A stretch of 64,000 bases of DNA from Leptolyngbya sp. NIES-2104. GTDB lineage: Bacteria; Cyanobacteriota; Cyanobacteriia; Leptolyngbyales; Leptolyngbyaceae. The position numbers and the translations under genes were made by a program. Of this stretch, positions 1 through 64,000 are shown in pieces; within the stretch, counting starts at the first letter, position 1, and each line of letters begins with the position of its first letter. The notes under the pieces were generated by a model that had not been told where the DNA came from, searched no databases, and saw only the letters and a list, made by a program, of their open reading frames with translations. The stretch lies in NCBI RefSeq assembly GCF_001485215.1, contig NZ_BBWW01000001.1, positions 2,294,001-2,358,000 on the forward strand, written 5' to 3'.

Positions 1-192
1 TGATAGGGTATATAACCAATCCCCCCTAGATGCATTTTTAAATGAGTTCCCGCCTGTGGTAGTGTTCCTGTGACTTAGCCGTAATTCGGCGCGGCGCATT
101 CTTGCAGCACTCTGCGGGACGAATTGATGTCGCCCTCTCTCAATCGTCCTCACAGCGGCATATCGGCTGATTTTGGTTGAGTTCCTGAGACT

Positions 193-1035
193 ATGATTTC
201 TAGTACGAATAATGGCGGGTTCGCCCAGCAGGTGGAAGCAATTCGGCAACGTCTTGCCTCAATTCGCGATCGTCTCTTGGCACAGTCTAGCGTGAGTTCC
301 CCAATCCAGACTGAGATTCAGCAAGAGCTACAGTCTGCGATCGATGTCTTGCAGACGGCACGATCGATGATTCAACAGGCGGAATCGAGTTCGACGATCG
401 AGCAATTACGAGCTTCGGTGCGTGAGAAGGAAACTCTACTGCGTGAGATTCATCACCGAATTAAGAACAATTTGCAGATTGTGACGAGCTTGCTCGATTT
501 GCAGGTGATGAGAACGCAAGATACGGATGTTCAGGCGCTGTTACGGAGTAATCAGAGCCGAATTAGTTCGATCGCGCTAGTGCACGATCGACTCTCACAA
601 TCGAGCAGTACTCATTCAATTCGATTGGGTGAATATGTGCAGAGTTTGGTGCCCATGTTGATTCAAACTTACGCGATCGAGCCGAATCAAATCACGCTCA
701 GAACGGCGATCAGCGGCGAGATTGAACTCGCTTCAAATCGAGTTGTTCCGGTCGGACTAATTTTGAATGAACTGATCTCGAATGCGTTGCGACACGGACT
801 GGCAAACCGAGGCGGCGAAGTTTCAATCCTGCTGCGCGTTGAGAATTCGCAAATTACGCTCACGGTCAGCGATACGGGCGATCGATTTCCAGCGAATTTT
901 GATCTAAACGCGCCTCAAACGTTAGGATTTCAGATCATCAATTCGCTGGTGCAGCAATTGAATGCCAGTTTAGGAGTCGATCGAACTCCCAGAACTGCAA
1001 TTACGATCCGGTTTGACGCTGCTGATCCGGAGTAG
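193..1035 (+). CDS. Sensor histidine kinase, HWE/HisKA_2 type
   Basis: A soluble 280-residue kinase that would autophosphorylate on histidine and pass the phosphate to a response regulator. The phosphoacceptor helix carries the HisKA_2 signature HHRIKNNLQ around residues 87-95. The ATPase part has an N-box (LNELISNALRHG, about residues 196-207) and a late G-box region near 240-265. The N-terminal 80 residues look like a coiled coil; there is no membrane segment and no recognisable sensor domain. The gene is convergent with a NarL-type regulator and their 3' ends overlap by 35 bp, so a functional pairing is possible but not shown. The ATG at 193 is the first start in a well-formed frame. Confidence 0.88.
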   Translation: MISSTNNGGFAQQVEAIRQRLASIRDRLLAQSSVSSPIQTEIQQELQSAIDVLQTARSMIQQAESSSTIEQLRASVREKETLLREIHHRIKNNLQIVTSLLDLQVMRTQDTDVQALLRSNQSRISSIALVHDRLSQSSSTHSIRLGEYVQSLVPMLIQTYAIEPNQITLRTAISGEIELASNRVVPVGLILNELISNALRHGLANRGGEVSILLRVENSQITLTVSDTGDRFPANFDLNAPQTLGFQIINSLVQQLNASLGVDRTPRTAITIRFDAADPE

Positions 1036-1717
1036 TCAGTCCATGTTCGAGCGCGAATCGAACGAGTTCCGTACGGCTATTGGTTCCGGTTTTGCTGAAC
1101 AGGCGGCTGACGTATTTCTCGACGTTGCGAACACTGGTATCGAGACGACGGGCGATTTCTTTGTTCATCAAGCCATCAACGACGAGATCTAAAACGCTCT
1201 GTTCTCTCGGCGTGAAATCGAGTTTCATCGGAGCCGGAGTTTGGACGATCGCGCCTCGTCCCTTCAATTCGGCTTGAATTGCAGCAATTTGGCGAGACAG
1301 ATCAGCCAGGTTCACATTTTCATCGCTGCTAGTGGACTTGAGATCGGCACGTTGTTTGAGCAGGCGAGTGACGATCGCAACGAGTTCATCCGGATCAAAC
1401 GGTTTCGGTAAGTAAGCATCACAGCCCGCATCGTAGCCTTGAATGCGATCGCTTTTCATGCCACGAGCGGTCAAGAAAATCACAGGTAACGTTTTGAAGC
1501 GGGCATCGTCTCGAAGCTGCTTGAGAAATTCATAGCCGCTCACCTGGGGCATCATCACATCGGTGATCACCAAATCCGGCTGGACTCGCTGTAAGGCTTC
1601 CCAACCTTCGCGCCCATTGGTGGCAGTGTGAACGGTGTAACCGCTGTCTTCGAGATAGGCTTGTACCGCTTCCCGGAGTCCAGGTTCGTCATCGACTAAT
1701 AAGAGTTGCTCCGGCAT
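1001..1717 (-). CDS. NarL/LuxR-family response regulator (Ycf29-like)
   Basis: A two-domain transcriptional regulator of 238 residues. Residues 1-120 form a receiver domain with the acidic pocket VDDEPG, phosphoacceptor Asp near residue 53 (DVMMP), the switch residues LTARG and the conserved lysine in LPKPF. Residues about 165-235 form a LuxR-type helix-turn-helix beginning FTPREQSVLDLVVDG and including NKEIARRL. A receiver plus LuxR domain of this size resembles the cyanobacterial and plastid Ycf29 group; that assignment is from family memory. It would bind DNA after phosphorylation. Its 3' end runs into that of the upstream histidine kinase gene on the other strand. Confidence 0.88.
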   Translation of the reverse strand: MPEQLLLVDDEPGLREAVQAYLEDSGYTVHTATNGREGWEALQRVQPDLVITDVMMPQVSGYEFLKQLRDDARFKTLPVIFLTARGMKSDRIQGYDAGCDAYLPKPFDPDELVAIVTRLLKQRADLKSTSSDENVNLADLSRQIAAIQAELKGRGAIVQTPAPMKLDFTPREQSVLDLVVDGLMNKEIARRLDTSVRNVEKYVSRLFSKTGTNSRTELVRFALEHGLTTPDQQRQTGS

Positions 1718-1766
1718 AATTCGATCCTAGTAACGCATTTATTCAAATTTAGCGAATTTTGTGCGG

Positions 1767-2708
1767 TTAGGATTGGGATGCAGGAATTGGAAGAGATTCG
1801 ATCGTGCGAGCTTCGTCGGAAAGTTTTGCCTGTCGTTGTCCTTCGGTACGCGCTTGGAGACAGAGTAGTCCGATCGGTGTGTTGATTAGGTCAACAAGAT
1901 TCGCTTTGCCTGCGAGGAGTTTGAGAGAAGCGATCGGTAATTCTTTTAGCATCCAGCGCATCAGGCGATATCGATACTCAGAAAAATTCGGTTCTCGCAT
2001 CAAATCGACACCGTGAAGTTCGTGCAAATAGCGGTTTGAGCGTCCATATCTGCGCCACTGGCTTTGGAGTTCCGCTAACGTGGTTCGATGACGGTGACGC
2101 ACGATCGCGCTTTCGGCAAATTGTAATTTCCAAGCTGTTTCACGCAGGATTCGCCAGCAAATATCCGCATCGCCGCCTGTGGTGAGATAAGGACGAAATA
2201 AGCCGATTTGTTTGAATGCTTCTAATCGGATGGCAAGATTTGCAGTTTGACCGTAGGCGCAGAAGGGATGATTTAGGGTGTGTTTTTGAGAAAGGGTTTC
2301 TTGTCGATCGGCATATTGTTCTAAAACAGTATTTCCAGGAAGCGCTTTGATTTCTCCTGCCACTAAGCCGACAGCCGGATCGCTAAACGGCTGAATCAAA
2401 TCAGTGAGCCAGTTCGCTTCAGGGCGACAATCGGCATCGGTAAAGGCGAGAATTTCTCCAATAGCGTTCTGAATCCCTAAATTTCGGGCAGCGTAAGAAC
2501 TTTGAATTTGGGATTGATTGAAGACTCGAATGCGATCGCTTTCTGCGGCTTTCAACAATTCAGCAGTGCGATCGTTACTATTGTTATCGATTAATAGACA
2601 TTCAAAATTCGAGTAAGTCTGAGCGTTCAAACATTCGAGCAAAGCGGGTAAATCTGATTCCCCGTTGTAGATGGGCACAATCACCGAAACCGATGGTAAA
2701 AAACTCAT
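1767..2708 (-). CDS. Family 2 glycosyltransferase
   Basis: About 313 residues with a GT-A fold. The N-terminus SVSVIVPIYNGESDLP is the typical nucleotide-sugar binding strand, and ADCRP (in LAFTDADCRP) is the DxD-like metal and sugar-nucleotide motif. The enzyme would add a sugar to a cell-surface polysaccharide or lipid; the acceptor is unknown. I chose the ATG at 2708 (MSFLPSV). The open frame continues upstream to 2837, but that part would overlap the divergent gene at 2742 and has no family similarity. The gene stands alone on this strand. Confidence 0.85.
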   Translation of the reverse strand: MSFLPSVSVIVPIYNGESDLPALLECLNAQTYSNFECLLIDNNSNDRTAELLKAAESDRIRVFNQSQIQSSYAARNLGIQNAIGEILAFTDADCRPEANWLTDLIQPFSDPAVGLVAGEIKALPGNTVLEQYADRQETLSQKHTLNHPFCAYGQTANLAIRLEAFKQIGLFRPYLTTGGDADICWRILRETAWKLQFAESAIVRHRHRTTLAELQSQWRRYGRSNRYLHELHGVDLMREPNFSEYRYRLMRWMLKELPIASLKLLAGKANLVDLINTPIGLLCLQARTEGQRQAKLSDEARTIESLPIPASQS

Positions 2709-2741
2709 ATCCAGATTGCAGAATTCGATTCTGATGTCAAA

Positions 2742-3236
2742 ATGCCCAAAACGATCGTGGGAGTCATGGGAGTAGGAGAGCAAGCGACTCCACAAGAAAT
2801 TGAAACCGCCTACCAACTCGGTCAACAAATCGCACAAGCCGGGTGGATTGTCTTAAGCGGTGGGCGAAATGTTGGGGTAATGGATGCGGTTAGCCGTGGA
2901 GCGAAAAGCTGCGGGGGAATGACGATCGGGATTTTGCCGCGCGTTGATTCAGAAATGTCATCCGCGATCGACATCCCCATCATTACGGACATGGGAAACG
3001 CTCGAAACAATATCAATGTCTTATCGAGTCATGCGATCGTGGCGTGTGGCATGGGAGCGGGAACGGCTTCGGAAATTGCTTTAGCGATCAAAGCCAAGAA
3101 GCATGTGATTTTAATGACTGACGATCGGGAAGCCCAGAGATTTTTTCGATCGCTCAATCCAGAATTGGTCAGTATTGCAGAAACGGTCGAAAATGCACTG
3201 AATCAACTCAAGGTAATTCTGGCGACACAGAAATAA
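2742..3236 (+). CDS. LOG-like Rossmann-fold protein (TIGR00725-type)
   Basis: A 164-residue protein of the SLOG/LOG-like Rossmann fold. Visible features are the N-terminal VGVMGVGEQAT strand, the SGGRNVGVMDAVSRGA nucleotide-binding segment, and a later GMGAGTASEIALAIK segment that corresponds to the PGGxGTxxE region of LOG proteins but lacks the exact motif. True LOG proteins release free cytokinin bases from nucleotides. The TIGR00725 subgroup has no proven reaction, so nucleotide or ligand binding is all that can be supported. It is divergent from the glycosyltransferase, with 33 bp between the chosen starts. Confidence 0.75.
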   Translation: MPKTIVGVMGVGEQATPQEIETAYQLGQQIAQAGWIVLSGGRNVGVMDAVSRGAKSCGGMTIGILPRVDSEMSSAIDIPIITDMGNARNNINVLSSHAIVACGMGAGTASEIALAIKAKKHVILMTDDREAQRFFRSLNPELVSIAETVENALNQLKVILATQK

Positions 3237-3308
3237 TTCAACCTCGCTGGTCAGCACAAAATTACCAACATACAATGAAGCATACTAGCGACAAAATAGG
3301 GTAGAACT

Positions 3309-3569
3309 GTGGACAACAAGCCAGAGCAACAAAAGGAAGAATTCTTTTACCCGACCGCATCTTACCGAGGTGATTTCACTCCAGAGCACTTAGTTTTCAA
3401 CGCCAACCTACAAGAGTTTGCGAATCGCGTTTCTTTGCTGTGTGGACTCGAAACTTCCGGGAAAATTCCCCCTGGAGAAGCGTATCAGCAAATCAAAACG
3501 CTATGGCACGAACTGAAAGAATCGAAAAAGAACCTGCTCGATCGCGCTAACGAGTCGCCTGATAGTTAA
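3309..3569 (+). CDS. Conserved cyanobacterial small protein (DUF7219-like)
   Basis: An 86-residue soluble protein of unknown function. It contains the pattern FTPEHLVFNANLQEFANRVS, followed by a helical segment with AYQQIKTLWHELKESKK. I recognise this as a small protein family confined to cyanobacteria. Start is GTG at 3309; no in-frame ATG gives a better N-terminus. No membrane segment or metal-binding motif is visible. It lies between the LOG-like gene and the fasciclin gene in the same direction, with gaps of about 70 bp on both sides, so it could be co-transcribed. Confidence 0.7.
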   Translation: MDNKPEQQKEEFFYPTASYRGDFTPEHLVFNANLQEFANRVSLLCGLETSGKIPPGEAYQQIKTLWHELKESKKNLLDRANESPDS

Positions 3570-3643
3570 CTTCTCTCTTTCGTTCGATGTAAATTCGATC
3601 GCACTGTTCTTTTCTAAGAAGAGGAATAGAACAGAACACTACT

Positions 3644-4063
3644 ATGGCAAATCTTCTACAAACTGCTTCTGAAGCAGGATCATTCAAGACATTATTAAGC
3701 GCGATCGATAAAGCGGGCATCGGTGCAGAACTCGAAAATGCAGATGGAACCTTTACGCTGCTGGCTCCCACCGATGAAGCCTTTTCCAAACTGCCTGAAG
3801 ATACCTTAAACGCACTTCTCGCAGATTTACCGAAACTGCGTCGCGTGTTGAGCTATCACGTTCTAGACGGAGATGTCAGATTTGAGGATTTGACGGAAAT
3901 CTTTGAAGCGCCAACTTTAGAAGGATCAGTGATCGCAGTCGATCACGAAGGCGGCATCAAGGTCAATGATATCGCGGTCACGAAAGCGGACATTCTGGCG
4001 GACAATGGCGTGATTCATGCGATCGATGGTGTTCTCATGCCTGCGATTCTCGCTGGAAGCTGA
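3644..4063 (+). CDS. Fasciclin (FAS1) domain protein
   Basis: A single FAS1 domain filling all 139 residues. The H1 box (TFTLLAPTDEAFSKLP, about residues 46-61) and the H2-like segment ending NGVIHAIDGVLMP are clear, with the YH motif (LSYHVLDG) between them. FAS1 domains mediate adhesion or protein contacts. Unlike many relatives this copy has no signal peptide, since it starts directly at MANLLQTASEAG, so it is predicted to be cytoplasmic or exported by another route. A purine-rich stretch (AAGAAGAGGAA) lies about 20 bases before the ATG. Confidence 0.9.
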   Translation: MANLLQTASEAGSFKTLLSAIDKAGIGAELENADGTFTLLAPTDEAFSKLPEDTLNALLADLPKLRRVLSYHVLDGDVRFEDLTEIFEAPTLEGSVIAVDHEGGIKVNDIAVTKADILADNGVIHAIDGVLMPAILAGS

Positions 4064-4107
4064 CAACTTTGATATTCTAAGATCTCTTATTCATCAGGAA
4101 TCGGGCA

Positions 4108-5358
4108 TTGAGTACTTTTGCCAAATTAAGCGCTCAGACGAAACAAAATCTGGGCGTTTTGTTTACTGCGGGATTGTTGTTTTGGGCGAGTTTGGCAAGT
4201 TTGTTGCCGACTTTGCCGCTTTATGTGAAGTCGATCGGTGCACCAGATAGTCAGCTTGGGATTGTCATGGCATCGTTTGCGATCGGGCTTCTCCTCTTTC
4301 GTCCCCAAGCGGGCAAAATGGCGGATCAACAAGGTCGCAAGATTGTTCTATTAATTGGCATCTCAGCGGCAACGATCGCTCCGGTGTGTCATTTGTTGAC
4401 GCAATCGATCCCGATTCTGATGATTGTTCGAGCTTTCCACGGGATTAGTATCGCCGCATTCACGACGGCATATAGTTCACTTGTAGTGGACATTGCGCCA
4501 CCTGATAATCGCGGTGAACTGATTGGCTATATGAGCTTAGTCAATCCGATCGGGATGGCGTTAGGTCCGGCGATCGGGGGTTATTTGCAAGAGTTTACCA
4601 GTTACGCACCTGTGTTCGTGCTGAGTTCGATTCTCGGCATGATTAGTATGACTTGCGCGATGTTTGTGAAAGCGCCGCCTCTACAGCATCAACAGCAGAA
4701 TCAAGCCTCAGACAAACTGTTCTGGCGATTGTTATTGACTGATCGTATTCGGATTCCCACCGTCACAATGTTGCTGGTCGGAGTCGCATTTGGCGCGATC
4801 GCAACGTTTGTTCCTTTACACATCAAGGAAGCGAATGTCGGATTGAACTCCGGACTGTTCTATACAGCGGCAGCAGTCACCAGTTTTATGACGCGGTTTG
4901 TGTCTGGAAAAGCCAGCGATCGCTATGGACGCGGGCGATTTATCACAGCCGGATTGCTCAGTTATGCGATTTCGCTCATTGTGTTAGCTTTGGCGAATTC
5001 TGCTCCGTTGTTTCTCTTAGCTGGAGCACTTGAAGGAGTCGGCGGCGGTACATTCTTACCGATTATGATCGCGCTGGTTGCCGATCGCTGTCAGCCGTAC
5101 GAGCGGGGGCGAATCTTCGGGCTATTTGTGGGCGGGTTCGATGTTGGGATTGCGCTGGCGGGTCCAATTTTAGGCAGTGTCGCAAGTGCGATCGGCTATC
5201 GGGGATTGTATGCGGTTGCAGCAGTGGTCGCGTTTTCTGCTTTGATCGTATTCATGACACTTTCGAGTAAGAGTGTTGCTCATTCGTTCCGGTTTGCGTT
5301 GGGATATGGCAAAGACCTCTATGCCATTCCAAAAGATGAACTCCTAATCAAAGCTTGA
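4108..5358 (+). CDS. MFS transporter (12 TM, drug-efflux type)
   Basis: A 416-residue integral membrane protein with about 12 hydrophobic segments. The loop between TM2 and TM3 carries the MFS motif A-like RPQAGKMADQQGRK, and the corresponding loop of the second half carries VSGKASDRYGRGR. The domain order and length fit proton-coupled efflux permeases; the substrate cannot be told. The start is TTG at 4108 (STFAKLSAQ), because no ATG lies between it and the first membrane segment. It is followed 6 bp later by a rhodanese gene, so the two are probably co-transcribed. Confidence 0.85.
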   Translation: MSTFAKLSAQTKQNLGVLFTAGLLFWASLASLLPTLPLYVKSIGAPDSQLGIVMASFAIGLLLFRPQAGKMADQQGRKIVLLIGISAATIAPVCHLLTQSIPILMIVRAFHGISIAAFTTAYSSLVVDIAPPDNRGELIGYMSLVNPIGMALGPAIGGYLQEFTSYAPVFVLSSILGMISMTCAMFVKAPPLQHQQQNQASDKLFWRLLLTDRIRIPTVTMLLVGVAFGAIATFVPLHIKEANVGLNSGLFYTAAAVTSFMTRFVSGKASDRYGRGRFITAGLLSYAISLIVLALANSAPLFLLAGALEGVGGGTFLPIMIALVADRCQPYERGRIFGLFVGGFDVGIALAGPILGSVASAIGYRGLYAVAAVVAFSALIVFMTLSSKSVAHSFRFALGYGKDLYAIPKDELLIKA

Positions 5359-5364
5359 TCCACA

Positions 5365-5697
5365 ATGTCTTTTTCTCAAATCACTGTTCAAGATCTCGCT
5401 CAATGTGTTGACAATCCGAACATTCAACTGATTGATGTTCGCGAACCTTGGGAGGTTGAAACCGCCTCGCTTCCATCATTTCAAAATCTGCCACTCAGTG
5501 AGTTCTCCCAATGGTCAGAGCAGATTCACACTCAGCTTGATCCTGAAGCTGAAACTTTAGTGCTCTGTCATCATGGCGTGCGATCGGCACAGATGTGCAG
5601 TTGGCTCGTGCAGCAGGGATTTACGAACGTGAAAAACATTTCGGGGGGCATTGATGCTTATTCCGCAGTGGTCGATCGTACAATTCCGCGCTACTAG
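5365..5697 (+). CDS. Single-domain rhodanese
   Basis: A 110-residue rhodanese-like protein. It has the N-terminal LIDVREPWEVE motif and the active-site loop CHHGVRS, whose cysteine (near residue 74) would carry the persulfide sulfur. The C-terminal NISGGIDAYS segment is also typical. It would transfer sulfur from a donor to cyanide, a thiol or a partner protein; the physiological acceptor is unknown. It begins 6 bp after the MFS gene on the same strand. Confidence 0.9.
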   Translation: MSFSQITVQDLAQCVDNPNIQLIDVREPWEVETASLPSFQNLPLSEFSQWSEQIHTQLDPEAETLVLCHHGVRSAQMCSWLVQQGFTNVKNISGGIDAYSAVVDRTIPRY

Positions 5698-5800
5698 AAA
5701 TTTCGTCGGTTTTGCTACGACATGAAACATGAATCTAAAGTAAAAATAAGGAAAGTGCTATCTTAGTCTCAATCCGAGTAAAGCGCGATCGTGTTTCAAA

Positions 5801-6865
5801 ATGTCAATTAAACCCCCGCTTAATAATCGTCAACAGCAAGTTCTCTGGGCAACGATTCGACATTACATCGCTACGGCGGAACCTGTAGGATCGGGTGCGC
5901 TAGTGAAAGAATTTAATCTCAGTGTGAGTTCTGCCACGATCCGGAATGCAATGGGACATCTGGAAAAGGTAGGACTCTTGTTTCAACCGCACACTTCAGC
6001 GGGTCGAGTGCCCTCTGATTCGGGCTATCGAATTTATGTTGATCAATTGATTCAACCGTCTCCAGGAATCGCGCTTCAACTGGAGCAACTGTTGAGCGAT
6101 CGATTAAATTGGGACAAATGGAGTTTTGAAGCAGTCCTCAAAGGAGCCGCACAACTGCTTTCAACCCTGAGCGGCTATATTGCGATCGTCACGATGCCAA
6201 TGACGCACACGACGCAATTAAAGCATCTCCAACTGATGCAAATTGATTCGACTCACATCATGTTAGTCGTCGTGACGGACACGTATGAGACCCAATCGAT
6301 TTTGATGGAATTGCCGCCTTCAGAAGCTGATCCAGAAGTCGTCGATCGAGAATTGAAAATCCTCTCAAACTTCTTATCAGAACAGTTGCGCGATCGATCG
6401 CTTTCGGAGTTACAAACATTAGATTGGGGTGAATTGGGGCGGGAGTTCGATCGATACAGTTCGATGCTGACTTCTGTACTTGCTGATTTATTACACCGTT
6501 TAGCTCAGTCCTCTTTGCCGTCTCAATTGATGATTAGCGGTGTTTCTGAAGTTCTCCGTCAGCCTGAGTTTTCCGAATTAAATCAGGTACAAATGATTTT
6601 GCAATTGTTGGAAGAAGAGCAAGATCAGCTTGTCCCGTTGATTTTTGATCAGCCAGATTCAGACGGTCGGCGGGTTTCAATTCGGATCGGATCAGAGAAT
6701 CCTTTAGAGCCGATTCGGGCTTGTTCGTTGATTTCTTCGACTTACAATCGGGGAATCGTTCCGGTTGGAAGTATTGGGGTTTTGGGTCCAACTCGGATGT
6801 TGTACGAAGATACGATCGCGCTTGTGGAAGCCACTGCTGATTATCTCTCTGAAATACTGAGCTAA
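5801..6865 (+). CDS. hrcA: Heat-inducible transcription repressor HrcA
   Basis: HrcA of 354 residues, the normal length. The N-terminal winged helix (about residues 5-85) contains [22 protein letters not shown] and the highly conserved [22 protein letters not shown]-like dimerisation domain follows, ending with [16 protein letters not shown] and a terminal GPTRMLYE. HrcA represses groESL and other chaperone genes by binding CIRCE operators and is activated by GroEL. I did not find a convincing CIRCE element upstream of hrcA itself. A small antitoxin gene starts 13 bp after the stop codon. Confidence 0.96.
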
Positions 6866-6878
6866 AAGAGAAAAATCT

Positions 6879-7067
6879 ATGGTAAGTGTGACGATCGATG
6901 AGATTCAACGCGATCCACTCAAGTATTTCCAGCAAGTCGAAGCAGGTGAAACGCTGATCATCATGAGAGCAGTTATACCGATCGCAGAACTCAGACCTTT
7001 TGGCTTGTGTGCGGGAGAGTTTATGGTTCCGGCTGATTTTGATGCACTGCCAGAAGATATTCTTTGA
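6879..7067 (+). CDS. Orphan Phd/YefM-like antitoxin
   Basis: A 62-residue protein with the layout of type II antitoxins of the Phd/prevent-host-death family. DEIQRDPLKYFQQVEAGETLIIMR corresponds to the DNA-binding beta-hairpin/helix region, followed by PIAELRP. The C-terminal tail (FMVPADFDALPEDIL) is the kind that wraps a PIN or Doc toxin. No toxin gene follows; the next gene is an unrelated 93-residue protein. It begins 13 bp after hrcA and is probably on the hrcA transcript. It may act with a toxin encoded elsewhere or be a relic of a lost pair. Confidence 0.7.
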   Translation: MVSVTIDEIQRDPLKYFQQVEAGETLIIMRAVIPIAELRPFGLCAGEFMVPADFDALPEDIL

Positions 7068-7169
7068 TTCACACTCGTCATAGAAAAGTTGCACATTGCC
7101 TATTGACTTTATTTTGTTTAGATATAAAGTTATGTAAAAAGAAGGCATAGAAGGATTCCGGTTGCGGTG

Positions 7170-7451
7170 ATGAATGCAGTGGGTGTGAAGAAAGATGCAA
7201 ACGAAACCATAGACCGCCACCACATCAATCAAATCAAGCAGAAACTCAAGGAAAAGTTTAGACATCAAGCGTTTAGTGCAACAGACCTCAGAAACATTGC
7301 CTCTGGACAATCAGAGTTAACGCTACTGATCGAGGATTGGCACTTAAAAGAAGTCCACATCAACCTGATTTATGCGTTGATTGAGCTTTTCCAGGAGGAG
7401 CAGCTTGATATTGTCGATCGCTATTCCTTGCAATTCCGGATGAAAAGCTAA
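7170..7451 (+). CDS. Hypothetical protein
   Basis: A basic N-terminus followed by mostly helical sequence, about 93 residues. I do not recognise a family. The middle (KLKEKFRHQAFSATDLRNIASGQSELTLLIEDW) reads like a small helical regulator or adaptor, and the C-terminus is FQEEQLDIVDRYSLQFRMKS. A GTG lies immediately before the ATG (7167), so the start could be one codon earlier. It is separated by about 100 bp of AT-rich DNA from the antitoxin gene and lies 55 bp before proA. Codon usage is similar to its neighbours. Confidence 0.5.
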   Translation: MNAVGVKKDANETIDRHHINQIKQKLKEKFRHQAFSATDLRNIASGQSELTLLIEDWHLKEVHINLIYALIELFQEEQLDIVDRYSLQFRMKS

Positions 7452-7506
7452 ACTTCTGAGACTTCGCAATCTTCGGTATGATTGATGGGTTGCATTTCGA
7501 TGAATC

Positions 7507-8805
7507 ATGACTGCGTTTACTGGAACTTCGCTCACGACTTTGGCACAACAAACTCAAAAGGCGGCGCGACAGCTTGCGGTGACATCGACCGAAGTTCGGA
7601 ATGATGCGATCGCGAAAATTGCCGATGCGCTAGAAGCGAATTCCAGCGAAATTCTCGCAGCAAACGCGGCAGACTGTGAAGCAGCAAACTCAGAAGGAAT
7701 TGCATCAGCGTTGTACGCTCGGTTGAAGTTGGATGAGGCGAAACTGAAAAGCGCGATCGTCGGTGTGCGCGATGTTGGAAAATTACCTGATCCAATTGGA
7801 GCGATTCAAATTCATCGCGAATTAGATGAAGGATTGATTCTGAAGCGTGTGACTTGTCCGCTCGGTGTATTGGGCGTGATTTTCGAGGCGCGACCGGATG
7901 CGGTGATGCAGATTTCGAGCCTTGCGATCAAGTCGGGAAATGGCGTAATTCTCAAGGGCGGAAAGGAAGCGATTCGATCGTGTGAAGCATTACTTAAAGC
8001 CATTCATCAAGGACTATCACAAACCGAAATTGATCCGTCTGTGGTGCAACTATTGACAACACGAGAGGAAACGCTGGAGTTATTAAAACTCGATCAGTAT
8101 GTGGATTTGATTATTCCACGCGGATCGAATTCATTTGTGAAATTTGTGCAGGATAATACTCGAATTCCAGTGCTCGGTCATGCTGATGGAATTTGCCATT
8201 TGTATGTCGATCGAGCCGCTGATATTCCCAAAGCGATTAAAATTGCCGTCGATTCTAAAACGCATTATCCGGCAGCTTGTAATGCGATCGAGACTTTACT
8301 GGTACATTCTGCGATCGCGTCGGAATTTTTGCTCGAAGTCGCTCCCGCACTCCAAGCGAAAAATGTTGAACTCCGGGGCGATGAGCGAGTCCGCGAAATT
8401 TTGAACGTTCCAGCGGCAACTGAAACGGACTGGGCAACGGAATATAGCGATCTGATTTTGGCGATTAAGATTGTGGACTCGACGGAAGACGCGATCGCGC
8501 ATATCAATACGTACGGATCGAAACATACTGATGCGGTCGTGACTGAAGACACCAAAACTGCTCAGCAATTTATGGATCAAGTCGATGCTGCGGGTGTGTA
8601 TCACAACTGTTCGACGCGATTTGCGGATGGATTTCGCTATGGATTTGGGGCAGAAGTTGGAATCAGTACTCAGAAAATGCCGCCACGGGGTCCAGTTGGT
8701 TTAGAAGGATTGGTGACGTATAAGTATCAATTGGTCGGGAATGGTCAAATTGCGGCGACTTATTCGGGTGCGAATGCAAAACCGTTCACACATCGGGATT
8801 TATGA
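7507..8805 (+). CDS. proA: Gamma-glutamyl phosphate reductase ProA
   Basis: ProA of 432 residues, full length. It reduces gamma-glutamyl phosphate to glutamate semialdehyde with NADPH, the second step of proline synthesis. Diagnostic stretches include [17 protein letters not shown], the KGGKEA segment, and the catalytic cysteine region [16 protein letters not shown]. The C-terminal [20 protein letters not shown] is also standard. No proB lies in this window. An inverted repeat spans its last codons and may weakly terminate transcription. Confidence 0.97.
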
Positions 8806-8812
8806 ACGGTTT
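8779..8812. terminator. Inverted repeat at the end of proA
   Basis: A 10-bp arm AAACCGTTCA is repeated inverted as TGAACGGTTT, with a 14-base loop. The stop codon of proA lies in the right arm. There is no T-run directly after it, so intrinsic termination is uncertain, but the hairpin sits in the 20-bp gap between convergent genes. Confidence 0.4.
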
Positions 8813-8825
8813 GGATATGTAGAAA

Positions 8826-9524
8826 TTAAGCAGTCGCGAGTGTTTCAGAAACAGGTGTGAGCAATTTAACCATTGCTTGAGCAACTCCGATCGCAGAAGC
8901 GGGATTTTGACCTGTCACTAAACGATCTCTGACTACAACCTTTTCTTGAAAATTCGCAGCTTTCTCAATCGTTGCACCTCGATCGATTAACGTTGATTCG
9001 AGCAGAAACGGCACCACTTCAGTCAGTTCAACGGCAGATTCTTCCTCATTCGTAAACGCTGCAACTGTTTTTCCAGCAACTAAATACTGATTGTTCAGCT
9101 TCAAGTTCACTAATCCAGCGGGACCGTGACAAACTGCGGCAACGATGCCACCTCGATCGTAGATTGTTTCTGCAATGCGATCGAGTTCTGGCGTATTCGG
9201 AAAGTCCCACATCGTGCCATGTCCGCCTGCGTAGAAAATAGCATCATACTCAGTCGGATCAATTTGATCAGGTCGTTTTGTATTCTCGACTTGAGACATT
9301 TTTTCAGGATTTTCAACAAAGGCTTGATTTAGTGGATCGCTCAGATCAACACCAATCATCGGAGCTTTGCCACCTTTCGGACTGACGTAATCGATCGCGA
9401 AATTTGCTCGATCAAAGACTGCGACTGGATGACTCACTTCTGGAAGATAGAAGCCCGTTTCTTTGCTTGTGTTTCCTAACGTGTCGTGGCTAGTCAGAAC
9501 AATCAGAACTTTCTTAGACATCAT
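8826..9524 (-). CDS. DJ-1/PfpI family protein (class I amidotransferase-like)
   Basis: About 232 residues of the DJ-1/PfpI superfamily, close to the Hsp31-like or ThiJ subgroup. The nucleophile elbow is IVAAVCHGPAGLVNL, with the conserved cysteine followed by histidine. FYAGGHGTMWDFP supplies the glycine-rich loop. Members act as glyoxalases, chaperones or proteases; which applies here cannot be told. I chose the tandem ATGs at 9524/9521 (MMSKKVLIVL) because GAGG lies 5 bases upstream of the first; the longer frame has no family similarity. It is divergent from a LysR regulator and is a likely target of it. Confidence 0.9.
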   Translation of the reverse strand: MMSKKVLIVLTSHDTLGNTSKETGFYLPEVSHPVAVFDRANFAIDYVSPKGGKAPMIGVDLSDPLNQAFVENPEKMSQVENTKRPDQIDPTEYDAIFYAGGHGTMWDFPNTPELDRIAETIYDRGGIVAAVCHGPAGLVNLKLNNQYLVAGKTVAAFTNEEESAVELTEVVPFLLESTLIDRGATIEKAANFQEKVVVRDRLVTGQNPASAIGVAQAMVKLLTPVSETLATA

Positions 9525-9597
9525 TAATTCCTCGGTCAACAACTTCATCCTAGAGAGAGTTTGACTAAAATACAAATTATGAAAATTGGATGATTCT

Positions 9598-9611
9598 ATA
9601 AATCTATTTAT
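9598..9611. promoter_or_regulatory. AT-rich palindrome at the LysR start
   Basis: The 14-mer ATAAATCTATTTAT has perfect 6-bp arms separated by CT and overlaps the chosen start codon of the LysR-type gene. It lies in the 85-bp gap between divergently read genes, where LysR-type regulators usually bind. Operator function is inferred from position and symmetry only. Confidence 0.4.
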
Positions 9612-10455
9612 GGTTAATCTCGAATGGTATCGGAGCTTCGTCGCGGTGTACCGAGTCGGAACTGTTTCGGGAGCCGCAGAAAGTTTGTACCTCACTCAGC
9701 CTGCGGTAAGTCAACATATTGCAGCATTAGAAGGAATGTTAAAGGTGGCATTGTTTCAGAGAATGCCGCGTCGAATGTTACCCACTGAGGCGGGAAAACG
9801 GCTCTATACTCGTGTTGTGAATGCGATCGAGACTCTAGAATCCGTTTCACCTCTCACAGAGTCGCCTTTAATTCGATTAGGAACACCCAGCGAATTTTTT
9901 AGCGAATATGTTTTAAAGCGATTGAATCAAGACACTAATTTCGCTGTGCAGTTCGGACTTGTACAGGACTTGATTGAGCGACTGTTAGCCGATCAGATTG
10001 ATTGCGCGATCGCAACTCAAAAAGTCGCTCATTCTGCGATCGAATATCATCCCATCTATGAAGAAAGCTTCTGGCTCGTTGCTCCACCGAACGTTGAGAT
10101 TGAGCGATCGGAACAATGGCTTCAACAACAATCTTGGATTGCTTACGGTGAAGACTTACCAATCATTCGACGGTTTTGGCGCGTTGTGTTTGGACGGCGT
10201 TTAGAAGCGAATCCTCAGTTTATTTTTCCAGATCTGAGAACAATTCGAGATGCGGTTTCTCAAGGTTTAGGAGTCAGTGTATTACCTGATTATTTATGCA
10301 CAGATTGGATTGAGCAGAATCGATTAACGGTAGTGCTAAAACCAGAAAAAGCGGTCACAAATCAGATTTGGTTAGCCTATCGGAAATCAGAACGTCGATC
10401 GCACTCAGTTCAATTTTTACTCGATCGACTTTCAGATACCGACCAAGAGCACTGA
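9610..10455 (+). CDS. LysR-family transcriptional regulator
   Basis: A 281-residue LysR-type regulator. The N-terminal winged helix-turn-helix contains VYRVGTVSGAAESLYLTQPAVSQHIAALE, and residues 90-280 form the periplasmic-binding-protein-like effector domain (a late segment reads GLGVSVLPDYL). It is divergent from the DJ-1/PfpI gene, the standard arrangement in which the regulator controls its neighbour. I chose ATG 9610 over an in-frame upstream ATG at 9586 because MVNLEWYRSFVAVYRVG gives the usual distance to the helix-turn-helix. The ligand is unknown. Confidence 0.9.
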   Translation: MVNLEWYRSFVAVYRVGTVSGAAESLYLTQPAVSQHIAALEGMLKVALFQRMPRRMLPTEAGKRLYTRVVNAIETLESVSPLTESPLIRLGTPSEFFSEYVLKRLNQDTNFAVQFGLVQDLIERLLADQIDCAIATQKVAHSAIEYHPIYEESFWLVAPPNVEIERSEQWLQQQSWIAYGEDLPIIRRFWRVVFGRRLEANPQFIFPDLRTIRDAVSQGLGVSVLPDYLCTDWIEQNRLTVVLKPEKAVTNQIWLAYRKSERRSHSVQFLLDRLSDTDQEH

Positions 10456-10502
10456 GGGAGTTCATTCGCTATACTGAAAGTCCGCCATCGTCTATACAAT
10501 TT

Positions 10503-11366
10503 ATGTCCTTCTCAAAGTCAGCACTCGTCGGACTTAGAGCCGATCAGTTCCGCCATCCTTTAGATTTAGAGGCAACAAACGCACTGAAGCAACTACCCGG
10601 ATTAGATTTAGCAATCCGAACGCTTCTCGGTCCGATCGCAGAACAGTTTTTCTATCTAGAAAATATCGCTTCCAGCATTCTTGTCAGCGAACAACAGCTT
10701 CCAGACCTTCACAAGCTGCTCGTTGAAGCTGCTCGAATTCTCGACCTCGAAGCCCCACAGCTTTATGTTCGTCAGCATCCGGTTCCAAACGCCTACACCT
10801 TCGCGATGCGTGGTAGACAACCGTTTGTCGTGATGCACACTTCGCTGATCGAACTGCTCACCCCCGAAGAAATTCAAGCGGTGATCGCTCACGAATTAGG
10901 ACATCTCAAATGTGACCACAGCGTCTATTTGACCCTCGCGAATGTTCTCGTGTTAGCTGCCGGACAACTGCCATTCCCGATCGGTGGAGTCATTACCCAA
11001 GGCTTACAAGCGCAAATTATGAACTGGGTGCGCTGTGCAGAATTTACCTGCGATCGCGCTGCCCTCCTTGCCACTCAAGACCCCCGCATCACCATGTCTG
11101 TGATGATGAAACTCACAGGTGGATCACCGACATTAGCAAAACAGTTAAACCTTGATGCCTTCATCGCTCAAGCCCGCGCTTACGATGACATCAGCAAAAC
11201 TGAAATGGGTGAAATGCTCAAACAGCTTCAAACCGCCCAACTCTCGCATCCGGTTCCGGTGCTAAGAGCGCGAGAAATCGATCGCTGGGCAAGCTCCCAA
11301 GAATATCAATCCTTGATCGATGCGAAATCAAAAGACGCTGCAAGAGGCGGCTGGCGTAATTGGTAA
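10503..11366 (+). CDS. M48 family zinc metallopeptidase
   Basis: A 287-residue M48 (Ste24/HtpX-like) peptidase. The zinc-binding site HELGH lies in EIQAVIAHELGHLKCDH, and the third ligand is probably the glutamate in CAEFTCDRAA, about 60 residues later. One moderately hydrophobic stretch follows the HELGH motif, so it may be membrane-associated. I chose ATG 10503 (MSFSKSALVGL), since the longer open frame overlaps the LysR gene. A small membrane protein begins 6 bp downstream and is probably co-transcribed. Confidence 0.92.
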   Translation: MSFSKSALVGLRADQFRHPLDLEATNALKQLPGLDLAIRTLLGPIAEQFFYLENIASSILVSEQQLPDLHKLLVEAARILDLEAPQLYVRQHPVPNAYTFAMRGRQPFVVMHTSLIELLTPEEIQAVIAHELGHLKCDHSVYLTLANVLVLAAGQLPFPIGGVITQGLQAQIMNWVRCAEFTCDRAALLATQDPRITMSVMMKLTGGSPTLAKQLNLDAFIAQARAYDDISKTEMGEMLKQLQTAQLSHPVPVLRAREIDRWASSQEYQSLIDAKSKDAARGGWRNW

Positions 11367-11372
11367 CATCCG

Positions 11373-11708
11373 ATGATCTGGACAATTCTAATCGCGCTTT
11401 ATGGATTATTAATTGCGATCGGCGGCATCATTGGCTATACGAAAGCCAGAAGCCGCATTTCGCTCATGATGGGACTAGGTAGCGGCGTTGCCCTTTTATT
11501 TGCGGCTTACGCCACCACAACGACCCCGACAAATCGAGTCGGGGCATTATTCTTCGCAAATTTGGTCGCGATCGCGCTTGCGATTTTCTTTGGTTTTCGC
11601 TGGAGAACAACTCGAAAGTTTATGCCAGCGGGACTGATGTCGATTTTAAGTATTGCAGCGACGATCGCCTTTACCGTTGGGTTTATCACTACGGCATCAA
11701 ATTCTTGA
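11373..11708 (+). CDS. TMEM14-family membrane protein
   Basis: A 111-residue protein with four hydrophobic segments. The first contains a glycine-rich stretch (GLLIAIGGIIGYTKA) and is followed by SRISLMMGLGSGVALL. This is the pattern of the TMEM14/UPF0136 family, whose plant members export fatty acids from plastids. The bacterial role is not established. It starts 6 bp after the M48 peptidase gene. The short basic loop WRTTRKFMPAG separates TM3 and TM4. Confidence 0.85.
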   Translation: MIWTILIALYGLLIAIGGIIGYTKARSRISLMMGLGSGVALLFAAYATTTTPTNRVGALFFANLVAIALAIFFGFRWRTTRKFMPAGLMSILSIAATIAFTVGFITTASNS

Positions 11709-11719
11709 TCGGATTAAAT

Positions 11720-11767
11720 CTGGAACAAAACGATACCTTATCGCCTTTACCAAGTGAAATGCGATCG
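11720..11767 (-). pseudogene. Broken copy of the 3' end of an FHA gene
   Basis: These 48 bases repeat, on the same strand, the end of the FHA gene at 12403-12451. The match has a few substitutions and a one-base deletion. Read on the minus strand it encodes DRISLGKGDKVSF and then loses frame before the terminal residues of the intact gene. No further FHA sequence is seen beyond it. It is a remnant of a duplication, and the PD-(D/E)XK gene lies between the two copies. Confidence 0.75.
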
Positions 11768-11793
11768 ATGGGATGCTGGAGTTAGACCGTCTA

Positions 11794-12393
11794 TCAAGCT
11801 GAAACCATCCAAATCAACATGCCCAAGACCTGATTCACAGGTGGAATTGGGTATTCCATCAAATCAAACGTCGCGGTTTGTCCTTCCAATTGCATAAATT
11901 TCCAAGCGCCTCCATTGGTGACACAGCCGTAAATCGTCCGCAACAGGTTCCCGTCTGCCTCATTGAATTTCTGAGCCGCAATCATTTCTGCTAAGCATTG
12001 CCCCATGCCTGATTTGAGATCTGCTTTTTTGGCTTCGACAATGATCACGGCTGGAGCTTCGATAAACATCTGTTCCGGCGATCGACTCAGAAGAAAATCA
12101 CATGTTCCAGCCAGTCCAAGTTCGGGCGCAACAGTGAAATCTTCTCCAGAAAACAAGCTAATTTGGCGATCGAGCCGTCTGCGAACTTCCATCAAGACCG
12201 GACTGATAATCAACTCCGATCGCGCTTTCTCTGATCCGGTTGCCAGTGCAACAGGTAGCCCTTCAGCGAGTTGTTCTAGCAGTAGATGACTCGGTGCGAT
12301 TGGCTCGATTTCAGGCAAAAAGCTACCGCCCTCAACCAATGTCAGATTAAAGTCGTGTTTCACTTTTCGCAAGCTGAAATCGCTGTATGCCAT
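11794..12393 (-). CDS. PD-(D/E)XK nuclease-fold protein
   Basis: A 199-residue protein with a restriction-endonuclease-like core. The order is a glutamate in VAPELGLAGTCDFLLS (the aspartate of TCDF is the expected metal ligand), then IIVEAKKADLKSG giving the E-x-K pair, then a helix with GQCLAEMIAAQKFNE like the QxxxE motif of this superfamily. The family appears in cyanobacteria as an uncharacterised conserved protein; nuclease activity is inferred. It starts 3 bp after the stop of the zinc-ribbon/FHA gene, so the two form an operon. Confidence 0.7.
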   Translation of the reverse strand: MAYSDFSLRKVKHDFNLTLVEGGSFLPEIEPIAPSHLLLEQLAEGLPVALATGSEKARSELIISPVLMEVRRRLDRQISLFSGEDFTVAPELGLAGTCDFLLSRSPEQMFIEAPAVIIVEAKKADLKSGMGQCLAEMIAAQKFNEADGNLLRTIYGCVTNGGAWKFMQLEGQTATFDLMEYPIPPVNQVLGMLIWMVSA

Positions 12394-12396
12394 CTG

Positions 12397-13038
12397 CTAC
12401 ACCTGGAACAAAAACGACACCTTATCGCCTTTACCGAGTGAAATGCGATCGCCTGCTCTCAGTCGATGCCGATTCCCCATTGGCAGCGGTGAATTGTTGA
12501 TATACGTGCCATTCGAGCTACCGACATCTTCGATATAGTAAGCATCTCCTTCGATGCGAATATCGGCATGAATTCGCGAAACGACTTCAGAATTGGGAAA
12601 GCCAGAAACATCAATATCGGGTGGAATGCGATCGTTTGGTTTTCCGATGTGAATCACAAGCAATCCAGGCGGAAGCTCAATCTCTGTACTTGTTTGTAAA
12701 TTCAATAATCGAGCAAACGACTGCTGAATCTGCGTCATGGAATTCGCTTTTGGAGCAGCTTCGGCTTGTGTCGGAAGCACGATTGGATCAGGCTCGATCA
12801 AAGGATCGGGCACAACCGGATCAGGAAGTTGTTGAGGATCGGGCAATTCAGGAGTTGACAGCATAGGAGCGCTCACAGATTTCAAGTTAAAGCCGCACTG
12901 TCCGCAGAAACCCGCATCAGATTGAACCGATGAACCGCAGTTCGGACACGCGATCGTAGAGGGCAGGGGTGTGTAACAAGATTCACACTGAACTGCACTA
13001 TCGGGATTGGGATGATTGCAATTCGGACAAACAATCAT
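12397..13038 (-). CDS. Zinc-ribbon and FHA domain protein
   Basis: About 213 residues. Two CxxC zinc ribbons open the protein (CPNCNHPNPDSAVQCESC and CPNCGSSVQSDAGFCGQC, residues 4-56). A proline-rich linker follows, and an FHA domain occupies about residues 120-213, with VVSRIHADI and SSNGTYINNSPL matching the phosphothreonine-binding loops. It would bind phosphorylated threonine on partner proteins. I chose ATG 13038 because the ribbon begins there; the frame extends to 13128 without similarity. It is the first gene of a two-gene unit with the PD-(D/E)XK gene. Confidence 0.85.
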   Translation of the reverse strand: MIVCPNCNHPNPDSAVQCESCYTPLPSTIACPNCGSSVQSDAGFCGQCGFNLKSVSAPMLSTPELPDPQQLPDPVVPDPLIEPDPIVLPTQAEAAPKANSMTQIQQSFARLLNLQTSTEIELPPGLLVIHIGKPNDRIPPDIDVSGFPNSEVVSRIHADIRIEGDAYYIEDVGSSNGTYINNSPLPMGNRHRLRAGDRISLGKGDKVSFLFQV

Positions 13039-13143
13039 TCGGGGATTTCCATCAAAATTAAATTGATCATATCCGCCAATGAAGCAGTAGAAAACGGACT
13101 TGTAATAAATACAAGCCAGATCAATCAATTTCGGGATTAAGAA

Positions 13144-13233
13144 CGGAGAGAGAGGGATTCGAACCCTCGGTACGGTTCAAGACCGTACAACAGATTAGCA
13201 ATCTGCCGCTTTCGACCACTCAGCCATCTCTCC
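13144..13233 (-). tRNA. tRNA-Ser(GCU)
   Basis: On the minus strand the acceptor stem GGAGAGA pairs with TCTCTCC. The anticodon stem GCAGA/TCTGT encloses the loop TTGCTAA with anticodon GCT. A long variable arm (GTACGGT/ACCGTAC) marks a class II tRNA, and the T-arm GAGGGTTCGAATCCCTC is intact. The discriminator base is G, as for serine tRNAs. CCA is not encoded. Confidence 0.95.
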
Positions 13234-13303
13234 AGAGTGACGAGTCACAGTATAACAAACTTCTGTGACTCGATCGCATGATTTTTGTGCGGAAGTGAAT
13301 GTT

Positions 13304-14395
13304 TTAGTGAAGAACGAGGCTAAATCCAGCTAAGAGAGCCGCGATCGCATAAAACCAACCGACGACCTGCGTTTCTGTCCATCCTGTCAGTTCCAAATGA
13401 TTGTGGAACGGCGACATCCTAAACAACCGCTTACCGACTCCATTCGCGTCTTTCGTTGCTTTGTAATAAGCGACCTGAGCAATCACAGACAGCGTTTCGA
13501 GGAAGAATAGACCGCTCAGAATCAACAGCGCAAACAGCGAATTGGTGAGTAATCCAACGGCTGCAAGTGCGCCTCCAAGCGCCAACGATCCCGTATCGCC
13601 CATAAAGACTTTTGCCGGGTTGCGATTGTGCAGGAGGAAACCAAGGCAACCTCCACTGAGCGCAGCACAGAAAATTCCAAGATCTTGATGCTCAGAAAAG
13701 ACGAGAGCACCTAAGCCGAGAAGCGCGATCGCGACCGTTCCCCCAGCCAGTCCATCCATTCCATCAGTCAAATTCGTAGCATTACTCTCAGCAACGAGGA
13801 CAAAACAAGCTAACACCCAGAACAACGCTCCCAGAGGCAATATCAGCCCGAATGGAAGCGCGATCGTGGTTAAGCTCGAATTCGTCACCATCAACCAGAC
13901 ACAGAAAGAAACGGCAAAAAAGATTTGCAGCCCCATCTTGGTTTTCGGTGAAATTCCTTTGTTCGATTTGCGGCGAATGATTTGCCAATCGTCGAGAAAG
14001 CCAATTCCCGCATACGAGAGCGTCAGTGCAGAAACGGCGATCACATTGCTATCGAATTCTGAGAGATAAAGCGCGATCGCGACCGCAACGGGAACAAAGA
14101 AGGCTCCTCCCATCGTCGGGGTTCCTGCCTTCTTTAAATGCGATTGGGGACCATCTTCGCGAATAATCTGTCCCGCCTTTAAAGCTTTAAGAAACGGCAC
14201 AGCCCAAAAACCGACCCCTGCGGTTGCGAGTCCGCTCATCCAAAGTGGAAAAGTCAGCGATGCACTCTGGCTCCAAACTCGACCACCGAAATGATCAAGA
14301 CCGATCGATGCGATCGTCATCCCGATCGTCAACAAAAGGAACAACCGTGTTCCTGAAAAATTCAAGGCTCGTCCTGTAAATAGTTTCGCGTCCAC
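13304..14395 (-). CDS. mraY: Phospho-N-acetylmuramoyl-pentapeptide-transferase MraY
   Basis: MraY of 363 residues with about ten membrane helices. It transfers phospho-MurNAc-pentapeptide to undecaprenyl phosphate at the inner face of the membrane, making lipid I for peptidoglycan. The catalytic motifs are present: FLDDWQ with GISPKTKMGLQ, the NLTDGMDGLAGG loop, and FMGDTGSLALGG. The C-terminal FRMSPFHNHLELTGW, with its histidine motif, is complete. It is not clustered with other mur genes here, as is usual in cyanobacteria. Confidence 0.97.
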   Translation of the reverse strand: MDAKLFTGRALNFSGTRLFLLLTIGMTIASIGLDHFGGRVWSQSASLTFPLWMSGLATAGVGFWAVPFLKALKAGQIIREDGPQSHLKKAGTPTMGGAFFVPVAVAIALYLSEFDSNVIAVSALTLSYAGIGFLDDWQIIRRKSNKGISPKTKMGLQIFFAVSFCVWLMVTNSSLTTIALPFGLILPLGALFWVLACFVLVAESNATNLTDGMDGLAGGTVAIALLGLGALVFSEHQDLGIFCAALSGGCLGFLLHNRNPAKVFMGDTGSLALGGALAAVGLLTNSLFALLILSGLFFLETLSVIAQVAYYKATKDANGVGKRLFRMSPFHNHLELTGWTETQVVGWFYAIAALLAGFSLVLH

Positions 14396-14442
14396 AAGAT
14401 TTCACTTCACTCTGCACAAATTACACACCACACCGGATCGCT

Positions 14443-14464
14443 AGGGGCTAGACACCTAGCCCCT
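14443..14464. terminator. Hairpin between mraY and the DUF3134 gene
   Basis: A perfect 9-bp stem AGGGGCTAG/CTAGCCCCT with a four-base loop ACAC. It lies 6 bp after the stop of the DUF3134 gene on the minus strand and before mraY. There is no T-run, so its terminator role is likely from position but not certain. Confidence 0.5.
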
Positions 14465-14470
14465 CATCGT

Positions 14471-14710
14471 CTATTCGTCTTCTAAACCGAGATCATCATC
14501 ATCGTCGTCGGTGTCAAAGGTACCGCCGTCGTTTTCCATCAGTTCGTTAATTTCTTCCTCATCATCGAGGTAGTCGAAATCCGCATTATCGCGAGCGAGT
14601 AATCGACCCGAACTTTCGAGCCAGTCGAGAATCGAAGATTCCTGCTGCATAGGAATCACCGCTGCGCGTTGGTTTCGAGTTTCTTGACGTAAGGAGGGGT
14701 TGTAAATCAT
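14471..14710 (-). CDS. DUF3134 family acidic small protein
   Basis: A 79-residue protein recognised as the cyanobacterial DUF3134 family. The N-terminus (MIYNPSLRQETRNQRAAVIP) is conserved in the family. The core is SSILDWLESSGRLLARD, and the C-terminus is extremely acidic, ending in a run of aspartates and LGLEDE. Its function is unknown. The acidic tail suggests contact with a basic partner or ion binding. It is divergent from the fibrillin-like gene across a 280-bp gap. Confidence 0.8.
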   Translation of the reverse strand: MIYNPSLRQETRNQRAAVIPMQQESSILDWLESSGRLLARDNADFDYLDDEEEINELMENDGGTFDTDDDDDDLGLEDE

Positions 14711-14990
14711 TGAGCGTTTCTATCTCCAGCAGTAGAGGGTTCTACCTTAATATTAGACTGACCGAAACACCCGAAGTGTACCACTTTGGGGCACATTTGC
14801 AAGATGTTTTTTGCTCGAATCGGAGCAATTTTTTGATTGAGTCTGATTTGTTTTAGATTCAAGCATTTTCCACGGTTTTCCGAAATTGTCAAGCAATTTG
14901 TTTTCAACCTTCAATAAAGAATGTTTTTTCACCTGAAACAGAGTTGTGGAGAGCCGTTAGGATAATTTCTATCTACTCTGGGAGCGTGTC
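14711..14990. other. Divergent intergenic region, DUF3134/fibrillin
   Basis: 280 bp between divergently read genes, AT-rich in the half nearer the fibrillin-like gene. A near-palindrome AAGTGTACCACTT lies at about 14775-14787. No convincing RNA or small gene was seen; open frames here have no protein-like features. It must hold the promoters of both genes. Confidence 0.5.
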
Positions 14991-15575
14991 ATGATCGGGA
15001 AAGCCGCTTTACTTGAAATCATTGCTGGAAAAAATCGCGGGTTGCTGGCAAATGAGGCTCAGAAACAGGGGATCATGGCAGCGATCGCACAACTCGAAGA
15101 CCGAAATCCAACTCCAAGACCGATCGAGGCTCTGAATCTGCTTGATGGCGATTGGCGACTCCTTTATACAACCAGTCGCGGCATTTTGGGAATCGATCAG
15201 TTTCCCTTTCTCAAGTTGGGACAGGTCTATCAGTGTATTCGCGCTTTAGAGGGCAAAGTTTATAACATTGCAGAAGTCTCAGGACTGCCATTTTTAGAGG
15301 GAATCGTTTCGGTTGTGGCGCGATTTCGTCCGGTTTCAGAAAAGCGAGTCGATGTGAAATTCGAGCGATCGATTATCGGCTTACAGCGTCTCGTCGATTA
15401 CCAATCGCCCGGCTACTTTATTCACCAGTTAGAATCTGATCGGAAGTTTGCTGCGATCGATTTTAGTATCGAGAACCGAGATCAGCAAGGTTGGCTAGAT
15501 ATTACCTATCTCGATGAAGACCTGCGAATCGGTCGCGGTAACGAGGGTAGTGTGTTCGTTTTAACCAAAGAGTAA
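14991..15575 (+). CDS. PAP/fibrillin family protein
   Basis: A 194-residue plastid-lipid-associated protein (fibrillin/plastoglobulin) homologue. The diagnostic segment is LLDGDWRLLYTTSRGILGI, followed by KLGQVYQCI and a C-terminal LDITYLDEDLRIGRGNEGSVFVL. The family has a lipocalin-like barrel and is linked to thylakoid lipids and photoprotection. There is no signal peptide. A PD-(D/E)XK nuclease gene starts 4 bp downstream, so the two are in one transcript. Confidence 0.92.
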   Translation: MIGKAALLEIIAGKNRGLLANEAQKQGIMAAIAQLEDRNPTPRPIEALNLLDGDWRLLYTTSRGILGIDQFPFLKLGQVYQCIRALEGKVYNIAEVSGLPFLEGIVSVVARFRPVSEKRVDVKFERSIIGLQRLVDYQSPGYFIHQLESDRKFAAIDFSIENRDQQGWLDITYLDEDLRIGRGNEGSVFVLTKE

Positions 15576-15579
15576 CCCG

Positions 15580-16344
15580 ATGCGACTTTCCCAAGGTCAT
15601 CTCAATTTATTAGAACTGTGCCCGCGAAAATTTCAGCACACGTATTTAGAACAATTAGGATCACCGAATTCTCCAGAGCAACAAGAGCGACTCTTATCGG
15701 GAAGTCGGTTCCACGCCTTGATGCAACAGTGGGAGATGGGTTTACCGATCGAGCCTTTCCTGCAAGAAGATCCGCAGCTTAGACAATGGTTTCATGCGTT
15801 TATCGGAGCCGCCCCGCAAATTCTCCAGATTCATGATCCAATGTTTCGAGAAAGCGAACATCTCCGAATGCTGGAATTTCAAGGACACATTCTGACAGTG
15901 GTATATGACCTGTTAATTTTGACCGAACAAGAAGCCCAAATTCTCGATTGGAAAACGTATCCAAAACCCTCGAAAGCAGATTTAGCTCAAAGCTGGCAGT
16001 CGCGTTTATACCCGTTTGTATTAGCGGAAACGAGCGATTATGCACCCGAACAGATTTCGATGACCTACTGGTTTTTCCAAGCAAACGGGGAAATGGCTCA
16101 AAGCTTGAAGCTGTCTTACAGTGCGAAGCAGCACGAGGAAACACGACAGGTTTTATCTCAATTGTTAAATCAGTTTAGTGAATGGCTCGATCGATACGAA
16201 ACCCAAAGCGAACCCTTCCCGCAACTCCCCGAAACTGCCTCAGAATGTTTGGACTGTAGTTTTTCGATTCGATGTCAGCGCTCCGATCAAGTTTTAGAAC
16301 CGCATGAGCTTTCTTTTGCAGAGATTCAGGAAGTTCCGCTGTGA
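15580..16344 (+). CDS. RecB/Cas4-like PD-(D/E)XK nuclease with Fe-S cysteines
   Basis: A 254-residue nuclease of the RecB/Cas4 type. The order of motifs is an N-terminal cysteine in LLELCPRKFQHTYL, a histidine in GSRFHALMQQWE, the catalytic aspartate in VVYDLLIL, then ILDWKTY (D-x-K) and the QSRLYPFVLAE helix. Three cysteines (CLDCSFSIRC) close the protein. One early plus three late cysteines is the 4Fe-4S staple of Cas4 and AddB. It probably acts on DNA ends. No CRISPR or cas gene is nearby. It follows the fibrillin-like gene by 4 bp. Confidence 0.82.
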   Translation: MRLSQGHLNLLELCPRKFQHTYLEQLGSPNSPEQQERLLSGSRFHALMQQWEMGLPIEPFLQEDPQLRQWFHAFIGAAPQILQIHDPMFRESEHLRMLEFQGHILTVVYDLLILTEQEAQILDWKTYPKPSKADLAQSWQSRLYPFVLAETSDYAPEQISMTYWFFQANGEMAQSLKLSYSAKQHEETRQVLSQLLNQFSEWLDRYETQSEPFPQLPETASECLDCSFSIRCQRSDQVLEPHELSFAEIQEVPL

Positions 16345-16511
16345 TCAAAAAACTCTTCCCGTTGATTGGCGCTAGTTTTCTAATGGGTGAAATGATCTCA
16401 GCCGTTCTCACACAGCGATTTATCAGCACTGCATCTAGAACCGAAGGAAAAATCGTCTGGAAGCAGGGAAGTCATATTACTGTTCAGTTACACTTTCTGA
16501 TAGAGCGGTAA
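16341..16511 (+). CDS. Possible small membrane-anchored protein
   Basis: A 56-codon frame starting with GTG, which overlaps the stop of the nuclease gene in a GTGA junction. It begins with a basic residue pair and a hydrophobic stretch (IKKLFPLIGASFLMGEMI), then a polar C-terminus ending HITVQLHFLIER. The overlap suggests translational coupling. It is too short to be sure, and I recognise no family, but the layout fits a small single-pass protein. Confidence 0.4.
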   Translation: MIKKLFPLIGASFLMGEMISAVLTQRFISTASRTEGKIVWKQGSHITVQLHFLIER

Positions 16512-16600
16512 ATTGCGCTCATTAGAAAGCCCTCGATCGTCGTTATTGGCAGATTCTTCGCGGAGGGTGACAGACAGGCTTTCGACGTTAGATTCGCACT

Positions 16601-17338
16601 CTATGACGATTGAGCCTGCGATCGGGTCTGATGTTCGATTGTTCTGTACAGCATTATCATCATTGCAACACCCGTAATAAATCCATAAACAACTCCTATC
16701 TTTCCGCTCGTTACAGCCGCAACAGAATCATAATTAGGGTCATAAGGACGATTAAACTCATTGAAAAGACCACTTTGAACGGATGAATAATAAATTAGCC
16801 CATTCAATCCTGCGCTCAATGTGGTCGCTACAATCCAAAGAACGGCAGATTTGACGTATTTTCTAATCATTGCAAACTGAAACAATCCAGTGATTCCTCC
16901 ACCAAGGACACTGCCGACGACGAATAAATACTTACTCAACAGCGTAAAACTCTCTACAACAGAGGCGATGTCCGGCGGCGGTGGTACTGAACTACCAAGC
17001 CTACCTAATTGGGAGAGACCTGGGAGAATGGAAACTATCATACTTGCGAGAGCCGTCAGAAACGTTAAGGTCAATCCGATGAGCAAGGAAGCTACCCACC
17101 CGCCAAGCTTAAATCGACGAAAGAAAGCTTGAAAATGCTTTCTGATTAACATTCCCTGGCTCAGACCAAGCACTAACCCGATTAATATCAACATCGCTGG
17201 AACGGAAAGCAGGTCATTATATTGAATCTGATGAGACAGATAGAGACCAATTGAGACGATTGAAAAATTTACCAGAAACCAGATGAGACCAAATTTATAG
17301 ACTACTCTTCTGAATCGAAGTTTTACAGCGTTTTCCAT
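16601..17338 (-). CDS. Multi-pass membrane protein, unknown function
   Basis: About 245 residues with about six hydrophobic helices. The first helix is FGLIWFLVNFSIVSIGLYLS, and later ones include LFVVGSVLGGGITGLFQFAMI. The pattern G-L-S-Q-G-M-L-I-R-K between helices recurs as L-F-Q-F-A-M-I-R-K, so the protein may consist of two related halves. I chose ATG 17338 (MENAVKLRF). No signature ties it to a transporter family. It has no close partner: the flanks are short non-coding DNA and a decayed TA region. Confidence 0.65.
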   Translation of the reverse strand: MENAVKLRFRRVVYKFGLIWFLVNFSIVSIGLYLSHQIQYNDLLSVPAMLILIGLVLGLSQGMLIRKHFQAFFRRFKLGGWVASLLIGLTLTFLTALASMIVSILPGLSQLGRLGSSVPPPPDIASVVESFTLLSKYLFVVGSVLGGGITGLFQFAMIRKYVKSAVLWIVATTLSAGLNGLIYYSSVQSGLFNEFNRPYDPNYDSVAAVTSGKIGVVYGFITGVAMMIMLYRTIEHQTRSQAQSS

Positions 17339-17632
17339 GTTCGTTAGACCTAGTAACAACGGTGAGCGAACCCGTTGATGATGTGCTGCCGTAAGGTGAG
17401 CATCTAGACGAGGCGGAGGAGTTGTGTTAAGAAATATAACAACTTAGAATAGTAATCTGCCAAATACCTTGCAGAAAATTTACAGCATGACTGTATGCTT
17501 CGCTAAGTAGAGATTCTATATCTCTGCTTGGCTCGATGATATGCGTGTGAATGTTGCAGAATTTCGTCATGAAGTCTTCCAGGGAGATAAGCTGTTAAGC
17601 CCTGGTGTAGAACCCTATTCAGAATTAGCGGT
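17339..17632. other. Gene-free stretch before the toxin remnant
   Basis: About 290 bp with no gene I can support. A plus-strand frame from the ATG near 17540 encodes only about 31 residues before a stop. The stretch is less regular than its neighbours and, next to the decayed toxin, may be old degraded coding DNA. Confidence 0.4.
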
Positions 17633-17752
17633 CTAACAATGTACTACGCAGCCAAGGGAACAAGCTAGAAGCTCAAGAACTTCGTCAATTCGTTCTCGCA
17701 ATTGAGCGTTTCGGCGAACTGCACGTTTCAAAGCTCGTCGTGATTCTGGACT
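17633..17752 (-). pseudogene. Decayed RelE/ParE-type toxin fragment
   Basis: On the minus strand, just after the antitoxin gene, a frame reads SPESRRALKRAVRRNAQL, followed by RERIDEVLELLACS. This matches the N-terminal half of RelE/ParE-type toxins, which carry F-x-R-A-(F/L)-K-R-x-V-R-x-N-P-x-L. An in-frame stop (minus strand, 17753-17755) cuts off the start, and the frame ends at 17633 without the C-terminal catalytic half. No ATG is available. The toxin therefore looks dead. Recognition is from family memory. Confidence 0.6.
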
Positions 17753-17766
17753 CTAGGCAATTCTTC

Positions 17767-17973
17767 TCAATCGTCGATCGCAGCAAGAAAGTCAGCAACA
17801 GACCCAAATTGTACATCGCCTTGAGCTACTTCCTCGCGAATTTCTTGAATCTCACGAATCAGCTCTTGCCGACGTACTCGCTTTTGAAATAGGTCTATCA
17901 AAGCAGTCTGATCTTCGAGCGAAAGAGCGTCAATGAGTTCGATCGCGGCTTCAAGCGTTGTAGGTTGATTCAT
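17767..17973 (-). CDS. Antitoxin of an addiction module
   Basis: A 68-residue protein with the addiction-module antitoxin pattern. LEAAIELIDALSLEDQTALIDLFQKRV is the conserved N-terminal helix-turn-helix-like region, followed by RRQELIREIQEIREEVAQGD and a tail ending GSVADFLAAIDD. I chose ATG 17973 (MNQPTTLEA), since the longer frame runs into the apcE terminator. The toxin expected immediately downstream is present only as a broken fragment. The antitoxin itself appears intact. Confidence 0.75.
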   Translation of the reverse strand: MNQPTTLEAAIELIDALSLEDQTALIDLFQKRVRRQELIREIQEIREEVAQGDVQFGSVADFLAAIDD

Positions 17974-18020
17974 TAGCAAACGACCACATTCAACTGTGAA
18001 TCTATCATACCAACTCATAG

Positions 18021-18061
18021 AAAAAGCCCTCGATCGCACAATTGTCGATCGAGGGCTTTTT
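18021..18061. terminator. Bidirectional terminator after apcE
   Basis: A perfect 16-bp stem (AAAAAGCCCTCGATCG and its complement) encloses a 9-base loop. The A-run on one side and the T-run on the other make it a strong Rho-independent terminator in either direction. It lies 12 bp after the apcE stop. The upper stem contains CGATCG, the core of the HIP1 repeat. Confidence 0.93.
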
Positions 18062-18073
18062 CATTCAATCAAT

Positions 18074-21858
<3,785 letters not shown>

Positions 21859-22236
21859 ATGTCGATCGAGAAACTTCAACCCGCGCCGACTCAACAAGTT
21901 GGGGTATATCTGCCCTACTATCCGCAGCAGGGAAAAAAACAGCTTCTACCGTTTGCAATTAGTCTCTATCAGAAAGGTGCTTTAGAAGGAGAGCGCAAAA
22001 TCGAAGGGGGCGATAGTATTCCATTTGTCGCGTCTTGGAATGTATCGACGCTGCCCGCTGATTTATGTCGCTGTCGGATTCAGTTCGAGGGGAATGCGGA
22101 ACTAAGTTATGAAGTGATGATGGCGAATTTTGAATTTGTGGATTTCTTGATTGAAGTGATTCACAATTTCAAGCGCAGTCGCTTGTCGGATTTTTCTCAG
22201 TCGTTTTATCGAAAGCTGCTCAGAATCGACGACTAA
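21859..22236 (+). CDS. Conserved cyanobacterial protein, possibly EbsA
   Basis: A 125-residue soluble protein with features conserved in cyanobacteria: VGVYLPYYPQQGKKQLLPFAISLY, EGERKIEGGDSIPFVASWN and a C-terminal SQSFYRKLL. From memory this resembles EbsA, a small protein needed for type IV pilus assembly and biofilm self-suppression in Synechococcus elongatus. I cannot confirm the match by search, so the symbol is left empty. No catalytic motif is visible. A perfect terminator follows the stop codon. Confidence 0.6.
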   Translation: MSIEKLQPAPTQQVGVYLPYYPQQGKKQLLPFAISLYQKGALEGERKIEGGDSIPFVASWNVSTLPADLCRCRIQFEGNAELSYEVMMANFEFVDFLIEVIHNFKRSRLSDFSQSFYRKLLRIDD

Positions 22237-22257
22237 AGAGAATTTTAAGAATTTTTT

Positions 22258-22294
22258 GAGGGAGCGATTACATCTAATCGCTCCCTCATTTTTT
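22258..22294 (+). terminator. Rho-independent terminator
   Basis: A 12-bp perfect stem (GAGGGAGCGATT/AATCGCTCCCTC) with a six-base loop, followed by ATTTTTT. It ends the transcript of the possible ebsA gene and insulates it from the large repeat element that follows. Confidence 0.95.
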
Positions 22295-22347
22295 AGATGC
22301 GTTCTCGAACTTGACTGGGCGCGAGTGCGATAGAATTCTTAGAGTTA

Positions 22348-22551
22348 AGAGGGTGTTTGAGAAAGTATCGTTCATTGCGTTCACCCGCCCCGGAATGGAA
22401 TTCGGGGCTAACCGAACGAAGTCCACTGAAGGGGACTGCAAGAGACTTAGACAGGTGATTTTAGTTCCCGGAGGGGAACTTCGCACTGTTAGCCCCGAAT
22501 TCCATTCCGGGGCGAGTCATGCGACAAACGATTACTTCTCAAACACCCTCT
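22348..22551. repeat. Nested inverted-repeat element, copy 1 (subfamily A)
   Basis: Outer ends AGAGGGTGTTTGAGAA (22348-22363) and its exact inverse (22536-22551) bracket the element. Inside are two arms, GCCCCGGAATGG...GGGGC and GCCCCGAATTCC...GGGGC, which are complementary to each other and each nearly self-complementary. Between them are two small hairpins, GTCC(A)...GGGGAC near 22421 and GTTCCC...GGGAAC near 22464. It lies between a terminator and the next gene on the same strand. Confidence 0.9.
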
Positions 22552-22583
22552 AAGACGGCTCTTTGAGTAACCGGAGTGAGCGC

Positions 22584-23672
22584 GTGCCTAAGTCTGCCAA
22601 GTATTTATTGATTGGTTCCCTAGAAGCCTACAGTGGCAAGTCTGCTGCGATTTTAGGCATTGCCCACCAACTGAAAGCGCGAGGGCTGGACCTTGCCTAT
22701 GGTAAAGCGCTAGGTGGCGGGTGGGGACAAACCCAGATGGCAGATAGCGATGGCGATATTCAGTTTGTGGCAGAAACAATTCAGTTGAGTGACGATCGAC
22801 TTCAAGCCCCGGTTTTGACGCTGAATTCAGAAACGGTTGAGAATCGATTGAATGGTTCGGATACCCAGGATTATCGGCAAGCGTTGAAAGAGCGATCGCA
22901 AAACCAAAAAGGCGATCTGGTGATTCTTGAAGGTCCTGGAACCCTCAGCGAAGGAAAATTATTCGATTTATCACTGTTGCAAGTTGCCGATACGATTCAA
23001 GCATCGGTCATGCTCGTTGCTCGATTTCATTCGGTGTTGTTGTTGGATGTGATTTTGAGCGCGAAAGAGCAATTAGGCGATCGTTTAATCGGTGTGCTGA
23101 TTAACGATGTGCCAAGGGAGCAAGTTGAAGCGATTAACAATTCCTTCTCCCCATTTTTAGAGAAACAAGGGATTGCGGTGTTTGGAGTGCTGCCGAGCAG
23201 TACTTTACTTAGAAGTGTGAGTGTTGCGGAATTAGTTCATCAGCTTGGTGCAGAAGTGCTGTGTCGGGGCGATCGGCTTGATCATATGGTCGAAAGTTTG
23301 ACGATCGGGGCGATGAACGTGAATTCTGCACTGAAATACTTTCGTGCTCGGCAAAATATGGCAGTAGTGACAGGTGGCGATCGTACTGATTTGCAATTAG
23401 CGGCACTCGAAACTTCAACCCAATGTTTGATTCTGACGGGTCACATTCCACCGACAAAAGACATTATTTCGCGGGCAGAAGATCTAGAAATTCCGATTCT
23501 CTCAGTGGATCTCGATACGCTTACAACGGTTGAAATTATCGAACGGGCATTTGGGGAAGTTCGACTGCAAGAACCGATCAAGTTTCAGTGTATTTGTCAA
23601 ATGATCGAGCAGTATTTTGATAGTGATCGACTGCTTGAGACATTAGGCTTGATGCCTGCTGGAGCGCTTTAG
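22584..23672 (+). CDS. BioD/CobQ-like P-loop and DRTGG domain protein
   Basis: About 362 residues. The N-terminus KYLLIGSLEAYSGKSAAILG carries a deviant P-loop of the BioD/CobB/phosphotransacetylase N-terminal type, with VILEGPGTL as the following strand. The C-terminal half (about residues 210-330) is a DRTGG-like domain. Such proteins resemble the regulatory N-terminal half of long phosphate acetyltransferases but lack the catalytic part; their role is unknown. I prefer GTG 22584 (VPKSAKYLL) because GGAG lies 7 bases upstream. A TTG at 22563 is the alternative. Confidence 0.75.
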   Translation: MPKSAKYLLIGSLEAYSGKSAAILGIAHQLKARGLDLAYGKALGGGWGQTQMADSDGDIQFVAETIQLSDDRLQAPVLTLNSETVENRLNGSDTQDYRQALKERSQNQKGDLVILEGPGTLSEGKLFDLSLLQVADTIQASVMLVARFHSVLLLDVILSAKEQLGDRLIGVLINDVPREQVEAINNSFSPFLEKQGIAVFGVLPSSTLLRSVSVAELVHQLGAEVLCRGDRLDHMVESLTIGAMNVNSALKYFRARQNMAVVTGGDRTDLQLAALETSTQCLILTGHIPPTKDIISRAEDLEIPILSVDLDTLTTVEIIERAFGEVRLQEPIKFQCICQMIEQYFDSDRLLETLGLMPAGAL

Positions 23673-23762
23673 TAGCAGCTTGATGCTGTCATCCTTGTTG
23701 AGGAGTACGATCGCATCGGTTTTCTCAAGTACAATCGAGGCAGAGCAAATGCTGAGAGTACT

Positions 23763-24017
23763 ATGAGTTCTGAATCGCTGGTGATTGAAAAATTAAAGAT
23801 GCTTTCACCCGAACGGCAGCAAGAGGTCTTAGATTTCATTGAGTTTCTGCAACAAAAAGACCAATCACAGGCGGCTGATGATCAAACAGCGCAGTTAGAT
23901 AACTTCAAATCTGACTGGATATCTGATCCATTTTTTGGAATTTGGCGCGATCGTGAAGATTTAGAAGATAGTGCTACTTGGGTCAGACAAATTCGCCAGC
24001 AGCACTGGAACCGCTAG
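23763..24017 (+). CDS. VapB-type antitoxin (DUF2281-like)
   Basis: An 84-residue antitoxin of the DUF2281 type: VIEKLKMLSPERQQEVLDFIEFLQQK is the characteristic N-terminal helix pair. The C-terminal half (WISDPFFGIWRDREDLEDS) is the toxin-binding tail. It ends one base before the ATG of a PIN-domain toxin gene, so the two form a classic type II pair in which the antitoxin blocks the toxin and represses the operon. Confidence 0.88.
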   Translation: MSSESLVIEKLKMLSPERQQEVLDFIEFLQQKDQSQAADDQTAQLDNFKSDWISDPFFGIWRDREDLEDSATWVRQIRQQHWNR

Positions 24018-24018
24018 G

Positions 24019-24408
24019 ATGTCGCAGGTTATTCTAATCGATTCCGATATTTTGATTGATTACAGTCGGGGAATGATTGCAACGGGTGAATATCTCGCAA
24101 CATCGGCTGTAACGACAACGCTTGCGATCAGTGTCGTAACGCAGATGGAAATTATTGTAGGTTGTCGTGATAAACGATCACTTCAAGCAGCAGAAAAGTT
24201 TCTCGCAAGGTTTGAAGTGATTCCAGTCAATGAAGCGGTTTCGCATCAAGCCGTTGAACTGCTTCGCCAATATTATCTGAGTCACAGTTTGCTGATTCCA
24301 GACGCGCTAATTGCAGCAACCGCAATTTCATACAATTACCCACTTGTGACGAAGAACCAGCGCGATTTTCGGTTTATTTCAGGTGTCACATTATTACCGC
24401 CTCCCTAG
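24019..24408 (+). CDS. VapC-type PIN-domain toxin
   Basis: A 129-residue PIN-domain ribonuclease. The acidic metal-binding residues are in place: Asp in LIDSDILIDYSRG, Glu in VTQMEIIVG and Asp in LLIPDALIAATAI, with a late TKNQRDF motif. It would cleave specific RNAs when freed from its antitoxin. I chose ATG 24019 (MSQVILIDSD), one base after the antitoxin stop; the longer frame overlaps the antitoxin. Its last four bases overlap the end of tyrA on the other strand. All active-site residues are intact. Confidence 0.9.
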   Translation: MSQVILIDSDILIDYSRGMIATGEYLATSAVTTTLAISVVTQMEIIVGCRDKRSLQAAEKFLARFEVIPVNEAVSHQAVELLRQYYLSHSLLIPDALIAATAISYNYPLVTKNQRDFRFISGVTLLPPP

Positions 24409-25241
24409 AGAAACGTCGATCGCATTTCCTGAGTCCGTATTAACAGTGCTTCTAAGGCTTTCCAGTCTTCCTGTTCAATCAGTGCAATGATTTGATCGAT
24501 TTCTGCTCGATAGGTGTGGAGCGATCGCAAAACTTCCGATCGATTGTACTGTGCCATCATTAGTCCTAATTCTGGATTGCCGCCACCAACGCGACTTGTA
24601 TCGCGAAATCCAGAACTCGCTAAAGCTTGAGCAAGTTTTAAGACTGTGGAATCTGACTCATTTAAACAAGCAGAAATTAAACTCGCGCTGACCATCACTG
24701 GAAGGTGAGAAATCCAGGCAACGGCTCGATCGTGATCTTCGGGCTGACAGTGAAATAATTTCACCTGCAATGGACGTAATAGCGATTCGATTCGATCAAT
24801 CGCATCTCTAGGCGTTTCCTCAGTCGGAGTCAAAACATAAGGATTTCCCGCAAACAATCCATGTACAGCGGCTTCGATGCCACTTTCTGCGGTGCCTGCC
24901 ATCGGATGACCGCCAACGAAATTTTTCCACATCGGTGAAATATTTTTGACGATCGATGCTTTAACTGAGCCAACATCGGTTAAAACGGTGTCTGAAGCGA
25001 TACACGGAATCAATTGTTCAATCGTAGGAACCAAATGCACGATCGGGGTACAGACAAAAATCGCATCGGTATCCGCCAAGAGCGACAAATCCGTTTCGGC
25101 TGCATCGACTGCACCACGGACAACCGCAATTTCACAGGTTCGGGATTTGCGGCTGACTCCGAGAACGGTGTGACCTTGCGATCGCAAATCCAATCCCAGC
25201 GATCCGCCGATCAATCCCAAGCCCACGATTCCGATTTGCAT
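24405..25241 (-). CDS. tyrA: Prephenate/arogenate dehydrogenase
   Basis: A 278-residue TyrA-type dehydrogenase in tyrosine synthesis. The Rossmann motif GIVGLGLIGGSLGLDL starts the protein, VLTDVGSVKASIV and FVGGHPMAGTAESGIEAA are the substrate-binding signatures, and FRDTSRVGGGNPELG is in the C-terminal helical domain. In cyanobacteria the preferred substrate is usually arogenate with NADP; the sequence alone does not decide. No ACT or chorismate mutase domain is fused. The 3' end overlaps that of the VapC gene. Confidence 0.93.
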   Translation of the reverse strand: MQIGIVGLGLIGGSLGLDLRSQGHTVLGVSRKSRTCEIAVVRGAVDAAETDLSLLADTDAIFVCTPIVHLVPTIEQLIPCIASDTVLTDVGSVKASIVKNISPMWKNFVGGHPMAGTAESGIEAAVHGLFAGNPYVLTPTEETPRDAIDRIESLLRPLQVKLFHCQPEDHDRAVAWISHLPVMVSASLISACLNESDSTVLKLAQALASSGFRDTSRVGGGNPELGLMMAQYNRSEVLRSLHTYRAEIDQIIALIEQEDWKALEALLIRTQEMRSTFL

Positions 25242-25335
25242 CGCCTATTCTCCCAACGTCCTACGAGGTCATTCTGATCTACATCTGGGTACGTTAGCGC
25301 TAAATTCGCCCGAATTTTTTTAGGACAGTGAAGGA

Positions 25336-26826
25336 ATGAACGTTGAGGAACTGCTCGAACACTATGCTGCGGATCTCCGAGAATTTTCGGGGCTGAACCT
25401 CAGCGGGGTCAATCTTCCAGGGGTGAATTTAAGTCGATCGATCTTTGTGCAAGCCAATTTCAACGCGGCAAAACTAACGAGCGCCGATTTTAGTCATTCG
25501 GTTTGTCAAACTGCGAATTTTCACGGCGCGAATTTGACTTTGGCAGATTTTAGCTATACCGATCTTCAGAATGCGGATTTGAGCAAGGCGGAACTCACCC
25601 GGACTGACTTTAGTATGGCGAATTTACAAGGCGCGAATCTAAGTTATGCAGATTTACGCGATGCCAAATTGCGCTGCGTCAATCTCGATCGAGCAAACCT
25701 CAGTCGAGCAGATTTACGCTACGCCAAACTGATTTCTGCAAATTTACAGCGGACAAATTTCACCAGTAGCGATTTGAGCAGTACCGATCTTTCTGGAGCA
25801 GATTTACGCGATGCAGAACTGAGACAGACAACACTCAATCGGGCGAATTTACAGGGCGCGAACTTGCAGGGAGCGAATTTACGCTGGGCGGATTTAAGTG
25901 GGGCAAATTTGCGCTGGGCGGATTTGACCGGAGCGAAACTTAGTGGCGCGAATTTGACCGGAGCAGATTTGTCTCATGCCACGCTGCTAGATGCGACTTT
26001 GGTTCATGTAGATTTAACGCGATCGAATCTTGGGTTTGTCGATTGGCGAGGGGCAGATCTCAGCGGTTCTAATCTCACAGGCGCAAAACTCTACGCAGTT
26101 TCACCATTCGGTGTGAAAACGGCTGGCACCGTTTGCCGCTGGATTGATCTGAGTCAGAACGGCGATCAAAGCCAGATTTATCAGTTTTTCAGTAATGATC
26201 CGAGCGAGTATTTTCATTCAACGCCGCCAACAGTTGAGATTGTGATTGACGATCGCTTAACTCCGGATGCTCATTGTGCGTTAGCGGTCGCGTATCAACA
26301 ATTTGCACGACAAGGAAAAGCGATCGCGCCCCCTCAGATCCAAATTCACAAGCGGCGGACGGTTTTGAGGTTTGAACTCGATCGCAACGAAGATCTTTTT
26401 TGGACAGCCTTTGTAGCAATTCTGCCGTTCACCGATGCAACTTTAACTCAGAAAGCTTTGATTCATCTGCTGCGATCGATTTCAACTGAAACCATCAGTG
26501 ATGTTCCGCATGGAGTTCAGATTCTGCATTCACTTGTGACCAGTCTGAGTCAATCCATTCAGAAATTAGACACGACGAAACTACTGCAAGTGATTCCGAT
26601 CGCGATTCAAAAGATTCGATTTTTCCAGGCTCCGACCCGATCAACTTTACTAAATTCGGCAAATCGAGCGATTGCCCTTTACGACAATCCGCAGTTTGGC
26701 AAACGTCGAATTAAATATGCGGAATCGGAAGAAGAATTTGCCTTTTTGACTCAACCCACACTGTTTGTGCCGCCGACGCAGAAAGAAGTGATCGAATTTC
26801 TTCAGGGATTTAGCGATCGTTCATAA
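25336..26826 (+). CDS. Pentapeptide-repeat protein with novel C-terminal domain
   Basis: A 496-residue protein. Residues about 15-260 are nearly continuous A(D/N)Lxx pentapeptides forming a right-handed quadrilateral beta-helix. The C-terminal 230 residues (from VKTAGTVCRWIDL) are different: they include VEIVIDDRLTPDAHCALAVAYQQFARQG and then mainly alpha-helical sequence ending FLQGFSDRS. I do not recognise that domain. Cytoplasmic by sequence. The function of such proteins in cyanobacteria is generally unknown. It is divergent from tyrA and not in an operon. Confidence 0.85.
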   Translation: MNVEELLEHYAADLREFSGLNLSGVNLPGVNLSRSIFVQANFNAAKLTSADFSHSVCQTANFHGANLTLADFSYTDLQNADLSKAELTRTDFSMANLQGANLSYADLRDAKLRCVNLDRANLSRADLRYAKLISANLQRTNFTSSDLSSTDLSGADLRDAELRQTTLNRANLQGANLQGANLRWADLSGANLRWADLTGAKLSGANLTGADLSHATLLDATLVHVDLTRSNLGFVDWRGADLSGSNLTGAKLYAVSPFGVKTAGTVCRWIDLSQNGDQSQIYQFFSNDPSEYFHSTPPTVEIVIDDRLTPDAHCALAVAYQQFARQGKAIAPPQIQIHKRRTVLRFELDRNEDLFWTAFVAILPFTDATLTQKALIHLLRSISTETISDVPHGVQILHSLVTSLSQSIQKLDTTKLLQVIPIAIQKIRFFQAPTRSTLLNSANRAIALYDNPQFGKRRIKYAESEEEFAFLTQPTLFVPPTQKEVIEFLQGFSDRS

Positions 26827-26901
26827 TTTCTGCTAATTTCCGGCTCGACTTGGTAAATTGGACAATAGTACAACCTCCATTCGATCGAGCGGGAATTGTT
26901 T

Positions 26902-29028
26902 ATGCTGAAAAAGAATCAATCAGTTTTTGCTTTTCTCTTGGGCGGCTTTCTCGTCTGCTCCGTGCCTACAAGCTCGATCACGGTTGCTCAGGCACAGCAA
27001 ACTCCGCAGCAAGAACTAACGCAACTGAAACAGCAGCAGCAATTAAGGTCGCAAGTCGAAGACGAGATCGATCGCGCTTTATCCCGTTCAAGTTTGTTAC
27101 TAAACATTGCGCTGATCACTCTAACGGTCTTCCCGATCGCGATCATGGTCGCGTTATGGAAATTCCGCCGGATTATCATTCGCGAAATTGTCGATCGTGG
27201 ACTTGCACAGCTTCAGCACCTTTCAGAAGTCGAACATCAGTTACAAGATGTCCAGCGAGAAGCTGAAGGCAGAATTCAACAATCTCGTGAGGTGATTGAT
27301 CAACTTGAACGAGAAGTTCAAGCCTTACAGCAGAGAATTTCAGAAGATGCGGAAAGTTTAACCGGATTGACTTCGCAGTTGTCGCGATCGCAATCTGAAC
27401 TCCTCGCCGGACTCGAAACGCAGGTGAATCTCTCGAAGCGTGAACTAGAAAAGCTTTCCTCAGATTTTGTGGCGCATCTCTCAATGCTACAAACCGATGC
27501 AAATGAGCAGACGAGCATTGCCGTTGATCGCTTTAACGAAGTTCGCGATCAGTTAGTTGCACAACTAGACGAAATCGAAGCCTTCGCGACGACTCAGCAA
27601 CACTTAACACAGGAACATCTAAGCCGCTCACAGACGGCATTTACAACACACCTGGACGAGCTTCAATCGGATGTTCAGCAGCAACGCGATCAAACGCTGC
27701 AACGATTGGCGCAATTCGAGCAGGATTACATCACGCAGCTTTCAGACGCGCAGACCGACACAGAAGATCGGCGCAATCAACTATTAGAAGATTTGCGCCA
27801 TCTCAAGAGCGAATTTGCTTCACAGCTTGCTGAATTTCACACCGATAGCCAACACCAACGCGATCGCATTCGTGAACAAATCGAACAATTAGAATCTGAG
27901 CTTTCTGGAACGGCAACCGAAGTACGATCGAGCTTAGAACAGCGCCAAAAACAGCTTCAAGACGATCTGACTCAGAAAGAAACGGAAGTGCGATCGCAGC
28001 TTGATCTCCATCAGAAACGAGTTCAGGAAGATCTTGATCAGAAAGAAACGGAAGTGCGATCGCAGCTTGATCTCCATCAAAAACAGCTTCAAAACGATCT
28101 GACTCAAAGACAATCCGAAGTGTTATCACAGTTCTCTGAGTTGGAAACGACTGCAATTCAAGGCAGAACGAACTTCCTCGACAAGCTACGATTGCTTGAT
28201 TCGGATGCAGTACAACAAAAACAAGCTATTTTTAACAAACTTCAACAGTTAGAGATTGAATTTGTTTCTCAACTTTCAGGACTGCGGGAACAAGCACAAA
28301 ATCGCCGTCCTGCACCTGTTGAAACTCCTGTTATCGAACAATCCTCTGATTTTGAGCAGGCTGAAGCATTGTTTAAATCCGGTCAATTTGAAGACGCGAT
28401 CGCGCATTACGATCGTGCCTTAAAAAACCAATCGAACAATCCTGAACTGTGGCTGAGACGCGGATTAGCGCTCGGACGATTGAAACAATTCAAAGAAGCG
28501 ATCGCCTCTTACGATCGAGCGATTCAACTTGAGCCGGATTATTCAGAAGCTTGGTGCGATCGCGGGGTTGCCCTCGGTAAATTACAACGCCACGAAGAAG
28601 CCTTCCGCTCCTTCAATCAAGCAGTGCAGATTCGCCCCAAAGACTCGATCGCCTGGCTCAATCGAGGACTTGCCCTTCAGATGTTAGGTCGATACTCCGA
28701 AGCGCTTGCCTCATTCGATGAAGCCCTGAAACTCGATTCTGAAGCATACAAAGTGTGGAACTATCGCGGCTACCTCTTAGTACAGCTAGAACGCGATCGC
28801 GATGCACTCGAAAGTTTCGATTTCGCGATCGACATTCAGCCGAAATACGCCCCTGCTTACTACAACAAAGCGATTTGTTATGCACTTCAGGGACATACCC
28901 AAGCTGCCATTGAGAACCTCGAAGAAGCGATTCGATTGAATCCCCGCTATCGAGACGATGCCAAAAACGACCCGGAATTCGAGCAAATCATGAACGATCG
29001 ACGCTTCCGCCAACTGATTGAACACTAA
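26902..29028 (+). CDS. Coiled-coil and TPR membrane protein
   Basis: About 708 residues. A signal-like N-terminus (MLKKNQSVFAFLLGGFLVC) ends near AQA, then a hydrophobic segment ALITLTVFPIAIMVALW-like near residue 80 gives a membrane anchor. Residues about 100-480 are a long, polar coiled coil rich in E, Q, R and L, containing a 22-residue tandem repeat. The last 220 residues are about six TPR units (WLRRGLALGRLKQFKEAIAS and relatives). It probably forms a large scaffold on the membrane. I chose ATG 26902; a TTG at 26896 is possible. Confidence 0.8.
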   Translation: MLKKNQSVFAFLLGGFLVCSVPTSSITVAQAQQTPQQELTQLKQQQQLRSQVEDEIDRALSRSSLLLNIALITLTVFPIAIMVALWKFRRIIIREIVDRGLAQLQHLSEVEHQLQDVQREAEGRIQQSREVIDQLEREVQALQQRISEDAESLTGLTSQLSRSQSELLAGLETQVNLSKRELEKLSSDFVAHLSMLQTDANEQTSIAVDRFNEVRDQLVAQLDEIEAFATTQQHLTQEHLSRSQTAFTTHLDELQSDVQQQRDQTLQRLAQFEQDYITQLSDAQTDTEDRRNQLLEDLRHLKSEFASQLAEFHTDSQHQRDRIREQIEQLESELSGTATEVRSSLEQRQKQLQDDLTQKETEVRSQLDLHQKRVQEDLDQKETEVRSQLDLHQKQLQNDLTQRQSEVLSQFSELETTAIQGRTNFLDKLRLLDSDAVQQKQAIFNKLQQLEIEFVSQLSGLREQAQNRRPAPVETPVIEQSSDFEQAEALFKSGQFEDAIAHYDRALKNQSNNPELWLRRGLALGRLKQFKEAIASYDRAIQLEPDYSEAWCDRGVALGKLQRHEEAFRSFNQAVQIRPKDSIAWLNRGLALQMLGRYSEALASFDEALKLDSEAYKVWNYRGYLLVQLERDRDALESFDFAIDIQPKYAPAYYNKAICYALQGHTQAAIENLEEAIRLNPRYRDDAKNDPEFEQIMNDRRFRQLIEH
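27964..28161 (+). repeat. 66-bp tandem repeat inside the coiled-coil gene
   Basis: Two nearly identical 66-bp units start at 27964 and 28030, and a third, more diverged, unit starts at 28096. Each encodes 22 residues (DLTQKETEVRSQLDLHQK...). The unit length of 22 is two 11-residue coiled-coil periods. High DNA identity suggests recent internal duplication. Confidence 0.9.
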
Positions 29029-29151
29029 GATAAAAACCTATAAATCAAGCAAAATTATGGATCGGCGTGATTGGCACCCTCGTCCTGTATTGGATTTTGG
29101 TGAATGTTCTGATTTAGAATCGAGGGCGTTGCCTTCTAAGATTCAGTACAG

Positions 29152-29499
29152 ATGCCGCTCCAAGTTTACGGAATTCCCACCTGCGGAACCTGCAAAAAAG
29201 CCCTCAAATGGTTAGACGATCGCTCGATCGCTTACACCTTCATCAACACAAAAGACGATCCTCCCGCCAACGCTGAAGTCAAAAACTGGGTTTCAACGTT
29301 GGGAGCAAAACCGATGCGAAATACGTCGGGGCAGTCTTATCGCGCCTTGGGAGAAGAAAAACAAACTTGGACAGATAAGCAGTGGATTGATGCTTTTTCA
29401 TCCGATGCGATGTTGATTAAGCGCCCATTGTTCGTTAAAGATGGAACAGCGATCGCTGTTGGATTCAAAGAAACTGCACTAGAGCAAGCCTTGAAATAG
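29152..29499 (+). CDS. ArsC/Spx-like thioredoxin-fold protein
   Basis: A 115-residue protein of the ArsC/Spx/YffB family with a thioredoxin-like fold. The N-terminus VYGIPTCGTCKKALKWLDD holds a CxxC redox pair at about residues 11 and 14. The later LIKRPLFV segment is the family proline loop. Members are arsenate reductases or redox regulators; without an ars operon nearby an arsenate role is not supported. A DUF2237 gene starts 10 bp downstream. Confidence 0.85.
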   Translation: MPLQVYGIPTCGTCKKALKWLDDRSIAYTFINTKDDPPANAEVKNWVSTLGAKPMRNTSGQSYRALGEEKQTWTDKQWIDAFSSDAMLIKRPLFVKDGTAIAVGFKETALEQALK

Positions 29500-29509
29500 G
29501 AGATTCACC

Positions 29510-29884
29510 ATGATGAACCGCGCTAGAAACGTCTTAGGCGGCGAACTCCAATCTTGTTGTCGCTCACCGATGACCGGATATTATCGCGATGGATTTTGTA
29601 CCACAGGAGCCGGAGATGTCGGCGTTCATGTCGTCTGTGCTCAATTGACCGAAGAATTTTTAGAATTCACCAAATCACGCGGCAATGACCTCAGCACGCC
29701 GATGCCACTCTATGATTTTCCGGGGCTAAAACCGGGCGATCGCTGGTGTCTTTGTGCCGCTCGTTGGAAAGAAGCGCTCGATGCCGGAGTCGCTCCCCCC
29801 GTTGTTCTCGCTTCCACTCATGCCGCATCGTTAGAATACGTTTCACTGAATGACTTAAAGCAACATGCCGTTACTGAGTCATAA
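29510..29884 (+). CDS. DUF2237 family protein
   Basis: A 124-residue protein of the DUF2237 family. The conserved features are NVLGGELQSC, TGYYRDGFCTTGAGDVG with HVVCAQ, and PGDRWCLCAARW; the spaced cysteines suggest a metal or redox role. No activity is known. It follows the ArsC-like gene by 10 bp with GGAGA before the tandem ATGs, so the pair is one transcript. In other bacteria the family is common but uncharacterised. Confidence 0.9.
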   Translation: MMNRARNVLGGELQSCCRSPMTGYYRDGFCTTGAGDVGVHVVCAQLTEEFLEFTKSRGNDLSTPMPLYDFPGLKPGDRWCLCAARWKEALDAGVAPPVVLASTHAASLEYVSLNDLKQHAVTES

Positions 29885-29984
29885 TTGTTCAGCTTAAGTT
29901 GTTATTAACGAATAATTTCGAGCAGTATCCTTAAGTACTTTGTGACGCAAATTTTGTCATCTAGCCTTTTGGAGATGCTCGGTT

Positions 29985-31139
29985 ATGGTTTTACCTGGAG
30001 TGTGCCAAGCCGCCGCCGCAGGAATGGCAGCCCTTCAACTCTTCTACAGTTCCTCGACCGGACTGTGGAGATCGACCGGTTGGTGGAATGCGGCAAACGC
30101 ACTGGAAACAACGATCGATTATTCACGCACTACGAATCAAACGAAATATCATTCGGTCATCGCCAACACCTACAACAAGCAGAAGAAAACAGGCTTCATT
30201 GAGGCAGATGTCTACGATGATCAGGGCTGGTGGGCACTTACTTGGATTAAAGCCTACGATTTAACGGGCGAAAAACGCTATCTCAACACCGCTAAATCGA
30301 TTTTCAAAGATATGACCAAAGGCTGGGATTCTCGATGCGGAGGCGGCATGTGGTGGCGAAAAGACCGTCAGTACAAAAACGCAGTCACAAATGAGCTATT
30401 TTTTACCGTAGCTGTCCGGCTACACCAACGTACGGTGAACGACTACGGTAAAGGAAGTTACATCGATTGGGCGAAACGCAGTTGGACTTGGTTCAAGCGA
30501 TCGGGCATGATCAATCGTAAAAATCTCATCAATGACGGACTCGACGATCGCTGTCGCAACAATGGAAATCCAACCTGGACATACAACCAAGGGGTCATTA
30601 TCGGGGGCTTAGTCGATTTCTACAACAGTACAAAGGATCGGTCGTATCTCGATCAAGCTCATGCGATCGCAAACGCCACGATTCAGCACCTTTCTAAAGA
30701 TGGCGTTCTGCGCGAAGTTTGTGAACCTAACTGCGGCGAGGATGGTCCACAGTTCAAAGGCATCTTCATTCGTAATCTCGCTTATCTCCATCAAGTCTCT
30801 CCGAACGATCGCTATAAAACGTTCATTGTGAAGAATGCTTCTGCGATTTGGGCACATAGTCGTAACGATCGCCATCAATTCGGATTAAGTTGGGGGAGGC
30901 AATTCGATCGCGCCGATGCCGCCCGTCAAAGTTCAGCGATCGATGCTCTGAATGCGACAATTCCATTCGACTCCTGTGTCGCAAAAGTGTCTCAGACAAC
31001 AACGATTACCCATCCTTTGTTTTCCTCAATTCCCGCGCCATCGAAATCTAATTCGGCTAAGGAGCCGCGCCCGTTAGAGTCAGTCTTACCGAGATTTACA
31101 GCATTTGAATCGAAAAACATGGAAGTGATCGGCTATTGA
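29985..31139 (+). CDS. Glycoside hydrolase family 76 protein
   Basis: A 384-residue protein with an (alpha/alpha)6 barrel of GH76 type. The likely catalytic aspartates are the adjacent pair in DVYDDQGWWALTWIKAYD. GWDSRCGGGMWWRKDRQYKNAVTNELF and TYNQGVIIGGLVDFY are further family signatures. GH76 enzymes cleave alpha-1,6-mannan or related glycans. No clear signal peptide precedes the barrel with the chosen ATG, and the last 60 residues are low-complexity. GGAG lies 10 bases before the start. Confidence 0.85.
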   Translation: MVLPGVCQAAAAGMAALQLFYSSSTGLWRSTGWWNAANALETTIDYSRTTNQTKYHSVIANTYNKQKKTGFIEADVYDDQGWWALTWIKAYDLTGEKRYLNTAKSIFKDMTKGWDSRCGGGMWWRKDRQYKNAVTNELFFTVAVRLHQRTVNDYGKGSYIDWAKRSWTWFKRSGMINRKNLINDGLDDRCRNNGNPTWTYNQGVIIGGLVDFYNSTKDRSYLDQAHAIANATIQHLSKDGVLREVCEPNCGEDGPQFKGIFIRNLAYLHQVSPNDRYKTFIVKNASAIWAHSRNDRHQFGLSWGRQFDRADAARQSSAIDALNATIPFDSCVAKVSQTTTITHPLFSSIPAPSKSNSAKEPRPLESVLPRFTAFESKNMEVIGY

Positions 31140-31265
31140 GAATCTTCGCTCATTCGTCCCCGTAACTTTACTGAAGCTGGCGAGATTGTTGTGCCGAAAT
31201 GAAAAATCTTATGTATCTTTCTAGGGGCACTTCCCATTCTCTAGCTCTCTCGTCCGCCTCTACCC

Positions 31266-32747
31266 ATGAGCTTACTCAATCTTGTTTCCCTGGCTGGAAT
31301 CTTCGGCTTATGCGCGATCGCGTGGCTTTTTTCTGAACATCGTCACGCTAAATTTTTCCCCTGGCGTGTGGTTGCCTCTGGAATCTTGCTGCAACTCGTG
31401 CTGGGTGCATTGGTATTTGTGGTGCCTGGAACTCGTGAAGCTCTCCAGGTTTTCAGTAATTTACTCGATGGCGTTTTTCTAGCAGCCGACGCGGGCGCAC
31501 GATTTGTTTTCGGTCGAAACGTTGTGCCTGTCCCTGGACAAACTTCAGATGTGAATTTGGGCTATATCTTCGCCTTCCGCGCTCTGCCAACCGTAATCTT
31601 TTTCTCTGGACTGATGGCGCTCTTGCAAAACTTGGGTGTGATTCAGGTCGTGACAAATCTGTTCGCTAAGACGTTTTACTGGACGATGCGGTTGAGTGGA
31701 GCCGAAGCACTTAGTGGAGCAGCAAATATTTTCGTCGGGATCGAAGCTGCGATCGTGGTCAAGCCCTATTTACCCAAAATGACCCGAAGCGAACTCTGTG
31801 CAATTTTATCGTGCTGCTTTGGAACGGCTGCATCATCAACATTAGCGATCTATGTTAGTTTTCTACGTCCTGTGTTCCCAAACATTCTAGGACACTTAGT
31901 TTCAGCCTCGATCATTGCGATTCCTGCTTGCTTTGTTCTGTCTAAAATTCTGGTGCCGGAAACTGAGCGACCGTTGACCATCGGTGGCATTCCCAGAGAA
32001 GAAAAGAAATGGTTAGCGGAAGATGGCGAAATGCTCGAAGAAGTGCTGCAAGTGGAAGAAGAGCGGGTGAGTCCACTAGATGCGGCGATTATGGGAGCAC
32101 TTGACGGGGTGAAAATGGCAGTGTCGATCGCGGCTGTTCTCATTCTGATTCTCGGTTTAGTTTCGCTGGTCAATCAAATCTTTGAGGGACTCGCAATAAT
32201 CCCCGGTGGAATTGGAGCGTTTTTCAAGGTCGTGACCTTGGCAAATATTGCAGGTGTCCTCTTTCTGCCGTTTACCTTTCTCACAGGTGTTTCGCTCGAA
32301 TGGAATGAACTGTGGGAGTCTTCTGTGATCATTGGACGGCGATTGTTAGAAACTGCGATTCCGCCGTATCAAGCTTTGGCGGCAGCGGCATCAAGACCCG
32401 AAAATCCGATCAGCGATCGAGCGGTTCTCATCATTAGTTATGCCCTCTCAGGATTTGCTCATTTGGCTTCGGTGGGCATTTTTGTGGGAGGTACGATCGC
32501 GCTCATTCCCTCTCGCCGCAAAGACATTTCTGAGTTAGGGTGGAAAGCTTTGTTTGTTGGCACGTTAGCCACGATGATGATCGCTTGTGTTGCAGGAGTG
32601 TTTGATACAGGCAATCCCGGAATTTTGGGAGAGAAAGCGGCTCCAACGGTAATCAGTCCGAGTCCAAAGCCGAGTATTGTGCCTGTTCCTTCGACACCGC
32701 CTTCACCGAAAGCTGTGAAATCGCCAAAACCGAGTTCAAAACCTTGA
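31266..32747 (+). CDS. Concentrative nucleoside transporter (NupC/CNT)
   Basis: A 493-residue CNT-family nucleoside/cation symporter with about 10 membrane segments. GAANIFVGIEAAIVVKPYL and TAASSTLAIYVSF are the substrate-binding re-entrant loop signatures, and the second half has FLTGVSLEWNELWES. It imports nucleosides. The C-terminal 40 residues, beyond the family end, are rich in Pro, Ser and Lys. The TGA stop lies inside the left edge of a repeat element (TTGAAAAG), so the tail may have been changed when the element arrived. Confidence 0.9.
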   Translation: MSLLNLVSLAGIFGLCAIAWLFSEHRHAKFFPWRVVASGILLQLVLGALVFVVPGTREALQVFSNLLDGVFLAADAGARFVFGRNVVPVPGQTSDVNLGYIFAFRALPTVIFFSGLMALLQNLGVIQVVTNLFAKTFYWTMRLSGAEALSGAANIFVGIEAAIVVKPYLPKMTRSELCAILSCCFGTAASSTLAIYVSFLRPVFPNILGHLVSASIIAIPACFVLSKILVPETERPLTIGGIPREEKKWLAEDGEMLEEVLQVEEERVSPLDAAIMGALDGVKMAVSIAAVLILILGLVSLVNQIFEGLAIIPGGIGAFFKVVTLANIAGVLFLPFTFLTGVSLEWNELWESSVIIGRRLLETAIPPYQALAAAASRPENPISDRAVLIISYALSGFAHLASVGIFVGGTIALIPSRRKDISELGWKALFVGTLATMMIACVAGVFDTGNPGILGEKAAPTVISPSPKPSIVPVPSTPPSPKAVKSPKPSSKP

Positions 32748-32937
32748 AAAGTCTCTTCGCTTCGATTGCCTCCCGCCCTGAAATGAATTTCGGGCTAATG
32801 GTGGAAAGTCTACTGAAAGTAGACTCGGAGCAAATATCAGTCTCTTAGTCCATTTCAATGGACTTTCGCCGATTAGCCCGAAATTCATTTCAGGGCGAGT
32901 CGTCGCACCGAACGAAGACTCTTCAAACATCCTCTTA
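32744..32937. repeat. Nested inverted-repeat element, copy 2 (subfamily B)
   Basis: Arms GCCCTGAAAT...GGGC (near 32775) and GCCCGAAATT...GGGC (near 32876) are complementary to one another and each can also fold alone. Inside, AGTCTACTGAAAGTAGACT and AGTCCATTTCAATGGACT form two further hairpins. The outer flanks TTGAAAAGTCTCTTCG and its near-inverse on the right extend the stem. It fills the gap between convergent genes and supplies the stop codon of the nucleoside transporter. Confidence 0.9.
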
Positions 32938-33002
32938 GAGATTTGAGATTGGAATGCGATCGACCCATTCCCCAAAAATCCCATCAAATCTGAACAACAA
33001 AA

Positions 33003-33029
33003 AACCGACAGGAAATCATCCCATCGGTT
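33003..33029 (-). terminator. Rho-independent terminator for the zinc peptidase
   Basis: On the minus strand AACCGA pairs with TCGGTT, with an extra CC/GG pair inside, followed by TTTTTTG. It lies 22 bp after the stop of the zinc peptidase gene. Confidence 0.8.
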
Positions 33030-33051
33030 CTTCAAAATGATCTAGCTTCAA

Positions 33052-33738
33052 TTAATCACGCTGACCCAGTGCAATCAAAATGTATTGCAACAATTGAAGC
33101 AAGGCATACAACGCCGTCGCCACATAGGTAAACGCCGCTGCATTCAGAACCTTCCGCGCTCCTTGATTCTCTTCACCCTGCAAAATTCCTAACTCATCGA
33201 TCAAGCGCAAAGCTCGATTCGACGCATCAAACTCTACGGGCAAGGTCACAATGTGGAAAATAATCACCGCTGCAAATAGTGCAATCCCCAACGGAATAAA
33301 TACTTTACCCAGTGCGCTAATAAACAGACCCGCCATAATCAAAATCGGACCAAAATTCGCGCCCAAGTTCACCGCCGGAACCAGTGCCGCTCTCATATTC
33401 ATCGGCTTGTAGCCTTTCACATCTTGCAGAACGTGACCACATTCATGAGCTGCAACCGCCGCCGCCGCTAACGAGTTCGAGTTATAAACCACATCCGACA
33501 ATCGAACCGCTTTCGCGCTCGGATCATAATGGTCGGTCAACTCACCCGGCACATGTTCCACGCTGACATCGTAAATGCCCATACGATCGAGAATCGTCTT
33601 CGCCACCTGTGCCCCGGTCAATCCCATCTTGGACGGGATCTCTGAATATTTGCGATAGGTGCTTTGTACCCGCTGCTGTGCCCAGAATACCAAAATCATG
33701 CCGGGAATCAGCAGGAGATAAGTCCAGTGAAAAAACAT
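33052..33738 (-). CDS. Neutral zinc metallopeptidase (YugP-like)
   Basis: A 228-residue membrane peptidase of the YugP/Zn_peptidase_2 type. The zinc site is AAVAAHECGHVLQ, preceded by VVYNSNSLAAA. N-terminal helix LLIPGMILVFWAQQ and two or three later hydrophobic segments anchor it. The later VEFDASNRALRLID segment is typical. Substrates are unknown; the family is linked to membrane protein quality control by analogy only. It is convergent with the nucleoside transporter gene. Confidence 0.92.
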   Translation of the reverse strand: MFFHWTYLLLIPGMILVFWAQQRVQSTYRKYSEIPSKMGLTGAQVAKTILDRMGIYDVSVEHVPGELTDHYDPSAKAVRLSDVVYNSNSLAAAAVAAHECGHVLQDVKGYKPMNMRAALVPAVNLGANFGPILIMAGLFISALGKVFIPLGIALFAAVIIFHIVTLPVEFDASNRALRLIDELGILQGEENQGARKVLNAAAFTYVATALYALLQLLQYILIALGQRD

Positions 33739-33963
33739 CGCCTTTTTACCTTTTTGCTTAAGTTCTGTACGAGGCTTAATTGACTGCTTTTAGCTCCCAT
33801 GCTATCACTCGAAATTCTGCCCGTCTGCCGAGAAAACCGAACTTACAACCAGGGCGGTCTAGTCTCAAGACATACGTTAGAATAAGACCAGAACTGAGAG
33901 GATGAGAACGTTGAATGTCGAGGATTGCTTGCTCGGTGTCACTAACGGGAGTTAGTTACACTT

Positions 33964-34650
33964 ATGCGTGAATTGCCCAAAGCACTACAGACTGATGGGA
34001 CTTCGCCGCAGGTGAATCAATCGATCGCGCTCTCAGGACTCTTACCGCCCCCGGATCGAACTCGTGCTAGAGTTCTGGCGTGGCTCAAAGGAAATGTCCC
34101 TGAAACTCGGATTCGACATATTCTGCGAGTAGAGCAGTTCGCGATCGAGCTTGCCCAGCTCCACGATCTAAACGTCGAGAAAGCGGCTCAGGCAGCTTTG
34201 ATGCACGATTTGGCGAAGTTCTTCAAGCCAAGACGATTGTTAAATATGGCGATCGCCGAAGGTTTGACGCTCGATCCGATCGATGAAACCAATCCTCATT
34301 TACTCCATGCCGATGCAGGCGCGATCGTTGCTCGTGACGAATTCGGGATTCGAGATGAGGACATTCTGGATGCCATTCGTCATCATACGCTTGGCAGTCC
34401 GACCATGAGCTTACTCGGTTGTGTGGTGTATCTGGCAGACGGTTTAGAGCCAGGACGCGGAAACACACCAGAGTTAGAGGAATTGCGTGCTTTGAGTCGG
34501 CGAGACTTGATTCAGGCAACTTGGAGAGCGGCGGATGTCTCTCTTCGACATCTGATTCAAGCGGGTCACTTGATCCATCCGCGTACGGTTCAGACTCGCA
34601 ATGCGTTTTTGCAGCAGTATAAACAAGCTGAGGCAAAACGGGCTAATTGA
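33964..34650 (+). CDS. yqeK: HD-domain protein YqeK-like (Ap4A hydrolase)
   Basis: A 228-residue HD-domain hydrolase. Metal ligands are seen in RIRHILRVEQFAIELAQLH, AALMHDLAKFF (the HD pair), HADAGAIVA and DAIRHHTLGS. This matches the YqeK family, which hydrolyses diadenosine tetraphosphate symmetrically. It is followed 33 bp later by rsfS, an arrangement widespread in bacteria, which supports the assignment. About 45 N-terminal residues precede the HD domain. Confidence 0.88.
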   Translation: MRELPKALQTDGTSPQVNQSIALSGLLPPPDRTRARVLAWLKGNVPETRIRHILRVEQFAIELAQLHDLNVEKAAQAALMHDLAKFFKPRRLLNMAIAEGLTLDPIDETNPHLLHADAGAIVARDEFGIRDEDILDAIRHHTLGSPTMSLLGCVVYLADGLEPGRGNTPELEELRALSRRDLIQATWRAADVSLRHLIQAGHLIHPRTVQTRNAFLQQYKQAEAKRAN

Positions 34651-34683
34651 CAAAACCACTTCGTAAAAGGAATTCAAACCTGA

Positions 34684-35088
34684 ATGACAGAACTTTCTAA
34701 CCAACAAACCCTTTCCACACCGATGACCAACATCGACGATCGCAGTGAACTCTTGGCGCGTTTAGCGGCAGAGGCAGCCGATGAGCGGAAAGGGAGCGAT
34801 ATTGTGTTGCTGAAAGTGGGCGATGTCACGGTTCTGGCAGATTATTTTGTTTTAGTGAGCGGCTATTCCAAGGTGCAAGTCCGAGCAATTGCTCGATCGA
34901 TCGAGCAAAAAATCGAAGAGACGATGAACCTCAAGCCGATTCGATCGGAGGGCTTTGCTGAGGGGTCTTGGGTTGTGGAAGATTTCGGCGATGTGATTGT
35001 GCACGTGATGATGCCCCAAGAGCGCGAATACTACGGCTTAGAGTCGTTCTGGGGTCACGCGGCGCGGATTCCAGTCGGCGAATTCTAG
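34684..35088 (+). CDS. rsfS: Ribosome silencing factor RsfS
   Basis: A 134-residue RsfS (Iojap) protein that binds uL14 and blocks joining of the 30S and 50S subunits when nutrients are scarce. Signatures are DIVLLKVGDVTVLADYFVL, SKVQVRAIARSIE and WVVEDFGDVIVHVM. The C-terminal YGLESFWGHA is also standard. It forms a transcript with yqeK and is followed by a clear terminator. Confidence 0.95.
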   Translation: MTELSNQQTLSTPMTNIDDRSELLARLAAEAADERKGSDIVLLKVGDVTVLADYFVLVSGYSKVQVRAIARSIEQKIEETMNLKPIRSEGFAEGSWVVEDFGDVIVHVMMPQEREYYGLESFWGHAARIPVGEF

Positions 35089-35105
35089 AGCGTTGAGAAT
35101 CGAAG

Positions 35106-35133
35106 TCGGGAGGTTGCGATCTCCCGATTTTTT
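35106..35133 (+). terminator. Rho-independent terminator after rsfS
   Basis: A perfect 7-bp stem TCGGGAG/CTCCCGA with an 8-base loop, followed by six T. It ends the yqeK-rsfS transcript and separates it from the next small gene. Confidence 0.93.
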
Positions 35134-35208
35134 GTGCGATCGGATCTATTGCAGGTTGAGCGAATTGAGACTTGCTAAGATCTACAAACTTCAAGGGCAA
35201 GTCGTACT

Positions 35209-35475
35209 ATGCGAGAGATTGAAGCAACAGGCAGCGACGAGTTTGACCCAGAAAACGATTCAAAACAACGAATTCTTGCTGATTTCAAAGAGTCCCTTCG
35301 TCAATCTGAATCAGGACAAACTCTCCCCCTCTCAGAACTTTGGGACGGAATTGATGAAATTCAGTACGAGCAAAATACTCCTGAGTTGTCGAATGAAGTA
35401 TTGAGCATGGGTGCAGAGACACTATTCTTGAGCCTGGATGAATTCGAGACTCAGGACGAGCGACAGTTATATTGA
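35209..35475 (+). CDS. Small protein, possibly an orphan RelN-like antitoxin
   Basis: An 88-residue acidic protein. The middle, RILADFKESLRQSESGQTLPLSELWDGI, resembles short cyanobacterial antitoxins with the ending GxTxPxSxLWDGI. The C-terminal 40 residues are rich in Glu and end in RQLY. No toxin follows: the next gene encodes a Tat protein 110 bp later. The function is inferred only from this motif. It lies after a strong terminator, so it has its own promoter. Confidence 0.5.
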   Translation: MREIEATGSDEFDPENDSKQRILADFKESLRQSESGQTLPLSELWDGIDEIQYEQNTPELSNEVLSMGAETLFLSLDEFETQDERQLY

Positions 35476-35585
35476 ATTTTTAGGGGCAACGCCCGATCGA
35501 CATTCAATCCATTTTCCCGCTTCTCCAACGGTGAAACCCGCCCCCGAAACCGCTACAGTAAGAACATTGCACCGGAGAGAACGCT

Positions 35586-35762
35586 ATGTTTAATTTAGGT
35601 TGGGTCGAAATCGGAGTCATTTGCCTAGTCGCCTTGCTGATTTTTGGACCTAAGAAAATTCCTGAACTGGGTGGAACATTCGGAAAAACCCTTCGCAACT
35701 TCAAAGAAGGCATGACCGAAGCCAACGAACCCGATCCAACCGACGACGATCGACCATCCTAA
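35586..35762 (+). CDS. tatA: Twin-arginine translocase subunit TatA/E
   Basis: A short 58-residue Tat subunit. An N-terminal hydrophobic helix (LGWVEIGVICLVALLIF) is followed by the hinge GPKKIPELGG and an amphipathic helix TFGKTLRNFKEG, then an acidic tail ending DDDRPS. It forms the export channel for folded proteins across the cytoplasmic or thylakoid membrane. tatC is not in this window. The C-terminus is short, as in TatA/E of cyanobacteria rather than TatB. Confidence 0.92.
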   Translation: MFNLGWVEIGVICLVALLIFGPKKIPELGGTFGKTLRNFKEGMTEANEPDPTDDDRPS

Positions 35763-35821
35763 AACTAGTACGGTTGCCCAATTTTTTTGACGGTTATCCT
35801 CCCTCGTTGCCAGTTAGACTC

Positions 35822-35909
35822 CCCCGCTAGAGTGGGGTGAAGAACTATAGAAAAGTTTACAACTAAGTATAGTTCGTTGCTCTCTGTCGCTGACACTCCG
35901 TTACAGAGA
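35822..35909 (+). promoter_or_regulatory. Structured leader upstream of clpC
   Basis: Three short inverted repeats lie in the 181 bp before the ClpC-type gene: CCCC/GGGG at 35822-35837, AACTATA/TATAGTT at 35843-35874 and TCTCTGT/ACAGAGA at 35881-35909. The last two have long loops. They could form a structured 5' leader or act as operators; no specific regulator can be named. Confidence 0.45.
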
Positions 35910-35943
35910 CTCAGCGCAGACCTCGCATAGTGGAGAAAGCCCG

Positions 35944-38382
35944 ATGTTTGAATACTTCACCGATCAGGCGATCGAGACCATCATGTTTGCCCAGGAAGAA
36001 GCTCGTAGGCTTCGGCAAAATTCCGTGGGCACCGAAGCAATTTTGCTGGGCTTACTCAGACAGGATGACACGATCGCAGCGTCGGTTTTGAATGACCTAG
36101 GTGCGACTTTAGACACCGCACGATTAGAAATTGAAAAGATTATCGGTCGTGGATCTGGCTCGTCGTTTGGAGAACTTCCCTTTACGCCCAAAACGCGCCA
36201 GATTCTTGAACGTGCGCTACAACAAGCCCAGTTGATGGGAATGCGCTACGTTCGATCGGAGCATATTCTGTTGTCCTTGGTCGATGATAACCAAGGTGTG
36301 GCAATCAAAGTTTTGAGCCAGTTGGGTCTGAATCCGGATGATATTCGCGCTCAAGTGTCGCTTGCTCAAGAACCGGTTGCCGCTGGAAAACCTGCTCCGC
36401 GCAAAGTTGGTAATAGCAAGAAAACACCCGCGCTCAATGAGTTTGGAACGGATCTGACTCAGATGGCTGCTGAAGGTAAGCTTGATCCGATGATCGGACG
36501 GCAGAACGAACTCGATCGCGTGATTCAAATTCTCGGTCGTCGTACTAAGAATAATCCCGTTTTGGTGGGCGAACCTGGAGTCGGTAAAACTGCGATCGCG
36601 GAAGGACTCGCACAACGCATTTACGATCAAGCGGTTCCCGAATTGCTGCAAGACAAGCAGGTTTTCCAGCTTGATGTGGGTAGCTTGTTGGCTGGAACGC
36701 GCTTCCGGGGCGAGTTTGAAGAACGGATGAAACAAATCCTGGATGAAGTGCAAGAATCCGGCAACATTATTCTAGTGATTGATGAAATTCATACGCTCGT
36801 GGGCGCTGGCTCGACGGGTGGCGGAATGGATGCAGCAAACCTGATGAAGCCTGCTTTGGCTCGTGGATTGCTTCAGTGCTTAGGGGCGACGACCTTAGAT
36901 GAATACCGTCAGCATATCGAGCGAGATCCTGCATTAGAACGGCGATTTCAGCCTGTGATGGTCGGTGAACCGACGGTCGAAGAAACGATCGACATTCTAA
37001 AAGGATTGCGCGATCGCTATGAGCAGCATCACCAATTACAGATCGACGATTCAGCCGTAGAAGCTGCCGCGAAATTAGCTGATCGCTATATTACAGATCG
37101 ATTTTTGCCAGATAAAGCGATCGACTTAATCGACGAAGCAGGTTCCTTGGTGCGCTTGCGGAATACGAATCCAGCATTGAAAGCTCTGAAGAAAGAACTG
37201 CGGCAAATTCAGAAAGAAAAGCAAGCCACAGTAGCCGCTCAGGACTTTGATAAAGCGGGACAATTGCGCGATCGAGAAATCGAACTTGAAAAACAACTCG
37301 CAACCGATGTTCCTGCTGGAGTCCTGCCTGTTGTCACCGAAGAAGATATCGCACAGGTGATTTCTTCTTGGATGAACATTCCCGTGAGCAAGCTGACTGA
37401 ATCCGAATCAGCAATGTTGTTGCACTTGGATGAAGTGCTGCATCAGCGTGTGATCGGACAGGATGAAGCAGTGACAGCAGTAGCGCGATCGATTAAGCGT
37501 GCGCGTGTGGGCTTACAAGATCCGGATCGCCCGATCGCATCGTTTATCTTCTCCGGTCCAACTGGAGTCGGTAAGACTGAACTTGCGAAAGCTCTTGCCG
37601 CAGCGGTGTTCGGTTCTGAAGAAGCGATGATTCGTCTCGATATGTCTGAGTACATGGAATCGCACACGGTTTCTAAACTGATCGGTTCGCCTCCTGGCTA
37701 TATCGGATATGACGAAGGTGGACAACTGACCGAAGCCGTTCGTCGCAATCCGTACACGGTGATTCTCTTTGATGAAGTTGAGAAGGCTCACCCGGATGTG
37801 TTCAATATGATGCTGCAACTCTTAGATGATGGTCGTTTGACCGATGCCAAGGGTCGTACCGTCAGCTTCAAGAACACACTGATCATCATGACCTCGAACT
37901 TAGGCTCGAAAGTGATCGAAAAAGGCGGCGCTGGATTGGGATTTGCGACTGAGACTGGCTCTTCTGAGTCGATTCAGTACAACCGCATCCGTACGCTGGT
38001 GAATGACGAATTAAAGCAGTACTTCCGACCGGAGTTTCTTAACCGGATCGATGAGATTATTGTCTTCCGTCAACTAACCCGTGAGGAAGTGGTTCAGATT
38101 GCTGACTTGATGATTCAAGAGGCGGCAGCCCGGATTGCAGAGCAAGGCATCACGCTCGAAGTCACCGATCGCTTTAAAGAGCGCGTCGTGGTCGATGGCT
38201 ACAATCCGAGTTACGGGGCGCGTCCGTTGCGTCGTGCGATCGCTCGATTGCTCGAAGATAGTTTAGCAGAAGCGATCTTATCGGGACAGATTCAAGACGG
38301 AGATAAAGCGATCGCAGACGTGGATGAGGATCAGCAAGTCGTGATTCGTTCCATTAAATCACCCGTGTCCATTAGCGTGTAA
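35944..38382 (+). CDS. ClpC-type AAA+ chaperone ATPase
   Basis: An 812-residue Hsp100 protein of ClpC architecture. Two N-terminal Clp-N repeats (from [21 protein letters not shown]) precede AAA1 ([13 protein letters not shown]), a short middle domain with a UVR-like [20 protein letters not shown], and AAA2 ([14 protein letters not shown]). The GLGF loop in AAA2 fits docking to ClpP. The N-domain differs noticeably from the standard cyanobacterial ClpC1 sequence as I recall it, so this may be a second paralogue; I leave the symbol empty. A good terminator follows. Confidence 0.93.
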
Positions 38383-38430
38383 CACTGATCTGTATTAGTA
38401 AATATACGCTCACAAAAAATACATGCTCTC

Positions 38431-38460
38431 AAGCCTTCGCATCTTCGCGAGGGCTTTTTA
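38431..38460 (+). terminator. Rho-independent terminator after the clpC-type gene
   Basis: AAGCCTTCGC pairs with GCGAGGGCTT (one G-T wobble) around a six-base loop, followed by TTTTTA. It lies about 50 bp after the stop codon. Confidence 0.88.
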
Positions 38461-38567
38461 TTTGGCTGATTTTTTGTAATCGAGCGATAAATTTCATGCC
38501 TGTACTCTTGGAGATGCCGATCGACATACGCAAAATTACGGTTATGAGCAGTTCCTGATAGCTTCTT

Positions 38568-39608
38568 ATGATCCATAAAATTACGGTAGTAGTCCCGGTC
38601 TACAATGCCGAAGCGTATATCGGTAAAACGATTCAATCCGTTCTGGCGCAGTCTTATTCTGATTTTGAAGTGATCTTAGTAAATGATGGGTCACAAGATT
38701 GTAGTATCGAAATCTGTCAGCAGTTTCACGATCCCCGGATTAAGATTTTGCACCAAGAGAATCAAGGTCCGGCAGCCGCTCGCAATTTGGGAATTCGTCA
38801 CGCGCAAGGGGAGTATGTCGCCTTTTTAGACGGAGACGATCTTTGGACAGAAGATAAATTGGCGAAACATATCGAACATCTCGATCGCAATCCTGAAGTA
38901 GGTGTGAGTTTTTGCCCGTCTCGATTCATCGATGATCAGGGCAAAGAGATGGGCTTGTTGCAGTTGACCAAGATGAGCGGAATTACACCGATCGATTTAC
39001 TCTGTCGAACCCCGATCGGAAATGGCTCGGTTCCGGTGATTCGCAAGTCGATTTTAGAAGCGATCGAGTTCGTGAATGATGCGGGTGAGGTGTGCTATTT
39101 CAACCCGGATCGACGATTGCACCCCTCTGAAGATGTCGAATGCTGGATCAGGATTGCGCTGAAAACCAAGTGTCAGTTTGAAGGCATTCCGGAAGCGTTG
39201 ACGCTGTATCGAATTAGTTCTCAGAGTCACTCGGCTCAATTAATGAAGAAGCTGCATTCTTGGGAAGCGATGCTACAAGATTTAGAAGATTGGGCACCGT
39301 TAGAGGCACAAGAATGGAACGCGCCTGCAATGTCGTATCAGTATCGGCACTTGGCAAGACGGGCGGTTTCGTTGCGCGATCGGAGAATGTCGATCGATTT
39401 AATTCACCAAGCGATTTCGACCTATCCTGCCATTTTGGTCGAGGAGCCACATCGAACCTTACAAACGTTATTTGCGGCTTATTTGCTGAAGGTGTTGCCG
39501 AAATCTTGGTATCGGGGATTTGAAGCGATCGCGGTTCAGATCACGGGTGCGATGCAACGGTATCGAATGAATTCCCAATTACAAATGCGGAGCACCGAAT
39601 CAACGTGA
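38568..39608 (+). CDS. Family 2 glycosyltransferase
   Basis: A 346-residue GT-A glycosyltransferase. ITVVVPVYNAEAYIGKTIQSVLAQ is the N-terminal strand, FEVILVNDGSQD the nucleotide-binding region, and YVAFLDGDDLWTEDKL holds the DxD metal motif. The C-terminal third is helical and probably decides the acceptor. It likely decorates a cell-surface polysaccharide. It is convergent with the papain-like gene across an inverted repeat. Confidence 0.88.
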   Translation: MIHKITVVVPVYNAEAYIGKTIQSVLAQSYSDFEVILVNDGSQDCSIEICQQFHDPRIKILHQENQGPAAARNLGIRHAQGEYVAFLDGDDLWTEDKLAKHIEHLDRNPEVGVSFCPSRFIDDQGKEMGLLQLTKMSGITPIDLLCRTPIGNGSVPVIRKSILEAIEFVNDAGEVCYFNPDRRLHPSEDVECWIRIALKTKCQFEGIPEALTLYRISSQSHSAQLMKKLHSWEAMLQDLEDWAPLEAQEWNAPAMSYQYRHLARRAVSLRDRRMSIDLIHQAISTYPAILVEEPHRTLQTLFAAYLLKVLPKSWYRGFEAIAVQITGAMQRYRMNSQLQMRSTEST

Positions 39609-39624
39609 ATTCGATGAATCATCT

Positions 39625-39772
39625 CGCTTCGCTGTTTGGGGCTTCTGCCCCCTAAATCCCCCAAAACTGGGGGACTTTGAGTGGAAAAATCGATTCAATT
39701 AGGGAAATGCCGCTACCTTCAAAGTCCCTCAGAATGGGGAATTTAGGGGGCGAAACACCCAAAAACGGAGCG
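39625..39772. repeat. Long inverted repeat, third sequence type
   Basis: Left arm 39625-39680 and right arm 39719-39772 are imperfect inverted copies of about 55 bp, separated by 38 bp. The core CCCCCTAAAT...GGGACTTTGA is shared by both arms. The left arm also holds the hairpin CCCCC-aaaact-GGGGG. Similar sequences are common between genes in filamentous cyanobacteria as I recall. It sits between convergent genes and has the same nested design as the six larger elements. Confidence 0.85.
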
Positions 39773-39825
39773 AAAAATCTCATCAAACTCAGGGTACCTA
39801 GATTTCGCGGTGGAATCATTTATTT

Positions 39826-40620
39826 TCAAGGCATCCCCGTCACACCCGCCCAAAAATATTTCTTAAACGAACTCATATCCGTCTGAAGCGTCACCTGCTT
39901 CGCCCATGTATACACATCAAACGAAACCTGCTCACCATTCACCCGAAAATTTCCCAACAGCGTTACCCAATGACTCGGAAACGGAATCGGCAGCGGATTC
40001 CCCTGTAACAAGCCCTCAGCCGTAACCAACAACAACGCCACACCCCCCGCTTGAATCGCCGCGATCGATTGATTCATCGCCTCGATATCACTAAACAAAA
40101 ACGCCTGATGATAGTCCGTCTTGGAATAGCCCAAAAGCTCTCGAATCCAGCCTTTAATCTCCCAAGATTTTGTCATGCCCGCCAGATTACGAATCAACTC
40201 CGAAGCATTCGGCTCGATTGGAAATAACGAAGACTCAGACTCTCTCAGGGTTGCCAGCACCATCCAATCCGTTTGGCTCATCCGCAGATTGCGATCGACA
40301 TTTCCCCGCAGTGCTTCACTCGCTCGAATCCATTGTGTCGTCCCTTGAAATCCGCCACTTTCAAACAGATTTCGGCAAATTTGCACATAGCGAATCGGTT
40401 GTTTGCGAACTAATTCAAACAGCACACACGCAGGACCGCAAAATGGTTGTCCGCCCTGGTTAACTTGGAAAGGGTCAGCAATGCGCGATCGCAGCTCTGC
40501 AACGATCGTCGCCTTTTCTAAACACGCCCAAACACCCGCAGCACTCGATTGTTCAAACGTATCAATTTCGCTGATCGCTGCTTGAATTTGTGTTGCATCC
40601 AAACTTACAGAAGTTATCAT
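39826..40620 (-). CDS. Possible papain-like cysteine peptidase-fold protein
   Basis: About 264 residues, unrecognised as a named family. GGQPFCGPACVLFELVRKQP places a cysteine in a CGPA motif like that at the nucleophile of papain-like and C39 enzymes. A late PSHWVTLLG supplies a histidine and VSFDVYTWAK a possible acid or asparagine, in the usual Cys-His-Asp order. No signal peptide is visible. I chose ATG 40620 with AGGAG 11 bases upstream; the frame also allows a GTG at 40656. Activity is inferred only from residue order. Confidence 0.6.
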   Translation of the reverse strand: MITSVSLDATQIQAAISEIDTFEQSSAAGVWACLEKATIVAELRSRIADPFQVNQGGQPFCGPACVLFELVRKQPIRYVQICRNLFESGGFQGTTQWIRASEALRGNVDRNLRMSQTDWMVLATLRESESSLFPIEPNASELIRNLAGMTKSWEIKGWIRELLGYSKTDYHQAFLFSDIEAMNQSIAAIQAGGVALLLVTAEGLLQGNPLPIPFPSHWVTLLGNFRVNGEQVSFDVYTWAKQVTLQTDMSSFKKYFWAGVTGMP

Positions 40621-40757
40621 GACCGGGTTTTCTCCTAAAAGCGTGATATCTATCACTCTCTTGAAAGTAAAAAGTCACATACCCGTTCTGGAGCTGTCAC
40701 CGATCTTTCAAGTCAAAGCGTCGATAGTAATATCACAGTGCTTTATTAGATTTCCCG

Positions 40758-40964
40758 ATGAACGATTTGTCGCTCGCACCTGACCTGTCTGAAGTGTTTG
40801 CCAAAGTTAGCAGCAGTGGCAGAATGACCCTGCAAGATTGCCAACACCTGAGAACCGTATTACTCGAAAACCAGATCAGCGATGAAGAAAAACAAGCCAT
40901 CGATCGCTTACTTTATGCCATTCGTCTCGGTCGCATTCAAGTGATCGAAGAACCCCATGCCTGA
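40758..40964 (+). CDS. Small conserved cyanobacterial protein
   Basis: A 68-residue helical protein (PDLSEVFAKVSSSGRMTLQDCQHLRTVLL, then ISDEEKQAIDRLLYAIRLGRIQVI). The pattern is found in cyanobacteria beside DUF2949 genes as I recall, but has no known role. Its last 8 bases overlap the start of the DUF2949 gene, which indicates translational coupling and a joint function. Confidence 0.65.
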   Translation: MNDLSLAPDLSEVFAKVSSSGRMTLQDCQHLRTVLLENQISDEEKQAIDRLLYAIRLGRIQVIEEPHA

Positions 40965-41178
40965 AACGACTCGCTTGATTCAATTTCTCACCGACGAACT
41001 GAATGTCTCATCGAACTCGATCGCGCTTGCCCTGCAACAATGCGAACAATCTCCGAACTTACTTCCGATCGTGCTCTGGCAGTATGGCTTGATCAATCTC
41101 ACCGAGCTAGAACAAATCTTCGATTGGATGGCAGAATCAACCTGTGTGATTCCCAATGCTCAGGTCATCTTTCCGTAG
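40957..41178 (+). CDS. DUF2949 family protein
   Basis: A 73-residue protein of the cyanobacterial DUF2949 family, marked by LIQFLTDELNVSSNSIALALQQCEQSP and LLPIVLWQYGLINLTELEQIFDW. It is all-helical with no catalytic motif. It overlaps the preceding small gene by 8 bp, so the two are made together. Function unknown. The next gene, a glycosyltransferase, starts 80 bp downstream. Confidence 0.85.
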   Translation: MPETTRLIQFLTDELNVSSNSIALALQQCEQSPNLLPIVLWQYGLINLTELEQIFDWMAESTCVIPNAQVIFP

Positions 41179-41257
41179 TAGTAGTGCTGTAGCCAGATGC
41201 GGAAGCTTTATAAAAAGTTTATCGTTTGGGTCGATACTTTTAGTTTGGAGGCTTACG

Positions 41258-42343
41258 ATGCGGATTGCTCAGATTGCTCCTCTGTGGGAAACGGTACCCC
41301 CGCCCGCATATGGTGGAGCAGAATTAGTAGTGAGTTTATTGACCGAAGAACTCGTGCGACGCGGACATGAAGTGACGTTGTTTGCGACCGGAGATTCGAC
41401 CACTCAAGCCACACTCGATGCAATTCACCCTAGTGCATTGCGACTTGATCCCGCTGTAAAAGAGCATTCCGTTTACGAAGCGATTCAACTCAGTCGCGTC
41501 TACCAAAATGCTCACAAGTTTGACATCATTCATTCGCATATTGGGTTTGCTGCTTTAGCTTGCTCCCAATTAGTTAAAACGCCTACAGTGCATACTTTAC
41601 ATGGCACATTTAGTTTAGATAACCAGAAAGCTTTTAGTTCTTGTAAATCACAATCTTACGTTAGTATCTCCAACACTCAACGAGAACCCCGATTAGGATT
41701 AAACTACGTTGCTACGGTTTATAACGGGATTGATCCTTCCACCCATCACTTTTATCCTGAGCCAGATGCCCCGCCGTATCTGGCTTTTTTAGGGCGACTG
41801 TCCCCCGAAAAAGGACCCCATCACGCGATCGAGATTGCAAAGCGCGCAGGCTACCCGCTGAAAATGGCAGGCAAAGTCGATCGCGTTGATGTCGATTATT
41901 TCGAGCAGGAGATCAAACCTCACATTGATGGCGAACAGATTCAATATCTTGGTGAAGCGAATCATGTGCAGAAGAATCGACTGATGGGAAATGCGATCGC
42001 AACCTTATTTCCGATTACTTGGTGCGAACCGTTTGGTTTAGTCATGATCGAATCAATGGCGGCTGGAACACCTGTGATTGCGATGGAATTGGGTGCGACC
42101 TCAGAAGTGATTGTGCATGAGGAAACAGGTTTCTTATGTCAAAGCGTGGATGAATGTGTGGCAGCCGTTCAACGGATTGATCAAATCGATCGATGGGCGT
42201 GTCGTCGTCATGTTGAGACCAAGTTTGGCGTGAAACAAATGGTTGATGGCTATGAAGCCGTTTATCGTCAACTGTTAGGAGAGAAGTTTGCTCACAACGG
42301 TCACAGCAAGAGTATGCCAATTTTGGAGACATTGCAGCGGTAG
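41258..42343 (+). CDS. Family 4 glycosyltransferase
   Basis: A 361-residue GT-B glycosyltransferase. The N-terminal domain starts MRIAQIAPLWETVPPPAYGG, with the conserved glycine loop GGAELVV. The C-terminal domain has YLAFLGRLSPEKGPHHAIE and the nucleotide-sugar site EPFGLVMIESMAAGTPVIA. It transfers a sugar, often glucose, mannose or galactose, to a surface glycan or lipid. I chose ATG 41258 because TTTGGAG precedes it; the longer frame overlaps the DUF2949 gene. A 9-bp hairpin follows. Confidence 0.92.
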   Translation: MRIAQIAPLWETVPPPAYGGAELVVSLLTEELVRRGHEVTLFATGDSTTQATLDAIHPSALRLDPAVKEHSVYEAIQLSRVYQNAHKFDIIHSHIGFAALACSQLVKTPTVHTLHGTFSLDNQKAFSSCKSQSYVSISNTQREPRLGLNYVATVYNGIDPSTHHFYPEPDAPPYLAFLGRLSPEKGPHHAIEIAKRAGYPLKMAGKVDRVDVDYFEQEIKPHIDGEQIQYLGEANHVQKNRLMGNAIATLFPITWCEPFGLVMIESMAAGTPVIAMELGATSEVIVHEETGFLCQSVDECVAAVQRIDQIDRWACRRHVETKFGVKQMVDGYEAVYRQLLGEKFAHNGHSKSMPILETLQR

Positions 42344-42355
42344 AGGTTAGATCAC

Positions 42356-42383
42356 ACTGGGCGACCGAGTGCGATCGCCCAGT
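42356..42383 (+). terminator. Hairpin after the glycosyltransferase gene
   Basis: A perfect 9-bp stem ACTGGGCGA/TCGCCCAGT with a 10-base loop lies 12 bp after the stop. No T-run follows, so termination may be weak. The loop and right arm include GCGATCGC (HIP1). Confidence 0.55.
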
Positions 42384-42496
42384 TACACAGATGACACACC
42401 TGTGAAGTATTGATTAAGGAATGAGCTGGGTATGATGAAGCCAACGGGAAAGATACCAGATTTCCCCAAATGCAGAGTTTAATCAACCACGAAATT

Positions 42497-42934
42497 ATGC
42501 TGAAAAAAATCGAATTTGGAATCTTAGCAGCAATCTTAGTCAGCACCGGATCGATTGCTCCAGCGTTTGCTCAATCTACCAGACCTGCAACGACTCCCGC
42601 ACCAGAAGCGCAGTTCGTTCCGAGAGCGCAAGTTAAGTTGAATGGCGATCGCGTGAATATCACGTTGATCAATCTCACCAATGCTGCGATTACTTACCAA
42701 GCGATCGGGGATACTGAAATTAGAACTTTACCAGGACGTGGAACCGTGAACCTTCAGGGCTTGAGAGTTCCCACGACACTGACGCTCGATCGACAAGATT
42801 CCGGTTTATTGAATGTCACTCCGAAAGAAAAGGCTCCCGGTACGATCGAGGTTACGCTCGATGCCACAACTGACTTAGGAATCGATAGTCCGACGCTGCG
42901 GCTTGAAAGTAACGGTTCTGTGTTTCTTTATTAG
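42497..42934 (+). CDS. Secreted protein of unknown function
   Basis: About 145 residues. A signal peptide (MLKKIEFGILAAILVSTGSI, then APAFA) precedes a small beta-rich domain with VKLNGDRVNITLINLTNAAITYQAIGD and RTLPGRGTVNLQGLRVPTTLTL. I do not recognise the family; it is probably periplasmic or exported. I prefer ATG 42497 because it gives a normal signal peptide; an ATG at 42470 is in frame. It lies upstream of repeat copy 3 and is convergent with the next gene. Confidence 0.7.
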   Translation: MLKKIEFGILAAILVSTGSIAPAFAQSTRPATTPAPEAQFVPRAQVKLNGDRVNITLINLTNAAITYQAIGDTEIRTLPGRGTVNLQGLRVPTTLTLDRQDSGLLNVTPKEKAPGTIEVTLDATTDLGIDSPTLRLESNGSVFLY

Positions 42935-42946
42935 ATGAAGGAACAC

Positions 42947-42969
42947 TCTAGAAGATTCGCTTTTCTAGA
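42947..42969. terminator. Short hairpin after the secreted protein gene
   Basis: TCTAGAA and TTCTAGA form a 7-bp stem with a 9-base loop 12 bp after the stop codon. No T-run follows, so this is a tentative terminator. Confidence 0.35.
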
Positions 42970-42984
42970 CGATATTTGAGTACT

Positions 42985-43174
42985 CTTCGTTGTTGCTACA
43001 TCCCGCCCTGAAATGAATTTCGGGCTAACCGACGCAAGTCCATTGAAAATGGACTAAGAAGCTTGAAGCTTCCTCTGAGTCTACTTCAGTAGACTTTCGC
43101 CGATTAGCCCGAAATTCTATTTCAGGGCGGGAGTGCAACGCAGCGGAATGACTGTTTACCAGAACACCCTCTTA
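42985..43174. repeat. Nested inverted-repeat element, copy 3 (subfamily B)
   Basis: Arms GCCCTGAAAT...GGGC (near 43014) and GCCCGAAATTC...GGGC (near 43107) are complementary to each other and nearly self-complementary. The two inner hairpins are GTCCATTGAAAATGGAC and AGTCTACTTCAGTAGACT. A third small palindrome, AAGCTTGAAGCTT, lies between them. The right end AACACCCTCTTA matches copy 1. It lies between convergent genes. Confidence 0.88.
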
Positions 43175-43186
43175 GCGTTTCTTGCT

Positions 43187-43498
43187 CTACTGCATTGCAC
43201 TAGCAAGAACTTGCGCCAACTGTCGCAGTTGAGTCGCAACTTCTCCTTCTTGTGATTCTGCGGCATTGTTCAATTGCTTGGCTAAATCAGACAAAATTGA
43301 GCCAATCTCGCCGCTCCGAACACCGCCATCGATCGCTAACTTGAGTTCTCCTAGGGTTTCGGCAAACGGTGTGCCTTTAAGCTGCGCCTGCCAGGATTCA
43401 ATATTTGCGACTGCAGTTTCTGGATTGATCGATACTAATCCCGATTTTAAAAGCGCGATCGTATCGTTAACGTTTGCTGTTTGAGCCGTATTTGCCAT
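43187..43498 (-). CDS. Conserved hypothetical protein
   Basis: A 103-residue helical protein with no named family. It starts MANTAQTANVNDTIALLKSGL and has VANIESWQAQLKGTPFAETLGELKLAI and IGSILSDLAKQLNNAAESQEGEVATQLRQLAQVL. The heptad-like spacing suggests a helical bundle. Soluble, no cysteine. Similar small proteins occur in other filamentous cyanobacteria from memory. It is convergent with the secreted-protein gene across repeat copy 3 and monocistronic. Confidence 0.6.
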   Translation of the reverse strand: MANTAQTANVNDTIALLKSGLVSINPETAVANIESWQAQLKGTPFAETLGELKLAIDGGVRSGEIGSILSDLAKQLNNAAESQEGEVATQLRQLAQVLASAMQ

Positions 43499-43661
43499 TG
43501 TTAGATCCTAATGTTATATGTGATCTCTTAGTGTTTCTGATCGACCCTACGAATCCGTCAACCTGAAGGGAGAGTTCGATCGCAGAAAGTACCCGTCCGG
43601 GGAATGTAGCCGATGTAGGAAATTACTTATCGTGGAGATGTTCGAGCAGTTGAGTGGGTGT

Positions 43662-43710
43662 TGTTTGTCAGTAGAAACAGTTGTGCAGCCTGAGTTCTGA
43701 CTGACAAACA
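43662..43710. repeat. Isolated 11-bp inverted repeat
   Basis: TGTTTGTCAGT at 43662-43672 is repeated inverted as ACTGACAAACA at 43700-43710, with 27 bases between. It lies just beyond the stop of the hybrid kinase. The sequence is unrelated to the large repeat elements. It may be a weak terminator: CCCTTTTCTT follows on the plus strand. Confidence 0.5.
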
Positions 43711-43719
43711 GCCCTTTTC

Positions 43720-46700
43720 TTAATTGAGCAAAGCCACGATCGTATTCACCAGTTCATCTGGGTCAACGGGTTTCGCTAAATGTTGCTGAAATCCTGCTGC
43801 TAAAATCTGACGCTGATTGGTTTCACCTGCATAAGCCGTGAGCGCGATGGCGGGAACATTAATCTGTTCTCGAATCTGCTGAATCAATTGATACCCATCA
43901 AGATCGGGCATTGCAATATCGCTGATGAGTAAATCCGGCTGGAACTCAGAAAGCTTTTCAAATGCAGATTTTGCCGATCGAGCACTTTCAACGATCGCGC
44001 CCATCGCCTCTAGCAAAAACACGAGAAAATCCAGATTATCCGGTTCATCATCGACCGCGAGAATTTTAATTCCAGCAAGATCACGACTTGATTTGGGCAT
44101 CTCTGGAGCATCACTCTGCATCTGAAAGAGTGAGAGCGGCAACCTCACCGTAAACGTTGCCCCTTGATTTTCACCCGCGCTTTCAGCCGAAATCGTCCCG
44201 CCGTGTAACTCAACTAAATGACGAGCGATCGCTAGTCCTAATCCCAATCCGCCAAACTGGCGAGTCGTCGAAGAATCCCCTTGACGAAAGCGATCGAAGA
44301 TATACGGCAGCACTTCCGATCGAATCCCCTTTCCAGTATCGCGAATCTGAATTTCTGCTTCAGTGCCAACCTGGGATAACTTCACGTCAACCCGTCCAGC
44401 ATGATCGGTAAACTTCACCGCATTCGAGAGTAAATTCCAGAGCACTTGCTGTAATCGATTCGCATCCCCTCGCACTGTTTCAACATCAGAATCTAGATGA
44501 AGGTGAACCTCGATCGCTTTCGATTCAGCGGCGAGTTGCACCGTTTCTAATGCGGCTCGGATTGTCTCAACTAAATTCACTGAATCCGAATTCAGGGTGA
44601 GCTTACCTTGCAGAATGCGTGACACATCCAGCAAATCTTCGATCAATTGAGCTTGCAGTTGAGCATTGCGCTCGATCGTTTCTAAGGCTTGCGGAACTTT
44701 TGCAGGCGGACATTTTCCGGCTCTCAACATTCGTACCCAACCTAAAATCGGATTCAGTGGCGTTCTCAATTCGTGCGAGAGTACCGCCAGAAATTCGTCT
44801 TTAATCCGGTTCGCTTGTTCCGCTTGTTCGCGCAGGCGTTGTTCTCGTTCTAGAAGTTGCTGGCGTTCTGCTTCTTGCTGCTTGGTTTCAGTAATATCGA
44901 TCACGGCTCCAATCAGTCGAACTGCTTTGCCGGATGGATCGAATAGTGCTTGTCCAGTTGCTGAAATCCAGCGCTCAGCGCCATCCGAAGCCCGAATCAC
45001 GCGATATTCGGCTTTGAATTCTCCTGAACTGCCCGGAGCGATCGCAGCTTCGACCCGTTGATTTGTGAGAGCCAGATCTTCAGGATGCAGCAACGATTCA
45101 AACTGTGCATAGTTCACTTCTGCATCGATCGACAATCCAAACATCGTTTTGCAGCCGTTATCCCAGGTGAGTTGTTCAGTAAGGAGATTAAAATCCCAGG
45201 TTCCCAGTTTGGCACACTCGATCGCGGATCTTAAGCGCTCTTCGGTTTCTCGGAGTGCGGCTTCGATCTGTTTACGCTCGGTGATATCACAAACGGCTCC
45301 CGGAAACGAGATCGGAATCTCATTCGCATCGTATTCGACTCGTCCGCGTGCGAGTACCCAGCGTTCACCCTTGACCGATTGCAGCCGATATTCTGCGAAA
45401 TACTCTTCTCCAGTGTCGATCGCTTTGCGAATCGCCGCCGAAACCGATTCGCGATCGTCCGGGTGCATTCCCGCTAAAAAAAACTCGATCGGCAATCCTT
45501 GACTTGCATTTTCGGGCAACACACCAAACAAATTCGCAAATTCTAGATCAATGAAAATTAGGTTTTGCCGCAGATCCCAGCGCCATGTATAGATCGATCC
45601 TGCAGCTAACGCCGAAGACAGCAATGAATCCGCTTCTTTTAAGCTGGCTTGGGTTTGTTTAAGTTGCGTGAGATCGATCGCAAAGTAGTATCCGCTCTGT
45701 GAACCATCTTCAAACAGTCCCGCGCTAATCAAAATCGGAATCCGCCGTCCATCTTTGTGCCAGTACTCTTTCTCGTAAGGCGTAGAATATCCTTGAGTTA
45801 CAACTTCTTCAACTGCTTTCGCATCCTGCGCTTCCCACTCAGGCGGTGTAAGCGCTCTCCAGCTAATCTGTCCCGCTTCAAGCTCCGATCGACTATATCC
45901 AATCAAATCAAGCAAGGCATTATTTGCCTCGGTCACTCTGCCTTCGATCGTCCAAATCGCCAGCGGCACCATATTCCCCTCGAACAAGCGACGAAACCGA
46001 GCTTCACTCTCTCGCAATGCTTGTTCTGTGTGTTTGCGATCGGTAATATCTGTCACAAAGACTGATAGCCCTTTATCCGAGGGGTAAGCCCGATTGACAA
46101 ACCACCGATCCCAGGTCGGATAAAGAAACTCAAATTCGATCGGGATTTGCTCAGCTACACTGCGATGATAAGCCTCATAAACCGGAGTCGCGACCAAATC
46201 GGGGAAGACATCCCAAACGCGCCGCCCAATCAATTCTGCTTCTGATTTTTGCAATAATCGCGTTGCGGACGGACTCACGTAGAGATAATGCCACTCTCGA
46301 TCGAACACCACAAACGCTTCAGTGATACTCTGCAAAACAGTTTCGGCTCGTTCTTTCGCGCTTTCTGCTGCTTGCCGCAAGACTCGTTCTCGCTCGGTCG
46401 CTTCTTGTTGGGCTTGTGCTGCCAATTCCTCCTGAGTAATATCCCGCACTTCGATCACGGTTCCGATCGTTTTCCCGCTTTGTCGAATCGGGCTTGCGGT
46501 ATACGTCACCGGATAAAAGTGCCCGTTCCGATGCACGAACACTTCTTCGCCTTGTTCTTGATTGTTTTTGGGAAAAACTTGATCGATCGGACATTCGCAC
46601 AAAGGATAAGGCGTTCCATCCGGTCGCGTGTGATGAATCACATCATGTAACGCTCGTCCTTCCACTTCTGCGAGAGTAAATCCTGTAAGCTGCTCAGCCG

Positions 46701-46863
46701 CAGGATTCATATACACACACTGCTGGTGTTCATCCATGACAAATAGCGCCAGCGTTGCATTGTTACAAATTGCTTCCAAGTACTGCTTGTAGTGTTGAGT
46801 ATCGGTTGCAGGTTGTGACGATCGCTGATATTCACTCAAGGGCGTGAGAGGGTGAGAAGTCAT
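43720..46863 (-). CDS. Hybrid sensor histidine kinase with five PAS domains
   Basis: A 1047-residue soluble hybrid kinase. Five PAS domains occupy about residues 25-665 (starts near ICNNATLALFVMDEHQQ, ITEAFVVFDREWHY, NMVPLAIWTIEGR, LAAGSIYTWRWD, CAKLGTWDFNLL), some with PAC tails. HisKA follows (DEFLAVLSHELRTPLNPILGW), then HATPase (VLWNLLSNAVKF, DTGKGIRSEV, GGLGLGLAI). A C-terminal receiver domain has its Asp in DLLISDIAMPD. It senses a cytoplasmic signal, perhaps redox or light. A downstream partner is not encoded here. Confidence 0.93.
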   Translation of the reverse strand: MTSHPLTPLSEYQRSSQPATDTQHYKQYLEAICNNATLALFVMDEHQQCVYMNPAAEQLTGFTLAEVEGRALHDVIHHTRPDGTPYPLCECPIDQVFPKNNQEQGEEVFVHRNGHFYPVTYTASPIRQSGKTIGTVIEVRDITQEELAAQAQQEATERERVLRQAAESAKERAETVLQSITEAFVVFDREWHYLYVSPSATRLLQKSEAELIGRRVWDVFPDLVATPVYEAYHRSVAEQIPIEFEFLYPTWDRWFVNRAYPSDKGLSVFVTDITDRKHTEQALRESEARFRRLFEGNMVPLAIWTIEGRVTEANNALLDLIGYSRSELEAGQISWRALTPPEWEAQDAKAVEEVVTQGYSTPYEKEYWHKDGRRIPILISAGLFEDGSQSGYYFAIDLTQLKQTQASLKEADSLLSSALAAGSIYTWRWDLRQNLIFIDLEFANLFGVLPENASQGLPIEFFLAGMHPDDRESVSAAIRKAIDTGEEYFAEYRLQSVKGERWVLARGRVEYDANEIPISFPGAVCDITERKQIEAALRETEERLRSAIECAKLGTWDFNLLTEQLTWDNGCKTMFGLSIDAEVNYAQFESLLHPEDLALTNQRVEAAIAPGSSGEFKAEYRVIRASDGAERWISATGQALFDPSGKAVRLIGAVIDITETKQQEAERQQLLEREQRLREQAEQANRIKDEFLAVLSHELRTPLNPILGWVRMLRAGKCPPAKVPQALETIERNAQLQAQLIEDLLDVSRILQGKLTLNSDSVNLVETIRAALETVQLAAESKAIEVHLHLDSDVETVRGDANRLQQVLWNLLSNAVKFTDHAGRVDVKLSQVGTEAEIQIRDTGKGIRSEVLPYIFDRFRQGDSSTTRQFGGLGLGLAIARHLVELHGGTISAESAGENQGATFTVRLPLSLFQMQSDAPEMPKSSRDLAGIKILAVDDEPDNLDFLVFLLEAMGAIVESARSAKSAFEKLSEFQPDLLISDIAMPDLDGYQLIQQIREQINVPAIALTAYAGETNQRQILAAGFQQHLAKPVDPDELVNTIVALLN

Positions 46864-46942
46864 GAACGAGCAGCCATTTGTCTAAAATTAGATTCATCGT
46901 ATGACAAGCGATCGCGCGCTCCTGTCTACCGATGGAGTGAAC

Positions 46943-48157
46943 TTATACCAAAAGACGGTTGTAAAGGTCTAAATATCGCTGAGCTTGCAGATTAATTCGA
47001 TATTCGGAAAGTGCGATCGCTCGACACTGTTGTCTCATCTGCGATCGTTGTTCTTCGTCTTCTAGTAACATCACAATTCCTTGAGCAAGATCATTAGTAT
47101 CCTCCGGTTTTGCCAGATATCCAGTCACTCCCGGACGCACTAAATCTGAAACACCACCCACATCACAAGAAATCATCGGTGTTCCACACGCAAGACTTTC
47201 TTGAAGAACTAAGGGCAAGTTATCAGCACGAGTGGGAAATACAAATAAATCTGCGGCTGAATAGACGATTGCTTTTAAGTGTTCATCCCGGATGTAGCCA
47301 AGTGCAATCGCTTCTATTTCAATCTCTTTGACTGAACCTTCTCCTAGCATTAACAACACGGTTTCAGCTTTCAACGATTCAGGTAACTGTTGTAGTGCGG
47401 CGAACAATAAATCCCCGCCTTTGCGCCATTCCTGAAGATGCGTTGCAACGAACAACAATACTTTCTTACCTTTCGGAATGTTTAACTGTGCGCGACAGTG
47501 CTCTGGATCAAGCGGCTGATACATTTCAGTATCAATTCCATAAGGAATATGATGCACTGCAAAGGAGCGGAACAATGGGCTTTCTCTCGCAACTGAAGCT
47601 AACCATTGACTCGGAGCGACGATCGTTAAATTCGCTTTCTGATAAGTCCACTGTTTGAGCTTCCATTCCCATCGGGTACGATCGCGCTTCATCGGTGGGA
47701 AAATCTCTAAATCTGGACAACGACCACAGCCGATTTTCCAGCGATCGCATCCAAAGCTAAAAGAACAATGTCCTGTAATCGACCACATATCGTGCAGGGT
47801 TAGTACTGCGGGCTTATCTTGAGTTAAATGTGCGAGTGCTAGATAGTTAAAGTACCCGTCATGTAAGTTATGAAAGTTGATGACATCCGCAGATTGATAA
47901 GCTGGATGTTTGCTTAGATTAAAAGTTGAAAGTAAGTGAATCTGTGTGAATCCCAATGGATCAGTCAATCGCTGAATGCGTTTCTCAGTGCGAGATGCAG
48001 AGGGAATGAGAGAAACGCGATCGTCTTGAGTTTCCTTGCGGCTCACTAAGAATCGAGAATCAATTTCTTGCTGTAATAGTCCTTGATGGAGACGATGAGC
48101 CGCGATCGCCGCTCCACCTGAAATATCTGTTTGATTGACATGGAGAACTTGCATCAT
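46943..48157 (-). CDS. Family 4 glycosyltransferase
   Basis: A 404-residue GT-B glycosyltransferase. The N-terminal domain begins MQVLHVNQTDISGGAAIAAHRL. A cysteine-rich loop (GHCSFSFGCDRWKIGCGRC) is typical of the WcaC/WcaL-like subgroup. The C-terminal domain has VLLFVATHLQEWRKGG and PLVLQESLACGTPMISCDVGG at the sugar-nucleotide site. It would build exopolysaccharide or a similar glycan. Two ATGs are adjacent at the start. It is preceded upstream by repeat copy 4. Confidence 0.92.
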   Translation of the reverse strand: MMQVLHVNQTDISGGAAIAAHRLHQGLLQQEIDSRFLVSRKETQDDRVSLIPSASRTEKRIQRLTDPLGFTQIHLLSTFNLSKHPAYQSADVINFHNLHDGYFNYLALAHLTQDKPAVLTLHDMWSITGHCSFSFGCDRWKIGCGRCPDLEIFPPMKRDRTRWEWKLKQWTYQKANLTIVAPSQWLASVARESPLFRSFAVHHIPYGIDTEMYQPLDPEHCRAQLNIPKGKKVLLFVATHLQEWRKGGDLLFAALQQLPESLKAETVLLMLGEGSVKEIEIEAIALGYIRDEHLKAIVYSAADLFVFPTRADNLPLVLQESLACGTPMISCDVGGVSDLVRPGVTGYLAKPEDTNDLAQGIVMLLEDEEQRSQMRQQCRAIALSEYRINLQAQRYLDLYNRLLV

Positions 48158-48239
48158 GGCTGCTTGACTGTAAGAGCAAGTGGCGCATCACAGAGCATAT
48201 AAAACAAAAAAGAATAGTGAGTAAGCTGGTTCAGACCGC

Positions 48240-48441
48240 TAGGGCATGTTTTAGAACCTTTTCACTCCGTTGCTCACCCGCCCCGGAATAGAATTCGGGG
48301 CTAACCAAACGAAGTCCACTAAAGGGGACTAACAGCCAATTTGAGTCTCTTTAGTCCTTTTCAAAGGACTTCGCACCGATAGCCCCGAATTCCATTCCGG
48401 GGCGGAAATGAACGAAGCGTGAGTTTTAAAACACACCCTAA
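48240..48441. repeat. Nested inverted-repeat element, copy 4 (subfamily A)
   Basis: Arms GCCCCGGAATAG...GGGGC (near 48291) and GCCCCGAATTCC...GGGGC (near 48382) pair with each other. The inner hairpins are GTCCACTAAAGGGGAC and AGTCCTTTTCAAAGGACT. Outer ends CTAGGGCATGTTTTAGAAC and the inverse of TTAGGGTGTGTTTTAAAAC close the stem. The TAG stop codon of the pentapeptide gene (minus strand) is formed by the right end of this element. Confidence 0.9.
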
Positions 48442-49088
48442 GGCATTGTACTCATCGGTTGAGCAAGAACTGTTCCAATGGTGCAAGCTCCGATCAGGTT
48501 GATGCCTTCAAGGTTTGCATCTTGTAGTTCAGCACAAAGTAAATTCGCGCCTGCTAAATTCGCGCCTGCTAAGTTTGCACCTTGTAAATCAGCTTCTTCC
48601 AAATTCGCTTCGCTCAGTTGTGCGCCTTGTAGGTCAGCTTGGCTTAAGTTTGCACCATGAAGATTAACACCGCTCAGATTTGCTCCGCGTAGATCTGCTC
48701 CTCGTAAATCAACACCTTGTAAGCTGACTCCCATCAGGTTTGTGCCGCTGAGAAATGCACCTGCTAGATTGGCACGAGTGAGACGCGATCGCATCAAGTT
48801 CGCCCCACGTAAGTTACTTCCCCGCAAATCTGCCTCAGTTAAATCTGCCTGCATCAAATTCGCGCCCGTTAATGATGCTCTTAGATCTGTGCCGATGAGT
48901 TGACAGCCGACTAGGTTGGCACCATCTAAGACCGCACCAGAAAGTTTTGCATTGGTGAAGTCAGCACCAGAGAGCTTTGCCCCTGCAAAATTTGCACCGC
49001 TTAGCTCTGATTTCGAGAAATCTTCGTCTTGTAGATCTACTCCTGCAAGCTGTTTAACTTTGCCCGATCGAATTGCCTGAATGTCCAT
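48438..49088 (-). CDS. Pentapeptide-repeat protein
   Basis: A 216-residue protein made almost entirely of pentapeptides (A(N/D)LxG), from about residue 15 to residue 200, so it should be a simple right-handed beta-helix rod. The C-terminal 15 residues (IGTVLAQPMSTMP) leave the pattern. It starts immediately after the stop of the DICT-HD gene, with no bases between, so expression is coupled. The stop codon lies in repeat copy 4. Its partner may be the DICT-HD protein. Confidence 0.9.
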   Translation of the reverse strand: MDIQAIRSGKVKQLAGVDLQDEDFSKSELSGANFAGAKLSGADFTNAKLSGAVLDGANLVGCQLIGTDLRASLTGANLMQADLTEADLRGSNLRGANLMRSRLTRANLAGAFLSGTNLMGVSLQGVDLRGADLRGANLSGVNLHGANLSQADLQGAQLSEANLEEADLQGANLAGANLAGANLLCAELQDANLEGINLIGACTIGTVLAQPMSTMP

Positions 49089-50480
49089 TTATACTTGCTC
49101 CGTCACTTTGGCAGACAAATCTAATAGGGCTTCGTCTGAATGCGAGTCGAGAAGCCACATTCCAGCAGCAATCTTCGGAACTTGAATCGGTAAGCTAAGT
49201 CCTTGTTGCATCGCACTGACTAAAAGCGTTAATGCTTCTACAAGTTTACTATCCCAGCGATCGCCTGCTTCAGCTTGACATTCGGAAAGCGCGATCGATA
49301 ATGCTGTTTCAGGATTGCTCGATCGATGTTGTGTCACTCGTTGCTGAAATTCAGCTAACAATCCAAGGATTCTAGACTCTAAAGGAATCTCATCGCCTGC
49401 AAGTCCCGCAGGTTGTCCTTGTCCGTTCCACTGTTCGGATTGATGCGTGACGATAGTCGCGATCGCGTTCAGTCTTCCCATATTTCGGAGGATTTGAGCA
49501 CCGGGAACGATCGGACAGCAAGGAGCTTCCGTTTGATGATCTGCAATGCGCCCGAAGCTACCTGGACTGAGAACACTATCAGATGTTTTTAAGAAAGCTA
49601 ATCGGTGAAGCAATGCAGAAAGCCGTAATCGATTCAATTGCCAAGCTGGAAGATCAAGCAGTTGTGCCATTGCTTCGGATAAGGATGCAACTTCAGCGGC
49701 GGCGTTTGGATTGCTGATATCAGTTTGATCAATGAGTTGAGCGAGGCGAAGAAAGGCTTGCAGTTCGTTCGAGGTGAGATTGTTATCTAAGGCTTCGTGT
49801 TTGGAGCGTGTCCGTAGTTCTGCCTGCTCAGTCTGAAGATAGCTCACTACCATCGAAACTGCTTGATAGATTTCATCCTGTTCGCTAGGGTGAGCTTTGA
49901 TTTCAGCGACTTTAGAGCGGAGATGCTTGGCTAAGTCGGGATTGTATTGATCAATATGTTCGATCGCAAAGTTAATCGTTTCTTCGACTAATCCTGCCTC
50001 GAATGTCCAGAAGCCGTAGAATTTTCGCTCTAAGTCTTCGGTGGGAATCCCTTGAGCACCGTAATCTTCGGCGGATAGTTCCTGACAGAGAACCATTGCC
50101 GTGTAAGAGGGAGCCAAGATCATTAAGTGCCATTCTTGAGCAACTGGATCAGCTTGATCGAGTTCGACTAAGGCGACATTCGATCGCTGACTGGTGGGAT
50201 GGTCTTGGAATCCAGTATCCGAAGAAGCCATGATCACAATTTGATCGGCGCGATCGGCGATTTCACTGTAGCGATCGGCTTCTTGGAGGTACCATTTTCC
50301 CCGTTGGAAGGCAGTGATGACTAAGGGCGCACTAGAGCAGCTTAGAATACAGTCTTCGAGGGCGTGGCACAGCGAAACTAAAGTGTTTTTGTAGTACACC
50401 CCAAAGTTAAGCGGACGTTTGCCGATGGCTCCGGACTGGTGAGCTACTCTAAGATCGTTGAGAATTGAACCTTCCAACAT
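49089..50480 (-). CDS. DICT sensory domain and HD-like domain protein
   Basis: A 463-residue protein. The N-terminal 190 residues match the DICT sensor domain as I recall it (LNFGVYYKNTLVSLCHALEDCIL, VALVELDQADPVAQEWHLMILAPSYTAMVLCQEL, then FYGFWTFEAGLVEETI). The C-terminal half resembles an HD-GYP/HD domain (LSALLHRLAFLKT, HQSEQWNGQGQPAGLAGDEIP, ESRILGLLAEFQQR), but the paired HD residues are not clearly present. It probably links a signal to a second-messenger or protein output. It lies 12 bp after the radical SAM gene and is directly joined to the pentapeptide gene. Confidence 0.75.
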   Translation of the reverse strand: MLEGSILNDLRVAHQSGAIGKRPLNFGVYYKNTLVSLCHALEDCILSCSSAPLVITAFQRGKWYLQEADRYSEIADRADQIVIMASSDTGFQDHPTSQRSNVALVELDQADPVAQEWHLMILAPSYTAMVLCQELSAEDYGAQGIPTEDLERKFYGFWTFEAGLVEETINFAIEHIDQYNPDLAKHLRSKVAEIKAHPSEQDEIYQAVSMVVSYLQTEQAELRTRSKHEALDNNLTSNELQAFLRLAQLIDQTDISNPNAAAEVASLSEAMAQLLDLPAWQLNRLRLSALLHRLAFLKTSDSVLSPGSFGRIADHQTEAPCCPIVPGAQILRNMGRLNAIATIVTHQSEQWNGQGQPAGLAGDEIPLESRILGLLAEFQQRVTQHRSSNPETALSIALSECQAEAGDRWDSKLVEALTLLVSAMQQGLSLPIQVPKIAAGMWLLDSHSDEALLDLSAKVTEQV

Positions 50481-50492
50481 AAGCAGGGGAAA

Positions 50493-52064
50493 TTAAGGGG
50501 CAGTAACAAGTTGAGGATTGGGTTTATCGATTGGGGCGGTCAAAGCTTCTTCAAGATCTGCCCGTCCGAGTCGCTCTTCTAGAATATCCATTACTTCGCG
50601 TCCGAAATCGTTGGGATTACGGTTCCAGGCTTGCAAACAGACTTCACCGAAGAAGGAGCCGAGCGGTTCTGGATTCCAAAGCAGTTTCCGCACCGTCCAA
50701 GGTTTGACATTCATTGGATCGTAACCCGGTTTGAGAATGTCGTTTTTGAAAGCGTACTCTTCTAGATGGGTGTGCGGTTGCAGACCGATGAAGAAGATCG
50801 CAGGTTCGACTTTATCGGCTCCGAAGATGCGTTCGAGTTCACGGTGATACGCGATCGTTTGTCGAATCGTTTCGGGTCGCTCGTCAATCACATTAAATGA
50901 ATAGTTCACGGAAACCAGATCATTGAATCCAGCCGCTTTCAAATCGCGACAGTTTTCTAGAACGGTTCTGAGGTTGTAGCCCATTCTCATTTTGCGAACG
51001 AGTTCCTGAGAACCGCTAGTGATGCCAATCTCGAAATAGTTCATTCCGGTCTTGACCATCAGATCCGCGAGTTCAGGCGTGAGATTGTCTGCACGAATGT
51101 AAGCCGCCCAATGAATGTCGGTCATGCCTGCATCGACAATTTTTTGCAGCAGTGCGATCGCATCGTCGATGTATTTTCGGGCTGGGATGAATTGAGCATC
51201 GGTAAACCAGAAGTTACGGATTCCCTTTTTATAAAGTTGCTGCATTTCTTTCACAACTTCGTCAGCGGGATTAATCCGAACTTGTTTGCCTTCGATCACG
51301 GTGTAGACGCAATAGCAGCAGTTGTGAGGACAGCCGCGTTTCGTTTGAACACCGATGTAAAAGTCTTGAGATTGGAAATAGTACTCGAATTCTTTCCAGA
51401 TTTGCGAGATGTAATCGTAGTTACAGGCAGTTTTCTCGATCGGGGTCGGGAATTCGTGAATCATGCGATCGCGGGGTTTTGTTTCCCCCACGATGTAGCA
51501 CCGTTCGTCGAGAAAATCCTGACCTCGCAGCAGTTTTTCGAGCAGCGTTTCGCCTTCACCCACAGATACGATCGTGCCTTTCGGTAAGCTTTTCGCAACT
51601 TGCTCGTAGAACACACTCACAGCGCCGCCACCGACAACGATTTTGGCATCGGGATTGTATTGTCTCGCCCGTTTTACACCTCGACCAATCAGATTCGAGT
51701 TGCGCCACAGTTCGCCGTAGTAGCCGGATGCAATTCTAAGTAAACCTAGTGCGCCGCGTGCTTTCAGAAAGGGATTTGAGGCGTAGTAGTACTCGAAAGT
51801 GTATTGAAGCGGGTTGCCGCCGCGTCCACCGACCGGAGCGTAAATCTGAATATCGCGCCAAGAATAAACCAGAAGCGTTGGTTTGAACTCGTCAATGCAG
51901 GCATCGAGCGCAGAAGCGTAATCGAGTGGCGGAACTGTGCCGAGGTCGAAAATTCTCTGGGTGATTTCGGGAAACTGCTTATGGACATGATCAGCGAGGT
52001 AGACCACGCCGATCGGGAAAATGGGATTGCAAGGGAGCCGAACGTAGAGAATCCGCGTTTCCAT
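50493..52064 (-). CDS. B12-binding-like radical SAM protein
   Basis: A 523-residue radical SAM enzyme. The N-terminal part (ILYVRLPCNPIFPIGVVYLADH) is a B12-binding-like Rossmann domain; the 4Fe-4S cluster ligands are the three cysteines in RGCPHNCCYC. From memory, close relatives carry the name 'photosystem II high light acclimation radical SAM protein'; I cannot check this. The substrate is unknown. It is the first gene of a tight minus-strand group (radical SAM, DICT-HD, pentapeptide). It is preceded by a 304-bp gene-free region. Confidence 0.85.
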   Translation of the reverse strand: METRILYVRLPCNPIFPIGVVYLADHVHKQFPEITQRIFDLGTVPPLDYASALDACIDEFKPTLLVYSWRDIQIYAPVGGRGGNPLQYTFEYYYASNPFLKARGALGLLRIASGYYGELWRNSNLIGRGVKRARQYNPDAKIVVGGGAVSVFYEQVAKSLPKGTIVSVGEGETLLEKLLRGQDFLDERCYIVGETKPRDRMIHEFPTPIEKTACNYDYISQIWKEFEYYFQSQDFYIGVQTKRGCPHNCCYCVYTVIEGKQVRINPADEVVKEMQQLYKKGIRNFWFTDAQFIPARKYIDDAIALLQKIVDAGMTDIHWAAYIRADNLTPELADLMVKTGMNYFEIGITSGSQELVRKMRMGYNLRTVLENCRDLKAAGFNDLVSVNYSFNVIDERPETIRQTIAYHRELERIFGADKVEPAIFFIGLQPHTHLEEYAFKNDILKPGYDPMNVKPWTVRKLLWNPEPLGSFFGEVCLQAWNRNPNDFGREVMDILEERLGRADLEEALTAPIDKPNPQLVTAP

Positions 52065-52368
52065 ACCGTTCCTGAAATTGTTTCACATAACTTTACGATA
52101 TCACTGACTTCGGTTCTCTGCATGACTTGGAACGAAGTTTTGGATTCAAGCGAATCGAGAAAATCAATTTTCGCTTGTATTTTTATTGTATTGGGTATCC
52201 ATAAGTTAAGTAGATTTAACTTTTTCTCGATCGCTTGATGCTGCTCAATTTCAGGGCATAAATCGTCGTAAAAAGAAATCGTTGGTAATCGCCTTTACAG
52301 TTGTCAGGGATCGCTCAGTGTTAGTGTTCAGATACAGCCTGTTTTTTAGCGTAGGATCTTAAACCGCC
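52065..52368. other. Divergent gene-free region
   Basis: 304 bp between the radical SAM gene and the DUF1830 gene. It is AT-rich in the middle (near 52150-52230). No gene or clear repeat is visible. Both promoters must lie here. Confidence 0.5.
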
Positions 52369-52689
52369 ATGCCTCAAATTCTTGATCCTCTTCCATCGGA
52401 AGGATCTGACCCAATTCTTTGCTGCTATGTAAATGCGACGAGCCTAATTCAAATTGCTCGGATTACAAATGTGCCCAATTGGTATTTTGAGCGCGTGGTT
52501 TTTCCGGGTCAGCGATTGTTATTTGAAGCCGTTTCGACCGCTCAACTAGAGATTCATACCGGAATGATGGCGAGCGCAATTTTATCCGATACGATTCCCT
52601 GTTCGACTCTGATGGTGAGCGAGGAGGGTGATGATGAACCGTTTCCCCAGTCTCTCGGATTGGCAGTGACTTCTCATAAAGTTGTGTAA
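52369..52689 (+). CDS. DUF1830 family protein
   Basis: A 106-residue protein of the cyanobacterial DUF1830 family. Conserved features are LCCYVNATSLIQIARITNVPNWYFERVVFPGQRLLFEA (residues about 17-55) and a C-terminal HTGMMASAILSDTIPCS. Soluble, with a few cysteines; no role is known. It has its own promoter region and is followed by a strong hairpin terminator. Confidence 0.85.
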   Translation: MPQILDPLPSEGSDPILCCYVNATSLIQIARITNVPNWYFERVVFPGQRLLFEAVSTAQLEIHTGMMASAILSDTIPCSTLMVSEEGDDEPFPQSLGLAVTSHKVV

Positions 52690-52753
52690 ATGCTTTGCAT
52701 TTCTTTAAGAATAACGGTTTCGTATTGTTTGTTAAAAAACTGATTTCGACCTC

Positions 52754-52782
52754 AAGAACCGCGATCGCGGTTCTTTTTTTGC
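52754..52782 (+). terminator. Rho-independent terminator with HIP1 centre
   Basis: AAGAACCGCG pairs with CGCGGTTCTT, with the palindrome GCGATCGC (52761-52768) at the apex, followed by a run of T. This is a HIP1 site at the heart of a terminator. Confidence 0.9.
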
Positions 52783-52804
52783 ACAATTAAGAAGACAGGT
52801 TTCG

Positions 52805-53224
52805 GTGACTGCTTTGGATTTACCTTCTTTTATTTGGTTGTGGAAGATTGCGGCTTGGGCGATGGGACTGACGATCGCAGCTTATCTCGTTCAAGTGGTG
52901 ACGGGTTCAGGCTTGCTGTTTGGCGCGAGAAAAATGCGATCGCTGCATATCGGAACGGGAATTGCGATCGCGATCTTCGTTCTCGTTCTCTTGGGAATCG
53001 GGTTGGTGGGCACGATCGGGCATTACGGCAGTCTCGGACACTCGAATCATCTTTGGTCAGGACTTGCGGTGGTGGAACTCGTTTTCCTCTCAGCTTGGAG
53101 TGCGGTACAAATTCCGAGTCAGCCTTGGGCGCGATCAGTTCATATTGGCGTAAATTTTCTGCTTTGTTTGGGGCTGGTTTGGGTGTCGATTACGGGTTGG
53201 GAAGTGGTGCAGAAATATCTTTGA
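52805..53224 (+). CDS. DUF4079 family membrane protein
   Basis: A 139-residue protein with four hydrophobic segments, beginning LPSFIWLWKIAAWAMGLTIAAYLV and ending ITGWEVVQKYL. It matches the DUF4079 family of small cyanobacterial membrane proteins, whose role is unknown. The start is GTG 52805; no ATG lies upstream of the first helix. Its last 35 bases overlap the end of nadB on the other strand. Confidence 0.8.
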   Translation: MTALDLPSFIWLWKIAAWAMGLTIAAYLVQVVTGSGLLFGARKMRSLHIGTGIAIAIFVLVLLGIGLVGTIGHYGSLGHSNHLWSGLAVVELVFLSAWSAVQIPSQPWARSVHIGVNFLLCLGLVWVSITGWEVVQKYL

Positions 53225-54866
53225 CGGGTGCGGTTGACCAGCGATCGAGTTCGACGATCGTATGAACGCGCCAAACTTCGGAAGGGTTGGGAAAGTCAGA
53301 GCGATAATGTCCTCCACGACTTTCCTGTCTCATCGCTGCGCTTTTCAGAATTAATGCTGCTACGTCGAATAAGTTATACAACTCGCCCCAATCGCGAAGC
53401 TCCTCTTCTGTGAGGTTTAGCTTAAAGGATTGTTCAGGCTTGAGATCGCAGAGAAGCTGACTTAACGGGAGTTGGAGAAATTCTTGTTGCCAAGATTCGA
53501 TTTGAGCGATCGCATTTTCTAAGGTCTTCTGCTCTCGTGAAATTCCTGCACTTTGCCAAACGATTCGGGGCAGAGCAGAACGGAATTGCTCGATGACTTC
53601 GTCACGCGGCAACGCGCCCGATTCAAACGGAACTGAAACGGGTTCGACGGGTTTTAGAGGAGATGCGGGAATGGGTTCTAGGTTTAGCGATCGAAACTGT
53701 GCCCCAAATACTAAGCATTCCAATAGAGAATTACTCGCGAGTCGATTTGCTCCGTGAACTCCGGTGCTGGCAGTTTCACCGACTGCGTAAAGATGTTCGA
53801 TCGACGTTTCATTCTCCAAACCCGCGCCAATTCCACCCATCCAGTAATGTGCTGCGGGTGCGACTGGAATCGGCTCTTTGAACACATCTACGCCCCATTT
53901 TTGACAAACCTGAATGATGTTTGGAAATCGATGCTGAATCGTTTCTGCTGGAATCGGACGCAAATCCAACCAAACGGTTGCAGTCGCGGGATCGGCTTCG
54001 GTTTTTTGAATGTGGTTGAAAATCGCACGACTGACCACATCACGCGGCGCGAGTTCACCGGATGGATGGTAATCGAAGGCGAAACGGTGTCCAGACCGAT
54101 CGACTAAATGCGCTCCTTCTCCTCGAACGGCTTCGCTAATTAAGAATTTCGGCGCACCGGGTATCGTCAATGCCGTGGGATGAAATTGGACGAATTCGAG
54201 ATCGCGTAAGGTGGCTCCGGCTCGATGTGCGATCGCAACTCCATCTCCGGTACTCACTGCCGGATTTGTAGTTTGAGCGAAAACCTGTCCGCCTCCCCCA
54301 GTTGCTAGAATTACCGCCTGAGCGCGAATCCAATGCACTTCAGATTGGTGAATCAAGCAAACACCTTGACAGCGATTTTCTGAATCAAGCCACAAATCCA
54401 GAACAAAGGTCTGATCCAAAACTTGAATATTTTCGCGCTCTAACACTCGTTCGGCTAAAACGCTCACAACGGCTCTTCCAGTCGTATCCGCAGCATGAAG
54501 GACTCGACGACGAGAATGAGCGGCTTCTAAGGTCAAAGCAAGCTGGCTCTGATGTCGATCGAATGCCACCCCCAGATCTACCAAATGATGAATACACTCC
54601 GCCGCATTTTCGACCAAAAATTCAACCGCATCGCCGTCACATAAACCCACACCCGCTGACAGCGTATCCGCAATATGAAGCGCCGTTGAATCTTGCGGAT
54701 CAATCACCGCAGCAATTCCGCCCTGTGCCCAATCACTCGCAGACCGAGCCACACTATCCTTGGTGATCAGTCCGACTCGATATTGATCGGGCAACGAAAG
54801 CGCCGTATATAATCCTGCGGCTCCCGCTCCAATGATCAGCACATCATACGCAGATTGCAGCATCAA
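53190..54866 (-). CDS. nadB: L-aspartate oxidase NadB
   Basis: NadB of 558 residues, FAD-dependent. It oxidises aspartate to iminoaspartate for NAD synthesis. The FAD dinucleotide motif DVLIIGAGAAGLYTALSL opens the protein. RGEGAHLV, the HYWMGGIGA catalytic segment and YAVGETASTGVHGANRLASNSLLECLVFG are typical. The C-terminal RQESRGGHYRSDFP closes the helical domain. nadA and nadC are not nearby. The 3' end overlaps the DUF4079 gene. Confidence 0.97.
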   Translation of the reverse strand: MMLQSAYDVLIIGAGAAGLYTALSLPDQYRVGLITKDSVARSASDWAQGGIAAVIDPQDSTALHIADTLSAGVGLCDGDAVEFLVENAAECIHHLVDLGVAFDRHQSQLALTLEAAHSRRRVLHAADTTGRAVVSVLAERVLERENIQVLDQTFVLDLWLDSENRCQGVCLIHQSEVHWIRAQAVILATGGGGQVFAQTTNPAVSTGDGVAIAHRAGATLRDLEFVQFHPTALTIPGAPKFLISEAVRGEGAHLVDRSGHRFAFDYHPSGELAPRDVVSRAIFNHIQKTEADPATATVWLDLRPIPAETIQHRFPNIIQVCQKWGVDVFKEPIPVAPAAHYWMGGIGAGLENETSIEHLYAVGETASTGVHGANRLASNSLLECLVFGAQFRSLNLEPIPASPLKPVEPVSVPFESGALPRDEVIEQFRSALPRIVWQSAGISREQKTLENAIAQIESWQQEFLQLPLSQLLCDLKPEQSFKLNLTEEELRDWGELYNLFDVAALILKSAAMRQESRGGHYRSDFPNPSEVWRVHTIVELDRWSTAPVKDISAPLPNP

Positions 54867-54877
54867 TGCTCCTTGAA

Positions 54878-54921
54878 TAAAAAAATCGCTCCACGCAGAC
54901 CGAAAAAATCTGCGGAGAGCG
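54878..54921 (-). terminator. Rho-independent terminator for psbU
   Basis: On the minus strand CTCCGCAGA pairs with TCTGCGTGGAG across a short T-rich loop, followed by ATTTTTTT. It lies about 25 bp after the psbU stop. Confidence 0.88.
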
Positions 54922-54945
54922 CAACTCTACAAAGTGAAAACAATC

Positions 54946-55353
54946 TTAGCGGTAAATTCCGTTGTTATAACGGTCTCCACCCTCAACCAGTTCCTTCGAT
55001 ACTTCGGTGGTCACGAAGTTATCCATATTCGCTTGCAGAATTTCCTTTTGCTTGTCGGTCAAGCCTGCAATATTCAGCACATCTTCAACGGACTCGTAAG
55101 GCGCATTTTTCACAATCAGACCTGCCAAAGTCGGATACAACCCTGGCAACTGGCGGAATGCTCTGACATTCGTGTTATTCAGGTCGAGCTTCTTGCCATA
55201 CTCGGTCGCCATTTTATCTTCGACCACGTTGCGATAGTCCGCTGCCAACACCGTAACCCCGTTGAAATTTGCTGCGATCGCTGCTTGAGGCAACCAGCCC
55301 AGACAGCCCACCACCAAACTCAAAACCGCCAAAAAGCGAATCAAACGTTTCAT
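54946..55353 (-). CDS. psbU: Photosystem II extrinsic protein PsbU
   Basis: PsbU of 135 residues. It sits on the lumenal face of photosystem II and helps protect the oxygen-evolving manganese cluster. The signal peptide is [20 protein letters not shown] to about AIA. The mature part has [38 protein letters not shown], a helix-hairpin-helix-like fold, and the family end. I chose ATG 55353 to give a normal signal peptide; the open frame continues 13 codons upstream. Confidence 0.97.
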
Positions 55354-55429
55354 TGTTAATCCCTCCCACTGGATCGAGCAAACGCAATACACAGCTTTTA
55401 TTAGAGCCTATCATTTTGCGGTATCGAAA

Positions 55430-56428
55430 TTAGTGCAAGGTGTCTAAAGTTGTTTTGAGAAAGCGATCGAGATCCGCAAAGGAGCACGCATGAGTCGGAG
55501 TAGGCGTGTCGTATCCCTTGAGTTCAACTACGTAGCGCTCTAGAAAATTCACGTTTTCGATGTGTTCTGTCAATTGCTCGTAGGTTCTTTCGCCTAAAGC
55601 AATATCTAACCCAAGCTGCTTCGTCGCGGATTCTAAACGGAAAGCTGCGTTGACCGTGTCACCTAAAGCGGTGTAATCCGGTCGATCGCCGCTTCCAGTA
55701 TTTCCAACCATTGCAAATCCAGTATTCACGCCTGCACCGATCCGAATCGGGAACGGCAGCGGGTATTGGTGATATAAATTGCTCGTCATCCGGTGCAGAG
55801 CGTTGATTGCCTGACAAATTCTCAGGGCTTCGTCTCGATCAACTCCATTCGCGCCATGCGTCCAAACCGCCATGACTGCATCGCCAATGTATTTATCAAC
55901 CCAGCTTCCATACTCCCGAATAATGTCGCCTGCTTGCCGAAACCAGGTACCAATGACTTCCGATAACAGCTTTTCATCGAGTTGACGAGTCAGAATCGTG
56001 AAATCGCGAATATCAACGACGAGAACCGAAATGAGACGGCGGACATGAAGGGTTGCCGTTGCGGTGAATTCTTTGGAGTCGGGATCGTCTGAACTTGAAG
56101 AAGAAGGACGATTCAACGGACAGAAAAAATCGACTTCGGTTTGACCGAATGTTAAGCGATCGCCGTTTTGTAGCGTTACCGGAATGCTGACTCGTCGCCC
56201 GTTGACAAAGGTTCCATTGCGGCTGCCTAAATCAATTAAGTAAAACTCTCCGGTTTCCATCCATTGCAGCATCGCGTGATTGCGAGAAATCCAGCGATCG
56301 CGAATGACAAACGTGTTATCTTCGCTTCGTCCGATCGTCCAGCAATTATTACCGACCAGTGGGATACGGCGGTTATTGAAATCGCTGCTGTGCAGCACGA
56401 GATGGGGAGGAGGTTGGAGGGTGACCAC
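55430..56428 (-). CDS. FHA-domain adenylate/guanylate cyclase (class III)
   Basis: A 332-residue protein. An FHA domain (residues about 20-105, WTIGRSEDNTFVI and ISRNHAMLQ, RNGTFVNGRRV) binds phosphothreonine. A class III cyclase domain follows, with metal residues in VVDIRDFTIL and GDAVMAVW, and YTALGDTVNAAFRLES, where Asp suggests ATP as substrate. It would make cAMP in response to a phosphorylated partner. No membrane segment. The FHA-cyclase fusion is known in cyanobacteria. It is followed by psbU on the same strand. Confidence 0.93.
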   Translation of the reverse strand: MVTLQPPPHLVLHSSDFNNRRIPLVGNNCWTIGRSEDNTFVIRDRWISRNHAMLQWMETGEFYLIDLGSRNGTFVNGRRVSIPVTLQNGDRLTFGQTEVDFFCPLNRPSSSSSDDPDSKEFTATATLHVRRLISVLVVDIRDFTILTRQLDEKLLSEVIGTWFRQAGDIIREYGSWVDKYIGDAVMAVWTHGANGVDRDEALRICQAINALHRMTSNLYHQYPLPFPIRIGAGVNTGFAMVGNTGSGDRPDYTALGDTVNAAFRLESATKQLGLDIALGERTYEQLTEHIENVNFLERYVVELKGYDTPTPTHACSFADLDRFLKTTLDTLH

Positions 56429-56594
56429 AGGTTCAACAAGGAAAGAACAGCATCCTTTCCTATGATGCTACGCCTGAGTGCTAAATGTTTCAGTAGTAGC
56501 GCTTGGAATATAAGGCTTGAATGAATTATTTTTGACTGTGATCTCCGCAGTCTTTGGGAGGCAAAAATCCGGGTTGATTCTGCCCTGTCCGCAA

Positions 56595-57323
56595 TTACGC
56601 TAAAGTCGCTGCAATCCAAAATAAGCTGTCAACTAGAATCGTGCTCAGGACTGCGCCGCCAAATGCGACCCAATGCGGGACTTTCAGCTTCAACGAAAAT
56701 ACACCGACGCTCAGCAAGACTGCGGCTAGTGATATTACCCAGAAGATCCCATTGGGGGTGTACATCTGCATAAGAGCCTGTTGGAAAATCGGCTGTACTG
56801 CGTCGGGTTCCACCTGCATTAATTTCCGCCAGTGTGGAAGCAAATCCGTTAGATAGAAGTAAAGATCCGTGAGCGCAGTTCCAAAGAGCGACCCCAAGTA
56901 GAAAAAGTTTCCCAGCTTGCACCAGTTTTGTCTTAAGCCCCAAATCGCGATCGGGAGTCCAATCGCTTCGATCGGTAAGTGTAAAGTTGGCTCCCAGCGA
57001 AACCATCCCCAGTAGAGCGATCCGGCTAACCATGTCCAAGTAAAGCCCGTGAGCAGTTCGCCCCAGTGTCGTGTTTGAGGTTTTGCAGAAAGCGCGATCG
57101 ATGCCCAGACCCAAACAGAAGTCAGCAACAATGCGAGAAGGGGAAATGATCGAACTAAAGGCGCTTCAAAGAAGACAGGTACTGAAACTAAGAAAACGGA
57201 TGCACCAAAAATGAGAAGAGAGCGAGACGATGCGGGACGCTCAGCAAATGAAGATTCTGAAACGGCAATCACTTCAGCCTCTGGGGAGTAACTTGTGGTG
57301 GAACTGGGGGGATATGAAATCAA
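56595..57323 (-). CDS. DUF3120 family membrane protein
   Basis: A 242-residue membrane protein of the cyanobacterial DUF3120 family with about six hydrophobic helices. Markers are WAGSLYWGWFRWEPTLHLPIEA-like sequence near residue 95, FYLGSLFGTALTDLYFYL, and the C-terminal LVDSLFWIAATLA. The N-terminal 35 residues are polar. The role is unknown. It precedes the FHA-cyclase gene on the same strand at about 170 bp. Confidence 0.85.
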   Translation of the reverse strand: MISYPPSSTTSYSPEAEVIAVSESSFAERPASSRSLLIFGASVFLVSVPVFFEAPLVRSFPLLALLLTSVWVWASIALSAKPQTRHWGELLTGFTWTWLAGSLYWGWFRWEPTLHLPIEAIGLPIAIWGLRQNWCKLGNFFYLGSLFGTALTDLYFYLTDLLPHWRKLMQVEPDAVQPIFQQALMQMYTPNGIFWVISLAAVLLSVGVFSLKLKVPHWVAFGGAVLSTILVDSLFWIAATLA

Positions 57324-57564
57324 GGGATTCTTAAACCGGCTTAATTTTATTAACTTAACTTAACATTACCATAGGAAATTTTCAGAGAATCGATCGAGAA
57401 TCTTGAATTGTTCCAGCTGGCAAATACCCCCTGGGGGCATATTCCTAATCCTACCGGAAATTTCCTGATGTCACTCAAGAATTTCGGAAGTGGAAACCAG
57501 AAGCTCTAGAAAGGCTGTACACTCAACAGCCAGAGTTTCGCTCTATAGGTTGAGGAAGCACACG

Positions 57565-58419
57565 ATGCCAGTTTTTCTCGTTGCGGGTCAGGTCAATCAG
57601 CTTTTTGCTTTATTTCAAGGCATTGTGCTTGGTCTAGTTCAAGGAATCACCGAATTTTTGCCGATCAGTAGTACCGCCCATTTGATTATTTTCACAGATG
57701 TATTCGGCTGGCAAACTCAATGGAACAAAGCCGCGATCGATGCGATTCAATTCGGCAGTGTGGTCGCCGTGGTGATGTATTTCTGGAAAGATATTCGATC
57801 GATTCTATCTGGAGCACTAGCGGCATTTGCGCGGAAGGAATGGGATCGTGAGGAATGGAAGATTCTCGTTGGAATTGCGATCGGTACGATTCCCGCGTTA
57901 GGAATGGGCTTTGTGCTGAAGAAATTAAATCTGCTGCCAGAAAGCGTGACGATTATTGCCACGATGTCGATCGTGATGTCGCTTCTGTTGGCACTATCAG
58001 AAAAAATCGGAACTCGGAAACGCGGATTTGATGAACTGGAGATCAAAGATGGGATTTTGGTCGGTTTAGGGCAAATGATTGCATTGTTGCCAGGGGCATC
58101 GCGATCGGGTTCGACGTTGACAGCCGCATTGTTTCTAGGATTGCGACGGGAGACAGCCGCACGATTTTCTTTTTTGTTAGGAATTCCAACATTAGCGATC
58201 GCAACTCTGGTTCAGGCTGGCGATGTATTGAAAGAGGCGGATATGGGACTGCCTTTATTTGTGGGAGTTGTATCGGCGTTTGTGTTTTCGTATTTGTCGA
58301 TCGCTTGGCTCTTAAAATTCTTACAGCGTCAGAGTACTTGGGTATTTGTTTGGTATCGGTTGGCGTTGGGTGTGACGTTGTTAATCGCGATCGCCACAAA
58401 TGTTCTGAAGGCTGTTTAG
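57565..58419 (+). CDS. uppP: Undecaprenyl-diphosphate phosphatase UppP (BacA)
   Basis: UppP of 284 residues. It recycles undecaprenyl diphosphate to the monophosphate carrier for peptidoglycan and polysaccharide synthesis. The catalytic motifs are LVQGITEFLPISSTAHL (E-rich motif) and LPGASRSGSTLTAALFLG. It has about eight helices. I chose ATG 57565 (MPVFLVAGQVNQLF) because GGTTGAGGA precedes it; the open frame reaches 57490. A radical-SAM-like gene starts 27 bp downstream. Confidence 0.95.
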   Translation: MPVFLVAGQVNQLFALFQGIVLGLVQGITEFLPISSTAHLIIFTDVFGWQTQWNKAAIDAIQFGSVVAVVMYFWKDIRSILSGALAAFARKEWDREEWKILVGIAIGTIPALGMGFVLKKLNLLPESVTIIATMSIVMSLLLALSEKIGTRKRGFDELEIKDGILVGLGQMIALLPGASRSGSTLTAALFLGLRRETAARFSFLLGIPTLAIATLVQAGDVLKEADMGLPLFVGVVSAFVFSYLSIAWLLKFLQRQSTWVFVWYRLALGVTLLIAIATNVLKAV

Positions 58420-58446
58420 ACTAGATAAGCTGTCAAGTTTCGGGTC

Positions 58447-59775
58447 ATGAGCGAACTTTCTATTCGTCCGGCATTAGTTACGAGTGTTTTGTCAGGGTCG
58501 ATCGCAGAAGAAATTGGGTTTGAAATGGGCGATCGCATTGTGTCGATCAACGGTGAAAAACCTCGCGATTTAATCGACTATCAGTTTTTGTGCGCGGACG
58601 AAGTGCTAGAACTCGAAGTGATTGACAAGAAAGGGAAGACGCATCACATCGAAATCGAGAAAGATTACGATGAGGACTTAGGTTTAGAGTTTGAAACGGC
58701 TCTGTTTGATGGCTTGATTCAATGTACGAATCGCTGTCCGTTTTGCTTTATTGACCAACAGCCACCCGGAAAGCGGGATAGTCTTTACCTCAAAGATGAT
58801 GACTACCGGTTGAGCTTTCTTTACGGCAGCTATCTGACGTTAACGAACTTGACTCAGCGCGAGTGGAATCGGATTGAACAAATGCGGCTTTCTCCGCTCT
58901 ATGTTTCGGTTCATGCAACGGAATCGGATGTGCGATTGAGATTGTTAAAGAATCCTCGTGCAGGACAGATTTTGGATCAGTTGAAATGGTTCCAAGAGCG
59001 ACAGTTACAGATTCATGCTCAGGTTGTTCTTTGTCCTGGAATTAATGACGGGGAGTATTTAACCCGAACGATCGAGGATCTCGCTCAATTTCATCAAGGT
59101 GATATTCCTGCGGTGGCATCGATCGCGGTTGTTCCCGTCGGGTTAACTCGATTTCGCCCCACTGAAGATGAACTGATTCCTGTGTCACCGGAGAAAGCGC
59201 GAGAAGTAATCGTCCAAGTTCAAGCCCTTCAGAATCAATTTCGCAAAGAACGTGGATCAACGATCGTTTGGTTAGCCGATGAGTGGTTCTTAATTGCTGG
59301 GGAAGATTTACCGCCTGAATCGCACTATGGTGACTATCCGCAGATTGGAAATGGAGTCGGTTCGATTCGATTGTTTCTAAAGGAATTTAGTAAAGCTGCG
59401 AAACGGTTGCCGAAGAAGGTGACACCGAACCGTGACTATGTTTGGATTTTAGGAAATGCGGTTGAAAAAGCGTTTTCGCCATTGCTCGATCGATTTAACC
59501 AGGTCGAAGGCTTAACCGTCCGAATGGTCGCACTCAACAGTGATTATTGGGGGCAAAGTATTACAGTCACGGGATTACTCACCGGACAAGATATTTGCAA
59601 AGCGCTACAAGGAAAAGATTTAGGTGATGGTGTTCTGTTGCCATCTGTGATGCTCAAACAAGGTGAACTGGTGTTTCTCGACGATATGCGGGTCGAAGAT
59701 TTAGAGCAGAAATTGAACACCTCGATCTTTGTAATGGAGGGTGTGGACGGTTTGATCAGGAAATTTAATGAATAA
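58447..59775 (+). CDS. Radical SAM/PDZ-like protein (TIGR03279 type)
   Basis: A 442-residue protein of the cyanobacterial TIGR03279/DUF512 family. The N-terminus is a PDZ-like domain (GSIAEEIGFEMGDRIVSINGE). The radical SAM-type cluster motif is CTNRCPFC in QCTNRCPFCFIDQQPPGKRDSLYLKDD-like sequence, and the C-terminal third is DUF512. It is thought to be an Fe-S oxidoreductase; the substrate is unknown. It is followed by a small gene after 63 bp and preceded by uppP at 27 bp. Confidence 0.92.
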   Translation: MSELSIRPALVTSVLSGSIAEEIGFEMGDRIVSINGEKPRDLIDYQFLCADEVLELEVIDKKGKTHHIEIEKDYDEDLGLEFETALFDGLIQCTNRCPFCFIDQQPPGKRDSLYLKDDDYRLSFLYGSYLTLTNLTQREWNRIEQMRLSPLYVSVHATESDVRLRLLKNPRAGQILDQLKWFQERQLQIHAQVVLCPGINDGEYLTRTIEDLAQFHQGDIPAVASIAVVPVGLTRFRPTEDELIPVSPEKAREVIVQVQALQNQFRKERGSTIVWLADEWFLIAGEDLPPESHYGDYPQIGNGVGSIRLFLKEFSKAAKRLPKKVTPNRDYVWILGNAVEKAFSPLLDRFNQVEGLTVRMVALNSDYWGQSITVTGLLTGQDICKALQGKDLGDGVLLPSVMLKQGELVFLDDMRVEDLEQKLNTSIFVMEGVDGLIRKFNE

Positions 59776-59838
59776 CGTAAACAAGTTTAAAGAAGTGTGG
59801 CGCAAAGCAGGAGTTTGCTGGAATAATCAACCTATCGG

Positions 59839-60120
59839 ATGATTCGACATCGTTCGATTGCCATCAATAGAAATTTGTCGATCGCTCTAGGAGAGAACAT
59901 TTTGGATTCGCGCACTTCACAAACGCTCTTACAATCCTCGCAAACGACTTCAGCACCTCAAGAAGATTTCAGCGAGTATGTTGCTCACCTTCAACTGCAC
60001 ATGGCACTCCAGGCACGGAATTTAGTTCCTAGCATGACGAAAACGCCTGATAGCCGCGAACAGTTACTGCACCAGACGCAGGCGCATTTTGAGAAGTTTG
60101 CTTCTCGGACATTTTTGTAA
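59839..60120 (+). CDS. Hypothetical small protein
   Basis: A 93-residue protein with no recognised family. The N-terminus is basic (MIRHRSIAINRNLSIAL), and the middle includes EDFSEYVAHLQLHMALQARNLVPS. No membrane segment or metal motif. A strong terminator follows, so it may close the uppP-TIGR03279 transcript. Confidence 0.5.
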   Translation: MIRHRSIAINRNLSIALGENILDSRTSQTLLQSSQTTSAPQEDFSEYVAHLQLHMALQARNLVPSMTKTPDSREQLLHQTQAHFEKFASRTFL

Positions 60121-60146
60121 GTTTCCATTGATAAACGCTTCACGTC

Positions 60147-60173
60147 AATCAGGGTTTCGTGCCCTGATTTTTT
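60147..60173 (+). terminator. Rho-independent terminator
   Basis: A perfect 8-bp stem AATCAGGG/CCCTGATT with a 7-base loop, followed by TTTT. It ends the transcript of the small gene just before repeat copy 5, whose left end touches it. Confidence 0.92.
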
Positions 60174-60390
60174 ATTGGGAGGGCGTTTGAAAAGTTGTCG
60201 TTCGTTGCCACATCCCGCCCTGAAATGGAATTTCGGGCTAATCGGCGAAAGTCCTTTGAAAAGGACTGAGAACCTGAAACAGTCTCCCAGTCTACTTCAG
60301 TAGACTTTCCACCATTAGCCCGAAATTCATTTCAGGGCGAGATGCAATCGAAGCGAAGGAACTTTTTATATTTTTCAAACACTCTCTAAT
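60174..60390. repeat. Nested inverted-repeat element, copy 5 (subfamily B)
   Basis: Outer ends ATTGGGAGGGCGTTTGAAAA and the inverse of ATTAGAGAGTGTTTGAAAAA close the element. Arms GCCCTGAAATGG...GGGC (near 60218) and GCCCGAAATTC...GGGC (near 60318) pair. Inner hairpins are GTCCTTTGAAAAGGAC and AGTCTACTTCAGTAGACT. It lies between a terminator and cheR on the same strand. Confidence 0.9.
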
Positions 60391-60472
60391 CGATCGATCG
60401 AATGACGCGAAGGGAGGATTCCAGTATTAGAGGAATAATGCGATAACCAAAGGAGTCGATCGCGCTTCTATC

Positions 60473-61303
60473 ATGCTGGCTCTGGAACCCACACTTGAAA
60501 CCATCGAAACTCAATTATTGTTCGAGGGCATCTATCGCTATTACGGGTATGACTTTCGTAACTATGCCCCGTCCTCGCGCAGTCGTCGAGTTCAAAACTT
60601 TGTGCAGTCCGAAGGAATTGCAACCATTTCAGAACTGCAAAATCGAGTGTTACACGATCGAGACTGCCTCGATCGCTTTCTCCTGAGCCTAACGGTGAAC
60701 GTCACGACAATGTTTCGCGATCCGAGCTTTTACCTCACCTTCAGAAATCTAGTCGTTCCAATTCTGAGAACCTATCCATTTATTCGGATTTGGCACGCGG
60801 GATGTTCGACCGGAGAAGAAGTGTATTCGATGGCGATTTTACTGCAAGAAGAAGGAATTTATCATCGCTGCCGACTCTATGCAACCGATACGAATGAGAA
60901 GGTTTTGCAATCAGCAAGGAGCGGAATATTTTCACTTTCGTCAATGCAGGAATATACGCAGCAATATCTCAAAGCAGGCGGAAAAAAATCCTTTTCCGAA
61001 TACTATACGGCTGCTTATGAGAATGCAATTTTTCGATCGTCGCTGCGAGATAATATTCTATTTTCACAACATAATTTAGTGACCGACGGATCGTTTAATG
61101 AATTTAATGTGATCATTTGTCGGAACGTTTTAATTTACTTCGATCGTACACTTCAAGATCGCGTTCATGATTTGTTTTATCAAAGCCTTTGCCCTTTTGG
61201 AATTTTGGCACTGGGACGGCAAGAAACACTGAGATTTACCTCGAAACACGATCGCTATGAAGACCTTTCAAAATCCGAGAAACTCTATCGGAGGTTGAAT
61301 TAG
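60473..61303 (+). CDS. cheR: CheR-type protein methyltransferase
   Basis: A 276-residue CheR-like S-adenosylmethionine-dependent methyltransferase. FRIWHAGCSTGEEVYSMAILL-like sequence (HAGCSTGEEVYSM) binds SAM, and FNVIICRNVLIYFDRTLQ is the catalytic-domain signature. It would methylate receptor glutamates. Its stop TAG shares one base with the GTG start of the CheB-like gene. The surrounding genes show no receptor, cheA or cheW, so its target is not local. Confidence 0.93.
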   Translation: MLALEPTLETIETQLLFEGIYRYYGYDFRNYAPSSRSRRVQNFVQSEGIATISELQNRVLHDRDCLDRFLLSLTVNVTTMFRDPSFYLTFRNLVVPILRTYPFIRIWHAGCSTGEEVYSMAILLQEEGIYHRCRLYATDTNEKVLQSARSGIFSLSSMQEYTQQYLKAGGKKSFSEYYTAAYENAIFRSSLRDNILFSQHNLVTDGSFNEFNVIICRNVLIYFDRTLQDRVHDLFYQSLCPFGILALGRQETLRFTSKHDRYEDLSKSEKLYRRLN

Positions 61304-61869
61304 TGGCGTTTGCCCTTGTCGTTGTGGGTACATCCCTAGGGGGATTGTCCGCCTTGCGAATTATGTTACAAGCATTACCAGGAGACTTTAAACCCGCGAT
61401 CGCCATTGTCCAGCATCGTGACCGGAGTTCTGGAAAGAGTCTTAGCCAAACCTTACAACAGGAGAGCCGCTTGCCGATTCTGGATGTCGAGGATAAAGAA
61501 CCGATCTGCCCTGGATGCGTGTATTTAGCTCCGGCTGACTACCATCTTTTGGTCGAGCCGGGTCAATTTTCGCTTTCGGTTGATCCGCCGGTTTCTTTTG
61601 CTAAACCCTCGATCGATGTTTTATTTGAATCTGCTGCCGAGGTGTATCAATCGAGCACGATCGGAGTCGTTTTAACCGGAGCAAATCACGATGGAGCCGA
61701 AGGACTGGCGAAGATCAAAGCAAGAGGGGGGTACACGATTGTGCAAGATCCCCAAACAGCGGAATGTGCCTCGATGCCCGAAGCTGCGATCGCTCGAAGT
61801 GTAGTCGATCGTGTTTTGCCACTACAACGAATTTCACCCCTGCTGATTAAGTTATGTTCTCCGTGTTAG
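61303..61869 (+). CDS. CheB-type methylesterase, no receiver domain
   Basis: A 188-residue CheB C-terminal domain only. The catalytic triad lies in GTSLGGLSAL (serine), IVQHRDRSSG (histidine) and LTGANHDGAEGL (aspartate). The usual N-terminal receiver is missing; a hybrid kinase with its own receiver follows at 33 bp. It would remove methyl groups from glutamates. The start is a GTG that overlaps the cheR stop. Confidence 0.9.
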   Translation: MAFALVVVGTSLGGLSALRIMLQALPGDFKPAIAIVQHRDRSSGKSLSQTLQQESRLPILDVEDKEPICPGCVYLAPADYHLLVEPGQFSLSVDPPVSFAKPSIDVLFESAAEVYQSSTIGVVLTGANHDGAEGLAKIKARGGYTIVQDPQTAECASMPEAAIARSVVDRVLPLQRISPLLIKLCSPC

Positions 61870-61902
61870 CTCAGTCTTTTTAGCGTTTTAGGATCGCGCC
61901 TC

Positions 61903-63540
61903 ATGTCCTTGATTAATCCCGTTAACATCCTGCTCGTCGATGACCAACCCGAAAACCTGCTGGCGTTAGAAGCGGTTTTAGGTAAGCTGGGCGAGAATCT
62001 CGTACAGGCATCATCGGGAGAAGAAGCATTACGGTGTCTGTTGAATCGAGATTTTGCAGTCATTCTGCTCGACGTTCAGATGCCGGGAATCGATGGGTTT
62101 GAAACCGCGAGTTTGATCCGGAGTCGAGCGCGATCGCAACATACGCCAATTATTTTTCTCACCGCGTTTGATGCCAGCGATCAAGGAATTTTTCGAGGCT
62201 ACTCGCTCGGTGCAGTGGATTATTTAATCAAGCCGATTAATTCCGATATTCTGGTTTCTAAAGTGTCGGTGTTCGTGGATCTGTTCAAAAAGACCGCAGC
62301 AGTGAAACATCAGGCAGCACAGTTAACTGCAATTAATGCCGAACTGCGCCAGAGCGAAGAACGATTTCGATCGCTGTCTGCTTCGTCTCCGGTCGGCATT
62401 TTCGTGATTGATCCCGACGGACGCTGCACTTATACGAATCCGAGATTTCAAACGATTTGTGGAGTTGTTCCCGATCGCATTTCCGATCGCAGTTGGCATC
62501 GGTGTGTGCATCCAGACGATCGCGATCAGGCAATGTCGCAATGGAATGCGTACCTCGAACACGGGGGCGAACTTTCTGAAGAATTACGATTTTTGACCAA
62601 AGACGATCAGGTGCGCTGGGTGCATATTCGCTCTTGTCCGATGTTGTCACAAACCGGGGAACCGCAGGGTCATGTTGGCACGATCGAAGACATTACCGAG
62701 CGCAAAGAAGCCGAAGTAACTCGCGCTCAAGTGATGCGGGAACAGTTGGCGCGACAAGAGGCTGAAGCGACGAACCGCATGAAAGATGAATTTCTCGCGG
62801 TGCTGTCTCATGAACTGAGAACGCCGTTAAATTCGATGCTGGGTTGGGTGCGACTGTTGCGGACAAAGCAGTATGAGAAAAAAATGGTCGATCGCGCTTT
62901 AGAAACGATCGAGCGAAACGCGGAAACTCAATCGCAACTAATCGAAGATATTCTGGATGTCTCGAAGATCATTCGCGGTAAATTGCGGCTGAACTATCGA
63001 TCGCTGCAACCTGTCGCGATTATTCAAGCTGCGATCGATGCAGTTCGTCCCCAAGTCGAGGCAAAATCGATTCGACTAACGACCGATTTTGATCCCGATG
63101 TCAGCCACGTTTGGGGCGATTCGACTCGACTTCAGCAGATTGTTTGGAACTTGCTGACGAATGCGGTGAAATTCACGCCGGAGTCTGGAGAAGTCACGAT
63201 TGGGCTACAGGCGGAAGATGACAAAACGGTGAAAATCTCGGTGAAAGATACGGGGATCGGGATCGAGCCGGAATTTTTACCGTATGTGTTCGATCGATTC
63301 CGTCAAGCGGATAGTACGACGACACGATCACATAACGGGTTAGGTTTGGGTTTAGCGATCGTGCGGCATTTGGTCGAACTGCATGGGGGATCGATCGAGG
63401 CAAGCAGTCCGGGTATGGGTGAAGGGGCAACGTTTACCGTGAGATTTCCAGTGTTGCAGGCGAATGAATTGCGGGATAAATTACGCGGCGGAACGCCGAT
63501 CGCCGCCGATGGAATTCGCAAGGAACAAAAAATTTGGTAG
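61903..63540 (+). CDS. Receiver-PAS-histidine kinase hybrid
   Basis: A 545-residue protein. It begins with a receiver (NILLVDDQPENLLALEAVL, Asp in VILLDVQMPG), then a PAS domain (FRSLSASSPVGIFVIDPDGR, PAC to about residue 265), HisKA (DEFLAVLSHELRTPLNSMLGW) and HATPase (VWNLLTNAVKFTP, DTGIGIEPEFLPY, GLGLGLAIVRHL). It is soluble. It follows the CheB-like gene at 33 bp, so cheR, cheB and this kinase form one operon. The N-terminal receiver may replace the one missing from the CheB-like protein. Confidence 0.93.
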   Translation: MSLINPVNILLVDDQPENLLALEAVLGKLGENLVQASSGEEALRCLLNRDFAVILLDVQMPGIDGFETASLIRSRARSQHTPIIFLTAFDASDQGIFRGYSLGAVDYLIKPINSDILVSKVSVFVDLFKKTAAVKHQAAQLTAINAELRQSEERFRSLSASSPVGIFVIDPDGRCTYTNPRFQTICGVVPDRISDRSWHRCVHPDDRDQAMSQWNAYLEHGGELSEELRFLTKDDQVRWVHIRSCPMLSQTGEPQGHVGTIEDITERKEAEVTRAQVMREQLARQEAEATNRMKDEFLAVLSHELRTPLNSMLGWVRLLRTKQYEKKMVDRALETIERNAETQSQLIEDILDVSKIIRGKLRLNYRSLQPVAIIQAAIDAVRPQVEAKSIRLTTDFDPDVSHVWGDSTRLQQIVWNLLTNAVKFTPESGEVTIGLQAEDDKTVKISVKDTGIGIEPEFLPYVFDRFRQADSTTTRSHNGLGLGLAIVRHLVELHGGSIEASSPGMGEGATFTVRFPVLQANELRDKLRGGTPIAADGIRKEQKIW

Positions 63541-63564
63541 AGATGTGTCACTGACACGTCAGGG

Positions 63565-63747
63565 CGATAAGTCTTTCCGCTTCGATTCTGTCTCGCCCCG
63601 GAATAGAATTCGGGGCTAATCGTGCGAAGCCCATTAAAGGGGGCTAACGATGATGAAGTCAAGGCTTGCAGTCCTGAAGGGACTTCGCACTGTTAGCCCC
63701 GAATTTCATTCCGGGGCGAGACAGAATCGAAGCGAGAATACTCGTCG
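63565..63747. repeat. Nested inverted-repeat element, copy 6 (subfamily A)
   Basis: An outer perfect 24-bp stem (63578-63601 with 63712-63735) includes CGCTTCGATTCTGTCTCG, and imperfect pairing continues outward. Arms GCCCCGGAATAG...GGGGC and GCCCCGAATTTC...GGGGC pair with each other. Inner hairpins are GCCCATTAAAGGGGGC and GTCCTGAAGGGAC. It lies between convergent genes and ends 8 bp before the stop of the pentapeptide gene. Confidence 0.9.
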
Positions 63748-63755
63748 AATTCGCA

Positions 63756-64000
63756 TTACCTACTAGGCAAAATTGCACCTGCCAAATTTGCCCCTTTCAA
63801 ATTCGTTCCGGTCAAATTCGCCCCGCTAAAATTCGCCTTGCCCAAATTCGACCAAGACAAATCTGCACCCGACAAATCCGCCCCGCTAAAATCCGCGCCG
63901 AACAAATATGCTCCGCTAAAATGTGCGAATTTCAAATTGGCTTTGTGGAAGTTCGATCGATAAAAATGCGTCTCTGTCAATTCCGCCTCAACCAAATTCG
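63756..64000 (-). CDS. Pentapeptide-repeat protein, partial
   Basis: The C-terminal 80 or so residues of a pentapeptide-repeat protein, whose 5' end lies beyond the window. The repeats (FSGADLSGADLSWSNLGKAN and similar) continue to the edge, and the frame upstream of the first possible start keeps the pattern (NLVEAEL), so the true start is outside. The protein ends LAGAILPSR just before repeat copy 6. Confidence 0.85.
   Translation of the reverse strand, partial: NLVEAELTETHFYRSNFHKANLKFAHFSGAYLFGADFSGADLSGADLSWSNLGKANFSGANLTGTNLKGANLAGAILPSR

Follow-up and report, generated by a model that had tools for sequence, protein, structure and literature searches.

Nested palindromes of Leptolyngbya sp. 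NIES-2104 as probable mini-transposons with an IS5-type shell and a REPIN-like core

Six elements recur in a 64-kb stretch of the Leptolyngbya sp. NIES-2104 genome (hereafter the window), and they are probably non-autonomous mini-transposons in which an IS5-type shell encloses a REPIN-like core stemming from a Y1 TnpA system. This reading, IS5-type MITEs with a REPIN-like core, follows from the ends and duplications of the T1 copies together with the occurrence of the core layout at Y1 tnpA loci. Under the mechanism that we propose, an IS5-family DDE transposase would cut the ends of the shell and insert the element, duplicating 3 bp, mostly TNA, at the target. The core would have arisen as a single-stranded DNA target of Y1 TnpA, would later have come to sit in several kinds of shell, and would be copied today as a passenger of the IS5-type transposase.

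Elements of the window and their core

A preliminary description had placed six nested palindromes of about 200 bp in the window, and R1, a covariance model built for the core, recovered exactly these six and no seventh element in the 64 kb. They score 116-137 bits with R1, a model built from 12 copies among which all six are included; R1 scores both strands because the elements are near-palindromic, and its E-values are rough. The proposed subfamilies also held, with A at 22.3, 48.2 and 63.6 kb and B at 32.7, 43.0 and 60.2 kb. The features are as follows (no strand is assigned to any of them; TIR, terminal inverted repeat).

22349..22550, e22, core of subfamily A within a T1 (IS5-type) shell, TIR GAGGGTGTTTGAGAA at 22349-22363 and 22536-22550
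22346..22348 (left) and 22551-22553 (right), e22 target duplication TAA, read from the sequence
22386..22411, left arm of e22, a bulged hairpin on a CTAA foot
22420..22437, e22 small hairpin 1
22463..22480, e22 small hairpin 2
22489..22514, e22 right arm, TTAG foot and bulged hairpin
32743..32934, e32, core of subfamily B, with a clear right TIR at 32920-32934 and a decayed left one
32774..32897, core of e32, both arms included
42971..43171, e42, core of subfamily B, decayed at both ends
43004..43129, core of e42, both arms included
48240..48440, e48, core of subfamily A within a T2 shell, ends TAGGGCATGTTTTA and TAAAACACACCCTA
48279..48404, core of e48, both arms included
60179 to about 60387, e60, a subfamily B copy within a T1 shell (among the matches listed, strong own-genome copies span about query 1733-1943, window 60179-60389)
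60216..60339, core of e60, both arms included
63556..63758, e63, core of subfamily A within a T3-like shell (ACGTCAG..CGAYAAGTC type) that is partly decayed and was assigned by eye
63594..63718, core of e63, both arms included

The elements are short and without evident coding, and part of the outer stem has decayed in e32, e42 and e63. Recurrence is far above chance, as 64 distinct core copies from the same genome were aligned and 20 elements were found by R1 in a contiguous sample of 464 kb, the window included (a 44-bp match at 22.7 bits, L106:13728, being excluded). The density had been called high, and indeed six elements fall in the 64-kb window versus 14 in the next 400 kb; the shared nested design, the many copies and the mobility were likewise borne out. 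Long stop-free stretches make up 83% of the sample, and 17 of its 20 elements fall outside them.

This mostly intergenic position, together with strong folds and covariation, would suit a transcribed RNA (a terminator, an mRNA stabiliser or a small RNA) kept by host selection. We consider such an RNA unlikely, since the elements are near-palindromes, show insertion polymorphism with empty sites in congeners, and gave no Rfam match at gathering scores, the only two matches in the window, to a tRNA and to a plastid 3'UTR model overlapping it, lying off the elements. Empty sites in relatives had been proposed as a check, and from match coordinates and sequences read by eye both e60 and e63 are absent from the congener G004, and e60 from G001; the target duplication was unreadable at these sites.

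The core consists of two bulged arm hairpins in inverted orientation and two small hairpins, with TTAG as the arm foot in most own-genome copies. The elements fold strongly, and the claim of two alternative folds was confirmed. Matched stem changes, described earlier for the whole element, proved real and two-sided in both small hairpins, but little was found in the arms beyond one A/B difference, and the outer stem of B did not show them. Across the 64 own copies, self-pairing holds in 93.5% of cells for one small hairpin and in 96.8% for the other, with two-sided change at eight pairs; the sole much-varying pair between the two small hairpins, 39-93, fails in 37 of 64, and a measure of further pair types did not exceed shuffles. 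A core that flips relative to its shell was considered, but most oriented B copies have the CTA/TAG hairpin on the same side. Some copies have collapsed to a single arm, and one pattern for an alternate CCCCC/GGGGG core found none in the 464-kb sample.

The earlier statement that the fold is maintained by selection or by the mobility mechanism was too strong, because the outer stem is a TIR and fold-back copying may be another source of matched changes. Template switching of this kind, rather than selection, is a tentative but serious explanation of the hairpin changes and is compatible with the two-layer origin of the elements. In the T2 copies L240, L251 and L262 the sequence is, by eye, mirrored around one arm, and the loops of the small hairpins are found in either orientation (for example TTTGAAAA and TTTTCAAA), as copying of a folded strand could yield; a purely mutational process, however, need not produce the same hairpin layout beside tnpA across cyanobacteria.

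Shell ends and target duplications

The T1 end reads GAGG(G/A)TGTTTGA(A/G)AAG and was present in most subfamily-B copies examined and in e22. The genome itself carries an IS5-family insertion sequence (IS) of 915 bp in 7 copies, with identical TNA flanks in 7/7, and its TIR GAGGGTGTTTGAAAAG is common to the T1-ended elements (and to T1 only), so that the search for a transposase with matching ends suggested in the preliminary description led, for T1, to this resident IS. GTTTGA was found at both ends of 19 of the 30 elements examined (29 B copies and e22). In these 19, and without any demand on flank sequence, the 3-bp flanks were identical in 10 (against 5.3 on average after shuffling; 54 of 10000 shuffles reached as many), and 31 of the 38 flanks were TNA. 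This count superseded a partly circular one that had TNA built into the pattern (9 of 11 identical, 20 fetched). A 3-bp target duplication is still supported by the shuffle test and by the flanks of the IS itself, with unequal flanks in 9 of the 19 T1 copies, e60 included. T1 stood at both ends of 23 of the 29 B copies, a share that is biased upward because 17 of the 29 had been fetched for matching the whole of e60. A recognisable TIR was absent in 12 of 35 subfamily-A copies. The same core type occurs with three end types (T1, T2 and T3), and no parent IS for T2 was recognised at 25 end sites viewed without an ORF scan.

Four minis of 82-83 bp in the same genome carry no core. Three of them (L284, L285 and L287) have one internal deletion in common and are flanked by identical CTA, TTA and TAA, respectively; the fourth, L286, has neither that deletion nor identical flanks. 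Three core-less 82-bp minis at three places with identical 3-bp flanks argue that T1 ends suffice for movement. As judged from the sequences, mobilisation of the shell by a DDE transposase is supported for T1, and we infer it by analogy for T2 and T3.

The outer stem is the terminal inverted repeat of a transposon. Compensatory selection on this stem was not supported in B, whose copies showed no copy-by-copy matching, left-right similarity within them being no higher than between copies (p = 0.66). It was somewhat higher within copies in A (p = 0.027), a value that three end types would yield.

The core at Y1 tnpA loci

In cyanobacteria the core layout flanks tnpA genes that form a distinct Y1/HUH group. 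Among the best 300 of 348 R1 matches (E up to about 1e-3), at least one lay no more than 300 bp from tnpA in 41 of 43 cyanobacterial loci, with matches on both sides in 24; the two misses, L160 and L174, have REP-like hairpins near tnpA by eye and were still counted as misses. The 43 loci were taken from 80 fetched, leaving out non-cyanobacterial loci and L205 (a partial match) and retaining L191, which has an early stop; by contig and place, L042 = L150, L044 = L156 and L045 = L168 are duplicates. Control Y1 loci of relatives, which come from other genomes, some of them without any element, gave matches at only 2 of 34 (L038 and L039), both of this tnpA type, and at 0 of the other 32. For the same best 300 matches at the 43 loci, density was 3.57/kb at 0-200 bp from tnpA versus 0.03/kb at 2.5-3 kb. 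A TAT[TG]AG foot with a hairpin lay near tnpA at 29 of the 43 loci, the tnpA stop codon falls within a small hairpin in L009, L040 and L042, and runs of several R1 matches stand beside tnpA in L163, L173, L178 and L183.

These counts bear on the view that the elements are plain IS5-family MITEs, with the core a palindromic filler whose likeness to the flanks of Y1 tnpA is incidental. The TIR, the 3-bp flanks and the core-less minis do indicate that the core is unneeded for movement, but the locus association just given largely contradicts a filler, and the union of one core type with three end types and the two-sided changes in the small hairpins also speak against it, so that we hold a plain MITE to be quite improbable.

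Some results weigh against the two-layer reading. Among 58 genomes, our own included, R1 elements were present under stricter filters in 11 of 13 with a strong tnpA (at least 98 bits, a cut set at the gap above the next score of 60.5) versus 18 of 45 without; two of the 13 have a broken gene and one (G005) a partial one. This tnpA type occurs in one or two copies per genome. Twelve tnpA loci from this set, some shared with the 43, included 8 with a clear adjoining R1 match, weaker matches at L049 (5e-6) and L050 (E 0.006 only), and none at L043 and L054; G020, the source of L043, has at least 58 R1 match rows elsewhere in its genome. In G022, G028 and G033 the element beside tnpA has few near copies away from it. 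None of the tnpA-bearing copies L040, L041, L042 and L009 carries T1-T3 ends, so core and shell were not seen joined in an autonomous element.

The six TnpA members compared, of a group with a length of about 136-154 aa and a HUH motif, all have WQ, Y---QK-HH and HxH, the last as DHxH in 4 and NHxH in 2. All six match the IS200 model (71.8 bits for the first member, cut-off 55), while REP_Tyr_transpos matches four (best 1.7e-06; first member 28 bits versus a cut-off of 80), and the IS608 transposase is among the nearest relatives of solved structure. Judged solely by position and anatomy, TnpA would recognise the arm hairpins when the DNA is single-stranded.

A pure REPIN moved by Y1 TnpA, its outer ends being target or drift, would account for the inverted REP-like pair, for the flanking of tnpA, sometimes with tandem matches, and for the single-arm collapse, which Bertels and Rainey (2011, PMC3116915) describe for REPINs as collapse to a single REP. 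We regard it as very improbable in view of the broken Y1 gene in the same genome and, for T1 copies, of the 3-bp duplications, the TIR identity with the resident IS5 element and the core-less minis at three places. The idea of the core as a unit moved today in its own genome was likewise weakened by the broken tnpA and the core-less minis. In the favoured two-layer reading, the core would now be a passenger, since the resident Y1 gene is broken.

Comparison with known systems

By motifs and length, the tnpA group appears to fit TnpA-Y1 subclass 1.2, for which Table 1 of Quentin et al. (2018, PMC6006769) gives DH[IV]H, WQ, Y---Q--HH, about 148 aa and Cyanobacteria/Bacteroidetes, and for which that paper enters 'no' under REP. 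The chances seem even that the subclass 1.2 proteins act as transposases for a REPIN-like system not yet described, which has a foot of T(T/G)AG type and occurs in Cyanobacteria and perhaps Chloroflexota, and that several mini-transposons of DDE type in this lineage adopted its hairpin pair; a single element would then be, or have been, a substrate of both a single-strand HUH and a double-strand DDE enzyme. A subclass published without a DNA partner would then gain a candidate partner, and its activity would become directly testable. REP-like modules would hitch-hike within mini-transposons of another transposase family, which could let REP-type palindromes spread even after losing their own transposase.

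The preliminary description knew of no described family with this layout. That stands for the combination, as no account of shell plus core was found among open-licence PMC papers (preprints not covered), but T1 ends are IS5-family and the core layout belongs with Y1 tnpA. The elements resemble IS5-family bacterial MITEs in being short, mostly intergenic and present in many copies, with T1 ends in common with a resident IS, a 3-bp mostly TNA duplication, deletion derivatives and empty sites in relatives. They differ in their structured core, found elsewhere beside an unrelated Y1 transposase, and in its occurrence with three kinds of ends. With REPIN/REP-RAYT systems (PMC3116915) they share two inverted REP-like bulged hairpins, an extragenic position, a flanked Y1 gene, compensatory spacer changes, single-REP collapse and tandem clusters, whereas the foot is TTAG or TAT(T/G)AG instead of GT(A/G)G; moreover, the cognate protein is IS200-like, far below the RAYT cut-off, and small hairpins and dispersal by an IS5-type shell are additional. 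The TnpA members agree with subclass 1.2 (PMC6006769) in WQ, Y---Q--HH, HUH, low copy number and Cyanobacteria, but two of the six have NHxH instead of DHxH, and they have a partner palindrome where the subclass is entered without a REP. As in IS200/IS605, hairpins adjoin a HUH Y1 transposase, but this tnpA type numbers one or two copies per genome in the 58 searched, and its hairpins are inverted double ones paired at its sides.

Core structure and distribution of the elements

The preliminary description had placed six elements of about 200 bp in the window, and both their presence and their positions were borne out. R1, a covariance model of the core trained on 12 copies from the own genome (6 of them from the window), recovered the same six and no others within the window; over the 400 kb that follow it yielded 14 further elements, not counting one match of 44 bp. 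Long stop-free stretches take up 83% of the sampled sequence, and 17 of these 20 lie outside them; the elements are thus mostly intergenic. HIP1 (GCGATCGC), a mark of cyanobacteria, occurs 66 times in the window, so that the genome is cyanobacterial by this content. On the minus strand, an ORF of 1134 aa (window 18074-21478), in which DNA repeats recur at a spacing of about 690 bp, may encode a repeated-domain phycobilisome linker.

In the core, two small hairpins are accompanied by two mutually inverted arms. Each arm is a hairpin carrying a bulge of one base, and the right one has TTAG at its foot. We aligned 64 distinct cores from the own genome (35 of subfamily A and 29 of subfamily B). 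Over the entire structure 97.5% of cells pair, and none of 500 shuffles reached this value or the covariation score; slid controls paired in at most 55%, and a measure of further pair types in the core alignment showed no excess over shuffles (325/500). In alignment A4, 93.5% of cells of one small hairpin and 96.8% of the other are self-paired, and eight pairs changed on both sides; the cross pair 39-93 between the two fails in 37 of the 64 cores. The small hairpins therefore retain their own pairing. The remaining cross pairs hardly vary and are uninformative. Variation in the arms is almost confined to the contrast of A with B, and because this represents one event it cannot separate local from long-range pairing. 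The compensatory stem changes claimed initially hold for the small hairpins. Selection may have produced such matched changes in ancestors whose Y1 protein was active; they may also derive from fold-back copying, of which there are traces near position 1500 in three loci with T2 ends (L240, L251, L262), where the sequence beside one arm reappears as a mirror image across it, the pattern expected of such copying.

Terminal shells and movement

Outside the core lie terminal inverted repeats of three types, represented in the window as follows:

e22: T1 ends (IS5-type), with TAA on either side
e48: second end type, T2, TAGGGYGTGTTTTAAA
e63: third end type, T3

Termini of many subfamily-B copies, aligned from outside, read TNA|GAGG(G/A)TGTTTGAAAAGT. 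GTTTGA was present at both ends in 19 of 30 copies (29 B copies and e22); the 3-bp flanks were identical in 10 of these 19, against a mean of 5.3 under shuffling, and 54 of 10000 shuffles reached that number. TNA, a mark of the IS1031 subgroup, made up 31 of their 38 flanks. A transposase with matching ends and related genomes lacking the element, both proposed beforehand as things to look for, were found. The former is a 915-bp IS5-family element of the own genome (NF033580 match, 6e-62), whose seven copies share the T1 ends and each have identical TNA flanks. As for the latter, the e60 and e63 sites are empty in the congener G004 and that of e60 in G001, the target duplication being illegible there because the flanks have diverged.

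B cores carried T1 at both ends in 23 cases, at one in 3 and at none in 3, a share biased upwards by the 17 of 29 that were fetched as matches to entire e60. The 35 A cores had T2/T2 (7), T3/T3 (2), T1/T1 (1), a single end (13) or none (12). T2 was also found on B cores (L243, L259), and no parent IS was seen among the 25 T2 sites inspected.

Four T1 derivatives of 82-83 bp have lost nearly all of the core. Three of them share an internal deletion and stand at three different places, each bordered on both sides by one triplet (CTA, TTA or TAA); the flanks of the fourth are unequal. Given these core-less copies with identical flanks at three places, the T1 ends alone appear sufficient for movement.

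At the e63 place, the congeners G001 (L113) and G003 (L111) have inserts whose core is different, of the CCCCC..GGGGG type, and is flanked in G001 by shell-like arms (CTTCCGCTTCGATTG / GAAACGAAGCGAA); such an insert also occupies the e60 place in G003. These inserts may reflect either a core swap or an insertion hot spot.

Association of the core with a Y1 transposase gene

A scan of one genome per species (84,980 species) for tnpA, the Y1 (HUH) transposase gene, gave 114 relatives, and 80 loci were kept. Among the matches listed, R1 matched within 300 bp of tnpA at 41 of 43 cyanobacterial loci, on both sides at 24, with a density of 3.57/kb at 0-200 bp versus 0.03/kb at 2.5-3 kb. Of 34 control loci, each around a Y1 gene of a relative, two (L038 and L039) matched; both have the tnpA type of the test set and were set aside, which leaves 0/32 (Fisher p = 4e-19), the control loci coming from different genomes than the test loci, some without any element. 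Several successive, array-like R1 matches adjoin tnpA in L163, L173, L178 and L183, and Chloroflexota loci of related tnpA (L194, L195, L200), GC-rich and in some cases with arrays, also match R1.

The sole Y1_Tnp match of the own genome has an internal TGA and lacks its start, and a small hairpin and an arm of the core follow it directly. In G002 and G011 an intact tnpA lies between the left and right halves of the core layout, its stop codon TAG within a small hairpin. In L044, L052 and L156 tnpA runs on into the following element, whose left arm hairpin supplies the final codons (..GNQFPGS) and which recurs close by. One 5.5-Mb genome from the same family as the own one (G028, e.g. L025) has 42 Y1_Tnp matches, mostly of equal score.

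Of 58 genomes, the own included, 13 had a strong tnpA match; R1 elements occurred in 11 of these and in 18 of the other 45 (p = 0.01). Eight of 12 tnpA loci from this set had a clear adjoining R1 match, L049 a weaker one and L050 one of E 0.006 only, and in L043 and L054 none was found beside tnpA; the source genome of L043 (G020), whose tnpA is of the same group and more divergent, has at least 58 R1 match rows elsewhere. In three genomes the element beside tnpA has few near copies elsewhere, and none of the tnpA-bearing copies looked at had T1-T3 ends. Because of this mixed co-occurrence and of the tnpA copies without T1-T3 ends, we only infer that the Y1 protein acts on the core, and such action is unlikely to be current in the own genome. 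Most likely, the core would have been a target module of the Y1 protein that came to lie within several kinds of ends by a putative joining step, the T1 form now presumably being copied by the IS5-type transposase.

Comparison with known systems

Six tnpA proteins share WQ, Y---QK-HH and HUH motifs (DHxH in 4, NHxH in 2), close to the signature of TnpA-Y1 subclass 1.2, which is recorded in PMC6006769 with REP 'no' and as lacking, in general, end structures of the IS200 type. The REP search described there required a GT[AG]G foot (PMC6006769); since the foot in core elements is TTAG or TAT[TG]AG, this requirement may be the reason why the partner was missed. Single-arm T2 elements, recognized by eye (L242/L253, L252, L254, L256, L263), resemble what is left when a REPIN collapses to a single REP, as described in PMC3116915.
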